NCBI GenBank assembly: GCA_964036195.1
Contig: OZ038450.1
Location: forward strand, 24,333,208-24,397,207
Direction: 5' to 3'
Origin: Sphaerolaimus hirsutus
Taxonomy: Eukaryota > Nematoda > Chromadorea > Monhysterida > Sphaerolaimidae
DNA: 64,000 bases
Position 1 is the stretch's first letter, and every line of letters begins with the position of its first letter. A program made the position numbers and the translations under genes. Positions 1 through 64,000 of the stretch are shown one piece after another. The notes under the pieces were generated by a model. It did no database searches. It had not been told where the DNA came from and saw only the letters and a list, made by a program, of their open reading frames with translations.

Positions 1-534
1 GGCGCCAAACTTCTGGTGCTTTTCTCATCACTAGTCCGCTGAGCACACAAATTTTTTCCCAAAATTTCACAATCACGCAAGGCATATTGGAGGTGATCTT
101 TGCAGCGATGATCTGGTTGAAAAAAAAGTTCAATAAATACAAAAATGTCCAAGGTCTTCACCAGTAGTCGAACTGGCATCGCAAGTTATGTTCACTTTGC
201 ATTTTTGAAAGATTACTTTTTTTAAATTAATCACTTCCCTGTCAAAATGTTGGTCCTCTGTAAATCTTTCACTAAAATATTTACTGCTTTCACCGGAATG
301 TCAAATTCTTGAATGTAAAAGAGGGTACTTTTTATAGAAAATGCAAAATCGAGTACTTTTATGGAAAATGTAAAAGAGTTAGGCACATAGCAGTGTCCCG
401 TTTATGGGACAGGGGACACGCCATGCATTAAAAATTGGTTTTTATCTGTTTTCAACAACTTTCCAGGCATTCCAATTGAATGGGCTACTTGTATGTAAGG
501 TTTATTTACAGGAACAGGTCGCGCTGGTGGGGAC
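1..534. other. Intergenic sequence, nothing recognised
   Basis: AT-rich sequence begins with the six bases GGCGCC, possibly the tail of a GGCGCC-family element outside the window. A few TGTAAAAGAG repeats occur near 310-380. No gene or complete repeat was seen. Confidence 0.6.
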
Positions 535-1079
535 TAACCATGGCAAACCCCCTTAAAAAGAATAATGCCTATAGTGCTTGAATAATCCCCCTGGGGGATT
601 ATTATTTCGCCAGTCTGTTTTAGGGGGGAACTATTCGAGGGGGGGGGATTATTCGAGGGGGGAATTATTCTTTCGTCAACATTTTCAAGCGTCTTTCTAT
701 CAAGTTATTCCATGATATATTCATTTTTTAACTACAAAAACACAAAAACAACAACTAATTGGTCAAATATTTTTAAGGGGGGGGTTGTTCGAGGGGGGAA
801 TTATTATTTCCTCACTCGTCTTACAAGGGTTGAATATTCAAAAGGGGGGGGGAATCATTCAAGGCAAATACTTTTTAAATTTTTTTAGTGTTTTTCTAAC
901 TGACTTCAAATTTTAATTTTTTTCTGAAAAAAGTTTTTGAATTTTGGAATTATGTTTTTCGATTTTCTAATTTTCAAATCTTTTACATTACTTTTCGAAT
1001 TTTTAAATCTTTTATAGTAGTTTACACATTTTTTGCATCAGATAATTGCATTTTTGAATTTTTCTTGTTAATTTTAAAC
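535..1079 (+). mobile_element. Partial AATTCG-family hAT-like element with a C/G-rich insert
   Basis: The left terminus TAACCATGGCAAACCCCC at 535 matches the AATTCG family. It is interrupted at about 560-865 by a subtype-3 repeat with GGGGGATTATTCGAGG motifs, after which the AATTTTCAAATC array continues to about 1060. No right terminus was found. Confidence 0.55.
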
Positions 1080-1330
1080 CAGAGTTGTTAAAATACCGGT
1101 ATTTTTGGAAAGTGTAAGTGTAAAATACACTTTCCAAATTTTGAGTCTGGATACCAAAAGTGTAAGGTATTTTTAAAATACCTAGGAAAGTGTAAAAAAA
1201 AGTGTAAGTGTAAAAAAAATTTCTTAGAAAGAGCTCTCACTGTTGAGCATTAGAATACACCCACTGTTTTCACCTTTAGATCAATATATTTGTCATTTTT
1301 ATGCATCATTTCACATTTTACTGCCTTTTA
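1080..1330 (+). mobile_element. Partial hAT-like element, GTGTAAGTG variant
   Basis: The left terminus CAGAGTTGTTAAAATACC is followed by an array of GTGTAAGTGTAAAATAC. The right end is missing. The same terminus with ACGTAAACG arrays is complete at 18323, 20770 and 39792. Confidence 0.6.
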
Positions 1331-1854
1331 TGAAATATTTCAGACTGTAGCAAATACTGTAGTGGTATGAAGTTCACTAATAATGGCACCCTTTTCAGTG
1401 TTGATATTTACTGATTAAGCAATGCGATACACACTTTGACTTTGTGTCGCAGCTGGTGAATTTCCATTGATCTTGTCCTTTTTACAAAAGTATGATGAAA
1501 CTGTAGAATACCATGAGTACTGATCAAAGGTTGGAGATCAAAGGCCAGTTTGTACATTTTGCCATATTTTCTACATTCAATGCATAACTGCATGTGTGCA
1601 CTGTGCAGTTATTTTTTGTAAACACCTTCCCGCGTCACGTCCGGCACCCATTTTTTGATTTTACTTCTCACATCCTATCCGCCAGTTCTAGGGCACCCCA
1701 GAGGCTGAAACTTGGGGAGATATTGGCGCAACCTCCCTCTACTTTGCACGAATTTGGGGGGTCGCGGCGACCCCTCTCAGCGTGGGTCGCCCTAAGTGCA
1801 AACATTTTTCCGGCTTTTTTGGTGTCCCACAGCAGGTCCGGCACCCGCTGATTT

Positions 1855-2522
1855 CTGAGCTGTGGGAGGGGGTATAAATTTGAAATTTTGGAGATGTGTT
1901 ACCCTACATCACTCCCCTACTATATACACTATTCAATAATGTGAAATAAATGTGAAATATTTCTAAAAAATTCGCTTATTCTCTAAAAAAACACACACTC
2001 CCCCAATAGATGGATGACAACAAAATCACTTTTTGGAACTTTTTTATTCAACACTTGAAGAGATGGTTTACGATACTTTAAAGGGGAACGGTTTGATGTT
2101 TAAAGTTTTGTAAAGAACCATACCTCTAAAATGCCCTGCATTACAAAATTTACTTAGGGTGAATTTTATGACATCATAATGACATCATTGCAGGAACAAA
2201 AATTTACAAAATTTAAACTTTGAAATTCCCCCAAGTAAATTTTGCAATGCCAGGCATTTTAGAGCTATGGTTCTTTACGTAACTTAAAAACATCAAACCC
2301 TTTCCCTTTAAAGTATCGTAAACCATCTCTTTAAGTGTCTAATAAAAAAGTTCCAAAAAGGTAATTTTTTGTCATCCATCTATTGGGGAGTGGTGTTTTT
2401 TAGAGAATAAGTGAATTTTTGAGAAATTTTTCAAATAAATCTCACATTTTTGAATAGTGTACAGTAGGGGAGTGGTGTTGGTAACACATCCCCAAAATTT
2501 TAGATTTATACTCCTCCCACAG
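1855..2522. repeat. Foldback with arms of about 330 bp, cut by the gap
   Basis: The sequence from about 1855 to 2180 returns in inverted order from about 2170 to 2522. Examples are GATGGTTTACGATACTTTAA against its complement near 2320, and the TGACATCATAATGACATCA centre at about 2169. There is no coding potential. The outer end of the right arm is lost in the gap, so a TSD cannot be tested. Confidence 0.75.
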
Positions 2523-2722
2523 NNNNNNNNNNNNNNNNNNNNNNNNNNNNNNNNNNNNNNNNNNNNNNNNNNNNNNNNNNNNNNNNNNNNNNNNNNNNNN
2601 NNNNNNNNNNNNNNNNNNNNNNNNNNNNNNNNNNNNNNNNNNNNNNNNNNNNNNNNNNNNNNNNNNNNNNNNNNNNNNNNNNNNNNNNNNNNNNNNNNNN
2701 NNNNNNNNNNNNNNNNNNNNNN
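2523..2722. other. Assembly gap of exactly 200 N
   Basis: The gap is 200 unknown bases, a round number typical of a placeholder. It begins at the outer edge of one arm of a long hairpin (1855-2522) and ends inside a C-rich MITE, both of which are hard to sequence and assemble. Confidence 0.98.
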
Positions 2723-2802
2723 TGTTTAACCCCCCCCCCACCCCTCTTGGGACCACTATGCAACAATCACCCCCCGGGGGTATTTCGAGGAAATACGGTA
2801 TA
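2723..2802. mobile_element. Right end of a CCGTAT-type MITE, cut by the gap
   Basis: The sequence after the N run matches the right 80 bp of the subtype-1 MITE, including ACCACTATG and the terminal GAGGAAATACGGTA. Confidence 0.65.
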
Positions 2803-2937
2803 CATGTTCATGCAATTGCAAGGATATTCAACACTTTCCCAAATAATGGGCAGATGAGAGATGTTCAAATGCATGGTGTTGCGTTGTGTTGACAATCAAG
2901 TTTTATTGTCGATATTATATGTTTATATGCAATGTAC

Positions 2938-3450
2938 CTGGTGCCAGTCCCAGACCCTGTAACAGACCCTGTAAAGTGTAAAAGACCCTGTAAAATGTCA
3001 GGTGCATGGTTGGCAAAATCTCAGAAAAAATAAAAATAAAAATAAAATGGAAAATTGAAGAATAAGATAAAATAAAATGAAACAAGAAGAAAATTAATAT
3101 AAAATACAATTTTTATAAAATTTGTACACAAATAATTTTTATACAACCAACCGTAATCAGGTGTCATGTAAAAACCATGTTAAGTGTTAAATATCATGTA
3201 AAAAACCTTGTGAAGTGTCATGTGTATGCAAATCTTATTTTATCATATCCAAATCTCATTTTATCATATCCAAACCCTCTGTTCTTGTATCCAAATCTTA
3301 TGTAAAAGAGTAAGATTTGGATACAAAAACATAAGTTTTGGATACTATAAAATAGGATTTAGATAAACATGACACTTTAATTTAAAGGGTATTTTACATG
3401 ACATTTGACACTAAACAGAGTCTTTTATGTGACACATGACATTATCTATA
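2938..3450. repeat. P repeat: inverted array of AGACCCTGTAAA / TGTCATG units
   Basis: A palindromic repeat has ends like CCAGTCCCAGACCCTGTAA. Its centre is a hairpin of TATCCAAATCTTATGT and ACATAAGATTTGGATA, and AATGTCATGTAAAATGTC units lie between. It is interrupted by a small hAT-like element at 3005-3155. The same core forms the interior of the AAATAAAAT-family hAT elements. Confidence 0.65.
3005..3155 (+). mobile_element. Short hAT-like element (AAATAAAAT family), 151 bp
   Basis: Termini are CATGGTTGGCAAAATC and the complement of TACGGTTGGTTGTATAAA. The flanks are GTCAGGTG (2997-3004) and ATCAGGTG (3156-3163), a 7-of-8 TSD. Only the A-rich arrays remain, without the P-type interior of the 1-kb copies. 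Confidence 0.7.
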
Positions 3451-3463
3451 CAAATTGAAGCAC

Positions 3464-3790
3464 TTTTTTCCACAATGGCTTGCCATTGTCAACCGGAACT
3501 CTCAGCTGTAAAATAACATCACAAAAAGAAGAAAACTTGACTCAATTAAACATAATCTTGCATCTTACACAAGTAAATAGCACTGCATTAGCATTGCTGC
3601 ACTTTGTTGTTGAGGAGCAGCAAAATTTGTTGGCGCTGGCGCCATTGGCACTTGGCGCCAACATCCTTTGGCACCATTGGCGCTTGGCGCCGTGTTCTTG
3701 AAAAGTGCTATGGCGCTTTTGGCGCCTTGAAAAGTGCCATGGCACTTTTGGCGCTTAGTGCCAAAAGTCTGGCACTTTTTACATCATCAT
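3464..3790. mobile_element. Right part of a degenerate GGCGCC-family element
   Basis: A GGCGCC array at 3630-3770 follows interior sequence resembling that of 12140-12245 and ends in GGCACTTTTTACATCATCA. Many units are decayed to GGCACT. No left terminus or TSD was found. Confidence 0.5.
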
Positions 3791-4025
3791 TCAAGGCCAA
3801 CTTTATAGAGGAGTTAATTAGAGGGAGGTTTTTCAATGTTCAGTTTTTCAAGTGGGGGTGGGGGTATTCAAAGTGGAATTTATTGAGGGCTCAATTGAGT
3901 AGCTGTTTCAATTTTGACAATGAAACATGTAAGTTAGGAGTTTTCTGCACTTTGTAAAACTACCATGCAGAAACCATGTGTTGGAGCAGAGTAAAACACA
4001 TGCAAACATCAAATGCTCCACTTGA

Positions 4026-4480
4026 TTACCCTATTTTCTTGACCCACCCCCCTCAAAATACCCCTCCCCCCCTCGTTTGACCCCCCCTCCCTATCTTGAG
4101 ACCACTATGAAACAATCAGCCCCCCCCTTGAAATACCCCCCAGATTGAGTATAAAGAGAACGTACATTACAAATACTGCAGTTTGTGTTCTGCGTAGTGC
4201 AGAACACACGTTGAAACAATGTCGTAATCACGTTAGAACAGTGTTTATACCATCTACATACTACTATTAGTCTACAGGAGTCTATACATGTCAGTTATTG
4301 ATGCATTTTTCTACCCCAGTGTACATCACAAACGACGATTTTGTACTAGGATTTGAAAAAATTTCTAGCAAAATAATAACCCTCCTTGAAATACCCCCCC
4401 CCCCCCTTGTTTAACCCCCCCCTCTCGGGACCACTATGAAACAATCACCCCATGGGGGGTATTTCGAGGAAATACAGTAA
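4026..4480. mobile_element. CCGTAT-type MITE, subtype 1
   Basis: C-rich blocks (CGAAATACCCCCC, CGTTTGACCCCC, then ACCACTATGAAACAATCA) flank a shared core of about 240 bp containing GTTCTGCGTAGTGCAGAACA, a small palindrome. The right end reads TATTTCGAGGAAATACAGTA. The left end is degenerate. Copies lie at 14656, 48700 and 50704. Confidence 0.65.
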
Positions 4481-4756
4481 TCAATCATTGACTACTCAAT
4501 CGCATCAATGTGAACTTTTTTCAATTGAGAAATGTGTCCCATTGGAAAATACAGTTTATGCCACAATAAATACCCCATTGTGAAAAACAATTCTAACAAC
4601 AATCTGTCACTGACATAGCCATTCAAAGTAGTTATTGCTGTGCACCACAGATCATCATAAATCACAATCTCGATCATTTGGAGATCAAAAGATGTTGCTG
4701 CAGGCCTAATGCAAAATAATAAGAGTGTGTAAACTAGAAAGGGCATAGACCACATG

Positions 4757-5194
4757 CTGGGGGCACTCCCAGACCCTATAAAAGAACCTGTAAAGTGTCA
4801 AAGACCCTGTAAAATGTCATGTGTCATGTACAAGACCCTGTAAAAGACCCTGAAAAGTGTCAAAGACCCTGTAAAATGTCATGTATCATGTAAAATACCC
4901 TGTAAAAGACCCTGAAAAGTGTCAAAGACCCTGTAAAATGTTATGTATTATGTAAAATACCCTGTAAAGTGTCATGTGTATCCAAATCTTATTTTATCAT
5001 ATCCCAATCTTATGTTTTTGTATCCAAATCTTATGTGTAAAGTAAGATTTGGATACAAAAACATAAGATTTGGATATGATAAAATAAGATTAGGATACAC
5101 ATGACACTTTACATGGTATTTTACATGACACATGATATTTTACAGGGTCGTTGACACTTTTCAGGGTCTTTTACAGGGTCTAGGAGTGGCAGCT
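4757..5194. repeat. P repeat, most complete stand-alone copy
   Basis: The ends are GGGCACTCCCAGACCCT and the complement of GCCACTCCTAGACCCT. Between them are repeated AGACCCTGTAAAAG and TGTCATGTAAAAT units and a central hairpin at about 4985-5095 of TATCCAAATCTTATG and its complement. It is non-coding and its superfamily was not determined. Confidence 0.65.
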
Positions 5195-5544
5195 GATAAT
5201 CAGAACATAAGTATGGAAGCTCCAGGTGATTCTGATCATTTTAAGTGTTTATTGGTGAAAATCGGCTGAGAAATAGCTGAGATATTGAGTTCTGAAATTG
5301 CATGCGTTTTCATTCAACTGGACCAAATCAGCATATGAAATTTACACATCACCAATCCGACCACAAAAATTGAATCTGCATGCTGTCCTGATCATTTTAA
5401 TCGTCAACCGCTCATAAACAGCCCATAATGACCACCTTATTAAGCTTCAAAATCAATGTCCAGATAAGGCATACAAAATGAACACCTTGAATAGACGCCC
5501 TAATCTCAGGACTGGGGGATTATTTGAGCAACCAAAAATATTTG

Positions 5545-6012
5545 GTCACAACACAAATGAAATTTAATGTATATAATTATTTATTGCACATTTCAAAACA
5601 ACATTAAAATCACTGCAATACAACATGATCTCAGATGATCACCAAAACATCCATCACAGTTCACACGTTTCTTGCACATCACCCTGATTTGCATATTAAC
5701 TTTACCTTAATAGCAATGATGTTGATGAAAGTGTTGAATACTATCAGCACATTGCCAACACACTGGCTTACACTGGCCAAAGTTTCATGATCACAACTTA
5801 AAGCAGCGTTGAGATAGAGCACCATGTGTACATCAGTACAATGACCGAAATTGTAACCCCCACAGTTCCGCAGTGGGTGGAGCTAGAGGGGTGAAACTTT
5901 GGGTGAAAACTCAAAACACCTGATATGTATACGTTTGAGAATTTTATGACTGTAGCTTACCCCTAGCGCGAATGGCGAGCACTGTCCAGGGACTTTTCAG
6001 CCCGACCATGCA
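5545..6012. mobile_element. Right-hand half of a mariner-like foldback
   Basis: This is nearly the same sequence as 45650-46116, ending in GGCGAGCACTG...GACTTTTCAGCCCGACCATG. The terminus resembles mariner ends of the GGCTGAAAAGTCCCC type (established pattern; the assignment is inference). The partner arm is absent here. Confidence 0.6.
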
Positions 6013-6039
6013 TATTTCAGTGAAATCACAAAAAATACT

Positions 6040-6600
6040 TACTGAAAAAATATTTTTTCTCATCGGGGTCGTTTGGCCCCGACCGGGGACAATTACCACA
6101 AAGTCCCAAAAAGTACCACAAATTTTTGTGTGGTACCGGGGCCAAACGACCCCGGTCGGGGACCAAAATCATTTGTTTACTGAAAAAAAAGTTCCTCACC
6201 GGGGACGTTTGACCCCGGTCGGGGCCATTTCAAAATTGCCGGGGACCGGACCCCGGCAAAATTTCAATCACTATACAAAAATATAGTGATCGAAAAAAAT
6301 TAAAGTATAAATTAAAAAAAACCGGTAACCGCCCGGAGCTAAAATTTGGCATGCGTACTCACTAAACGAAGGAGTACACGCATGCCAAATTTGAGTTGAA
6401 TCACAACATTTTATACACCTGCCCAAAAAAATATGCATTGGCAGGTGTAACCGTCTTGCAAAAATTTTTTGCATGCTAATTTGGTGATGATTCACCTAAT
6501 TAACATGCAAACAACCTATACACGCCAATTTTTTATTTTTGTATTTTTTTATTTTTTGCCGGGTCCCGGTCCCCGGCCGGGACCTGTGTAACTAGCCCCT
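6040..6600. mobile_element. GGCCCCGACCGGGG palindromic element, one end intact
   Basis: Arrays of GGTCGTTTGGCCCCGACC and its complement lead to the terminus GGGACCTGTGTAACTAGCCC at about 6576-6595. The same terminus makes up both halves of the 49-bp palindrome at 29582. The left end is not recognisable because a mariner-like end abuts it. Confidence 0.5.
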
Positions 6601-6904
6601 TACTAATCCATTCCAATCTAAAAGTTATTTCTATTTACTATGTCACATGTTTTTGGATCAGTGTCAACATTGTGCAATGTATTTGAGGTGGTGTGTGTGT
6701 GTCGATGATGGTGTGTGTGTTTCATTCAGTAGAATTGTGTAGCAATAAGAAACTAGAGTTCAGGCATCATTCAATACATGCCAAGCCAATAAATTACATA
6801 TCTTGTATGTGGTGTCGAAATGTGCGCTTGCACACAAATTTTTTGAGAAATGTTGAAAAAATGCTAATAAAAATTGATATTTTTGGACATGATACAATGG
6901 GGAA

Positions 6905-7062
6905 CCGAAACTAGAAATTTGCCAAAATTTTGAGTCGAGTCAGGCAAAAACCTCAAGTCTCGAGTTTGGGCAATATTTTTATGGTTGAGTCAGTCGAGTT
7001 GAGTTGGCACCCAATTTTACCTTTGAGTCACGAGTCGAATCGAATCGAGTTCAAGCCCTAGG
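6905..7062 (-). mobile_element. Partial GAGTCGAGTC-array element
   Basis: An array of GAGTCGAGTC and CGAATCGAAT ends in GAGTTCAAGCCCTAG, whose complement begins TAGGGCTTGAAC, hAT-like. The other end and TSD are not seen. Confidence 0.45.
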
Positions 7063-7986
7063 GGGGTCTTATTCGAAGATATAAGGTAAAACTTTTTTTG
7101 TTAATGTTGTGAAACATTTCCTACCCATCAAAGAATTCGAGGTGGAGTAATTTCGAGGTGGAGTTATTCTAGGTGGAGTAATTTTTTCCTCACGCTCACA
7201 AGAGGGGGACTTTTTTGAGGGATTAGTGATTTGAGGGGGGAGTTATTCAAGGATATATGGTATATACGCTGGGATATATAAGTTCGGATACAAGCTATAT
7301 GAGCTACAGCTAAACATAAAGTTCAAGTTACAGATTTTAACGCCAAATTGATTACACAGAAGTGGATGATCATGATGATGATCCAAGTTGTCATGGAACA
7401 GGTACAAATTGATATCTCCAGAAACAGCTGCCAGTGCTTGTGGAGTTTTGGATTGAGATATGGATTAGTATTTGGTCCATGACAAGTTGGAGACCTGCAT
7501 CCTCACCCACTTTTATGTAATCAATTTTGCAGTAAAATTTTATGCTTGAACCTTATGTTGAGCCAATATAATGTCGTGAATTCACTATAAAGGCCGTTTG
7601 GCTGATTATAGTGATGGTGTTTTCACTGTGTGAGCTTTTCTTCCTTACCTATCCAATACCACTCACACATGCTCTCACATTGCTATTTGACCCACACTGT
7701 AATGTGATGGGCACTAAAGTTTTCAGCATGCAGAGGTCACCTAAATATTGACCTTCTGCTGTGTGTGAATCTATACAAATAAACACATTGCAGCACACAG
7801 TTACATAGTGTGTTTAAAGCTGTTCCATCGTAAAACAGCAAAATATGGGAGTGTGTGAATTTTTTGCGTGTGATTTTTATTATGTTGACTTGTGTGAATG
7901 TGTGAATGTGAAAACGTGTGAATGGACCTCCATCGCTGCCTGGAGGTATTTTGCAAAAATACAGTAGCTTATATATCCCAGCTGAA
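7062..7986. repeat. Subtype-3 G-rich repeat followed by a TATATCCCAGC inverted repeat
   Basis: GAGTTATTC and GGGGGACTT units occupy 7062-7262. The sequence GCTGGGATATATAAG at 7268 recurs inverted as CTTATATATCCCAGC at 7972, enclosing about 700 bp. Within it is another inverted pair (about 7330-7400 and 7490-7545) related to the ACAGCTCGGGCGT repeats. No gene was seen. Confidence 0.5.
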
Positions 7987-9238
7987 ACCTCAGTAGGATC
8001 ACCCAGGATGATCCAATGGGAGACAGCAAATCCGGACTGCCAGATCTAGAAATGGCAAAAACTTTCCTGACTGATCAATATTTTGGGTCGGAACACGTTC
8101 TGTCGCACAGCCAATTTTGGTTGCGCAGTTTTATAGATAGGCTTTGCACAACTAACATTTGTGCCATAGATTTTTTTGGTTTTATTTCGATTTTGTGTTG
8201 GAATGGCACCATTGCACTGGCGTCAAATGGAACTTTAGTTGTGCAGTGTAGTGATGGAAAAGCGCCATGGCGCTGGCGCCTGGCGCTAGCGCCAAAGCAA
8301 AAAGCGCCATGGCGCTTTTGGCGCTTGGCGCTAAAACGCTCTGGCGCCATTGGCGCTTGGCGCTGGGGTCTGCGAAAGCGCCATGGCGCTTTTGGCGCTT
8401 GGCGCCATTTTCCGGTGGCGCTATTGGCGCCTGGCGCCGGCATTTGAAATGGCGCCAAAAAAGCGCCAACCATGATATTATGAAATTGTTATAATACGGT
8501 GAAATCGCCACTCCAGTTGATCAATTTTGAGGACAAATGAATAAATATAAGTTAATTTTAGGGCAGCCTTTATATAGGTACCTATAATTAACGATGGCAA
8601 AAAAAGATTCTAAAATTCGAAAACATTTTCGAATTTTCGAATTTTTTCGGAATTTTCGAATTTTTATTTCACCATTGGAAAAAACACAAAAAATTCGAAA
8701 ATTCGAAAATTCAAAAATTCGAAAATACTTTTCGAATTTTTCAGGTAATTCAAGGACATATAACACATTCTTAAGTTCAATGTGCTAATTCGTTCGACAA
8801 TTGAGGCGCGGTGCGTCTGAAAAAGTGTATCGAAACAAAAAAAAACGTTTAAAAACATTGAAATGACCTCCATGGTGGACCCATAGCTGGAATCGGGAAT
8901 GACATTTTAGGGGGTTGGATGAACACCAGACTTTTGTGTTGCCCATTCTGTTACACGTCAGCCAATTTTGATACCGTCCAAGTATGTTGTGGTTTCGGGT
9001 CAAGGCTATGACCGAATTGTTTTGTTTCCTCGAATCATCCACCAGGCCCGAGATAAGGTGGGTCTATAAAAGGTGTTGATTTTACATGGCCAATCAGGCA
9101 AGTTGAATTTAAAGCTTAATAACTCAGCCATTTCTTGGCCGATTTGGACCATTAAATACTTAAAATGATCTGTACAATCTGTAGATTCCATTTTTCAGGT
9201 TAGATTAGTGATGTAAAAATTTGTTATGCTAATTTGAC

Positions 9239-10086
9239 TAGGGTTCAAACGATATCACTTTTTGATATCGATATTCGATATTCAATATTTTTTCAAAATT
9301 TTCGATATCGATATTCGATATTCAATATTTTTTCAAAATTTTCGATATCGATATTCGATATGATATGGACCCTCGATATCGATATTCGATACTAAAAAAT
9401 GGTCGATATTCAATATCGATATTTCGATATTTTTGATATTCAATATTTAGCTTTTGGTATAGCAAGGCATATTTCAAGCAGCATATTGTATGTTCATATG
9501 GTTGCAAACATGGTTGATTATCTTTTTACTGAAAAAGTACAATTGATTTTGACAAGGTTTACAATGGTCAGAATGATAAAATCGAAGAAAAAACATGACG
9601 AATAAAATTGTATCAGACAAACAAAAATTGGTAGATATTACAATTCATACTTATAACCCAATTGATTAAGGGCATGTTGCAAAAAAGCAGCATATCAGCA
9701 TTTTCTGGCTTCAAATTTGAGGTAGGTAGTTCAGTAGGTATGTGGCCAAGCCAAATACAAGAAATGTGGAGTAAGCACTCCAACAAAGATGACATTAAAT
9801 ACTTTACTTTTACCCATCAACTTAGATACTATAAGCAAATCAAATTAATCACAAATATCTCAAAACAAAAATAATAACTTAATTAAGGACATTATACAGG
9901 TTCGATATATCGAAAATATGGTCAATATTCGATATCGATATTTGATATTTTTTCAAAATTTTCGATATCGATATTCGATATTCGATATTTTCTCAAAATT
10001 TTCGATATCGATATTCGATATTCGATATTAAAAAATGGTCGATATCCGATATTCGATATTCAATACGATATATCGTTTGAACCCTA
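9239..10086. mobile_element. GATATCGATATTC-array hAT-like element, 848 bp
   Basis: It begins TAGGGTTCAAACGATATC and ends GATATATCGTTTGAACCCTA, and the flanks are AATTTGAC on both sides (9231-9238 and 10087-10094). Arms are dense arrays of GATATCGATATTCGATATT. The 450-bp core has no recognisable gene. Confidence 0.9.
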
Positions 10087-10154
10087 AATTTGACCCAGTA
10101 TTTCAACATCTAACATGAATTTTTCTGAACATGCTATCATATACTTGATGTAAA

Positions 10155-10262
10155 TACTGTTTATCTCAAATAAGTCCCCAGGGCAGTTTTTTTGTCAAAA
10201 TTTTTTGAGGGGGACTTGTTCGAGGGGGGAGTTATTCAAGTGGGATTCGAGGATTTATGGTA
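10155..10262. repeat. Subtype-3 G-rich repeat fragment
   Basis: AAATAAGTCCCCAGGG through GGGGACTTGTTCGAGGGGGG to GAGGATTTATGGTA, a degenerate copy of the element seen at 25938-27675. Confidence 0.45.
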
Positions 10263-10965
10263 AATATATGTATAAATCACATATAAACAGAGTCAAATTG
10301 ACATAAAAATATCGACATTACTAATCCAACCCCAGAAATTGAATCGATAGGTTGTGTAGATTATTTTAACTTTTGAATGGTTCAAATCGGCCCAGAAATG
10401 GCCAAGTTATAAGCTTCAAATTTGACTAGCCAGATCGGCCGTGTGAAATTATCATAAATAGACACCCCCCTTATCCTTGGGACTGGGAGATTATATTTGA
10501 GGAAAACCAAAAAAATGGTCATACCCAGACCCAAAACCCAACATACTTGAATAACATCAAAATCAGCAAATGTACAACAGAATGGAATGACACAAAAGTG
10601 TGGTGATCTCCTTCCCAGTACAGCCATCCCCAATTCCAGCTATGGGTGGACCTAGTCATGTTGAGGAATGTGCAGGAATGCACCGAGCACCCATAACTAT
10701 TTCAACATAACTAATTAACAGCTTAAAAGCTCTCAATTCAATATTTTTCCAAAAAATTCGAAAATTCCCCTCAAAAATTCGAAAATTACCCAAAAAAATT
10801 CGAAAACTGCCCAAAAAGATTTGAAAATTCGAAAATTCGAAAATTAAATCCGAAATTCGAAAATTAACTTAAGGAAAAATTCGAAAATTCGAAAATTCAT
10901 TTTGGAAAAAACACTTAAAAATTTAAATACTTTTTTTCAGGGGGTTTGCCATCGTTACCTATAAT

Positions 10966-12452
10966 TAGTGATGGAAAAGCGCCATGGCGCTGGCGCCTGG
11001 CGCTAGCGCCAAAGCAAAAAGCGCCATGGCGCTTTTGGCGCTTGGCGCCTTTTTGCTGTGGCGCCATTGGCACTTGGCGCTGGGGTTTGGAAAAGCGCCA
11101 TGGCGCTTTTGGCGCTTGGCGCTATGACGCCGTGGCGCCATTGGCGCTTGGCGCTAGTGTTTTAAAAAGCGCCAAAAAAGCGCCAAGAAGTACTCAAAAT
11201 TCATCATTATTTTATGCAGAAAGACCTGTTGGCGCACCGCACACTGAAATTTTGCGTTCAGCGTTCGAACGTTTTTGCACGCTGAACTACAAACGCTGAA
11301 ATCAAAATCTACAGAACAATGCGTTTTTGAAGCGTAAAAATGCGGCTCGCATGCCAATTACGCGAATATTGCAAATTCCGAATTGTTTTACGCTTCAAAA
11401 ATGGTAGCTTCTTGAGATTTTGATTTCAGCATTTGTAGTTCAGCGTGCAAAAACGTTCGAACGCTGAACGCAAAATTTCAGTGTGCGGTGCGGCGTTAAG
11501 TATAATTTACATAAGTCTATGTGCTACTGTCAGTGTATTCCCGGATCAACATACCCTATTCTTGATTACTTTTTAAACAATTTCCTTGTGATTTCATGGG
11601 TAAAATATTCTACATTTGTCCCATCTAATCCGAATTATGTAAGGCTTTATGTGACTATTCATCACACTGGTAACACTCTTCACATAGGTTTTCGCTCAAT
11701 CACTATACTGAGCTCGTTCCTTGCAGTTTTGTTTGAGCAGGGTCAAAGACCCTGTAAAGTGTTAAGTTGAGTAATAAACATCATCCAATGTTTCATAAAT
11801 ACAATTTTGTTAAGTGTCATGCAAAATGTCAAAAGTTGAATCAAAAATGTTTGCTGTTTTCTTTTGATTGACATTTTACATCACATTTACTTCTTGACAT
11901 TTGACACTTGGTTTTACATGGTGTGGAATCACTTTCTGAAGCCATTCCAACCATGGCAATCCAAAATTTGAAACCTCAAAATCCTGTGTTCAAAAGTGAC
12001 TAGCAAAACTGCAATATCCTAGTAGAAAAATCGGAAGTATTCCAAAAAAAATTGAAATTTGAAAATTATTTTTTGGGAAAAACAACTAAATTCCAAAAGT
12101 AATTTTAAAAAAATCCTAAAAAATCTTAGCACTTTTTACAGATGGTGTGCTATACATAGCCCAAACACCCAGCTGCAAAATATCAAGACAACAAGAACAA
12201 AAGTGACTGCATCAGCATGGCCGCATATATGAGAAGCAAAAAATTTTTTGGCGCTGGCGCTATTGGCGCTTGGCGCCAATATCCTCTGGCGCCATTGGCG
12301 CTTGGCGCCGTGGTCTAGAAAAGCGCCATGGCGCTTTTGGCGCTTGGCGCCATTTTGCTCTGGCGCCATTGGCGCTTGGCGCTGGGGTTCGGAAAAGCGC
12401 CATGGCGCTTTTGGCGCTTGGCGCCAAAGTCCTGGCGCTTTTTCCATCACTA
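10966..12452. mobile_element. GGCGCC-family hAT-like element, adjacent to the previous one
   Basis: It starts TAGTGATGGAAAAGCGCC directly after the CCTATAAT of the neighbouring element and ends GGCGCTTTTTCCATCACTA at 12452. A third CCTATAAT follows at 12453-12460. GGCGCC arrays are at 10978-11187 and 12248-12445. A short inverted pair in the core (about 11225-11290 and 11440-11490, GCGTTCGAACGTTTTTGCA) resembles another small palindrome. P-type units lie at 11735-11925. Confidence 0.9.
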
Positions 12453-13989
12453 CCTATAATACATCGAATGAAAGCAAAGGTGTTAAAATGTGCTGGCAAT
12501 AAATCCCCTTTTATGCTTTGCTCCCAATTCTTTCTTGCTGTCTAAATCAGGGGTTCAGTCTGGCGGGGGTTGGAGGGGGGACGGTGGAGTTACCCTTAAA
12601 TGCTGCAGTTATCTATCCACCCCCAGGGCCGCTCAGCTATATATCTAACTTGAAACATAATTTTAGGCTACTATCCCGCGAGCCCCCCCCAATCAACCTG
12701 CAACCAGATACGGACCGATTAATAGCGAAATTTTGCCCCAATTTTCACAAAAAATGCTGATTTTCATACTTTTTATAGTATTCACCTTAAAAATCACTAT
12801 CGTGATTTTTCAGACTTCAAAATCATCATCTTTAACGTGTATTATCACCTATTTTCAACTGTTTATGGCTATATACGCCCCTTAAATCACTCCAGCTCTT
12901 AGCTGTGAGAAACAAAGATCTCCCCATTGAAAGTTCCCCAGTCATGATGTTTGACTGAAAAATATATCTCTGGGCATTTAAACAATTTTTAACATTGTAG
13001 TGGTTGTTTGAATGGGCAAAAGTTCACACAGTTATGCACTCATTTTTCTACCATCAAATTGCAGAACAAATTTTTTGGCGCTGGCGCTATTGGCGCTTGG
13101 CGCCATTACCCTCTGGCGCCATTGGCACTTGGCGCTGGGATCAGAAAAGCGCCATGGCGCTTTTGGCGCTTGGCGCCGAAAGCCTGGCGCTTTTTCCATC
13201 ACTAGTGCAGTGTCAAAAATGTGTCCTGCACATCCAATTTTAGTTGGGATGTTTTTTTTGTGTTTTAGTGCAATCTGATGATGTCATCGCGCTCGTGCAA
13301 GGCCATTGGTGCATTTCCATCATTAGGTTGCAATAAAACACAAAAAAATCCAACTCAAATTGGTTGTGCAGGATGCATTTTTGACGCTCCACAACTAAAG
13401 TTCCATTTGACGCCAGCGCAATATCACCATTCCAACACAAAATCAAGATAAAACCAAAAAAATCACCAGGACAAACGTTAGTTGTGCAAAACCTATTTAT
13501 AAAACTGCGCGACCAAAATTGGTTGTGTGGCAGAACGTGTCGTGAGCCAAATTTTTTGGTAAAAACTGACAAACTTTCCTGACTGACCATGTGCACTTTG
13601 GCATTGGCGCCATTTTTCATGTGTTTTTCCATCACTTGCTCCAACCCAGCCTTCACATTCACATTGGGGTATGAAACAACATAGGATCATAACAGAAAGC
13701 ATTGACATTTTAAATATCCATTGCCTATGTTGTGACGATATAATTTCTGACAGTCATATCGATATGTGGCTTTTAAGCATGTATTTACATGCAACCGCTT
13801 CTTTAGCATTTAATTAAAGATGTATGCAGTCAAAATGTAAAATTTTATGCACTAACCATGGACAAAACATTACAGAAACAGTGGCACTTACTGAAGGCAT
13901 ATATAGTGATACTGACCTGTACTGGCAAGTGCTCAAATTCTTTCTGGTTGATTTATGTCAGGTTCTGACAGAATGCAGGGTGAACAATG

Positions 13990-14480
13990 TAACGATGGCA
14001 AACCCCCCAGAAAAAAGTATTTATATTTTTAAGTGTTTTTTTCTAAAATGACTTTTCGAATTTTCGATTTTTTTCCCAAAATACTTTTTGAATTTTCGGC
14101 ATCAAAACGGCCAACGTACAACAGGATTGAACGATACAAATATCTGATGGACCCCCGCCCTAAAATGTCACAGCTGATTTCAACAATGAGTCTGCCGCGG
14201 ACGCAATTTCAACGTTTTTGACGTGTGTTTTTTGATAAGTTACACATTTTGAGACGCGCCGCATGTGAATTGTCGATTGATTTAGTGCATAGAGCTTAAG
14301 AGTGTGATTTGTGGCCTTGATTTCCCTGAAAAATTTGAAAAGTATTTTTGAATTTTTTGAAGAAAACAAATCGATTTTAAAGTGTTTTTTCCAAGGGTGA
14401 AATAAAAATTCAAAAAGTCTGAAAAAATTTAAAAATTTTGATAAGTTTTCGAATTTTTGAAATTTTTTATGCCATCGTTA
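13990..14480. mobile_element. AATTCG-family hAT-like element, 491 bp
   Basis: Termini are TAACGATGGCAAACCCCC and TTATGCCATCGTTA. Flanks GAACAATG (13982-13989) and GAAGAATG (14481-14488) match at 7 of 8 positions. Arms carry TTTTCGAATTTTCG-like arrays. Confidence 0.8.
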
Positions 14481-14655
14481 GAAGAATGAAACAGTGCCTG
14501 AATGCTGCAAACATGCCAGGTGGCAGCCTATTCAAATTAAGCAGAAGCAAGCATTTGGTTAGTTGTGAAATCTATTTGAGAGTAAATATGATACCATATA
14601 TACTCAAATAATCCCCCTATCCTGAATAATTCCCCTGTCTGAAAGATTCCTTTGT

Positions 14656-15114
14656 TACCGTATTTCCTCGAAATACCCCCCCCCCTTGAAATACCCCCCC
14701 CCCCCCTCGTTTGACCCCCCCCCCTCTCGAGACCACTATGAAACAATCACCCCCCCTCGAAATACCCCCCCCCCAAATTGAGTGTAAAGAGAACGTACAT
14801 GACAAATACGGCAGTTTATGTTCTGCGTAGTGCAGAACACACGTTAAAACAATGTCGGAATCACATTAGAACAGTGTTTATACCATCTACGTACTAATAT
14901 TAGTCTACAGAACCTTATAAATGGCAGTTTTTGTTGCATTTTTCGACGTCTGCGTACGTTTCAGACGACAATTTCGTACTTGGTTTTCAAAAATTTTCTT
15001 GTGAAATAATAACCCCCCCCTCGAAATACCCCCCCCCCTCGTTTAACCCCCCCCCCCTCTCGGGACCACTATGAAACAATCACCCCCCGGGGGGTATTTC
15101 GAGGAAATACGGTA
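14656..15114. mobile_element. CCGTAT-type MITE, subtype 1, reference copy
   Basis: It reads TA-CCGTATTTCCTCGAAATA at the left and TATTTCGAGGAAATACGG-TA at the right. C-runs of 8-10 bases make up the outer 100 bp on each side. The core contains GTTCTGCGTAGTGCAGAACA. The TA at each edge is probably the TSD, typical of Tc1/mariner-type targets, but the ends could also include the TA. Confidence 0.8.
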
Positions 15115-15673
15115 GCTGAGTGAAAAAACAATTATTCCCCCCTTGAATAATCCTGCCCTTTAATATATGATAAAGTTTTTGTGTTCAATCTGAATAAAAA
15201 TCGCATTTTATTTAATAAATACAGCATATTTCATGAAATCAATTAATATAAACATGCTTGAAATTTTTCATGAAACAATAATTCCCCCTTTTAATAGGTA
15301 GTTCACCCCTCAAAAACGCCTGATGAAAAAATAATTCCCATAAGAACAGATATGAAACTGTGCTTCAGTTCCGACATGAAATCTTGCGCTATGGAACCAT
15401 GCACTCAACACAACAAATGGCTTACATTTATCTACTCCCATACCAAATTTGAGCAGTCTTTGTTCAAAATTGACGTGTTGGGAGCAAATTGAATCCATGC
15501 TCCTGACGTGCGCCACCCTGTATTTCATTTCCACACCAAATAAACACTATTATTGATGTGATATTTTTTCAAATTAAATTTTGTAAATTCAAAAAATGTT
15601 AAATTGTAAAATTTGCCCATATTTGAAAATGATACCAGTTTACTGCTCCTTAAGTGAAAACTGACACTTGCAG
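15115..15673. other. Repeat remnants before exon 1
   Basis: AATTATTCCCCCC and AAAACGCCTGATGAAAAAATAA fragments of the G/C-rich repeats lie at 15115-15340. The rest shows no recognised feature. Confidence 0.5.
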
Positions 15674-15871
15674 GTGGAAAACCTTACAATCTACAAAAAC
15701 AATTTTTTGCAGGTATTGTACTGGATTTGCGCAATGTGACCAACATAATCCTGGCTGGACCAGAAAACGGGGTAGTGATGTACATGAACATGGATGTGTG
15801 GATCGGAGGACAGCTGCACTACCCAGGCCCATTTCCAGAATTGATGCAACATGTCCAAAATGCACATCTGA
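15674..15871 (+). CDS. Internal exon 1 of an unrecognised protein-coding gene
   Basis: This is an internal exon. It begins after the acceptor ...ACACTTGCAG, and a second in-phase acceptor (TTTTTTGCAG) lies at 15712, so the exon may instead start at 15713. It ends at the donor A|GTAAGG. The reading frame leaves two bases at the start and one at the end, and the final A joins with GT of the next exon to make Ser. The peptide includes VLDLRNVTNIILAGPENG and then MDVWIGGQLHYPGPFPEL, with an NVT sequon. Composition is ordinary protein, unlike the low-complexity surroundings, and no other copy occurs in the window, which argues against a repeat. I do not recognise the family. Upstream exons are expected but none was found in the first 15.6 kb. 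Confidence rests on splice signals and on phase agreement with exon 2. Confidence 0.65.
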
Positions 15872-16051
15872 GTAAGGGTGCAATTTTTTTTAGTTTTTAA
15901 GTGCATGTAAAAAATTTCAAACCAAAACTATACTCGACGGTCCGCTATTATTTCGCCAGAAATTTTATAAATTCCACATACGCAGACGTATAAAACCCAA
16001 CAAAATTATGTAGGCTCAGCCCACATCTCAATCTACCTTGTCTCTCAAATA

Positions 16052-16666
16052 TACTGTATTTTCTTGAATTAACCCCCCCTTGAATTAACCCGCTCAAAAT
16101 ACTCCCAGCTCTGAGCGACTGTAGGAAATAATAAACCCCCTCGAAATACCCCCACCTGAATTATGTGTAAAGAGAATGTAAACAACAAAACTGCAGTTTT
16201 TCATACCTGGGAAGACAAATTACAAATTCAAAGTCAAATACAAGCCAGGAATACAAAGTCAGATAGCACCCTGGGTACAGACTGCCATTGCTCTGAGCCC
16301 TGGGTGTGCAACATGGTGACCACACTGGCATGAAACTTCGAACTTCCCCTCGAACCTGCAGCAGCACCTCCAGTGACAGTGGCCTTCGCAGCATGCCCAT
16401 CAATGTGTAGATGTGGGTCAGCACAGGCTCTATATAACATTATATATGCATAAACACTGTCTTAACATCACTCAGTCATTGGTTTTAACATGTGTTCTGC
16501 ATTATACAGATCATAAACTGCAGTATTTGTCATGTACATTCATTTTATGCTCCTTATGGGTGGGGTTATTTCGAGGGAGTGGTTTATTATTTCTATAGCT
16601 AACTCAGGCCTGGGGGTATTTCGAGAGAGGGGTTAACACAAGGGGGTAATTCAAGGTAATACAGTA
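16052..16666. mobile_element. CCGTAT-type MITE, subtype 2, degenerate
   Basis: Edges are TACTGTATTTTCTTGAATTA and GTAATTCAAGGTAATACAGTA. Inside are AATACCCCCACC and GTTATTTCGAGGG blocks and the shared ATTATACAGATCA core. Intron sequence. Confidence 0.6.
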
Positions 16667-16735
16667 TATATGGACTTTGTATCACCTGAGATAAACCAGA
16701 AATAGCTAAATAAAGTGCTTCTCAATTATTCAGAC

Positions 16736-16894
16736 CAGGGGCCAGTCCTGCAAGTGGACATGTACTTTACTCTTGACTTTTAACTTTGCTCTTGAATCTT
16801 AACTTGACCTGACTTTGCCACTTGCGGAAACAGCATAAGAGTCAAGTCAAAAGTCAAGAGTAAACTACTTGTCAACTTGCAGGACTGGCCCCTG
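16736..16894. repeat. Inverted repeat of AGTCAAGAGT units
   Basis: CAGGGGCCAGTCCTGCAAGT at the left returns as ACTTGCAGGACTGGCCCCTG at the right. Arms hold ACTCTTGACTTTTAACTT and its complement. Flanking octamers do not match, so the class is undetermined. Intron sequence to 17350 otherwise shows nothing except a part of an ACAGCTCGGATGT repeat at 17155-17235. Confidence 0.6.
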
Positions 16895-18322
16895 GACTGT
16901 CTCAAATAATCCAGTCGGTTAATCCTAAAATCCAGTCAGTTAATCAAATAATGAATCAGCTGCACTAATTCAGACCACTCACCACCTCTCATTACACACA
17001 ATATGCAAACACAACATAAGAAATGACAATAGCAAAAAGAGTTTAAATAGTAAAAATAGAATTTGAGAAGCAGTCATATCTATTTAAGTTCTTACAACTG
17101 GAGCAAAACTGGACTCATAACAAGTGAGGTCTGTTGAGTCTGAATGACATAATATTGCTCCGATTACAGCTCGGATGTAAAATTCCTGTGTAATTCCATC
17201 GCAAAATTGATTACATGAAAATGGATGATGATACTGATGCCTGTTCCGCAAATGGAGAAGTGAGAAGAAAATAATGGCAAATGTGAAGTGAAATGAGACG
17301 TGAGAAGTGAAGTGAGAAGGAAATTGGCAAAAGCGAAGTGAAATGGCAAGTAGTGATGGAATGGCGCCATTCTGGCGATGGAGTTTCTCTGGCGCCATCT
17401 GGCGCCTGGCGCTATTATTTTGAATGGCGCCATGGCGCCCTTGGCGCTTGTCGCCATTTTCGCTGGTGCCAACTTGGCGCCCGGCGCCATTGTTTTGGAT
17501 GGCGCCAGAAATGGCGCCAAGATGTGGGGAAGTTACGTAATATTTGCATATTGATGTGCCTCATCTACTGAATGATATCATTCAGTAGCTATTGAACACA
17601 GTCATCTTTTTGCTAGTATTGCAAGTTTGTGCATTTTTTATACCACATTTACTGCAAATCTCCAAATATGTCTCCAAACACTGGGGCCAATAGTATTTTG
17701 AAAATATAATTGTACTGTATTTTCTAGATGTACCTTGGGGGTTTATTAATTTCACTAGCAAATTTTGAGGAGGGTTAATTCAAGGGGGCTTATTCGGTGG
17801 AGACTTTATTAATACATACATCAGTAATTTCGTGAAATTCCACATACTCAGACAGAGAAATTCAACAATAACAGAGATTTATAGGTGTCTATAGTTTATA
17901 ATAGGGAGAGGTAGGTAAATATTATTCAAACTAGCTCACCCAGACCTGGGTGTATGTGTATGTGTGGGGGGAGTAATTCGAGGAAATGCAGCAGCAGTTG
18001 CATTAGGATGTGATGTGGTGGTCTACATACTTATACATATCTTGTACACACTTAAATATGCATCTCTGTTATTGTTTTATTTTTTCACTCTGATTGTCTG
18101 AGTATGTTTACAAGCAATTAATAGATACTATAATGTTTTGGCATAATAATTGACCCCCTCAAATAAACCGCCCATGAATTAACCCCCAAAATTTGCTACA
18201 AAAAACAATAAAATTCTTTGGGGTGAGGGGTATTATATAAAGATAAGAAGAGTTTTTGTGGCTTTTCAATATATCATCAAAGTGATTAATATAACACTTT
18301 TCTTTTCGATAATTGCTTCTAC

Positions 18323-19348
18323 CAGAGTTGTTCAAATACTGGTATTTTTGGAAAACGTAAACATAAACGTAAATACCTTTTCCAAATTTAAAGTATAAAT
18401 ACTAAAACATAAGGTATTCTATAAATACCAAGGAATACGTAAAAAAGACGTAAACGTAAAAATTTCAAGAAGTACCCCATAAAAGCAGAGCTTCTGAAAA
18501 GATCATTTGTTGTGACATTTTCAACAATGTATACATGATTTCCATTCACAGTTTTCACTTTTTCGCGTTTCATAGCAAACAAAAGTTTTTTTCTAATTTT
18601 TGTCTATTTGTTAATTGGTGTGTATGGCCTCGCAGTTTAGGAAACTTAAGGATTAGCACGCACTTCTTCATCAAAAATTACATTATAGCAAGACATCAGC
18701 AGGTTATAGATGAAACAAAACAGTGGAAGATTGTATACCGTAAATGCCATATTAGGACAACCCCCCTCCAATAAAGCGATCTCTCCAATAATACGACCCC
18801 CTTTGGCACATTGTGTACATATAAAGTGACCCTCTCCAATAAAGCGACCCCTCCAATAGTGTGATCTCCAAAAATTTGCTGAAAAGAATAAACTGACAGT
18901 CACCTTATTGGAGCATTTACAGTAATGCACAAACCAAATACATCGGTACACACATTCCATTTTTCTGCTTGTATTTGTTGCTAACACATTCCTTCACACT
19001 GTTCACATTACACAATTGAGACATTGATTACATTTACAATTGCTAGATTACACATTTATTCATGAAATTTCCACTGTCAAAAAGACAATTTAACAACAAC
19101 ACAATTGGCATTACATCCAATTGGTATAACTATTTACACAAAATCATAGTGTGAATGTAGTAATGTAGCAATTTTCTCAGACGCGTGGTTTCGTATAGCT
19201 GGATTTTTACGTTTTCTCTGGTACCCGGGTAATTGTGCCAGGAAAACGTAACAAAACGTAATGGTATTTTTGGAAAACGTAAACGTAAGTATAAATACCC
19301 GAATAATCGGGTATTTCGGGTAAACGTAAATACGTTTTTCCAACTCTG
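18323..19348. mobile_element. ACGTAAACG-array hAT-like element, 1026 bp
   Basis: Termini are CAGAGTTGTTCAAATACTGG and CGTTTTTCCAACTCTG; GCTTCTAC is repeated exactly at 18315-18322 and 19349-19356. Arms are AAACGTAAACGTAAATACC arrays. A smaller MITE lies inside at 18736-18924. Confidence 0.9.
18736..18924. mobile_element. TA-flanked MITE with CCGTAAATGCC ends
   Basis: TA-CCGTAAATGCC at the left and GCATTTACAG-TA at the right enclose repeated CCAATAAAGCGACC units, 189 bp in all. Confidence 0.65.
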
Positions 19349-19584
19349 GCTTCTACTTACTACTATGATATACATGCTGATCAAGCGAATTTTACTCTTG
19401 GCGCCATTTCGGCGCCTGGCGCCATTTTCGCGCCTGGTGCCATTGTTTCTGGCGCCCTTTGGCGCCCGGCGCCATTATTTCAGATGGCGCCATGGCGCCA
19501 TTTTCTCTGGCGCCCTTTGGCGCCCGGCGCCAATTTTTTGAATGGCGCCATTTTTCCTGGCGCTTTTCCATCACTAATGGCAAG

Positions 19585-20769
19585 TAAAATTAGAGGTGAG
19601 AAGTGAAACGGAAAGTAAAAAAAGTAAATGGCAAGTGAAAATAAAAGAAAAATGCAACCCATTTTATGATAAGAGGCCCCGTATGTAAACTTGGCAGCCG
19701 GCCAATAAATTTATAAATTGCTATAAATAACAATAAAATAAGGTAAATATAGCTAAAAGTAGGTATATAACCATCTATGTATATGAAAATAGCAATTATG
19801 CGGCCAACAATTTACAAAATGGGTCGAATTTTGGAGATTTTGAGCTCTATATTTATATTTTCTTTTGCTATATTTTGATTGTAAATATGCAACCGGTAAC
19901 TTGGACGTGGGCCAAGTTTATTTGTGACCCCATCAATTTCATCATTCAAATACAGTATGGCATGGTGCCAACGCCAACGATATTTGCATACGACATTTTT
20001 GAACAGACATATACAAAAATCATTGAGAAATGTCTACAAAATGAAATGGGTCCACAATTAAAAGAGAAAGAGTGTATCGTGCCTCCATGTACAACTCATT
20101 TGCGAAAACGCAATGTGATCATTCACCAAAAATTAACTGGAAATATGGATCGCAGTTCAGTATTCATTTATCAACGTTTTTCCATTTAGGTAACGTTCTA
20201 CTTGACATTTCACTTCTCATTTTACTTCTCACTTCACTTCTCACTTCTCAATTTATTTCGCTTTTGCCAATTTCCTTCTCACTTCACTTCTCACTTCTCA
20301 TTTCACTTCGCCTTTGCCATTCTTCTTATCACTTCTCCACTTGCGGAACTGGCCACAGGTCTGCAATTTTTCATGGACAATATGTTTATCAATACCTTCA
20401 TTGTGACCAAGCGTCATCGTCCACGGTCACTTCTATTTGATTGCGAAAAGTCAAGTTTACGCTGAAATTTTATGCCAGCTAAAGAAAAATCAATCGATAA
20501 ATCAGCTACGCCAGGAGATTGCAATGACATAGCGTAGAATTGATTTTTCTTCAGCTGACCTAAAATTATAATATAAAATAGAAATTTTTGAATTTTCACA
20601 ACAAAGTAGAAGTGACCGTGGACGATGACCCTTGGTCACAATGAAGGTATTGATAAACATATTGTCCATGAAAAATTGCAGACCTGTATCATCATCCACT
20701 TTCATGTAATCAATTTTGCGATGCAATTTTACGTCCGAGCTGAAATCGCTCCATAACGACACTAGTAAG
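19585..20769. repeat. Arrays of CACTTCTCACTTC and an inverted pair, intronic
   Basis: AAGTGAGAAGTGAAATGGCA units occur before 17350 and at 19585-19640, and the complement at 20205-20345. An inverted pair lies at 20362-20435 and 20612-20686 (GACAATATGTTTATCAATACC and complement). A fragment of the ACAGCTCGGACGT repeat ends near 20755. No exon was seen. Confidence 0.5.
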
Positions 20770-21593
20770 CAGAGTTGTACAAATACTGGTATTTTTGGAA
20801 AACGTAAACGTAAACGTAAATACCTTTTCAAATTTTGGAGTATAAATACTAAAACGTAAGGTATTTTTAAAATACCTGGGAATACGTAAAATAAAACGTA
20901 AACGTAAAAATTAATATTAAGTGCATCCACTATCACTGAATATAAAAAGAACATTTTTACAACATTATGTATGTTCCTATGATCTTCATTATCATCATCT
21001 GTTTACCTACATACCTGTATTTTACCTATATTTTATATAGAATTATGGGATCGGGATATTGAATTGGGATAGGATCGAAACCGGTTGAGATTTGGCGTCG
21101 TTGTCAACTAGTGCGTGTAGGGTCATATGGTGCCAATTCCTTAAGTGGAGAACAGCAAGTTGAATGGCATATGAAAAGTAAAAAAAAACAGTAAATTTAT
21201 AAGTGGCAAATGAAATGGCAAATTAAAGGACACATGGCAGGTCACAAGACGACACTAGTTTTTGACTTTTGACTTCATTTCACTTCTCACTCATAAATTT
21301 ACATTCCTCTCAAATTTTTACTTATAATTTTTAAATTGTTCCAGTTCTCCACTTGCAGAATTGGCACCTTCTCATCATTTAAGCATGATTAACTCATCAT
21401 AATACACTACATTTGTCAAATAATACAGTTCCGTTAACTTATTTTTTACGTTTTCTCTGGTACCCGGGTAATTGTGCCAGGAAAACGTAACAAAACGTAA
21501 CGGTATTTTTGGAAAGCGTAAACGTAAACGTAAGTATAAATACCCGAATAACCGGGTATTTCGGGTAAAGGTAAATACGTTTTTGCAACTCTG
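20770..21593. mobile_element. ACGTAAACG-array hAT-like element, 824 bp
   Basis: It starts CAGAGTTGTACAAATACTGG and ends CGTTTTTGCAACTCTG. CTAGTAAG flanks both ends (20762-20769 and 21594-21601). Confidence 0.9.
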
Positions 21594-21838
21594 CTAGTAA
21601 GTGGTGTCAATGTGGGCACACAAGCTAGTTTTCAACTGAAATTTCGTAGATCAGCATTGAATGCATTTGAGTTATCTAGAATGAGGTGCCCATTATTTAC
21701 AGTTGACAGAGAGTAAAAATGGCTCATTCTAAATCTTAAATGCATTCACTACTGATTTAAGAGTTTTAAAAATTTGGGTTGAATACTAGCTTGTGTGGCC
21801 AAAATGCAAATATTTTTTTATTTTTCCATAAATTCCAG

Positions 21839-22037
21839 GTAATCGTATAGCAAATGCAAGTCTGGGCCAGTCACTCGTACACTATGAGCTGATGCCTGCA
21901 CTGGAGAATCCCCAGCTTTTGACCCAATATAGAATGGTTGGTCAGACATTCACTAGGAGTATGCCTGGGGAATGCCACTAAAGTATGGCAGTCAATATCA
22001 TCGTTTGATGACAACTGCCAAAGCTCCATCTCTGTAG
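21839..22037 (+). CDS. Internal exon 2, with an in-frame stop (one-base shift)
   Basis: The acceptor is ATTCCAG|GT and the donor GTAG|GTAGTG. Starting in the phase left by exon 1, the frame reads NRIANASLGQSLVHYELMPA and continues through QYRMVGQTFTRSMPGECH. It then meets TAA at 21979-21981. The exon is 199 bp, one base longer than a phase-preserving 198. Removing one base near the AAA at 21980 restores a frame reading KVWQSISSFDDNCQSSISV, which ends with a single G, exactly the phase needed by exon 3. The extra base could be a sequencing error or a real inactivating mutation. The other frame (KYGSQYHRLMTTAKAPS) is also open but does not fit the next exon. An NAS sequon is present. The function is unknown. 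Confidence 0.6.
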
Positions 22038-22099
22038 GTAGTGTCACTAATTTTGAATTTATTTTTTAAAATTTTTGTGACAGCATAGTTGTTTAAACA

Positions 22100-22370
22100 T
22101 ATTGTTAACAGCAGGGGTCTCGAATGGCAAAAATACTTTTTTCTGTACTCTCAAAAATTCATCTACTGTACTCGATAACTCTCAAAAAGTAAGCATAGAT
22201 GCAAGTACAGATACTCTTTCACAGTATTTAAATGCATATCTACTCGGTACTCCAGTATGCGTATACTTTTTGAGTAAAAGTAAATACGCATTAACAAATG
22301 TGTTTATCATGATTGGGTTGGGTTCAGTCTAATCTGTCAGTCAGTCGGATCGGTAAAATCGCAACCCTAG
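22100..22370. repeat. Low-copy repeat with TACTCTCAAAAA units
   Basis: From GGGGTCTCGAATGGCAAAAA to GGTAAAATCGCAACCCTAG. The last bases look like a hAT-type end (complement TAGGGTTGCGATT), but the two ends do not pair. Confidence 0.35.
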
Positions 22371-22520
22371 TATGATGTTTCTGTGGTTCTAAATTAGCTT
22401 TTTTGACACAGGCAATGCAGCGCATTGGTTGGACATCATCAATTCCTGATATAAACAGATGGGCAGGCACAATCCAACAATTAGGTGAGAAAAGAAAAAC
22501 AAGAGGGTGGAGTGGTTTGC

Positions 22521-22578
22521 AGGCATAGGGGCACCGGACACAGGCGTAGGGGCACCGGACACAGGCATAGGGGCACTG
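22521..22578. repeat. Three tandem 20-bp units
   Basis: AGGCATAGGGGCACCGGACA occurs about three times with few changes. Confidence 0.7.
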
Positions 22579-22814
22579 GAATTGCAACTAGTGATGTTAA
22601 AGGCACCGGTAAATATGGCTCCGAGTATAAAGCTCCGGGCACTGTACAAATTTTAGGTTTGGTTTCAAACACTTTCCAAGTACTGAGCATAGTGAATGTG
22701 AAAATGTGCTATTTTCCTAATTTTCCATCCATCAAAATGTCACCTTCTATGTTCTATACATTTTCGGTACTCACGTACTTTCAAAAATTAAACCTGATCT
22801 GTATACTCACGTTA

Positions 22815-23590
22815 ACTCAGTACCATATATAAACTCAAGTCAAACACCCCCTAATCTGAAAACTTCTGTAAATTCAGCACCCTAAATAAACTCAAGTCAA
22901 TCACCACCTAATCTGTAAACGCCCTAATTTGTAAACTCCTGACAACTCAGCACCCCAAATAAACTCAATTCAAACCCCTAATCTGTAAACTTTATTAAAC
23001 ATCCTAAAAAACTCAAGTCAAACAGCCCCCTAATCTTAAAACTCCCATAAACTCAGCACCCTAAATAAACTCAAACCAATCACCCCATAATCTGTAAACT
23101 CCTGAAAATTCAGCACCCTAAATAAACTAAAGTCAATCACCACCTAATCTGTGAACTCCCTAATTTGTAAACTCCTGTAAACTCAGCACCCCACAAAAAC
23201 CCCTAATCTGAAAACAAAACTAAACATCGTAAAAAAGTCGAGTCAAACAGCCCCTAATCTGTAAACACCTGTAAACTGAGCAACCTAAATAAACACAAGT
23301 GAAACACCCTCCCAATCTGTAAACCCCATAAAAACTTAGCACCCCAAATAAACTCAATTCAAACACCTAATCTGTAAACTAAACTAAACTTTCTGGCAGA
23401 CATTTTTTTTACCTTTCCGTTTTCCGTTTTCCGTAAAGTGAAAAATTTTTACCTTTCCGTTTTCCATAAAAAAATTTTTTTTTACACCCTACTCAGCACC
23501 CCATCAGAACTCAAGTCAAACCCCTAATCTGTAAACTCCCATAAACTGAGCATCCTAAATAAACTCAAGTCAAGCAACTCCTATTCTGTA
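22815..23590. repeat. Diverged tandem array of about 60-bp units
   Basis: Units containing CTAATCTGTAAACTCC, CAGCACCCTAAATAAACT and CAAGTCAAACACC recur about a dozen times with heavy drift. It is non-coding and lies in the intron between exons 2 and 3. A short TTTTTACCTTTCCGTTTTCC insertion lies at 23405-23490. Confidence 0.7.
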
Positions 23591-23605
23591 AACTCCTGTA
23601 TATAT

Positions 23606-23780
23606 CAGAGTTGTGAAAGTGTATTTACACTTACCCGAAATACCCAGGTAAATGGGTATTTATATTTACACTTACACTTACACTTTCATACACCCATACC
23701 CATACACTTTTTTTACACTTTCCTGGGCAAAATACCCGGGTACAGAAAGTGTATACTTTTCTTTCAGATGGCCCTGTTTT
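23606..23780. mobile_element. One end of a GTGTAAGTG-variant hAT-like element
   Basis: CAGAGTTGTGAAAGTGTATT is followed by TTACACTTACACTTACACTT arrays and GGGTACAGAAAGTGTA. The partner end is absent. Confidence 0.5.
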
Positions 23781-23845
23781 ATGCTTTTGAGAAAGCATAA
23801 AATAGGGTCAGGTATACTCGGCAGACACGATACTCTACAAACAGA

Positions 23846-25495
23846 TAGGAGTTACACCCATAGGGGATTTTGGGGTTAGCATTTTGGGGGGGGGGGGTTC
23901 GCCAGTCAGCACATGTTAATAACTCGGGAACCGCTTCATTTGTGAACTGATTTTAGTCATTAAAATGTTAAAATGATCACAAATGTTCGGAGAGTTCATT
24001 TCTGAGGTCAAATCGGAGATACACATTTGTTTATATGTATATCGATTTAGCCCATTTCGAAATGCAAAATTTCCGCAAAAGTTTGCTTTTTGAACATGCT
24101 ATCCTATTCTTCTGATCGAGAGAAACTCAATGAAACAAAAATGAGATCGATATCTCGTTCCGATCAAAAGTTATGGCGCTTCAAACTTTTCCCTTCCATC
24201 CACATAAATAAGCACATGCATGCAACTTCAAAACTCCAGATCTTGGCCATTTCTCAGCCGATTTTTACTGATGAACACTTAAAATGATCAGAATGACATG
24301 TAGATATCATTTTTATCCACAGTTTATTTGTATGCATTTTCATTATGACAATTTAATTCAAGAAATCGCATTAATTTATTGTATGGGAAATCTGCTGCAA
24401 TATAGGGATAATCTGGTCCTAAAAATGAAATCGCCATGTTATTCTGATCATTTTAAGTGTTCATCTGTGAAAATCGGCTGAGAAATGGCCGAGATATGGG
24501 GTTTTGAAGTTGCATGCATGTGCTTATTTATGTGGATGGAATGGAAAAGTTTGAAGCGCCATAATGCTGCGATTACAGCTCGGGCGTAAAATTGACCAGC
24601 GTAAAATTTATTTTTGGGCGTAAAATTAATTACAGGTGAATGGATAAAGATATGGCATTGTAATTTCAGTCAAAGAAAGCACACATGCAGATGTTGCTTG
24701 TGTCCAAAGCTCATCAGTTTATTTTAATTGCATAAGAAGTTATGAATTTTGGCGCAAATTTTTTTTATTTTACGCCCTAATTTTACGCCACTTACAGCGC
24801 ATAATTGACAAAAATGTGCTAAAATTCATAACTCCCACTACGATTAAAATAAACTCATGAGCTTTGGACACAAGAAACGTCTGCATCCAAGCTTTCTTTG
24901 ACTGAAATAACAATGTCGTATCTTTATCCATTCATCTGTAATCAATTTTACGCCCAAAATCAATTTTACGCCCAGTCAATTTTACGCCCGAGCTGTAATC
25001 GCAGCATAACATGCGCCATAACTTTTGATCGGAAAGAGATATCGATCTCATTTTTGTTTCATTGAGTTTCTCTCGATCAGAAGAATAGGATAGCATGTTC
25101 AAAAAGAAACTTTTGCGGAAATTTTGCTTAATGGATATATAAACAAACGTGTATCTCCGATTTGACCTCAGAAATGAACTCTACAAACATTTGTGATCAT
25201 TTTAACATTATAATGACTAAAATCGGTTCACAAATGACCGAGCTATTGATGTGCAAAGTTTGCATGTTCTCGGCGACACCCAAAAAAACGCAAATGACAG
25301 TGTTTTTATAGACCCCCCCTATCTCCGGTCTGGGGGGTCGTAGAAAAAAATGGTCGCAATCTGGAAGAGCCCCGACCTGAATCCATAATATATCCAAATT
25401 TCAACATTTTTCACCAAGCGGTTCCCGAGTTATTAACACGAATTGACTGGCAAACCCCTCCCCCCCAAATGCTAACCCCAAAATCCCCTATGGTT
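23846..25495. repeat. Three-layer nested inverted repeat
   Basis: The outer arms (about 23846-24075 and 25120-25495) share CCATAGGGGATTTTGGGGTT. The middle arms (about 24075-24190 and 25005-25120) share GATCGAGAGAAACTCAATGA. The inner arms (about 24180-24310 and 24440-24560) share TTTCTCAGCCGATTTT and complement. An ACAGCTCGGGCGT element (24563-25009) is inserted between the inner and middle layers. Confidence 0.7.
24563..25009. mobile_element. GCGATTACAGCTC inverted-repeat element, copy 1
   Basis: ATGCTGCGATTACAGCTCGG and its complement at the right form the ends. GCGTAAAATTGA units form the arms, about 120 bp each. Copies with the same ends occur at 27729-28185 and, with CCGGAATTACAGCTC ends, at 47630-48051. 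The superfamily is not assigned because the TSD is ambiguous. Confidence 0.65.
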
Positions 25496-25514
25496 ACACC
25501 CCACTTCAAAATTT

Positions 25515-25831
25515 CGTGGTGCCAAGCGTCAATGGCGCCACAGAGATAGGGCGTCAAGCGCCAAGGACGCCAGGGCGCCATGGAAGAAATACCCCCCCTC
25601 GAAATACCCCCCCTCAAAATGGGAACTAGGTATGTATTTGTGGTCCGGGAAATGCATAACAGACGTTCAAAACACTTACTGTGTTACGTTAGAACATCAT
25701 TTATACCATCGGCATCCTTATATAAGGCTGTAAAAACTTTTAAATGGTGTTTATTTTTGCATTTTTCGCGTTTTTCTCTCAAAATTTCCACTCTGAAAAA
25801 ATAAATGGGGGTATTTCGAGGAAATACGGTA
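25515..25831. mobile_element. GGCGCC array fragment joined to a CCGTAT-type MITE variant
   Basis: Decayed GGCGCC units at 25530-25582 run straight into AATACCCCCCCTCG and a variant core (GGTCCGGGAAATGCATAACA), ending GAGGAAATACGGTA at 25831. The same variant core is at 49450-49537. Confidence 0.55.
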
Positions 25832-25937
25832 TGACACCGGGTGCCAAAGGCACCACAGTAAAAGGTGTGTATTATTTACAGTGAACGACAGTGAAAAAAT
25901 TGCGCTGTTCGTTCACTATCTTCACATTAATGCTATA

Positions 25938-27675
25938 TACCGTATATCCTCGAATAAGTCCCACGGGGAGTTATTTTTCATCAACAATTTTGAGGGGGTA
26001 CTTATTCAAGGGGAGCAGTTATTCAAGGGGGAAATTGTTCGATACATCTAATCGATACAAGGGGGAATTTTCAGTAAAATGTATGATTAATTTACTGCAC
26101 AAATGGGAGTAATTTGGTAACATAGGAATACAAGATTCACAATTCAAGCAGTGAAATCAATGTTAGTAAACTCTAGCTGCAAGTAACGATGGCAAAAAAA
26201 GATTCGAAAATTCGAAAACATTTTTGAATTTTCGAATTTTTTCATAATTTTCGAATTTTTATTTCACCCCTAGAAAAAACACTTAAAAATCGATTTATTT
26301 TTCAAAAAATTCGAAAATTCAAAAATTCAAAAATTCGAAAATACTTTTCGAATTTTTCAGGAAATTCAAGGCAACAAAACGTACTCTGAAGTTCAACGTG
26401 CTCAATAAATTGACAATTGGTACGCGTTGCGTATGAAAAACGAAACAAAACAAAAAAAGGTCCAAAAACGTTGCAATGTAAAATGCCCTGTAAAATGTGG
26501 AATGTCATGCAAGTGTCAAAAGTTATGAAAACCATTAGTGCCCAGGAAAATGGTTAACATATTTGCAATTTTCCACAGCATTTCCATGACTTTAGACACT
26601 TTGCATAACATTTGACATTTCACAGAGCACTTTACAGGTGTCTGGGATGGCCCATAGGAACTGCACAAAAGAGATGTGATCAAAGATATTATCAAAGAAG
26701 AGTGGTTTGAGAAGTATTTACCTGTATTTATCTTGTGAAGTTAGCACTGTATGCACTGAGTACGCTCAGTGCTCTATACTCGGGCAACATTACACTGTAC
26801 ATTTTTCTGGAGGTAACACTAAATCATGACGTCATAACCGCAGTTGGCTGTGAACTTATGGCTCACTGAACCAGTTCAGAGTTGGGATGAAGTGGAGTGG
26901 AGTGGGGAGTCAGTTCACAAGTTTGGCTGTCTGCCAGCCGAAGACATAAATCATATCTATTTGTAGAGTATCACATCTGCCGAGTATAGCCACTTCCAAA
27001 ACAGTCCAAATTCTTCATTCAAAACTTCAGATTCAATATTTTTACAAAAAAATTCGAAAATTAATTGAAAAAATTCGAAAAATAGCCAACAAATTTGAAA
27101 ATTGCCAAAAAAGGTTCGAAAATTCGAAAATTCAAAAATTAAATTCGAAATTCGAAAATTCATTTCAGGAAAAATTCGAAAATTCGAAAATTCATTTAGG
27201 AAAAAACACTTAAAAATTTAAATACTTTTTTTTGGAGGGTTTGCCATCGTTAGCTGCAAGATAATACATATACTAACATAATAAATATACTCCAGTGACT
27301 TTACACCTTGCACGCGTGGTTCACTCTGGAAGCGTGCCAACGATACTTCAGCGCAGCTAATTAAATGAATAATGTTTATTTATGCTAATGCTAATCTTTA
27401 TGTGTTATTTTAACAACAATGTCGTTTTCCATCTTTTTACAAAAATTGAATGCTTAATCACTATTGGCACGCTTCCAACGTGAGACATAAATCAGTCCGA
27501 GTGCAGAGTATCAAGTCCGCCGAGTATACATAAAACGTTTTTCTAAATGTGAAATATTGTGAAATATTTTCTACCTATCAAAGGGGGGATTATTCAAGGG
27601 GGGAGTTATTTTTTACTCATGCTCACAGGAGAGTGACTTATTCGAGGGGGGGGACTTACTCGAGGATATACGGTA
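25938..27675. mobile_element. CCGTAT-type MITE, subtype 3, split by a hAT-like element
   Basis: TA-CCGTATATCCTCGAATAA opens it and GAGGATATACGG-TA closes it. Blocks of GGGGACTTATTC and GGGGGAGTTATT lie just inside each end. The AATTCG element 26184-27252 sits in the middle. Interior 27300-27525 shares CCAACGTGAGACATAAATCA with 48130. Confidence 0.65.
26184..27252. mobile_element. AATTCG-family hAT-like element, 1069 bp
   Basis: It starts TAACGATGGCAAAAAAAG and ends GGTTTGCCATCGTTA. GCTGCAAG flanks both ends (26176-26183 and 27253-27260). TTCGAAAATTCG arrays form both arms, and P-type units lie at 26475-26652. Confidence 0.9.
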
Positions 27676-27728
27676 AGTAAATATGTAAATACTATGTCAA
27701 ATTTTCTTATATTTTATTACTGGATGTT

Positions 27729-28185
27729 ATACTGCGATTACAGCTCAGGCGTAAAATACACCGGGTGTAAAATTGATTTTTGGGCGTAAAATTAATTACA
27801 GGTGAATGGATAAAGATATGGCATTGTAATTTCAGTCAAAGAAAGCGCACATGCAGATTGTTGCAGCATGTTGCTAGTGTCCAAAGCTCATTAGTTTATA
27901 TTGATTGTACTAGAAGTTATGAATTTTGGCGCAATTTTTTTTAATTTTACGCCCTAATTTTACGCAACTTACAGCGCATAAATGACAAAATTGTGCGAAA
28001 ATTCATAACTCCCAGTACGAATAAAATAAACTCATGAGCTTTGAACACAAGAAACGTCTGCATTTAAGCTTTCGTTGACTGAAATAACAATGTCCTATCT
28101 TTATCCATTCATCTGTTATCAATTTTACGCCCAAAATCAATTTTACGCCCAGTCAATTTTACGCCTGAGCTGTAATCGCAGCAAA
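27729..28185. mobile_element. GCGATTACAGCTC inverted-repeat element, copy 2
   Basis: Ends are ACTGCGATTACAGCTC and GAGCTGTAATCGCAG, with GCGTAAAATTGAT arms as in copy 1. Confidence 0.65.
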
Positions 28186-28263
28186 AGTCATTTCTTATAA
28201 CATTTTACATGGCTTTTGTGGACACTTTTCATTCATTTCATCGATTTTGAGCCGTCGCATGAG

Positions 28264-29057
28264 CAATGATGGGCGAGTTCTCAAAATAAAAACACTTTCT
28301 GTATTTTGAGTTTTTCAAAAATGAATACCTGTGTTTTGAGTTTTTTTCATGAAAAAAACTTGAGTTTCTGTGTCTTATTTCTTTGTTTTTTTAAAAAACT
28401 CAAGTTTTTCAGTAAAAACTCAAGTTTTTTGATAAAAACTCAAGTTTTTTTGGTAAAAACTTGAGTTGTTTTACAAAAAGTTGCATTTTACAACATTTTA
28501 CTGTTGAAACAGTGGTTTTCTTATCAAATATTTGTTTTGCATATGTTTTGTTGTATATTTGAAAATTTTCATTAGTTCACTGGAGGTAGTTCCAAATGGG
28601 TGACCAATACCTTTGACAGCTTGGGAGGTGAGGAGCGCTCAGCTCAATTGTGTGAGCTAGCAGACCCTGGTGGACACCCTCAACACTTCGATCACAGTCC
28701 CTAATATTGTCGAAACCACCAGGAGATGCGGACACCATTATTTTTTTGGATACTTATTTCATCGTTAAACTTGTATACTATGTACATATTTACACACTAT
28801 ACATAAATACATGCATACCTTATGTATGCACACACACATTGTTCCGTTCAAATCTTGTGCCTTCAATTGCTTGGATAAAAAACTCAAAAAACATTTCCGT
28901 ATTTTCTGTGTTTCCGTGTTTCCGTGTTCTCCAAAAAAGAACTCATTTGAGTTTCCGTGTTTTTCAAAATTGTTGAGTTTTTGTGTTTCTGTGTTAAACA
29001 AAAACACGGAAACTCAATGAGTTTCCATATTTAATATGTGTGTTTTTGCCATCGTTG
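28264..29057. mobile_element. ACTCAAGTTTTT-array hAT-like element, 794 bp
   Basis: It begins CAATGATGGGCGAGTTCTC and ends GTGTTTTTGCCATCGTTG. CGCATGAG flanks both ends (28256-28263 and 29058-29065). The left arm is AAAACTCAAGTTTTT units and the right arm GAGTTTCCGTGTTTTTC units. The 300-bp core has no clear gene. Confidence 0.85.
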
Positions 29058-29294
29058 CGCATGAGTGGCTTTACAGTCTGAACGCACCAATCAAATCCCT
29101 ACAAATATCTATCAGATATTCACACTGAGCGAATTGTTGCCTGATAAATAGATATTAACAAAGATTAATGAGATTTTGTCTACAAGAAAATTGTCTACTT
29201 GCGCAATTTTCAGTCAAAAATCAATCTTCAATGTACTCATGTAATGACATTTATGTAATTCATGTAATGTAATTTTGTCGTTTTTACGAAGTTC

Positions 29295-29402
29295 AGCCTG
29301 ACACTGTGCTGGCGCTATTTTAGGAGTGCGCGCCAGGCGCCAAGGGCGCCACAGAAAAAGGGTGCCAAGCGCCAATGGCACCATGGCGCCATTCCATCAC
29401 CA
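29295..29402. mobile_element. Right end of a GGCGCC-family element
   Basis: A short GGCGCC array ends in GGCGCCATTCCATCACCA. The next eight bases are GTGTCAAG, then another element end starts (29411). The left end is missing. Confidence 0.5.
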
Positions 29403-29410
29403 GTGTCAAG

Positions 29411-30246
29411 TAACGAGTATTAGTATATAGTAAAGAAAAAGTATTTAAATTTTTAAGTGTTTTTTATCAAATGAATTTTCCAAATTTTTCCCAAATTAAT
29501 TTTCGAATTTCAAATTTAATATTCGAATTTTCAAATCTTTTTTGGCAATTTTCTAATTTTTTTAGAAAAGTATACAATTTGGGCTATTTACACAGGTCCC
29601 GGCCGGGGCCGGGACCTGTGTAAATAGCCTACAATTTGAAGCCTAAAACACAGTATTTGGACTCTTTTTATGTTTTGAGCCCCTTTTAACCTTAATTTCA
29701 CTGTAAGTGAAGCATGACAATTTCACTTCACTTTAACATGACCAATAGTAGAAATACTTATGTGGACCAGCATGCCTTTCAAAAACGCTTATGTGTGACT
29801 GCCCCTCAGACAACCTGCGCGAATTTTTTGATGGACCGGCGTCTGTTTCCGCGGAAGTAGAGAGCCGCCGTTCTAATTGTTCGGGCAGTTCTGTGCATTC
29901 CTCAACGGATCTGTGGGGTCCGCCACGGGCGCCATTTCAATTTTTTTTATGTTTTTTTCCGTTACATCAGGCTCTTTCTGCCCCACCACATATCAGTTGT
30001 CGCTTTATTTAGCCCGCTGAACCTAAGAGTGCGTTTTGTCGCCTTGAATTCCCTAAAAAATTCGAAAACTATTTTTGAAAACGGTATATGCTAATTTTTG
30101 AATTTTTGAATTTTCGATTTTTTTCAAAATAAATCGATTTTTAAGTGTGTTTTTTCCATGGGTGCATTAAAAATTCGAAAATTATGAAAAAAGTCTAAAA
30201 TTCATAAATATTTTCGAATTTTCAAATCTTTTTTGCCATTGTTACT
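29411..30246. mobile_element. Diverged AATTCG-family element
   Basis: It starts TAACGAGTATTAG with AAGTATTTAAATTTTTAAGT and ends TTTTTTGCCATTGTTA. Flanking octamers GTGTCAAG and CTGTCCAC match at only 5 positions. It contains the 49-bp palindrome at 29582. Sequence 29770-30010 is a less repetitive core without a supported gene. Confidence 0.5.
29582..29630. mobile_element. 49-bp palindromic hAT-like mini-element
   Basis: GGCTATTTACACAGGTCCCG is followed at once by its inverted copy, with about 5 bp between. ACAATTTG stands on both sides (29574-29581 and 29631-29638), so the palindrome behaves as an inserted unit made only of terminal repeats. The same end occurs at 6576-6595 on a longer element. 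Confidence 0.8.
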
Positions 30247-30477
30247 GTCCACACAAGAAACTCACTGAGTGTGAAACACATGAACGCATTATCAACACAT
30301 TTCCCATTTCTCATTCATTTAGTTCAAAGTTAGTTTTAGAGAAATGGAATATGCATCTATAATATTAGGGTACACACTGACCATTACATATCTGAATATG
30401 ATGCATTTATCACCAATTGAATACAATCTGACGCTTGTGATTTTCACCCATGTAGTGCACAGTGTACATTCACACAG

Positions 30478-30601
30478 GCATCGAAGTGACCCAGATTAAA
30501 AAGGTGCAATCGAGTGAATGGTTGATTGAACCAACAGGAGGGGGTGTTTCTGACTGTGCCGCTCCTGCAGAACATCATGACTATTCCTTCAGGGATCAGA
30601 C
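30478..30601 (+). CDS. Internal exon 3
   Basis: The exon lies between the acceptor TTCACACAG|GC and the donor CAGAC|GTTAGT. It is 124 bp, made of two leading bases, forty codons and two trailing bases. The G left from exon 2 plus GC gives Gly, and the trailing AC plus the first C of exon 4 gives Thr. The peptide runs GIEVTQIKKVQSSEWLIEP, then a GGG turn, DCAAPAEHHDYSFRDQ. There is no premature stop. The surrounding sequence consists of non-coding repeats. The match of phase on both sides is the main support; the product is not recognised. Confidence 0.6.
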
Positions 30602-30973
30602 GTTAGTAAACTGCTTCCACATCAGGTTCAAATCATCCAGTTGTCACTTTCTTACGAGTGCAATATCTCCAGCTGTGTCTGAAATACATAGGCGGCGCAA
30701 GGTCCCAATTTTCCCTTGTGACATTCACAATACATTGGCCAAAATTTGACCTTGTGACACTTTTTTACTACCGTATTACCTCAAATTACACCCACGGGGG
30801 TTTATTATTTCGACAGCAAATTTTGAGGGGGGTTAATTCGAGGGGGGTTTATTTGAGGGGATGGTCCATTATTTCGCCAGAAATTTTACGAAATTCCCCA
30901 TACTCAGATGTAGAAAAATACAACATTGTCACAGACGTATAAGTCTTTATAGGCATAAACATACAACTGTATA

Positions 30974-31344
30974 CAGTGTGGCATAGCCGCCACCCTTCCC
31001 GGGCGGCACATGGAAAGTGGCCGGGAGCGGCAACTTTCAGTAAATTTTCAATGGTGTTCCCTAAAAATTTTGCGCGCAAATGCGCAATTTCCCCCCACAG
31101 AAAAGCTATTTTCAGCTCGCCGGTTGCGGCAGCATCCAATTCCGCGGAAATGCACCCAAAATCTCCTAGCACCCTATTAATGGCGCTGGCGCCATGGCGT
31201 GACATCCATTAACGGTGCTGGCACCATGGCGCCATTCCCTTACTACAGGGGTCAAATTTGAGGGGGCGGGGCGCCAACCCCCGTTCGCCGGGCTCCGTAT
31301 ACAATCCGTCGCCACCCCGCTCAAAAATCCTGGCTACGCCACTG
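30974..31344. mobile_element. hAT-like element with GGCGTAGCC ends, 371 bp
   Basis: It begins CAGTGTGGCATAGCC and ends GGCTACGCCACTG. ACTGTATA flanks both ends (30966-30973 and 31345-31352). The CAGTGGCGTAGCC end is a pattern I associate with animal hAT elements. It holds a short GGCGCC array at 31180-31235. Confidence 0.85.
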
Positions 31345-31350
31345 ACTGTA

Positions 31351-31644
31351 TACCGCATTTCCTCGAAATACCCCCCGGGGGGTGATTGTTTCACTAACTG
31401 ACATGTATAGACTCTTGTAGACTAATATTAGTACGTAGATGGTATAAACACTGTTCTAACGTGATTACGACATTGTTTAAACATGTGTTCTGCACTACGC
31501 AGAACACAAACAGCAGTATTTGTCATGTACGTTCTCTTTACACTCAATCTGGGGGGTATTTTGAGGGGGGGGTGATTGTTTCATAGTGGTCTCGAGAGGG
31601 GGGGGTATTTCGAGGGCGGGGGGGTATTTCGAGGAAATACGGTA
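31351..31644. mobile_element. CCGTAT-type MITE, subtype 1, shortened
   Basis: Edges are TACCGCATTTCCTCG and CGAGGAAATACGGTA. The core is in reverse order compared with 14656. Its left TA overlaps the end of the ACTGTATA TSD of the neighbouring hAT. Confidence 0.7.
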
Positions 31645-32406
31645 TACACATAAAACCTTCCCTAACGTCACTCAGTCATCAGTTTTAACGTGTGTTCTGC
31701 ATTATTCACATCACACACTGTGGTGTTTGTTGTGTACATGCTGTTTACACTGTATTTTGGGCGGGTATTTTGAGGGGGGTTTAATGTTTCTCCAGCCCAT
31801 TTTGAGTGGGGGGGGTAATCCAAGGGGGGTTAATTCGAGGTAATACGGTAGGTCTGTTTAGGTATGTTTCAGCTGAAACATCACTGTAAAAGCTCGCTGT
31901 TTGCTAGATGATGGAGTTTGAAAAAAATCAAGCAGAGCTTTCTTCTGCTTGGCTGGTGTAGCCATCTGCAATTATCAAGCTTTGAAAGAATGCAATTCAA
32001 AAAATCATGAAAATTGAATGAAATGACCAACGTAAATGATAACTGATGCTTTTGCCCAATTGCAGCGCTTTTGTTTTCCACTCCCATTATGTCTTTGTAC
32101 ATAAATATTTACATAAACGGAGCCTAAATACAACAACACAGACAAAAAAAAAATGAAAATACCATTGGCAACCATAGAGAGATTTCAAACAACGAATTCT
32201 CGCCAAATGCTGATTTGATTTTCATCAAAAGCAGGGAAAATGTAAAATATTGAAGTGAATTTTTGAGTGATGCGGATATCTGAAATTCCGCTTGTGAATG
32301 TCACAATGTGACACTGAAATTTCTGCTTGTGACACCCGAAATTCCGCTTGTGACATTCACAATGTCACAAGCACTTACGCCGCCTATGCGAGATATGGAG
32401 CAGATA

Positions 32407-32847
32407 TACCGTATTACCTCGAAATACCCCCATGGGGGTTTATTATTTCGCCAGCAAAAATTGAGGGGGGGTTAATTCGAGGCGGGGGTTTATTCGAGGG
32501 GGGGTTTTATTATTTCGTCAGAAATTTTCGTAAGGATCGTAGTAAATAGTAGGCATTTGAGTACCCAAAATAGGTAAAAAATGTGTCCAAACAGGATATA
32601 TTTGGACATAAAAACGTAGATAGCTACACAAACTAGTCTATGTGTAGCTGCACTGCAAATTAACAGTAACATACATCATGTACATTGCATACATGACGTA
32701 TTTATTATGTACATGACGTACATCATTCCGAAGGGGGGGGTATTTCGAGGGGGGGTTTTATTATTTCCCCAGCCCATATTGAGGGGGGGATAATTCGAGG
32801 GGGGGGGGGTTAATTCAAGGGGGGGGATAATTCGAGGTAATACGGTA
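32407..32847. mobile_element. CCGTAT-type MITE, subtype 2
   Basis: TA-CCGTATTACCTCGAAATA to TTCGAGGTAATACGG-TA, with long G-runs (GGGGGGTTAATTCGAGG). The core has AGTACATGACGT units. Upstream, 31860-32400 holds nothing recognised apart from short CACAATGTGACA and TTCCGCTTGTGACA repeats. Confidence 0.75.
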
Positions 32848-35071
32848 GTTAAGCTGTATGTCGGCATAACACCCCCCCCCCCCCCCCCCCAGCATATACA
32901 CCAGCAGGGGGGGGGGGCTTCGGCGACTCACTACAGTGCGGTTGAACATGCAAAAAAAACTTTTCAATTTGCAATTTTTCAATGTGCAATTTTTCTGTCT
33001 GCATCAAGTTCAGCACCAACATGGTACGCATACTGCAGATATCATAACGCGAGCCTTGGGGGTTTAGAATTCTCAAATTTTTGGGAAGTGTGGCCAACAC
33101 CATCCCCTACTATACAGTGCAGTGCAGGGCAGCAGCAACCCACTACTTGCTGAACATCAAAGATTTTTTGACATTTTTTTCTTAATTGGTTCCCTGCATC
33201 ATGTTCAGCACTGAAATATTTTATCCTGTTCACATCAAGTACAGCACCTGATGTTGTAAATTCACATTAATGTTGATGACTATGTTAACTATACAATACC
33301 ATGCAGCAAATATTTCTGTTCATTACTACATAGCAGAAAATGTTCCCCATCCAACACAACCCAACTCCACCCCGAAAGGGTGGCAGACAAGAAAAATGGA
33401 TTTTATGTCACTATTTATTAGACATTCAAAAACTTGGTTTACAGTGCCCTCTAGGGCAGGCTATCCGTGAGAGTATACCCCGCGGTATACAAGCATGGTA
33501 TAACAAGGCGCAAACACCTTTTTGCTTAACGCACACTGGAAAAATTGCTCATGTTGAATGCATTGTGCAAACACGTGGTCACTTCGTGAGTGTGTGCAAC
33601 ATAAATTGCATACCACTGTGCAACATGGATTTACTCTCGAGTTGCCCGCGTCTGTTTTGCCAGTAGAGTATAGGCCAGTGCTCATGCATCTTAGTGTCAA
33701 CTCATCTTGGTATATTTTCGTATTTATGCATGTTTGGCTGCACTGCATTTTGCCGCAGTGTATTCTTAACCATTTTCGTCCAGCATACAATGTTGGTGAG
33801 ATTTGGTGTGGTCACTTTATTGAACTGTTGAATTGAATTTAATTTGTTGCAAATGTCATAAAAATGAATGGTCGTCATTATAACAAATATAAATATTGTC
33901 AAGTGGTCGAGACTGGAATTAGTTTTTCTTAATTCCCATCAACTACAATTGACAGAAATGCGTTCACAGCCGATTTATGAGCTTACCAAAATCTGGCAGT
34001 ATCCTAGTGTGTGCATCACCCATCCCGATCCCAAAAAGATGGTCCCAATCCCATGAATTCTCGCACAAAAATAATCACGAAATTTGACAAATGAAATAAT
34101 AAATAAAAACGACAGATTATCGCTGGACGCGTGTGTAGTGCATTGAGCACAGCCGGACGTACCGGGAATAATATGAGATGAAAAAATGCAATCCGCCACT
34201 AAGCCCACACGTTCCCAAGATGAGATAACACTGTATGAGACTTTACTATATGAGACTGTATCGGGCAAATCGAGAGCACTCCGCAACATGATATGGCATA
34301 TGTTCCACAAACTAAAATGCCAGGTGTCTCATACTGGCTAGTCAACAAGTTTTCACCATGAATGTAACTTTATATATGTAACTTAAAACAGAATTTGCAT
34401 GTTTACATACATATTTTTGCACCATAAAATTGACAAAAATTTTTTTCTCCACAAACCTAAAAATTCAAAGTACAAAAGATATGCAAAATGACATCTCTAT
34501 TTGCATAATATATGTTCTCACATGCACATAAAGAAAAGGATGTATCTAACATTTTTCAATTTGCCTATACAAATACATACAAGTATTTGTAAATCAAAAT
34601 TTAAATAAAAGGTATTTTTTCAAAATTTGAAAAATTCAAAGTAAAATTTCAATTTGCAAAAGTGTATATTTTGACATGCAAATCAAAATTTTAACTTGCA
34701 AATAAAATGTATCAGCATATGCAAATCAAAAAGTTTTTTTGCAAAACAATATTTGTGACCCACACTGTATAATGGGCACAATTTTTGAGAGGTGTTGTTG
34801 TGTGGTGTGTACAGAGGTCACCCAAAAGTTGACCTACCATAGGGTGTTAGCATTTTTGCTTTAACACACAGGGCATTGTGTGAGAGAATGATGCTCTCCC
34901 GTTGCATAAGAATATAAATGGGGTATGTGTTATTGCATTTTTTTGTGTAACAGAATTTGCGTGGTGTGGTGTGGTACAGAAAATGTGGTAATCTCACGGA
35001 CAGCCTGCTATAGGGGAGTGTTAAAGCTTTAAAAGTGCATAAAGAACATTGCTTTGAAAATGCCCCATGAC

Positions 35072-35862
35072 CAGGCTGGCCGCGAGTGTTCCGCGCGTGA
35101 AAAACACCGTGCTAAAACGAATGCGCGGAACCAATTTTTGTTGCGCGCATAGAGAATGCAACCACGCGCTTGTGTGCTGACCGGCCCTATGGGCACAAAA
35201 AGGCAACGTGTCAACGCGCGCGGACGTATGGAGGTCAAGTCGACCAGGCGCGCGGAAATTTTTGTTTTTAGCACATAACTGATTCTACGTGTTTGCAAAA
35301 CGAACATGCAATGAAAGTTATCGGGGCTGCAGCTTCCAATGTAATTATCGAGTGGTTTTCTTTAGAGGACGCACCTTCAGAAGTGCATATTTCAATGAAT
35401 TCTCTACCGATTTTGATGGTTGAGCACTTAAAATGATCAGAATGATGTGGCGATCACTCGAATGATGCAATCACAATAATATATCGTGACATTAAATTTA
35501 CATTGTTTCTAATAAGTGTGATCACTTTAAAAAAAACATCTGAATAATGAAACAAAAATAATACAGTTTTTTCATTATAATATTTTGGTTTTATTGTGCA
35601 AAACTTGATTGCAACATTTAACACAACATAATTTAAAGCTCCTGCGATAATTTTCTGTGTGTCAAAACGTTTTGTTCGACACGCAGACGTTGCCTGTTAT
35701 GCGCGCACCATTTTTGTGCGCGCGCAGAGGCTGTGGACTTGTGTGTATGTGCGCGCGTCAGGCAACCTATTTTATTGTCTTTGCGCGGAAAACGTATCCA
35801 CGCGATGTTTTTTGTGCGCTTGTGTGCGGAAACGCACGCGCGGAACCCTCGCGGCCAGCCTG
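35072..35862. mobile_element. GCGCGG-array hAT-like element, 791 bp
   Basis: It begins CAGGCTGGCCGCGAGTG and ends CTCGCGGCCAGCCTG. CCCATGAC flanks both ends (35064-35071 and 35863-35870). Arms are rich in GCGCGCGGA and GTGTGCGGAAACG; the core (35310-35640) is AT-rich. Confidence 0.9.
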
Positions 35863-35870
35863 CCCATGAC

Positions 35871-36829
35871 CAGGGTTGGTTTTATAAAAATTATTTGTAT
35901 ACAAATTGTATAAAAATTGTATAAACATGTATTTTAATTTTATTCTTGTTTCATTTTATTTTATTCCAAAATGTTAATAACATATTAAAATTGAACCATT
36001 TTACAACAATTTTACAGAAATTTTACAAAAAAATCAGAATCTTGCATGCAAGGTCAGAAAATGTTAAAATCAGATGGATTCAGAACGAAACATGAAAAAT
36101 GTGTACAAATTTTTCCATTACTTTGCAGAAGTTGCATGTAGTAGGTACTGTTAGCTAGTTGCAGGTGTACAGTTACAATTATTGATATTTATGGTTTGCA
36201 TCTTCAGTAGAAGGAGGGCAGATTTGTAAAATGCCATGCAAAGTGTTATGACAAATGGAAAATAAAGAGTCAATTGACATCTCAAATGTCAAGCAAAGTG
36301 TCAATTGTCATGAGAAATGCCATGCAAAGAATAAATTGTGTAACCAAATCTTATGTTTTGGTATCCAAATCTTTTTGTGTCCCAATGTTCACACAAAATT
36401 TGGATACAAAAACAACAACAAAATTTGGACACAAAACGTTATTTGGATACAATTTGCTTGACAGTTGCCACTTTAATTCATATTCGTCATGACAATTGGC
36501 ACCTTACTTAACATTTGTCATGACAGGTGACAGTTTGCATGACATTTCATATGACATTTGGCACGTTACATGGCTTGGGACTGCCCAAGCTCCGCGAATA
36601 AGCAGGTTGTACCAAAAGCAACCAGATAAAAAAATTACAAAAAATATGAATTTTTATACAATTTTTACAAAAATATGAATTTGCATACAATTTTACAAAA
36701 AAAATTACAAAAATTCACGTTTTTGTACAATTTTTATTTTTATTTTGAAATTTTCCATTTTATTTTATTTTTTTTAATTCTTTTATTTTCCATTGTATTT
36801 TTATTTTTTATGAGATTTTGCCAACCCTG
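35871..36829 (-). mobile_element. AAATAAAAT-family hAT-like element, reverse orientation
   Basis: It begins CAGGGTTGGTTTTATAAA and ends GATTTTGCCAACCCTG. Its left TSD is the same CCCATGAC that closes the preceding element, and CCCATGAC repeats at 36830-36837. The interior at 36225-36590 is the P-type hairpin array. Confidence 0.9.
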
Positions 36830-37829
36830 CCCATGACGAATTTTGATGGGGGTAAATGCAATAGTGTCATAATGACATCATTACATTCATGCTTTTACCC
36901 CCATCAAAATTTGAGGGAATGCTCTATAAGCACCACTGAAACTTTAACCCTCCCCTAAAGGGCACCATAAACCAAGGTTTTGAGTGTTAAATGAAAAAGT
37001 AACATAATGAAAATATTTTTGTTTGCCACCCTCTGGGGCGGAGTCAGGTAGGATGGGGTGGTGTTGGGTGGGGAGCATTTTCTGTTATGTAGTGATGAAC
37101 AGAAATATTTGATGCATGGTATTGTAAATTAAATGTAGTCATTAACATTAATGTGAATTTACAACATCGATGCTGAACTTGATGTGAATGGGAGAAATAA
37201 TTTCAGTGCTGAACTTGATGCAGACAAAAACTATGTCAAAATTTTTTTCCTGTTCAGCCACTTACACTGTAGTCGGTCGCTGCTACCCACCTGAGGTTTT
37301 ATGGTAGGGGAGGGGGTTGGTTACACCTCGCCAAAATTTGGGCATTACACGGCCCCCCCAGCTGGAGCTTTGACATCTGCAGTGGAGGGGGGGGGGTACC
37401 ATGTTGGTGCTGAATATCATTCAGACAGCAAATTTTTTTTTTGCATGTTCAGCAACCCACACTGTAGTGAGTGGCCAATGCATCCCTGCCGGTTTATAGG
37501 GGGTGTTGCACCTGTATACACCTTAAGTATCAGATCTATATCTCACATACAGCTGAAGATATGGCACTCAGAAAAAAATTAAAAAAATGGTGCAGAACCT
37601 GATGCGGAAGCACTTTATTAGTAATCTACATGTTTGATCGGTGTGCAATTGACTTCTTTATATCTTCACAATGTTTGGCTGACATTTTTGTCCATTGTAT
37701 ACATTATCAATACCCTCAAAATAACAAAGATTGAACACATTTTTACTGTGAGCCACAGTCAGTTGACAACATTTCAATCCATCACTATGTAAATGCAAAG
37801 CAAAAACAGAGTGAACACTACCCTATTTT

Positions 37830-38170
37830 TCCGTGTAAACCACCCGGGTGCTATACAAAATTGAGACCCTTTCCAGCAACCTTTTTTAAAGCTTGTATAA
37901 CACCCGGGTGTTAGGTCTGGGGTGTTATGCACAGAAACTAGACTAAACTTTAAATGTTTACTCTCGTTTTCTATTTATGATACACATCCGCACAAATTTA
38001 AGCTTTGTTTGGTTCACAGCATGCAGCAATTCAATGGAAGAATGCGTGCTGCAGAATTACAATGAGTTGCGCGCACCACCCACAATATTTAAGCAATTCA
38101 AATCGAGTGATCTTTTTGAAACCTAACTAGCTCCCTGGGGTTGCATGCAGCTGTGTAACACCCCAGGTGT
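37830..38170. repeat. AACACCCGGGTGTT palindrome repeats
   Basis: CACCCGGGTGCTATAC at 37841, AACACCCGGGTGTTAG at about 37900, and AACACCCCAGGTGTTGTG near 38160 frame an AT-rich stretch. The element type is not resolved. Confidence 0.4.
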
Positions 38171-38291
38171 TGTGCATGGGGGGGTCCTTTACATGGTGAA
38201 ATATGGTACAGCCAAACATTGCATGCATATGGCATGCTTTGAATGCACAAAAATAATATGTATGTCATTAGAACATATATATATATACCAT

Positions 38292-38935
38292 GTCTACTGA
38301 TGGAATGGCGCCATGGCGCTGGCGCCATTTGAGGGCGCCAAGGGTGCCAGGCCATGGCGCCATTGGCGCGTGGCGCCACCTAATCCAATGCTATTCCATG
38401 TCCAACTTCATCTGTTTATGTCATGAAAGGCACATTGAATTGTGCTATATGCGACAAGTCAACATCAAAATGGATGTTTTTGCAGAAATGCTGTTCCTCC
38501 ATGGCCATGGGAAACACAGCCATTCTATATTCACAAAAGATATCACAATAAATACATTTGATGCCACATACTACACTGCATAGCCTTATATTATACCCTG
38601 ACTTTGTAATTATTTTTAAATATGTTCTTAGGTATATTTTTAGAATTTTAATCAACAATTTAACATTATTTTCATTTTTTATAATTGATATGAAAAACAC
38701 GCAACTCAACCAAAAGTGTTGTATTCCAACCAAAACTTCCAATGTGTTTTGTATTTACATTTGAGTGATTGTATTTTGTTAATTGATCATGATTCTTGTG
38801 AAATGGATGAAATTGAGACAAAATGTATGACTTTTTGCCAGTGCCCAAGGTGCCAGGTGCCATTTTGATGCGAAGGCACCAGTGCCAGTGTGGTGCGGTG
38901 CCTTTTTCCGGTGCCCATTCCATCACTAGCTGCGG
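38292..38935. mobile_element. GGCGCC-type left arm paired with a GGTGCC-type right arm
   Basis: It starts TACTGATGGAATGGCGCC and ends GGTGCCCATTCCATCACTA. The left array is GGCGCC, the right array GGTGCC and GGCACC. The flanks (ACCATGTC and GCTGCGGC) do not match, so this may be two element ends rather than one insertion. Confidence 0.45.
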
Positions 38936-39217
38936 CAGCCAATTTGTGAAGGTTTTCCAGCCAAGGTTTCTCCGCAGTCGGTTTTTTAGTAGTGCAACAC
39001 GGCCCGATCCATGTGATCGAGGCTCGATCGCTGCCGTTTTGCTAGTTGCCTGTGAGTGTTGTGGTCGCTGCTCGCATCGCACACCATCTACTCTGCAATG
39101 GGCACAGCATTGTAAAGTACACGTTTCACGATTCAATTCACATATGATTCAATTCAATACATGATAATCATTTTAATTTGATACCTTTTTCCTTTTTCCA
39201 TATTTAGCATTTAGCAG

Positions 39218-39340
39218 CGGTATCTGTACACAGGCACCTGGAGATGCTGTATTTGATGTACAGCTGGTATGGATGCGTGACATGTACTCTGGATGCACCC
39301 AGAAGCTTTGCTGAAAGTTTGTTCTATAAGAATTACCCAG
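39218..39340 (+). CDS. Internal exon 4, with a one-base frame shift
   Basis: The acceptor is TTTAGCAG|CGG, with an alternative AG a few bases upstream, and the donor is CCCAG|GTCAGT. In the phase delivered by exon 3 it reads GICTQAPGDAVFDVQLVWMR followed by DMYSGCTQ, then hits TGA after KLC. In the frame that fits exon 5 it reads SFAESLFYKNYP and leaves one G. The exon is 123 bp where 122 would keep phase, so one extra base near the AAG after GCACCCAG explains both halves. Exon 2 shows the same kind of +1 shift. This is consistent with homopolymer sequencing errors or a decaying gene. A GGCGCC-family hAT element begins 40 bp downstream at 39381, so the donor has narrowly escaped insertion. 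Confidence 0.55.
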
Positions 39341-39380
39341 GTCAGTTATGTAAGTTGTATGTACCTAGTGATGTGGTGCC

Positions 39381-40989
39381 TAGTGAAGTGAAAGCGCCAT
39401 GGCGCTGGCGCCTGGCGCTAGCGCCAAAGCAAAAAGCGCCATGGCGCTTTTGGCGCTTGGCGCTAAAATGCTGTGGCGCCATTGGCGCTTGGCGCCGTGT
39501 TTCCAAAAGCGCCATGATGCTATTGGCGCTTGGCGCTACTTTCCAGTGGAGCCATTGGCGCTTGGCGCTACCATTTTCTAAAGCGCCAAAAAAGCGCCAG
39601 AGAGTTATAATTGCACCGCGGTGTTCATGTGCCTTATTGCCTATTTTCAGAAATTTTTGGCCATGTATGTAAAAAAATTTACATAGCTATTTTACACAGA
39701 TATGTAATTCAGCGATTTTTACCCTGTTATCTCACAGTTTGCACTTTAAATCTTGAAATATCTAATAGATTGAAACGCTGCAACCCCCAACCAGAGTTGC
39801 AAAAACGTATTTACGTTTACCCGAAATACCCGGTTATTCGGGTATTTATACTTACGTTTATGTTCACGTTTTCATAAAATACTGTTACGTTTTGTTACGT
39901 TTTCCTGACCGAAATACCCGGGTACCAGAGAAAACGTAAAAAAAGTTGTGAGACCCAAAAATTTTCAGCAAAATGCAACTTCCGCCATAAATTTCCGACA
40001 ACTTTAAAAATTTTGCGCGCCAGCGCACACTTTTCCTCCACAGAAGCCGTATTTTCAAAATACTAATTCAATATTCAAATTCAAGCCGTATTCAATATTC
40101 AAATTATTCTATAGTTCAACCCCACCTCAGTGCAGAGTATTATGTGTTACTTCCCAAACTCGAATTGTGCCAAATGCTTAGGTATAAAAAAGTCAGCAGA
40201 CGCTGTTATTTAGTGGCTTTCGTGGATTGATTTTGTGCTTTTTGAAGATCAAATGTTGAATCAACTCTCTGAATCGCCATAATATAAATTTTTTTGTGAC
40301 ATAACACTTGGGAAAACGTTGACAGAACGTGAAAAATTGATTGAAAAACCGGTGAAAAAATAGAAGGGCAGCTTCCAAAAGACGGCGTCTCCATAATAGA
40401 AAGTTGGTGAGAAATAGAAGGGCGCCCTTCTATTATATGAAATACGGTAATAATTTTTTTACGTTTACGTTTTATTTTACGTTTTCCCAGGTATTTTAAA
40501 AATACCTTACGTTTTAGTATTTATACTTTCATTTTGGAAAAGGTATTTACGTTTACGTTTACGTTTTCCAAAAATACCAGTATTTGACCAACTCTGCCCC
40601 CAACCCCCAGACAATCTTTCAGCTTCTACCGCTTCAGAGAGGCAATTTGCTATCTATTTGAACCAGTCCTCAGTCTGTTTGAACCTTGTGTGTTGAGCAA
40701 GAAAACTTATTGATTTCCATTATTTGACCATTTTTGTGTTTTTGGAGGCAATACAAGTTATTGAAAGTGAAGAAAATTGTACTTTGTCTCACCTACCATT
40801 AAAGGCAATATCATTTTGGCGCTGGCGCCATTGACGCTTGGCGCCATGGCCCCCTGGCGCCTTTGGCGCTTGGCGCTAAGGTCCAGAAAAGCGCCATAGC
40901 GCTTTTGGCGCTTGGCGCCATTTTGCTGTGGCGCCATTGGCGCTTGGCGCTAATTCCGGAAAAGCGCGATGGCGCTTTTTATATCACTA
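39381..40989. mobile_element. GGCGCC-family hAT-like element just after exon 4
   Basis: It begins TAGTGAAGTGAAAGCGCC and ends GGCGCTTTTTATATCACTA. GTGGTGCC flanks both ends (39373-39380 and 40990-40997). Arrays are at 39390-39600 and 40818-40980. The ACGTAAACG element 39792-40596 is inserted in it, so the original length was about 800 bp. Confidence 0.9.
39792..40596. mobile_element. ACGTAAACG-array hAT-like element, 805 bp
   Basis: It begins CAGAGTTGCAAAAACG and ends ATTTGACCAACTCTG. CCCCCAAC flanks both ends (39784-39791 and 40597-40604). Arms are TTACGTTTACGTTT arrays. Confidence 0.9.
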
Positions 40990-40997
40990 GTGGTGCC

Positions 40998-41818
40998 GCA
41001 GGGACGTAGACATAGGATTTTGGAGAAGGGGGTGGGGGTTGTATACAGAGCCCAGCAAACAGGTGGGTGGGCGGCCCCCAAGATTTGACCCCTGTAGTAG
41101 GATAGTTGAGGAATCTAGTTCCGCATGTTGGTAGTTTGGCTTCTCCATCATTTTGTGTTCTTTCAAAGTTGCATTTGAAATTTCAATGTTGGCCTGTGTG
41201 GGCAACTTTTGAATGACAACCCTTGCCCAAAACTTTTTGAAAAGCTTATGAATTTCTCTACATTTTCCATATTGACAAGACAACCCTCTGGTCAGCATAT
41301 ATGCCCAGAGTTATGATGAGTTTTTTGACATAACCTCAGCAGATTCAGTGGAGATACCAAGTTTCAAGTGAAATCTCACTTGAATGTCGGTAATTATCTC
41401 CACTTAAGCAAACACCTAATGACACATTTACATTGGTAGAGAACCACTTTCCCCCTGGACAACTTCCCACGTGGAGAGAACTTGTCCATGTGTACAAGTT
41501 CCTTCTGCTGGACAGGTTCCCCCCATTTTTTTCATTTTGTAACCAAACGGACAACTTCCCTCACATTATTACATACACGTATAATCACAAATCAATAAAG
41601 CGGGTGTCTGTTGGCCGTTTGTTTTGCCCTTGTACTGTTACAACCATGTAAATAACAGCATAACATGGGTGTCTGTTAGGCACCATCATGTTCATTTTGC
41701 TGGAGTTTTCAAGTGAAAAATCAAAAATGATTCAGTTTTGAAAAAATTTCATCACGGCGATGTCATCATCACATTTGATTTCTCCCAATTTTGATTATTC
41801 ATGTGTGAACAAAAATGG
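40998..41818. other. Intron sequence with GGAGATACCAA and ACAAGTTCC remnants
   Basis: An inverted GTGGAGATACCAAGTTT pair at 41348-41410 and GACAAGTTCC / GGAACTTGTC units at 41435-41560 are remnants of repeats better seen at 43780-44120. No exon was found. Confidence 0.4.
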
Positions 41819-41826
41819 TTCATTGG

Positions 41827-42878
41827 CAGGGTTGGCAAAATCTCAGAAAAAAATAAAAATAAAATAAAAATAAAATGGAAAATTTAAGAATAAAATAAAA
41901 TAAAATAAAATGGAAAATTGAAAAATAAAAATAAAAATTGTATAAAAATTCGAATTTTTGTAAAATTTTTGTAAAATTGTATAAAAATTCGTATTTTTGT
42001 AAAATTGTATAAAAATTCATGTTTTTTTTTGTAAAATTTTTTCTCATTGCTTGAGTTTCTACCTGTTTATTCATCGATCTGGGGGCAGTTCCAAGCTTTG
42101 TAAAGTGTCAAATGTCATGTAAAATGACATGCAAAATGTCAATCGTCATGACAAATGTAAAGTAAAGTGTAAATTGTCATGGCATATAAAAATTAAACTA
42201 TCAATTGTCAAGCAAATTGTATCCAAATCTTATGTTTTGTATCCAAATTCTGTTGTTGTTGAATCCAAATCTTATGTGAACATTTGGATACAAAAACATT
42301 AGATTTAAATACCAAACATACTATGGATACAAAAACACAACATTTGGATACACAATTTTCACTTTGCATGGCAATTGTAATGTTAATTGCCACTTTGCTT
42401 GAAATTTGACATGACACTTGACATTTTGCATGAGAATTGACACTTTACTTTATGTTTGTCATGACAATTGACACTTTGCATGACATTTCACAAATGTGCC
42501 CAGTACACTCCAGTAGTCCTTCTACTGAAAATGCTCACCATTTTTATCAATAATTGTAACTAAACACTTGCAGCCAGCTAACAATACGGGGTAAACAACC
42601 ATTTTGAAAAGTAAGGGGTAAATTTGTCACGGTTTTTCATGTATAGGTCTAATTGTAACATTTTTCTGGTTTTGCATGCATGATTTCGATTTTTTGTAAA
42701 ATTTTTGTAAAATTTTTGTAAAATTTTTGTAAAATAGTGTCATTTTATTTTATTAATGACTTTTGGGAATAAAATAAAATAAAATAAAATGAAACAAGAA
42801 TAAAATTAAAATAAAATAAAATTTTTATACAATTTTTATACAATTTTACTAAAATGAATTTTTATAAAACCAACCCTG
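41827..42878 (+). mobile_element. AAATAAAAT-family hAT-like element, 1052 bp
   Basis: It begins CAGGGTTGGCAAAATCTCAG and ends TATAAAACCAACCCTG. TTCATTGG flanks both ends (41819-41826 and 42879-42886). Arms are AAATAAAATAAAA and TTTTTGTAAAATTG arrays; the interior is the P-type hairpin with AAATGTCATGTAAAATG units. Confidence 0.92.
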
Positions 42879-43099
42879 TTCATTGGTGATTGATTTTCTT
42901 CATGATAAAATATAAAATTCTTTACTCAAATCAAACATTATAATAGGATGGAAGGGCCTACACACACTAGCTGACAAAGACGCCAGACCGCAATCGATAA
43001 ATGATTCATCCAAGCAGACCCCCCATCTTTTCAGTGTTCACATGAATGGCATACCTAATAGTATACATATGCTGGACAAGTTCCCTCCAAAATATTTTA

Positions 43100-44130
43100 T
43101 TTTGCACTTGTAAAACCAAAACTTTGATTTTTGTAAATATTTGATTTTGCACATGCAGAATTGAAATTTAAATTTTTGTATACATTTGCCTTTGCACATG
43201 CAACATCGAAATTTCGGTTTTGCATGTGCAAAATCACGTATTTATCAAAATTGAAATTTCGATTTTGCATGCACAAAATTAAATATTTAAAAAACCTAAA
43301 TTTTTATTTTGCATGTGCAAAATGAAATATTTACAAAGATCGAAATTTTTAATTTTATGCACAAAGTTGCCACACACCTGGTTTACTGACACCCCATAAA
43401 CTTAACTTAATACTCATAAATCAGTTTTAAATCTATTTGTGTTTGATTGTAAGTTAACCTTGTAATCGTCAGTTGACAGAGATTACATGGTAAACTAAAA
43501 ATCAAACACAGTAACATTCAAAGCTGATTTGTGAGTCCTCAAAGTTGAGTTTACAGGGTGTCAGTAAACAAGTGTGTGCAGCGCCATAATAACATATTTA
43601 CAAAAATAGAATTTCAATTTTACATGCACAAAATAAATATTTGCAAATATTGAAATTATGATTTTACACATGCAAAATAAAACATTTACAAAAAAAACAA
43701 CAAAATTTCACTTTTACCCTGAAAAATAAAATATTTATGAAATTTGGCCTATTTAAGAGTAAATCAATGAGTGGAGATACCAACCAACATCCGAAAAAAG
43801 ATTTTTGGAGATACAAACATTCGGAAAAAGATTTTTTGGAGATACCAAAATTCGAGTGATTAAAAAAACAAAAACAGTTCATATTTCAAACCCTAGTTCG
43901 GATGACTTTGTATGGGGATTTTGTCAAATTCATACAAATCTATACTGTAATTCGGAAAAGATTTCTGGCAGTGGAGATACCAAGTTTTGAGTGAAATAAA
44001 TGTTGGCTTTTTTGGAGAAACCAACATTAAAGCAAATTTTATCGATTTCAAGTTGGAGATACCAACATTCGGATGATTTTTTTCATTTTTTTCAAAAATC
44101 AGTGTCTCTATCTCCGGAACCATGTTATAT
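43100..44130. repeat. GCATGTGCAAAAT array, inner inverted element, GGAGATACC array
   Basis: ATTTCGATTTTGCATGTGCA units and complements fill 43110-43370 and 43600-43740. Between them 43387-43585 has inverted ends (TTTACTGACACCC and complement). GGAGATACCAACATTCGG units follow at 43770-44120. All intronic and without a supported gene. Confidence 0.5.
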
Positions 44131-44175
44131 ATTGCAGAATTGTTTTTCTATACTGAACAAATATATACATACATG

Positions 44176-46116
44176 TACATGGTCGGGCTGAAAAGTCCCC
44201 GGGCAGTGCTCGCCATTCGCGCTAGGGTTAAGCTACAGTCATAAAATTTTGACAGCTTAAGACAACAGGTGTTATGAGTTTTCACCCAAAATTTCACCCC
44301 TCTAGCTTCACCCACTGCGGAACTGTGGGGGTTACAATTTCAGTCATTTTGTACTGATGTACAAATGGTGCTCTAGCTCAATGCTGCTTTATGTTGTGAT
44401 CTCGAAACTTTGATTAGTGTAAGCCACCTGTGTTGGCAATGTGCCAGCACTAACCGACATTCGCTATGATATCATAAGCCTAGTCCATATGAAGGGTGTG
44501 CTTCTAAAAGTACCGATCGACAAAAAATCGATTTTGAGATAATCGCGATTGAAAGTTTGGAGCATGCAATACCCATACATGGGTATTGGGTATGAGAATT
44601 TTGGGTAAGGGTATTTCGGCCATATTGTTGGGTATCCACATGCATGGGTATAATCATTGATTATACACATAACACTAGCTATTTATATAAAATTTAGGGA
44701 ATTGTATTTTTGTAGTACAGTACATTTTAAAGGAACTAATTGGTAATAGCGTGTAGATCGGTATTTTTTAAAGCACAAAATCAGAACGCTGTAGATCGGT
44801 ACTTTTACCCATAATAAAAAAGCACAAAATGAGTTTTTGCGCAACCGGACACCGATCTGACATTGGTACTTTTAGAAGCACAAAAAATAATGTGCAGATC
44901 AGTACTTTTTAAAGGACAATTTTGTAAAAAGTGTGTAGATCAGTACTTTTAAAGACACAAAAGCTGAAAAAGCTTGTAGATCGGTACTTTGTAAAATTTC
45001 AAAAACTGTATGCTGCAATTTTTTGCTTTTTTCGACCCCCCATATCTCAAAATTGAATTTTGCACCCCCCACATATTATATATATTTTTGAAGTGCATTT
45101 TTATGGGGACCCCAAAAGTGGTCCTAACTCAAATTTGAAAAATTTGTAGATCAGTATTTTTTAAAGCACAAAATCAGAAAGCTGTAGATCGGTACTTTTA
45201 CCCATAAAAAAAAGCACAAAATGAGGTTTTGCGCAACCGGACAGCAATCTGACATCGGTACTTTTAGAAGCACAAAAAATTATGTGCAGATCAGTACATT
45301 TAAAAGAACAATTTTGAAAAAAGTGTGTAGATCGGTACTTTTAAAGACACAAAAGCTGAAAAAGCTTGTAGATCGGTACTTTTAAAATTTCAAAAAGTGT
45401 ATTTTGCGATTTTTTTGCTTTTTTCGACCCCCCATATCTCAAAATTGAATTTCGCACCCCCCCACATATTATATATATTTTCGAAGCGCATTTTTATGGG
45501 GACCCCAAAAATGGTCATTCACACCATATTGTCATTACTGTCACTACTCTCACTACCAAATTCATCATTCTGCCCCTCCTTCTCAAAATAGCCCCCCTTG
45601 GAGTCTACTCACTGCTGTTGAACACAGGTAATGAATCCACTACACATTAGTAATAAAACATAGGGAAATTTTATCAACATAATTCATTTACTGCACATTA
45701 CAAAACAACATTAAAATCACTGCAATACAACATGATCTCAGATGATCACCAAAAACATCCATCACAGTTCCCACGTTTCACCCTGATCTGCATATTAATT
45801 CTGCAAGCAATAATGTGTATGAAAGTGTTGAATATTGAATACTATCAGCACATTGCCAGCACTGGTGGTTTACACTAGCCAAAGTTTCATGATCATAACT
45901 GAAAGCAGCATTGAGCTAGAGCACCATTTGTACATCAGTACAAAATGACCGAAATTGTAACCCCCACAGTTCCTCAGTGGGTGGAGCTAGAGAGGTGAAA
46001 TTTTGGGTGAAAACTCAAAACACCTGATATCTTAACCTGTCAAAATTTTATGACCGTACCTTACCTCTAGCGCGAATGGCGAGCACTGCCCGGGGACTTT
46101 TCAGCCGGACCATGTA
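44176..46116. mobile_element. Mariner-like foldback with arms of about 260-290 bp
   Basis: CATGGTCGGGCTGAAAAGTC at the left returns as GACTTTTCAGCCGGACCATG at the right. The arms continue inwards through GGCGAGCACTG, CTAGCGCGAATGG and CCACTGCGGAACTGTGGG. The end sequence is mariner-like. The interior is a 393-bp tandem duplication rather than a transposase gene. Confidence 0.75.
44752..45540. repeat. 393-bp unit repeated twice, rich in GATCGGTACTTTT
   Basis: The unit at 44752-45144 recurs at 45145-45530 with high identity. Within each unit TGTAGATCGGTACTTTTA-like motifs recur about seven times, next to AAAGCACAAAAT. Confidence 0.8.
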
Positions 46117-47435
46117 CACTACCGTGCATAATAGTGCGGAATGTGGTACCACACATTGTTCTGGTGACACTCCAACGCAGAAAGGCATGGCTGCCAAGTA
46201 AATAGGCATTCGTTTGATGCACGTGGGTGCTGACAACACTCATGCAAAAAATTTATTTTCTATCTCACTGATGAGCCATTCTAGAACAAACGATTTGCAC
46301 ACACCTCATTTTGTTCATCGTGCATAATAGTCCGGAAAACGTCACGAAAGGTATTCTAAGTCAAAAATTTTTCGTTCAAAAGCTAATGTTTTGATGGAGG
46401 GAATGATTCGCAATATAAAATTTAAATAAACATTCCCATATTTATGTTATATCTAATATTGAAGGATAAAGCAAAATGAAAGTGACAATGCTTAGCTTAG
46501 CCTGTTTCCATGGTATGGGTCAGTAATATACAAGTTGGATTACATCTTCAAACTGCACATTGATGTTTTGAATTGTTTATCATTTAGAAGACACTTGGGA
46601 GTACCTTGATACAGTACCTACAGTGTATCTTGATGACCAGAAAATATTTGTTCTTAGGCCAAAAAATATGATGATCAGATTCATCAAATTTGTTCCTGAA
46701 AATGTAAAAAATTTCTACATATTCATTTGGCTTAAGAACATGATTGTACTAGACTCATATGAACTTTGTGAGTTATATGGTCAAGTACCCTTAAGAATGC
46801 TCTATATTGTGCACCAGTCCCATATTAGCTATGTCTGGTTGTACATGGTCTGTATGTCAGTTTTCGTGTTGTAGTGTCAGTGCCTTGTGAGTGCAGCTTT
46901 GTGTGGGGGCTTATTTATAGTTCAAATCACTTATTAGCCCCGTTTCATCATTTTTAGATGAAATCTACATTCTGCACAACATATAATGTTCATTATAAAG
47001 CTGCTTGTGAACAAATTATAGTGCCCCATTCATCTATTTGTAGCAATTGCTACCAGGTGATAGAACTCGATTGTGAACATTTTTCTTAAAAATCATTACC
47101 TGAGAGTAAAAAGGGTGATATTTTCTGGCATTCATGTTGTGAATCATGCCCTCCATCAAAACATTCGCTTTTTACAAAAAAAATTTTGACTTAGAATACC
47201 TTTCGTGACATTTTCCGGACTATTATGCACGATGAACAAAATGAGGTGTGTGCAAATCGTTTGTTTTAGAATGGCTCATGAGTAAGATAGAAAATTTATT
47301 TTTTGTACACGTGTTGTCAGCACCCATGTGCATCAAACGAATGTCTATTTACTTGACAGCCATGCCTTTCTGCGTTGGAGTGTCACCAGAACAATGTGTG
47401 GTACCACATTCCGCACTATTATGCACGGTAGTGTA
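46115..47435. mobile_element. Inverted arms with CACTACCGTGCATAATAG ends around exon 5
   Basis: TA-CACTACCGTGCATAATAG at the left and CTATTATGCACGGTAGTG-TA at the right. The arms are about 310 bp (46115-46430 and 47125-47435) and contain GTACCACACATTGTTCTGG. TA at both edges suggests a Tc1/mariner-type target. Exon 5 lies between the arms. Either this is one element that carries the exon or two copies inserted in opposite directions. Confidence 0.65.
46588..46779 (+). CDS. Internal exon 5, lying between inverted repeat arms
   Basis: The acceptor is TTATCATTTAG|AAGAC and the likely donor TATATG|GTCAAG. The 192 bp are two bases, sixty-three codons and one base. The G from exon 4 plus AA gives Glu, so the joined peptide is ...YPEDTWEYLDTVPTVYLD, then DQKIFVLRPKNMMIRFIKFV and later DSYELCELYG. 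An alternative donor with a better consensus, CTTT|GTGAGT at about 46767, would create a stop when joined to exon 6. The open frame continues to 46872. The exon sits between two inverted arms of about 310 bp (46115-46430 and 47125-47435), so it could instead belong to the element made by those arms. The phase fit favours a host exon. The function is unknown. Confidence 0.5.
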
Positions 47436-47629
47436 TATCAGATCTGCTCTCAACTAATTTTTTTAACTTTGGTCTTTACCAACGTATGGAACTAGACGCC
47501 TCAGTTGCGCCATGGCTCACGCCATTTGTATACTTCAGTTGCTTTACACGTTCCAGTTCTCATTGGAAGTGTGCCAATGGTGTTTAACGCACACAACTTT
47601 CATAAAAAGTTGAGAAAATTCATTTATGT

Positions 47630-48051
47630 TAAGCCGGAATTACAGCTCAGCAGCGTTTGACGTGAAATGATGAAATCGTAAAATTGATTACATCAAAATA
47701 GACATGGGTACAGCGTTGAAATTTCAGAATTTGATAGTTCTAGTAATTGTGTGTAATGTCCTAAACAAATAATTTTTATTTAATAAGTTATTAATTGCAT
47801 GTCAAAATTTACACATTCGACGTCAACATTTCACATCAAACATTTTACGTCACCAAAAAATTTTGACGTTTAATTAATAACTACTTAAATAATGATTATT
47901 TGATAAAATGTTTTTGGGAAATTACACACAATTACTAGAACTATCTAATTCTGAAATTTCAATGATGTACCTTTGTCTATTTTGATGTAATCAATTTGTA
48001 CGACGCCATCATTTCACGTCAAACACCGCTGAGCTGTAATTCCGGCTTTAT
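47630..48051. mobile_element. CCGGAATTACAGCTC inverted-repeat element
   Basis: AAGCCGGAATTACAGCTCAG and its complement form the ends. Arms carry TTTGACGTGAAATGATG, and the core is ATTTTGACGT-rich. It is a relative of 24563-25009. The flanks 47480-47600 and 48060-48187 match 27300-27525. Confidence 0.65.
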
Positions 48052-48606
48052 AACATTAATCATAAACGTATTCACAACAATGAATTTTTACATTTTTTAC
48101 AAGAATCGCATGCTTTAATTATCATTGGCACGCTTCCAACGTGAGACATAAATCAGTGCGAGTGCACAGTATCAAGTTCGTGGAGTATAGGTGCCATGCT
48201 ATGGACCCATTGGTAACAGCATTGGCACCGACGACCGCTATAAATATGTGCATGTAATTTACATACATATAAATATGTACAGTGACATGGAAACATTTCA
48301 ATCATTTTCACAGAATTCGAGGCTGTCAAAAAGCACAGCATGTTTAAAAATGGTACCGAAAATTGCCATTCCCAGCATTTCCAATGCACAACCCAGAAAG
48401 GCGGGGGGGGGGGTGGCTCCCCGCCCCCCCCCCCAGCTCCGTTCTATTGGCAGTCAGCTCTACGTTTCTTCCTTTGACATGATCAATAGTTCTCATCAAT
48501 ATTTGTGTCTCATCAATATTTGTTTGTCATCGAACGGCCAGAAAATCAGCCTGTAACATCATTCTCTTTTAAGACGACATAAAAATGACAAATATTGCAC
48601 ACACAG

Positions 48607-48644
48607 GAAGATGCTGCAAGGACCCAGTTTCTATAAGGACACCG
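48607..48644 (+). CDS. Candidate 38-bp microexon (exon 6)
   Basis: A short open stretch lies between the acceptor ATTGCACACACAG|GA and a strong donor ACACCG|GTAAGC. Joined to the final G of exon 5 it reads G-RCCKDPVSIRTP and ends in phase 0, which is what exon 7 needs (IPNFPED...). Without it, exons 5 and 7 join only through a weak donor. The support is phase and splice sites only, so a chance match is possible. A hAT-like terminus starts six bases into the following intron at 48650, and the 8 bp next to it (CCGGTAAG) include the donor. Confidence 0.4.
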
Positions 48645-48649
48645 GTAAG

Positions 48650-49250
48650 CAGTGTTGTGAAAATACTGGTATTTTTGGAAAACGTGACGTAAATGTAAAT
48701 ACCGTATTTCCTCGAAATACCCCCCCTCGAAATACCCCCCCCCCCTCGTTTGACCCCCCCTCTCGACACCACTATGAAACAATCACCCCCCCCTCGAAAT
48801 ACCCCCCCCCAGATTGAGTGTAAAGGGAACGTACATGACAAATGCTGCAGTTTGTGTTCTGCGTAGTGCAGAATACACGTTAAAACAATGTCGGAATCAC
48901 GTTAGAACAGTGTTTATACCATCTATGTACTAATATTAGTCTACATAACCTTATAAATGGCGGTTATTGTTGTATTTTTCGACGTCTGCGTACGTTTCAG
49001 ACGACAATTTTGTACTGGGATTTGAAAATTTTTCTTGTGAAATAATAACCCCCCCCTCGAAATACCCACCCCCTCGTTTAACCCCCCCCTCTGGGGACCA
49101 CTATGAAACAATCACCCCCCGGGGGGTATTTCGAGGAAATACGGTAGCTTTTCCAAATTAAAAGTATAAATACTAATACATAAGGAAGGTATTTTAAAAA
49201 TACCAAGGAATACATAAAAAAGGTAAACACAAAAAAAAACGTAAAAGCAT
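48650..49250 (+). mobile_element. Left half of an ACGTAAACG hAT-like element at the exon 6 donor
   Basis: CAGTGTTGTGAAAATACTGG starts at 48650. After the MITE 48700-49146 the array resumes (TTTCCAAATTAAAAGTATAAA) and fades at about 49250. The right end and second CCGGTAAG are absent. Confidence 0.6.
48700..49146. mobile_element. CCGTAT-type MITE, subtype 1, inside the hAT-like half
   Basis: TA-CCGTATTTCCTCGAAATA to TATTTCGAGGAAATACGG-TA, nearly the same as 14656-15114. Confidence 0.8.
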
Positions 49251-49423
49251 TTATGCCATTGTGCTATGGAAAATAACATTTTTTCACCTTTCAATGGGTC
49301 AAACACTGATTTCTATCCAATATATTCATGTTTTTAACACTACATGCTCACCAGCAACAACAACATCGAGTGTGACAACTAGTACAAATGATAATTATCT
49401 ACCTAATGCAAACAATGATGAGA

Positions 49424-49537
49424 TACCGTATTTCCTCAAAATACCCCCCTCGAAATACCCCCCCTCAAAATGGGCACTATGTATTTGTGGTCCGGGAAAT
49501 GCATAACAGATGTTCAAAACACTTACTGTGTTACGTT
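49424..49537. mobile_element. Left part of a variant CCGTAT-type MITE
   Basis: TACCGTATTTCCTCAAAATA followed by GGTCCGGGAAATGCATAACA, as at 25590-25690. It breaks off at GTTACGTT where the GGCGCC element starts. Confidence 0.65.
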
Positions 49538-50703
49538 TAGTGATGGAAAAAGCGCCAGGCTTTCGGCGCCAAGCGCCAATAGCGCCAGCGCCAAAAAAAT
49601 TCTTCTTCAATTTGATGGTAGAAAAATGAGTGCATAACTGTGAGTGACGTACCGCTGAAGTCATAGTAGTCTATTGAACTTTTTTGCCCATTCAAACAAC
49701 CACTAAATCGGGGCAAAACTTCTCGAAATAATCGCTCTGGAGAGGTACATATCTTGGTCGATTTGGGGTGGGGGGTGGGGGGCTCGAGGGATAGTAGCCA
49801 AAAATTTAGCCTCAGGTTAGATAGATAGCTGAGCGCCCCGGGAATAGATAGATAGCTGCAGACTGAACCCCTGCAAGAAAGAATTAGGAGCAAAGCACAA
49901 AAGGGGATTTACCGCGATTATAACACCTCTGCTTTTATTGAATGTAAATGCATCTACCGTATTACCTCGAAATACCCCCAGGGGGTTTATTATTTCGCCA
50001 GCAAAATTTGAGGGGGGGATAATTCGAGGGGGGGGTTTATTCGAGGGGGGGGGTCTATTATTTCGCCAGAAATTTTCGGAAATTCCCCATACGCAGACGT
50101 AGAAAAATCGAACAATTACATAGATGTATATGTGTTTATAGGCATATATAACTGTATATACACCAAAACCCGTATTAACGTCACTTAATCATCAGTTTCA
50201 ACATGTGTTCTGCATTGTACAGATCACAAACTGCGGTATTTGTCATGTACGTTCACGTTACACTCAATTTTAGGGGGGTATTTCGAGGGGGGGGTTTATT
50301 ATTTCCTCAGCCGAATTTTAGGGGGGGTATTTCGAGGGGGGGGGGTTAATTCAAGGGGGGGGTTAATTCGAGGTAATACGGTATTTAAATATATAAAGTC
50401 TACCCTTATATTAATCAATATTTATTCAGTTGCCTCACAATGTCGATTTCACCGTATTAAAACAATTTTTTTATTAACATGGTTGGCGCTTTTTTGGCGC
50501 CATTTAAAATGCCAGCGCCAGGCGCCAATAGCGCCACCAGAAAAGGGCGCCAAGCGCCAAAAGCGCCATGGCGCTTTCTCAGACCCTAGCGCCAAGCGCC
50601 AATGGCGCCAGAGCGTTTTAGCGCCAAGCGCCAAAAGCGCCATGGCGCTTTTTGCTTTGGCGCTAGCGCCAGGCGCCAGCGCCATGGCGCTTTTCCATCA
50701 CTA
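49538..50703 (-). mobile_element. GGCGCC-family hAT-like element without a TSD
   Basis: It runs TAGTGATGGAAAAAGCGCC to GGCGCTTTTCCATCACTA and is the reverse of the 8249-13204 family, including its TTCTTGCAGGGGTTCAGTC-like core. The flanks are GTTACGTT and CTCTCGAG, which differ. A subtype-2 MITE (49955-50383) is inserted. Confidence 0.8.
49955..50383. mobile_element. CCGTAT-type MITE, subtype 2, intact copy
   Basis: TA-CCGTATTACCTCGAAATA to TTCGAGGTAATACGG-TA, with TTTATTATTTCGCCAGCAAA and TTAATTCGAGG blocks and an AGATCACAAACTGCGGTA core. Confidence 0.8.
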
Positions 50704-51095
50704 CTCTCGAGACCACTATGAAACAATCACCCCCCCCCTCGAAATACCCCCCCAGATTGAGTGTAAAGGGAACGTACATGACAAATGCTGCAGTTTGTGT
50801 TCTGCGTAGTGCAGAACACACGTTAAAACAATGTCGGAATCACGTTAGAACAGTGTTTATACCATCTATGTACTAATATTAGTCTACATAACCTTATAAA
50901 TGGCGGTTTTTGTTGTATTTTTTGACGTCTGCGTACGTTTCAGACGACAATTTCGTACTGGGATTTGAAAATTTTTCTTGTGAAATAATAACCCCCCCCC
51001 CTCGAAATACCCACCCCCTCGTTTAACCCCCCCCCCCCTCTCGGGACCACTATGAAACAATCACCCCCCAGGAGGTATTTCGAGGAAATATGGTA
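50704..51095. mobile_element. Right part of a subtype-1 CCGTAT-type MITE
   Basis: It begins at CTCTCGAGACCACTATG, about 65 bp inside the standard left end, and runs to TATTTCGAGGAAATATGGTA. Confidence 0.7.
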
Positions 51096-51359
51096 CATGA
51101 AAATAGTGATAATAAATGTGAATATTGACAAAATATAGCAAATTTTACCAATTTTGAGCTAATTTTGAGCTTTTCGCGCTTGTTTGTACAATACACGCTT
51201 GTGAATGTCACAATATGACAGCGAAATTTCTGCTTGTGACACCAAAAATTCCGCTTGTGACGTTCACAAGCGCACAAGCACTTATGCCGCCTATGCTGGG
51301 AGGGGCACATACAGTATGTGCCCTGCATGTGCCTGGTATGTATGTTTCCAATATTTGGG

Positions 51360-51597
51360 CACATGCAGGCATTTTAGAAAAAACACTTGAAGATTTAAAT
51401 ACTTTTTTCCAAAGGGTTTGGCATCATTAATGGTGCCACAGCAAAATATTGCAAAAGCAAAAAGTGCCGTGGCTCTTCAGCCATCAGGCGCCATTTTGCC
51501 ATCGTGCCATTGGCACTTGGTGCTGCGGTTAACAAAAGCGCCATGTACTTTTGACGCTTGTCACGATATTGCTGTGGCACTTTTTCCACCACATCCC
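51360..51597. mobile_element. Abutting ends of decayed AATTCG and GGCGCC elements
   Basis: AAAACACTTGAAGATTTAAA to TTTGGCATCATTA resembles the AATTCG right end. Decayed GGCGCC units (GGTGCC, AGTGCC) follow from 51432 to GGCACTTTTTCCACCACA. Confidence 0.4.
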
Positions 51598-51599
51598 AC

Positions 51600-51925
51600 A
51601 ACCACTGTAACAGCAAAAAATGGATCCGTGAAGCGTGTGGAAGCGGGCTGGATGCGCGTGAAGCGGCGCGCTTCCACACGCTTCCACACGCTTCCACCAA
51701 CATCACGAAAATCTGGGTGAAGTGTCTTCCACACGCTTCACCTAGCTTCACCGCGCGCTTCACGCGCATCCAAACGTGTGGAAGACACTTCACTGCACTG
51801 GCGCTTCCACACGCTTCCCCCACGCATACATGTGTGTGGGAGCACCATGGAAGGAAGCGTGAAGGCCTTCATGCAGATTTTCGTGATGTGTGTGGAAGCG
51901 CTGGCATGCTTGGTGAAGCAATAAA
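51600..51925. repeat. GAAGCGTGTGGAAGCG palindromic array
   Basis: GTGAAGCGTGTGGAAGCGGG, CGCTTCCACACGCTTCCAC and GGAAGCGTGAAGG alternate on both strands, with ATCACGAAAATCTG twice in opposite orientation. It is non-coding. Confidence 0.6.
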
Positions 51926-52059
51926 GTATAAAACAATAAAAAAATATAACACAAAATAACAAAAAATTTATAAAAAATATGTAAAAAATAATATAACATT
52001 AAAAAATTCAATTAAATTTTTGAATCCAGAGGGTTGCTGTCATTTTTAGAATTCAATTT

Positions 52060-53515
52060 AATTTTTATGGAGTGGCGCTATCAACTCCAAAATAGCGCCA
52101 TTTCCATGGCGTTGGCACCATTTTTATGGAGTGGTGCTATCGACTCCAAAATTTTCAAAAAAATTTTTTCACATTTTTTTATAAAAATTTTTTCAAATTT
52201 TTTTTTTAAATTTTTTTTTTTAAAATGTTTGTTTTTTTAATTTTTCTTTTTTTATTAATTTTTAAAAAAAAAATTTCTTCAAATTTTTTCTTTGAAAATT
52301 TTTTTTTGTAATTTTTTTTATTCTTATTTTTTCTTTTTTTTCAAAAACTTTTTTTCTTTTTTTTTTATAACTTTTTTTCAAATAAATTTTTAATAAATTT
52401 TTTTTCTTCTTTTTTTCAAAAATTTTTTTTTGAATTTTTTTATTAATTTTGTTCTTTTTTTTCAAAATTTTTTCAATAATTTTTTTTCTTTTTTATTGTT
52501 TTTTAATTTTTATAAATAAAATTTTAATTTGTTAAATTTTTTGAAAATATTTTTAGAAGTTTTTTTTATGGAGTGGTGCTATCAACTCCAAAATAGCACC
52601 ATTTCCATGGCATTGTCACCATTTTCATGTAGTGGTGCTATCAACTCCAAAGTAGTGCCATTTCCATACTTGCACCATTTTAACTTTTTTTATAAAAATA
52701 TTTTTTTGCATTAATTTTTTATTTATTTTTTAAAATTTAAATTCAACTTGTTTTAAATTCTTTTTTTTCTTCGTTTTTTTTTCAAAAAAAAAATTTAAAT
52801 TTGTTTTTCTTTTTTTTTATAAAATTAAAAAATATATATTTTTAGAAATTCTTAAATTTTTCGACTCCAAAATAGTGTCATTTACATCATGTTGAAGAAA
52901 AAAAAAATTGGAAAAAAAATTTAAAAAAATAATAATAAAAAAATTTAAAAAAAATTGAAACAAAAACAAATTTGAAAAAAAAAAAAAAATAAAAATAAAA
53001 AATTTAAAAAAAAAATAAATAAAAAAAATTAAAAAAATTAATAAAAAAAATGTTGAAAAAAATATTTTAAAAAATTATAAATTTTTTTTTTTTAAAGTGT
53101 AGTGCCACTCCATAAAAATGGCGCCAATGCCATGGAAATGGCACTACTTTGGAGCTAACAGCAACACTCCATAAAAATGGCACCAACACCATGGAAATGG
53201 CGCTATTTTGGAGTTGATAGTGCCACTCCATAAAAATTGTGCCAACACCATGGAAATGGCGCTACTTTGGAGTCAACAGCACCACTCCATAAAAATGGCA
53301 CAAACACCATGGAAATGGCGCTATTTTGGAGTTGACATCACCACTCCATAAAAATGGCGCCAATGCCATGGCTATGGCGTGACTTTGGAGTCAATAGGGC
53401 CACTCCATAAAAATGGTGCCAACGCCATGGAAATGTCGCTATTTTGGAGTCAATAGTGTCACTCCATAAAAATGGCGCCAACGCCATGGAAATGGCGCTA
53501 CTTTTACAAACAATG
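52060..53515. repeat. 60-bp GGAGT units flanking poly-T then poly-A tracts
   Basis: ATGGAGTGGCGCTATCAACTCC units sit at 52065-52165 and 52565-52685. Their complements form about seven tandem 60-bp units at 53099-53515 (CCACTCCATAAAAATGGCGC, CATGGAAATGGCGCTA). The middle is T-rich on this strand (52165-52850) then A-rich (52890-53090), so the whole can fold on itself. Confidence 0.7.
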
Positions 53516-53519
53516 TTCA

Positions 53520-54020
53520 GTAAACAAAAGTGGACTTGTCGACTTCTTGCATTTATGAAATGGACTTGTCGACTTTCTCTAATCAGGCATGGACTTGTCA
53601 ACTTCTTGCCCAAAAAAATTTTATGGGCAGGGGAGTGGACTTGTCGACTTCTTGCACTTGCAAACATTTTTGTTCCCAGCTTGAAAAAAATTGCCTTATG
53701 GGCTATTTTTGTACTTGTTGACTTTTAGAAATCACTGCCCATAGCGGACTTAACACATTTATTGCTTTTTTTGTCCCAACAAAAAAGGCTGCACAAGGTG
53801 GACTTGTCGACTTTTTGCCCAAAAACTAGGCGTAATTGTCGACTTCTTGCCCAAATTTTCTCCATTTTCCCCCAAAATGGTCAAATTTGGCATGGTCGTA
53901 TAGGGGAATGTGAAGTAGAAAAATTTATGGAAAATTTTGAAAAATGAGAGGGACCATCCCCAGATAATTTTCACGGGGTTAACTCAAATTTTCCAAATTT
54001 GGACGTGTCTACTTTTAGAA
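53520..54020. repeat. TGGACTTGTCGACTTCTTGC array
   Basis: The 20-bp motif recurs about six times between 53529 and 53850 in spaced form, with decayed copies to 54010. It lies just upstream of exon 7. Confidence 0.65.
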
Positions 54021-54084
54021 TTCGACGCCTCAATTGTTTCACATATTTTACAGTTTGAAGAGTAGCTTTCTTTCCATGATACAG

Positions 54085-54217
54085 ATACCAAATTTTCCTG
54101 AAGACATTTTGGTTGCTGTTGAACTGAACGAATGGGCCCACATGAAAAGCTACGTGAGCATTCTCGGTAATGGAGATTATGGTGAAATGCTGGGTGAGCA
54201 GTACTTTCATTACTGGA
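54085..54217 (+). CDS. Internal exon 7
   Basis: This exon has clean splice signals: the acceptor CATGATACAG|ATA and a near-consensus donor TGGA|GTAAGT. It holds forty-four codons plus one base. The peptide begins IPNFPEDILVAVELNEWAHM and ends GEMLGEQYFHYW, with the last A completing Ser with exon 8. It is unique within the window and has no internal stop. It is acidic, rich in aromatics and has no low-complexity character. The family is not recognised. Confidence 0.7.
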
Positions 54218-54439
54218 GTAAGTTATGTTTTTCTTTGCACTATAATCCCATATTGTTTAATGCGGGTCTGCACTTGTACGCACAAATGCCTGTTGTGCAC
54301 ATATGCCAGTTACACACAAAATTGTACCCACCATGCACATCTGCCTGGTACACACATGGCTGATGCTGTGTGTACCGGGCTGATGCTGTGTGTAACGGGT
54401 TGATGTGCGTGGTGGTTGTATCTGCGCACTGGGCTTCCC

Positions 54440-54565
54440 CCTTGTATCGATTATCTGTATCGAACAATTTCCCCCTTGAATAACTGCTCCCCTTGAATAA
54501 GACCTCCCTCAAAAATGCTGATGAAAAAATAACTCCCTGGGGGACTTATTCAAGGATATATGGTA
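54440..54565. repeat. Subtype-3 G-rich repeat fragment, reverse
   Basis: TTCCCCCTTGTATCGATTAT to GGGACTTATTCAAGGATATA, matching the inner part of 25938-26090. Confidence 0.5.
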
Positions 54566-54914
54566 TGTTTTTTCTGCTTGTAAATGGTAAATAAAGTCCA
54601 ATATATCGCTTTGAATCAAGATAAATTCTGTGTTATTTTTGAGACTTTTTTAGCTTAGAGTGATTTTATCAGTAATTTATATATATTTTCTGAAAAGCTG
54701 GAGAGATTTACATACATTTATATTTTTTCAAAATGTTGAGTGATATATTTATGAGTCAGTCCATGAGTAGAACTTGGACACACCCAAAAAAATTTATTTT
54801 CTTAAAGTGTTGCCTATATAGCACTGATAAATAATCATATTTCATTTTTCAATTTCCCATTATATATAGCATAATCAAGCATTTTAACATTGAATGGTGA
54901 CATCAGACAATTTA

Positions 54915-57010
54915 ATTAACGCCTTAACAGTCGCTGCGGAGAGGGGGTAGACACACATGGTTGCAAAGCTAAGAATTTGCTCTTTCAGAAACCACAGATT
55001 TTTTGGGTGGTTCCCCTCAGGTCACATATACCTAAGAAATGAAAATGTGCCAGCAGGGGATGGGATGGCCTCTGGTATGGAGATTAATGCCTTAACAGTT
55101 GCTGCAGAAAGGGGGTAGACATCTGGTTGGGAAGCTAAGAATGTGCTCTTTCAGAAATCACAGATTTTTTGGGGGGTTCCCCTCAGGTCACATATACCTA
55201 AGAAACCACAACAGGCTGACAGGTGATGGGATGGCCCTTGGTATCGAGATGCACACCTTAATGGTTGCTGCGGAAAGAAGGTAGACACACCTGGTTGGGA
55301 AGCTAAAAATGTGCTCTTTCAGAAACCACAGACTTTTTTGGGGGTGTTCCCCTCAGGTCACATATACCTAAGAAATCAAAACGTGTCAGCAGGGGATGGA
55401 AATGGCTGCTTCTATTGCAATTCACACCTTAATGGTCCCTGCGGAAATGGGGTAGACACAGACAGTCGTGAAGCTAAGAATGTGCTCTTTCAGAAACCAC
55501 ATACTTTTTTGAGGGGGTTCCCCTAAGGTCACATATACCTAAGAAACCAAAACAGGCTGACAGGTGATGGGATGGCCCTTGGTATCAAGATTCACACCTT
55601 AACGGTTGCTGCGGAAAGAAGGTAGACACACCTGGTTGGGAAGCTAAGAATGTGCTCTTTCAGAAACCACAGACTTTTTTTTTTTGGGGGGGGGGTTCCC
55701 CTCAGGTCACATATAATTAAGAAATGAAAACGTGCCAGCAGGGGATGGGATGGCCTCTGGTATGGAGATTAATGCCTTAACGGTTGCTGTGGAAAGGGTG
55801 TAGACACCTGGTTGGGAAGCTAAGAATGTGCTCTTTCAGAAACCACAGATTTTTGGGGGGTTCCCCTCAGGTCACATATACCTAAGAAACCAAAACAGGC
55901 TGACAGGTGATGGGATGGCCCTTGGTATCGAGATTCACACCTTAATGGTTGCTGCGGAAAGAAGGTAGACACACCTGGTTGGGAAGCTACATAAGAAACC
56001 AAAACGTGTCAGCAGGGGATCGAAATCACAGGGAATAGTACCTCACTGACAACTCGCTGCCAGCTAGGAGACAACAAGCTGACAAGCAGTTGTTTACACT
56101 TGGCAGCGAGCTGGCAGCGTGCGGCAGCGAGCTGGCAGCGAGTTGTCAGCGTGCGGCAGCGAGCTGGCAGCTAGCTGTAAAAGGCTGCAGTGTAGTTGGC
56201 AGCGAGCTGTCAGCTTACTGAAAGCACCTATTTAATAAACACATTACAGCATTTAAAAAACATGTCAGCGAGCTGGCAGCGAGGTGCAAAAACGTTGTCA
56301 GCGAGCTAGGCCTGATTTTTGCTGTTTGGCAAGCGAGCTGGTAGCGAGTTGTCAGCAAGGTACTATTCCCTGTGAATGGCCGCTTCTATCGCGATTCATG
56401 CCTAAATGGTTGCTACGGAAAGGGGGTAGACACACACGGTCGCGAAGCTAAGAATGTGCTCTTTCAGAAACCAAATACTTTTTTGGGGGGTTCATCTCAG
56501 GAAACCATCCCATCCCCTGCTGGCACGTTTTGGTTTCTAAGGTATATGTGACCTGAGGGGAACCCCCCAAAAAGTCTATGGTTTCTGTAAGAGCACATTC
56601 TTAGCTTCGCAACCACGTGTGTCTACCCCCTTTCCGCAGCGACTGTTAAGGGTGAATTGCGATAGATGCAGCCATTCCATGTCCTGCTGGCACATTTTCG
56701 TTTCTTAGGTATATGTGACCTGGGGGGAACCCCCCAAAAAATCTGTGGTTTCTGAAAGAGCAAATTCTTACCTTCGCAACTGTGTGTGTCTACCCCCTTT
56801 CCGCAGCAACTGTTAAGGCGTGAATAACGATAGAAGTGGCCATTCCATCTCCTGCCGGCACGTTTTCATTTCTTTGGTATATGTGACCTGAAGGGAACCC
56901 CCCAAAAAATCTGTGGTTTCTGAAAGAGCAAATTCTTAGCTCCGCAACCATGTGTCTACCCCCTTTCCGCGGTGACTGTTAAGGTGTGAATCTCAAAAGA
57001 ATCAGGTGGA
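54915..57010. repeat. Tandem array of about 172-bp units that switches orientation
   Basis: Units contain GCTAAGAATGTGCTCTTTCA, CCCCTCAGGTCACATATACC and GGTTGCTGCGGAAAG. About six forward copies run from 54915 to 56026 and one more follows the insertion at 56375-56500. From about 56502 three to four units are inverted. No reading frame persists. Confidence 0.85.
56027..56374. mobile_element. GAGCTGGCAGCGAG-array element inserted in the tandem array
   Basis: CACAGGGAATAGTACCT opens it and AGGTACTATTCCCTGTG closes it. Arms are AGCTGGCAGCGAG and TTGTCAGC units. The flanks GAAAT and AATGGC fit a 3-bp AAT target duplication when compared with intact units (GGAAATGGCTGC). CAC-type ends with a 3-bp duplication would suggest a CACTA-like element; this is uncertain. 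Confidence 0.55.
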
Positions 57011-57271
57011 CTCCCCTCTGCCAGCACGTTTCCATTTCTGAGGTATAAAATGGTCGCTGAACATGCTTTAGCGGGCTGTGGATTCTGATAGAGGACAGTC
57101 TGGGCTTCTCAATGGTATAAAATGTAGCTATTGTACCTTTATAGTTGGGTGCCAAACACTGAATAATGTCAGAAATGTCCAATTTTGGAAATTTCCACTT
57201 TCAAATATATGTGATATATATAATTATGAAAATTTTGCATGTATTTCATAACTCCGTGGACCCATTGGAGT

Positions 57272-58858
57272 TAGGGTTCAAATGGGACCGTGGTCCCGGT
57301 ACCCAGTTCAGCAAAAAGTCAGTCCCGGTCCCGGTCCCGACACCCCAGTCCTGGTCCCAGTCCCGGAATTTTTCAGTGTTCCCGACTTTGATGATAAGTG
57401 ATGGAAAAAATGTTGTTTTTTTTCCATCCCTTCTACAAAATTTTTTTCAAACACGTCTAAATATAGTTGCGAGTCAACAAATATAGGTATACAAGACAAG
57501 CGGTAGTAGTTTGTCAAAAAATACATTTCTAATGACCCAGTCCCAGTCCCGGTCCCGACAATCCCAGTCCCAGTCTCGACACCCCAGTCCCGGTCCCGGT
57601 CCCAGTCCTGACATTCAAAAATTCCTGGTCCCAGTCCCGGTCCCAACCACCCAGTCCCATTCCCGGTCCTGGTCCCGACCAGGGTTGGCAAAATCTCAGA
57701 AAAAAATAAAAATAAAATAAAAATAAAATGGAATATTCAAGAATAAAATAAAATAAAATAAAATGGAAAATTTAAGAATAAAAATAAAAATTGTATAAAA
57801 ATTTGAATTTTTGTAAAATTTTTGTAAAATTGTATAAAAATTCATATTTTTGTAAAATTTTTGTAAAATTGTATAAAAATTCATATTTTTGTAAAATTGT
57901 ATAAAAATTCATATTTTTTGTAAAATTTTGTCTCATTGCTCGAGTCTCTACCTATTTATTCATGGATCTGGGGGGCGTCCCAAGCATTGTTAAGTGTCAA
58001 ATGTCATGTAAAATGTCATGCAAAGTGTCAATTGTTATGACAAATGTAAAGTACAGTGTAAATTGTCATGACATGTAAAAATTAAAGTATCAATTGTCAA
58101 GCAAATTGTGTTCAAATCTCATGTTTTATTTTGAAATCTTATGTTTTGTATCCAAATTATGTTGTTGTTAACTCCAAAACTTTATGTGAACATTTGGATA
58201 CAAAAACATAAGATTTGGATATAAAACATACTATGGATACAAAAACACAAGATTTGGATACACAATTTACACTTTGCATGACATTTGTCATGACAATTGC
58301 CACTTTGCTTGAAATTTTACATGACACTTGACATTTTGCATGACAATTGATACTTTACTTTACATTTGTCATGACAATTGACACTTTGCATGACATTTTA
58401 CAAATGTGCCCAGCACGCTCCAGTAGTCCTTCCTCTGAAAATGCAAACCATTCTTATCAATAATTGTAACTTTACACTTGCAGCTAGCTAACAATACATA
58501 TTGCATGCAACTTTTGAAAAGTAAGGGAAAAATTTGTCACAGGTTTTTCATGTAAGGTCTAATTATAACATTTTTCTGGCCTTGCATGCATGTTTCTGAT
58601 TTTTTGTAAAAATTTTGTCCAATTTTTGTAAAATTTTTGTAAAATGAGTCATTTTATTTTATTAATGACTTTTGGGAATAAAATAAAATAAAATAAAATG
58701 AAACAAGAATAAAATTAAAATAAAATAAAATTTTTATACAATTTTTATACAATTTTACTAAAATGAATTTTTATAAAACCAACCCTGGTCCCGACATTGG
58801 AAAATTTCTGGTCCCGGTCCCAGTCCCGGTCCCGAAAACTGGTCCCGTTTGAAACCTA
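57272..58858. mobile_element. GGTCCC-array hAT-like element
   Basis: It begins TAGGGTTCAAATGGGACC and ends GGTCCCGTTTGAAACCTA. ATTGGAGT flanks both ends (57264-57271 and 58859-58866). Arms are CCCAGTCCCGGTCCC arrays. An AAATAAAAT-family element is inserted at 57680-58787. Confidence 0.9.
57680..58787 (+). mobile_element. AAATAAAAT-family hAT-like element, 1108 bp
   Basis: It begins CAGGGTTGGCAAAATCTCAG and ends AAAACCAACCCTG. GTCCCGAC flanks both ends (57672-57679 and 58788-58795), so it landed within a GGTCCC array. The interior is the P-type hairpin array. Confidence 0.92.
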
Positions 58859-59073
58859 ATTGGAGTACCTTAGGACCATTTTTGCAATTTGCAATTTTTT
58901 GCCGGTGTCCAAGTTTTGTTCCTGGAGTGGCCATCGACTCGTGGACTGACTCTTATATACATTTTTTTGAAAATCGGTAATTTTTTCGAATACTAATCAT
59001 CATACAAGCTCAGTAATTATTGTTAAAATGCAATTTGTAAATGCTGATATAACAATGGACATTACACGTGCAG

Positions 59074-59279
59074 GTGATGCTGAGTTGAATGATGGTAAAC
59101 TTAAATCAATCTGTGAGATTTATGAATATTGTGATTCAATGGTTCATGATGATGCTGCCGCAATACACCTTTACAAGCGGATTGACAATGCAACGCGGGC
59201 AGAGTTTTGGCAGTCTGTCCAGATGCAATATGGCAAAAAGCCATGTGAACAGCTTGAATTCCGTCCGCTTACACAGCAG
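59074..59279 (+). CDS. Internal exon 8
   Basis: The acceptor is TTACACGTGCAG|GT and the donor ACACAGCAG|GTATGA. Two leading bases complete a Ser codon from exon 7, then sixty-eight codons follow and the exon ends in phase 0. The peptide contains DAELNDGKLKSICEIYEYCD, HDDAAAIHLYKRIDNATRAE and QYGKKPCEQLEFRPLTQQ. It has an NAT sequon and three cysteines. An ATG 46 bp upstream of the acceptor is in frame but lies in intron-like sequence, so I do not treat it as a start. The phase-0 end implies at least one more exon downstream, which I did not find before 64000. Across all exons the protein has about a dozen cysteines and three sequons, which suggests, without proving, a secreted or extracellular product. 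Confidence 0.7.
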
Positions 59280-59354
59280 GTATGAAAAGTACCTGCGATT
59301 ACTAGTGATTAGTGTTGGAAAAATATGTTTTTATTTGTGGTAATTATTTCAAAT

Positions 59355-59608
59355 GATAATGATGGCAAACTGTCTGAAAAAAGTATTTAATTTTTTAAGT
59401 ATTTTTTCTAAATGAGTTTTTGAATTTTCAAAATTTTTCCCAAAATGGTTTACAAATTTAGAATTAAGTTTTTGAATTTTTGAATTTTTTTGGGTAGTTT
59501 TTGAATTTTTTGAGGTACTATTAGAATCTTTTTCAAACAGTTTTTGAATTTAAGTACCAAAATTTTTGAAAATGTTCATGAATTTTCGAATTTTTTTTGC
59601 CATCTTTA
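59355..59608. mobile_element. Decayed AATTCG-family element, 250 bp
   Basis: TAATGATGGCAAACTGTC at the left and TTTTGCCATCTTTA at the right, with TTTGAATTTTTGAATTT arrays. No matching 8-bp flanks. Confidence 0.55.
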
Positions 59609-59634
59609 CCCATGGTGCTCATGGTTCTTGATCA

Positions 59635-60410
59635 CGGTTGGCAAAATCTCGGAAAAAATGAACATAAAATTGAAAATTGAAGAATAAAATAAAATAAAAT
59701 GGAAAATTTTGAAATAAAAATACAATTTGTAAAAAATTCAAATTTTGTACAATTTTTGTAAAATTTTATAAAAATACATATTTTTGTAAAATTGTATAAA
59801 AATTCAGTTATTTTATGTAAAAAAATGTTGGTCGAGTTTCTACCTGTCTATTTGCAGAACTGGTGCCTGGTGAAGTAAAATGAGAAGTGAAAAGTTAATT
59901 GTGAAGTAAAAAGTTAAAGTGCCCTGTAAAATGTCAAATGTCATGCAAAGTGTCAAAAGTCATTTAAAATGCACTGTAAATGTACATTTGCCATTTTGCA
60001 TGGCATTTTACATGACTTTTGGCACTTTGCATGACATTTGACTTTTTACAGAATCTGGGAGTGGCACCTGCACTTGCAGTGCTTGCCGGAATCCTGAGTT
60101 GCTCAGTGCAAATGGGCCCAGCACACTTTAGTAGTACTTGTAACGTTACACTTTGCAGCTAACTAACAAATACCTACCGCATGCAACTTTTACAAAGTAA
60201 TGGAAAATTTTGTCACTACAATTTTTTCATGTTTTTGTCTAAAGAAAACATTTTTCTGGCCTTGCATGCAAGATTCTGATTTTTTGTAAAATTTTTTGTA
60301 CAATTATTGTCAAATTTTTGTAAAATGTTTCTTTATTTTATTAATGTCATTTTGGAATAAAATAAAATGAAACATGAATAAAATATATATAAAATTTTTA
60401 TACAATTTGT
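59635..60410 (+). mobile_element. Truncated AAATAAAAT-family element
   Basis: CACGGTTGGCAAAATCTCGG starts an A-rich array and P-type interior (59900-60070), then fades at TATACAATTTGTG. The right end is missing. The following 60410-61129 is AT-rich with no recognised feature. Confidence 0.6.
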
Positions 60411-61129
60411 GTGTGTTCATCAATGTATGCAAAAATTGCAGCTACATTGCTCATTCCCACAACAACAAAATGAAAGAGAATGAAAAACTACTCATATATG
60501 CCAGAGGGCTATGTCTAAAATGCAATATAGAATTAAAAAAATATTTTAACATATAAAACAAAATTTATGTTAAAAAATGTATCTGATCACTAAGAATCAC
60601 CAAAATGTACCAAACAATAGAGTATAATTTTCTCCATCACATGCCATTAACCACATGTCCTACAAATGCGTACTTATTCCGCAAAAAAAAAATTTCTGCA
60701 GCATTTTTCTGGAGTATTCAATAATGACTTCATAACATGAAAACTAACAAAAAAACAAAGATGGTAGCCATTTGAGATGATTCTGACTCAGTATTAAACC
60801 ATTTTGAAAACAAAAAAATCATTGTTTTCATTGAGGAACTGTGAACACTAGCTTGTGTGGTGCAATGAAGGGAATGGTTTGGTACAAGCGAGGTCATAAG
60901 CCTATGGATTACAGAGGTTTGGGTTTCCTACATTTTGATAAAAATGACGTTAAAACCACCTGTAATCCTTACGGTTATGACATTACTCATAAATACAAAC
61001 CACTCCTGAATGTCTAGAAAATGTCCATGTTATAAGCTGATACATAACTTTCTGATAATTAAAATTTATTTGTTATGTCAAAGACTCTTGTATTCTGCTA
61101 TTGCGCAAAATTTTTCATGTGCATTATAC

Positions 61130-61340
61130 CAGAGTTGTTAAAATACCTGTATTTTTGGAATACATTTCCAAAGTGTAAATACATAAATAATTTTGGAAGC
61201 ATAAATACACTTTCCAAATTTTAAGTAAAAATATTGAAGTGTAAGGTGTTTTTAAAATACCTAGGAAAGCATGAAAAAAGCGTGAAAATGTAAGTGTAAA
61301 AATGTTTTTCAGAAGTGATCTTGCTGTTGAGCATCAGAAG
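61130..61340 (+). mobile_element. Left end of a GTGTAAGTG-variant hAT-like element
   Basis: CAGAGTTGTTAAAATACC and AAAGTGTAAATAC arrays lead to GTTGAGCATCAGAAG, where the next element is inserted. No right end was found. Confidence 0.55.
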
Positions 61341-62360
61341 CAGGGTTGGCAAAATCTCAGAAAAGAATAAAAATAAAATAAAAATAAAATGGAAAATTGA
61401 AGAATAAAATAAAATAAAATAAAATGGAAAATTTCAAAATAAAAATAAAAATTGTATAAAAATTCGAATTTTTGTTAAAGTTTTTGTAAAATTGTATACA
61501 AATTCATATTTTTGTAAAAATTGTATAAAAATTCATATTTTTTTGTAAAATTTTTTTCTGTTGTTTATAGTTCAACCTGTTCATTCGCGGAGCTGGGGCA
61601 GTCCCAAGCCATGTAAAGTGTCAAAATGTCATATGAAATGGAATGGAAAGTGTCTACTTTCATGAAAATATTAAGTTAAGTGTCAATTGTCATGACAAAT
61701 ATAAATTAAAGTGGAAACTGTAAAGCAAATTGTATCCAACTCTTATCTTTTGTATCCAAATCTTGTTGTTTTTGTAACCAAATCTTATGTGAACATTTGG
61801 ATACAAAAACATAAGATTTAAATACCAAAATATAAGGTTTGGATAGCAAACCATAAGATTCAGATACACAATTTACACTCTGTCATGACAATTATACTTT
61901 GCTTGACATTTGAGATGCCAATTGACTCTTTACTACATTTGTCATGACAATTGACACTTTGCATGATGTTTTACAAATGCACCCAGCACACTCCAGTAAT
62001 CATTCTACTGAAAATGCAAACCATTCTTATCGATAATTGTAACTTAATACTTGCAACTAGCTAACAATACCTACTGCATGCAACTTTTGCAAAGTACACA
62101 AAAAATTTGTCACACGTTTTTCATGTTTAGGTCTAATTATCACATTTTTCTGACCTTGCATGCAAGATTCTGATTTTTTGTAAAATTTCTGTAAAATTTT
62201 TGTAAAATTTTTGTAAAATGGTCCATTTTATTATTTTATTATTTTTTTTGGAATAAAATAAAATAAAATAAAATGAAACAAGAATAAAATAAAAATAAAA
62301 TACATTTTTATACAATTTTTATAAAATTTGTATACAAATGATTTGTATATACCAACCCTG
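61341..62360 (+). mobile_element. AAATAAAAT-family hAT-like element, 1020 bp
   Basis: It begins CAGGGTTGGCAAAATCTCAG and ends ATACCAACCCTG. ATCAGAAG flanks both ends (61333-61340 and 62361-62368). Confidence 0.92.
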
Positions 62361-62394
62361 ATCAGAAGACACACTAATTGCTTTCCCTTTTAGA

Positions 62395-62470
62395 TGATAT
62401 TGGGTTGTCCCAAAAGTTTTTGCCGTTTCAGCATAGTCTCTCATTGGATTGTCCTGGACGATCCTAATGC
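62395..62470. mobile_element. Mariner-like terminus
   Basis: TTGGGTTGTCCCAAAAGTTT followed by TTGCCGTTTC resembles mariner ends. The opposite end and a transposase were not found. Confidence 0.5.
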
Positions 62471-62629
62471 GTTTCAGCCAGGTATAAATATAAGCTGGAA
62501 TTAATTTAAGTGTAAAATTTTGCCATGAAATTGAATACATAAAAGTAAATCCAGTACTCATTCATCTCTCAATCGTGTCCAAAACTCAGCATGCACTGTC
62601 GCCGTTTCCGGGGTAATGAATTTTTCAAT

Positions 62630-62945
62630 GTAATGTATTACCTCGAAATACCCCCATGGGGGTTTATTATTTCGCCAGCAAAATTTGAGGGGGGGGGTTT
62701 ATTCGAGGGGGGTTATTCGAGGTTTTTTTTATTATAAACAAATATTTTATTATTAGCAACGTGTTATAAATAAATGATTGTTCTGATTGTATAAAGACAC
62801 AAAACTCATTTTATCATCAATGTAATGTAAATACCAGATTTCCTGGAAATTTGCCCAGGGGGTTTATTTTTTTGTCAGCAAATTTTGAGGGGGGTTAATT
62901 CAAGGTTTATTCCAGGGGGTCTAATATTTCGCCGGAACTTTTAGT
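62630..62945. repeat. Subtype-2 CCGTAT-type remnants, two partial copies
   Basis: TGTATTACCTCGAAATACCC with TTTATTATTTCGCCAGCAAA at 62634-62725, and GGGGGTTAATTCAAGG at 62880-62945. Confidence 0.55.
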
Positions 62946-63159
62946 TTAGGAATTATTTAGTTTAGGTAATTGACTGTTATTTAATGTATGTTTTCAATAG
63001 TTGCGGCATATTTAAAGATTTGCAGTTTATGTAGTATAAATGTCAATGCTAGCAAAAAAATTGCAAAGGTAAATGTGTTAAAAAGCGCCTAAACTGATAC
63101 CATTCAGCAGATAATGCTGTTGAATATGGAAAATAACACCATTCATCCCAGTACCTTGA

Positions 63160-63375
63160 TGCCATTTCTGGCGCCATCCAAAACAATGGTGCTGGGCGCC
63201 AAATTGGTGCCAGAGAAACATGGCGCCAAGGGTGCCATGGCGCCATTCAAAATAATGGCACCAGGCACCAGATGGCGCCACAGAAAAGGGCGCCAAGCGC
63301 CAATGGCGCCATGGCGCTGGCGCTCCTTCGCGCTATTAAAGGGCGCCAGCGCCATGGCACCATTCCATCATAAGT
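63160..63375. mobile_element. Right arm of a GGAATGGCGCC-type element
   Basis: A GGCGCC array ends in GGCACCATTCCATCATAA, the reverse of the 17351 left end. The left end is missing. Confidence 0.5.
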
Positions 63376-63390
63376 CCTGACACTTTTAAC

Positions 63391-64000
63391 CAGGGTTGGC
63401 AAAATCACAGAAAAAAATAATAAAAAAATAAAATAAAAATGGAAAATTTAAGAATAAAATAAAATAAAATATAATGGAAAATTTCAAAATAAAAATAAAA
63501 ATTGTATAAAATTTGAATTTTTGTAAAAATGTTTGTAAAACTGTATAAAAATTCTTATTTTTGTAAAATTGTAAAAAAATCATATTTTTTGTAAAATATT
63601 TTCCTTGTTGCTTGAGTTTCTACCCGTTTATTTGTGGAAATTGGAGCGGTCCCAAAGCTTTGCAAAGTCTCAAATGTCATGTAAAATGCCATGCAAGTGT
63701 CAATTGTCATGGCAAATAACTAGTAAAGTGTCAATTGTCATGACAAATATAAATTTAAGTGCCAATTGTCAAGCAAATTGTATCCAAATCTTATGTTTTA
63801 TATCCAAATCTTCCATTATGTATCCAAATGTGGATACATAAACATAAGATTTGGATATAAAAACCTAAGATTTGGTTATACAATTTACATGTTCCATGAC
63901 ATTTGACATGACAATTGACATTTTGCATGACAATTGACACTACTTTACATTTTTCATGACAATTGACACTTTGCATGACATTTTACAAATGTGCCCAGCA
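63391..64000 (+). mobile_element. AAATAAAAT-family hAT-like element, cut by the window end
   Basis: CAGGGTTGGCAAAATCACAG begins at 63391 after CTTTTAAC. The A-rich arm and P-type interior follow, and the right end lies beyond 64000. Confidence 0.75.

Follow-up and report, generated by a model that had tools for sequence, protein, structure and literature searches.

Why should transposon families that end alike carry different arrays of short words just inside those ends? The question is raised by a 64,000-nucleotide stretch of the Sphaerolaimus hirsutus genome, here called the window, in which a sequence-only reading had picked out at least eight hAT-like families with a micro-motif each. We found all eight named families in the window as TSD-bounded hAT-like elements, each with one repeated micro-motif: four elements of family A, three of B, three of C, four of D and one each of E, F, G and H, 18 in total. 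The TSD is an exact 8 bp in 17 of these 18 elements and has one mismatch in the decayed family B copy (B3). The short terminal inverted repeats (TIRs) of the window elements start with YA, as those of hAT elements do; most scans also required this start.

The array words are GGCGCC/AGCGCCA in family A, TTCGAAAA in B, ACGTAAACG in C, AAATAAAAT in D, GATATCGATATTC in E, GGTCCC in F, ACTCAAGTTTTT in G and GCGCGGA in H. Subterminal arrays at both ends, as had been proposed, were confirmed by comparing 7-mers within the outermost 250 bp on either side with those of the window. The top 7-mer was enriched approximately 17- to 107-fold in A, B1, B2, C, D2–D4, E, G and H, and only 3- to 4-fold in B3 and D1, where the arrays are weak. 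For the family F element (F1), the top 7-mer stems from a nested D element, and F1's own CGGGACC is enriched approximately 53-fold. The common core suggested to follow the terminus is also present: GNTGGCAAAA is exact in B, D and the right end of G, and family A carries GATGGAAAA.

As a chance control, the longest abutting direct repeat was measured for 2,484 YA-type 11-bp inverted pairs; it was 8 bp in 15 cases, 6 bp in 12, 7 bp in one, 9 bp in one and 12–13 bp in three. The named families account for 9 of the 15 listed pairs with identical 8-mers, the remainder being palindrome or array artefacts or array-less elements. A looser control (8-bp repeat, at most one mismatch, shifted offsets) returned 26 pairs at offset 0, 25 at −1, 92 at −6 and 7 to 14 at +1 to +6, and is not clean because the arrays and foldbacks are self-repeating. 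Two of four apparent TSD triplets were array artefacts. An element with CATAGCTGGAAT ends and TSD GGTGGACC was rejected as a separate window insertion, since all 8 of 8 B loci carry it at an identical position and it is part of the B lineage. The window families are non-autonomous hAT transposons, and their arrays look like hAT subterminal repeats. In agreement with the sequence-only reading, no transposase was detected in the window: among 87 stop-to-stop ORFs of at least 90 aa, the five scanned with Pfam matched no hAT family, and tblastn with transposase exons gave no match at E 0.05.

Table 1. Array-bearing elements and element ends in the window.
Element	Positions	Strand	TSD and remarks
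Family A (GGCGCC array, TAGTGATGGAAA ends)	8249..13204		TSD GTGCAGTG and TIR; contains nested elements
Family A	10966..12452		TSD CCTATAAT, same as preceding B element
Family A	17351..19576		TSD ATGGCAAG
Family A	39381..40989		TSD GTGGTGCC
Family B (TTCGAAAA array, TAACGATGGCAAA ends)	8589..10957		TSD CCTATAAT; relatives L002-L008
Family B	26184..27252		TSD GCTGCAAG
Family B, decayed	13990..14480		TSD with one mismatch
Family C (AACGTAA array, CAGAGTTG ends)	18323..19348		TSD GCTTCTAC
Family C	20770..21593		TSD CTAGTAAG; right end holds one GCGTAA unit
Family C	39792..40596	-	TSD CCCCCAAC
AGTGTAA sister of family C, left end	1080..1220	+	
AGTGTAA sister of family C, right-end sequence	23606..23780	+	
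AGTGTAA-sister group of family C, decayed left end	61130..61340	+	mixed GTGTAA, GCATGA, GCGTGA words
Family D (AAATAAAAT array, CAGGGTTGG ends)	35871..36829	-	TSD CCCATGAC, same as preceding H element
Family D	41827..42878	+	TSD TTCATTGG
Family D, nested in F	57680..58787	+	TSD GTCCCGAC
Family D	61341..62360	+	TSD ATCAGAAG
Family E (GATATC words, TAGGGTTCAAAC ends)	9239..10086		TSD AATTTGAC
Family F (GGGACC words, TAGGGTTCAAAY ends)	57272..58858		TSD ATTGGAGT
Family G (AACTCAA array, CAAYGATGG ends)	28264..29057		TSD CGCATGAG; relative at L020:1816-2646
Family H (GCGCGGA/GCGCGCA array, CAGGCTGGCCGC ends)	35072..35862		TSD CCCATGAC

Transposases were sought across the genome, and 30 of 44 matching loci were fetched. 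In 21 of these 30, the hAT dimerisation domain (PF05699) lay inside TSD/TIR-bounded elements of families B, C and E and of two new families, K and L; none of the 30 loci fetched from the 44 matches placed such a domain inside an element of family A, F, G or H. For family D, a hAT dimerisation domain adjoins a D-type end in locus L035, in which no TSD-bounded element was found. Across B, C, E, K and L, identity of the domain was 23 to 58% between array families compared to 79 to 98% within them. Mapped onto the domain tree, the array label required seven changes, the minimum possible, and 0 of 200 shuffles gave a number that low. Array type follows transposase lineage where this is testable (B, C, E, K and L). 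Within this range, the suggestion of many arrays being accepted by one or a few transposases is not supported, either by this agreement or by the different exon-1 types of elements carrying AACGTA and AGCGTA. Nor are the transposases found unrelated, as independent origins would require: all are hAT by their dimerisation domain.

One element measures 6,006 bp and combines a multi-exon transposase with an array of its own. The spliced L041 transposase model matched zf-BED with E 0.0022 and 18.5 bits, below the Pfam cut-off of 20.6, and its match to DUF4371 was far below cut-off; by eye, DxW- and DNGSNM-like stretches were seen in the L041 exons. The CxxC half of a BED finger is present in exon 1 of the C lineage, for which exon 2, with the second half, was not recovered. 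Of 15 matches from a zf-BED family search, 10 lie in a single stretch of C1 (7.46–7.71 Mb). No array elements were recognised around the matches in this stretch, perhaps because an intron splits the BED finger of the transposase.

Three families with CAGAGTTG ends have both ends in common (approximately 140 bp each) and carry AACGTAA, AGCGTAA or AGTGTAA in register. From AGCGTAA to AGTGTAA, 14 of 14 aligned units are changed but, outside the units, 9 of 246 columns (Fisher 1.6e-17); from AACGTAA to AGCGTAA, the figures are 13 of 14 and 31 of 246 (Fisher 2e-10). Changed units include isolated and oppositely oriented ones at both ends, and the spacers between units were kept. No copy mixed the three words among 54 left ends examined. 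The array word corresponded to the exon-1 type in 18 of 18 elements retaining transposase exon 1 (7 AACGTA, 11 AGCGTA), with moderate support in the exon-1 tree (89/89 for AGCGTA, 63/60 for AACGTA); no exon 1 was found with an AGTGTA-dominated array. In a forced alignment, the three C-group MITEs are 55–65% identical in their interiors, at which level homology is not clear. A tree of the skeleton with units masked recovered AC as a firm clade (97.9/99), but GC and GT were not resolved from each other and the root is unsure. For this reason, the direction from AACGTA to AGTGTA is suggested by the outgroup words of L041 and L040 and, weakly, by the drawing of the exon-1 tree.

A second group, with TAGGGTTCAAAC ends, carries the words GATATC (E), GGGATC (P) and GGGACC (F). 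In 20 copies of P there were 321 GGGAT, 0 GATAT and 0 GGGAC, and in 20 copies of F there were 233 GGGAC, 14 GGGAT and 1 GATAT. The case for homology appears weaker here than in the C group, as it is seen only for approximately the first 45 bp. The transposase domain is known for E alone among the three. Unit number is variable among P copies. This variation partly supports the earlier proposal that arrays expand quickly as families form; the main mode seen is in-register word replacement and not expansion alone.

We consider it likely that stepwise co-evolution of a putative BED-type reader and its candidate sites underlies the array differences. The catalytic core would cut at the short common tip, and the array would be a set of candidate subterminal sites at which the family's own transposase binds through its N-terminal BED-type finger, a finger predicted to read the array word. 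The preference of this reader may have moved in small steps (AACGTA, AGCGTA, AGTGTA; perhaps also GATATC, GGGATC, GGGACC), and the sites would then have changed one by one as copies with matching sites moved more often, until families ceased to mobilise each other. The hAT elements studied, as far as the cited sections of the reports describe them, use a BED-type finger to bind subterminal repeats specific to the family (PMC10368747, PMC3143072, PMC4890040). Some repeats may go unused, because according to the same kind of source the right-end repeats of Hermes are unbound in the structure, with extra transposases binding inside the ends judged unlikely (PMC10368747), and some Ds1 elements are mobile without the hexamer (PMC3260210). 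We are evenly divided on the broader proposition that hAT families speciate by word replacement, in which the preference of a BED reader moves by one or two bases and the surviving element then has all of its some 15 sites at both ends rewritten in register, giving mutually deaf sisters on one skeleton; two separate lineages of this genome would each have gone through this two or more times, with intermediate words left.

Other processes could produce arrays that differ between families. Under one of them, a small number of promiscuous hAT transposases, or a single one, would recognise the common tip and ignore an array that drifts freely. Alike tips (GNTGGCAAAA in three families, TAGGGTTCAAAC in E, P and F) and a majority of non-autonomous copies speak for it; we regard this as distinctly unlikely, however, given the separate and divergent lineages of B, C, E, K and L, and free drift would not leave 14 of 14 units with the same word. 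Within E, P and F, where the domain is known for E only, it may still apply. Molecular drive, by which a variant word spreads among units through slippage, gap repair or conversion and without transposase selection, is improbable to a slightly lesser degree. Slippage does occur, as unit number differs among P copies, but with spacers kept and isolated and opposite-orientation units changed at both ends, tracts at some 14 places would have to be shorter than approximately 8 bp. Drive also does not predict that array word and exon-1 type agree, although linkage by descent could give such agreement. Homogenisation of tandem repeats as the sole cause was rejected, since isolated, oppositely oriented units changed.

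Decay through methylation, with word differences being CpG losses inside arrays, would account for AGCGTAA to AGTGTAA, a C to T change at a CpG, but is highly improbable. The change falls on one and the same motif strand in all 14 units (the chance of 15 same-strand events is 3e-5), 5 of 6 CpGs outside units survive, and AACGTAA to AGCGTAA is an A to G change. Decay, which these results contradict, would have needed a majority of GCATAA units in AGTGTAA copies. Arrays might instead be bound by a host factor or have a role in silencing or replication, differing by host constraint and not by transposase. Arrays do exceed the length of the minimal sites known for hAT elements. Nevertheless, the array word tracks transposase lineage and hAT subterminal repeats are known transposase sites in the portions of the literature cited (PMC10368747, PMC3260210, PMC3143072, PMC4890040), and we judge this explanation unlikely, much as we do drive.

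The co-evolving reader and sites that we favour resemble known hAT systems in part, so far as the cited sections of these sources go. Ac/Ds of maize, with AAACGG subterminal hexamers, likewise has an 8-bp TSD, a short TIR starting YA, one short word in many copies within approximately 200 bp of each end that is bound by the transposase, and numerous non-autonomous relatives; in contrast, one word serves the whole family, and sister families with an in-register replaced word are not described there (PMC3260210). In Hermes, an N-terminal BED finger reads the short subterminal repeat AAGT, and tip and repeats are separate parts, as would apply here if the putative finger reads the array; unlike here, the repeats are scattered and not in dense arrays, those of the right end are unbound in the structure, and a single family was studied (PMC10368747). 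Herves has its own subterminal word, CGATTCAT (PMC3143072), as does Tgf2/Tol2, with 17 and 18 repeats in Tgf2 (PMC4890040). These words come from distant families, whereas here neighbouring word states occur on one skeleton in one genome. We recognised no description of in-register word switching in the titles and abstract openings of the openly accessible literature searched.

Many related transposon families in this genome have short tips in common, and sister families differ by one short word, changed alike at nearly every place close to the two ends; this goes together with a change in the transposase gene, the probable reader of the word. To our knowledge, there is little natural evidence on how end recognition by a transposase shifts if numerous sites have to change with it. 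Here, successive states (AACGTA, AGCGTA, AGTGTA; GATATC, GGGATC, GGGACC) coexist in one genome as large families, two of them with matching transposase exons, and because of this coexistence it can be tested in which order the words changed, which intermediates are tolerated and whether cross-mobilisation occurs. Sister families are a possible supply of orthogonal transposon ends for tools. Furthermore, similarity of the tips alone misjudges which transposase serves which MITE.

A scan for 8-bp direct repeats abutting inverted YA-type ends, supplemented by visual identification of family G, recovered in the window all eight array-bearing hAT-like families (A to H) described in the sequence-only reading. 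Exact 8-bp duplications flanked 17 of the 18 annotated elements of these families. Direct repeats abutting 2,484 YA-type inverted pairs reached a maximum of 8 bp in 15 cases, 6 bp in 12, 12–13 bp in three, and 7 bp and 9 bp in one each; a looser control with shifted offsets was blurred by the arrays themselves. Within the outer 250 bp, the commonest 7-mer was approximately 17- to 107-fold above the window level in most elements, and just 3- to 4-fold above it in D1 and the decayed B copy B3. The eight array families bounded by target site duplications (TSDs) are real.

Further features were observed in and around these elements. In two head-to-tail pairs, one 8-bp target is common to both members, as if the second element had landed in the identical target. 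An old insertion seems to have travelled with B, since a CATAGCTGGAAT-ended element occupies the same position inside B copies at 8/8 loci (its duplication is mismatched in one). Array words also occur in a satellite-like setting, within a 59-bp tandem repeat.

Locations of features (window coordinates unless a contig or fetched locus is named)
Feature	Location	Description
Window	C1:24333208-24397207	contig in 348-Mb genome
Head-to-tail B + A pair	8581-12460	TSD-B-TSD-A-TSD with CCTATAAT
CATAGCTGGAAT-ended element inside B	8882-10644; L002-L008	GGTGGACC duplications
B3	13990-14480	
Elements between ACCGTATTTCCTCGAAATACCCCC and its inverse	14660-15112; 31350-31645; 48700-49145	another abundant, repeated family; long C/G runs
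AACGTAA-family copy	20770-21593	single GCGTAA unit in right end
Head-to-tail H + D pair	35064-36837	TSD-H-TSD-D-TSD with CCCATGAC
59-bp tandem repeat	53105-53504	units contain GGCGCC and GCGCCA words; no A-type tips seen
zf-BED group (L045-L057)	G000:C1:7.46-7.71 Mb	10 of 15 genome zf-BED matches
Two adjacent BED-like exon sets (L129)	G000:C1:12783900-12788000	kin of L transposase
L element	L041:2544-8549	6,006 bp; exact TSD

Three CAGAGTTG-ended families, the C group, can be aligned over approximately 140 bp at each end, yet their arrays consist of AACGTAA, AGCGTAA or AGTGTAA (AC, GC and GT classes). Their interiors show a mere 55 to 65% identity in forced alignment; the skeleton common to these families is therefore the ends. 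A first look gave 1,988, 1,654 and 1,453 candidates, respectively, which probably overlap and of which 40 were scored per family. Among sufficiently long stretches, copies were TSD-bounded in 3/6, 5/6 and 7/8 cases (with one mismatch in two of them), and 11 AACGTAA copies, including the window copy, were identical across 151 bp. When the outermost 140 and 135 bp of the ends were aligned, AGCGTAA and AGTGTAA differed in 14/14 units compared to 9/246 other columns (Fisher 1.6e-17). For AACGTAA and AGCGTAA, the differences were 13/14 and 31/246 (2e-10), with a four-copy AACGTAA consensus; two of the four, the tabulated window copy of this family and L111, have equal TSD and length and are probably one insertion, duplicated. 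Comparison of four AACGTAA copies (three from the window, one from L042) with AGTGTAA gave 7/7 changed units on the left; on the right, 7/8 were in exact alignment and the remaining one was shifted.

Of the 54 left ends that we read, a script captured 51 and a relaxed pattern three more. In the 19 GT-class copies, all 128 NNGTAA words were GT; the 21 GC-class copies had 144 GC words and 21 others, mainly CTGTAA at a further site, and in the 14 AC-class copies 93/95 words were AC, the other two being ATGTAA. No copy mixing the three words was found among these left ends, where most copies were chosen by similarity to one query per class and mixed copies are therefore under-sampled. Mixed copies do occur: besides the tabulated right end, five fetched stretches (L158, L162, L168, L172, and L173) each hold an odd word or two. 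Decay of CpG sites is a poor account of the word differences: the change fell on the same motif strand in all units, and 5/6 CpGs outside the units survive.

The sequence-only reading had also raised one or a few transposases serving many arrays. PF05699, the hAT dimerisation domain, has 44 matches in the genome, and 21 of the 30 best fall within elements delimited by TSDs and terminal inverted repeats (TIRs): seven in B (L024 and L025 being near-identical copies on one contig), one each in C and E, and, in two new families, 11 in K, which has TAGGGTGTCAAC ends and an AACGGAA array, and one in L, with CAGAGTTGTTA ends and a CGCGTAC array. L011 was counted via the larger locus L041, and L012, L013, L019, and L023 were accepted despite either one mismatch in the TSD or three in the TIR; other TSD/TIR pairs, in L015, L016, L018, L031, and L038, were dismissed as products of chance or of the arrays. 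For D, PF05699 was seen solely next to a D-type end in L035, and no transposase was found for A, F, G, and H at these 30 loci. The fetched stretches held further families: N (TAGTGATGTAAA, CCGGTGCC), M (TAGGGTTGGGAA, GGGTATCGGG), P (TAGGGTTCAAAC, GGGATC), and Q (TAGGGTGGCAGA, CGGTA). On a dimer-domain tree of 23 rows (seven of the 30 loci were dropped as near-duplicates or fragments, and labels for L015, L016, L017, and L035 came from arrays in the locus rather than a TSD-bounded element), array labels required seven changes, the least possible and as low in 0/200 shuffles. Domains from different array families were 23 to 58% identical and those from one family 79 to 98%, the exception being 73% between C and a decayed C-like copy in L020. 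Array labels thus track transposase lineages, and the single-transposase idea is unsupported where testable.

Within the C group, the word also co-varies with the transposase. Exon 1 of the C-type transposase carries the first half of a BED-like zinc finger motif and has at least 149 genome matches (150/533 candidates scored). Of 20 places that we chose across the ranking, 17 are preceded by an end of the CAGAGTTG or CAGTGTTG type and three are not. Including L130, seven exon-1 elements carry AACGTA words and 11 AGCGTA words. Two exon types separate by word on the exon-1 tree (three changes for four labels, the minimum, as low in 0/200 shuffles; AGCGTA exons are supported at 89/89 and AACGTA exons at 63/60). 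No exon 1 was found alongside an AGTGTA-dominated array in these places or L130, and exon 2 of this lineage was looked for and not recovered.

The L element transposase, multi-exon by our reading of the sequence, matches PF05699 (E 4.9e-17), and its splice model matches zf-BED at E 0.0022, under Pfam's cut-off. A genome search found its exons 1 to 6 together solely at this element; exon 1 alone recurs at many other places, and of three fetched, two have both L-type ends 864–865 bp apart and one has a single end within the stretch. The related exon sets in L129, where neither array nor CAGAGTTG end was seen, are possibly domesticated genes, and the zf-BED group appears to be a cluster of host-like BED genes.

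A second word series, in E, P, and F, makes a weaker case than the C group because homology is supported over about the first 45 bp only. All three have the 12-bp tip TAGGGTTCAAAC. At one end of E and P, the tip is followed by a unit, GACTTTTC or a near match, and more units. AGTTTTC stands in place of GACTTTTC in the single right end of F that was read. Counts of GATAT/GGGAT/GGGAC were 199/0/4 in E (10 ends, five elements), 0/321/0 in P, and 1/14/233 in F (20 copies each, selected from 40 scored matches of one query per family).

Family-specific subterminal repeats of hAT elements are already known. In studied elements, short subterminal repeats serve as binding sites for the transposase, through a BED finger or an N-terminal zinc finger (PMC10368747, PMC3260210, PMC3143072, PMC4890040), and each system has its own word, as do the families here: AAGT in Hermes (PMC10368747), AAACGG in Ac (PMC3260210), and CGATTCAT in Herves (PMC3143072). 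We recognised no report of in-register word replacement between sister families in the literature searched, which lay outside subscription literature and Repbase. Some published findings run counter to a simple reading of the repeats: the Hermes structure has unbound right-end repeats, with additional inner transposases judged unlikely (PMC10368747), and some Ds1 elements are mobile without the hexamer (PMC3260210). The in-register change and its co-variation with the transposase are observed. We infer that the BED finger would read the array word, that its preference would shift by one or two bases, that an element's sites would then alter singly, one after another, and that better-matched copies would be mobilised more, favouring site change. 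Such a preference shift, with selection for matched sites, is the simplest and the most likely account of word change in these families.
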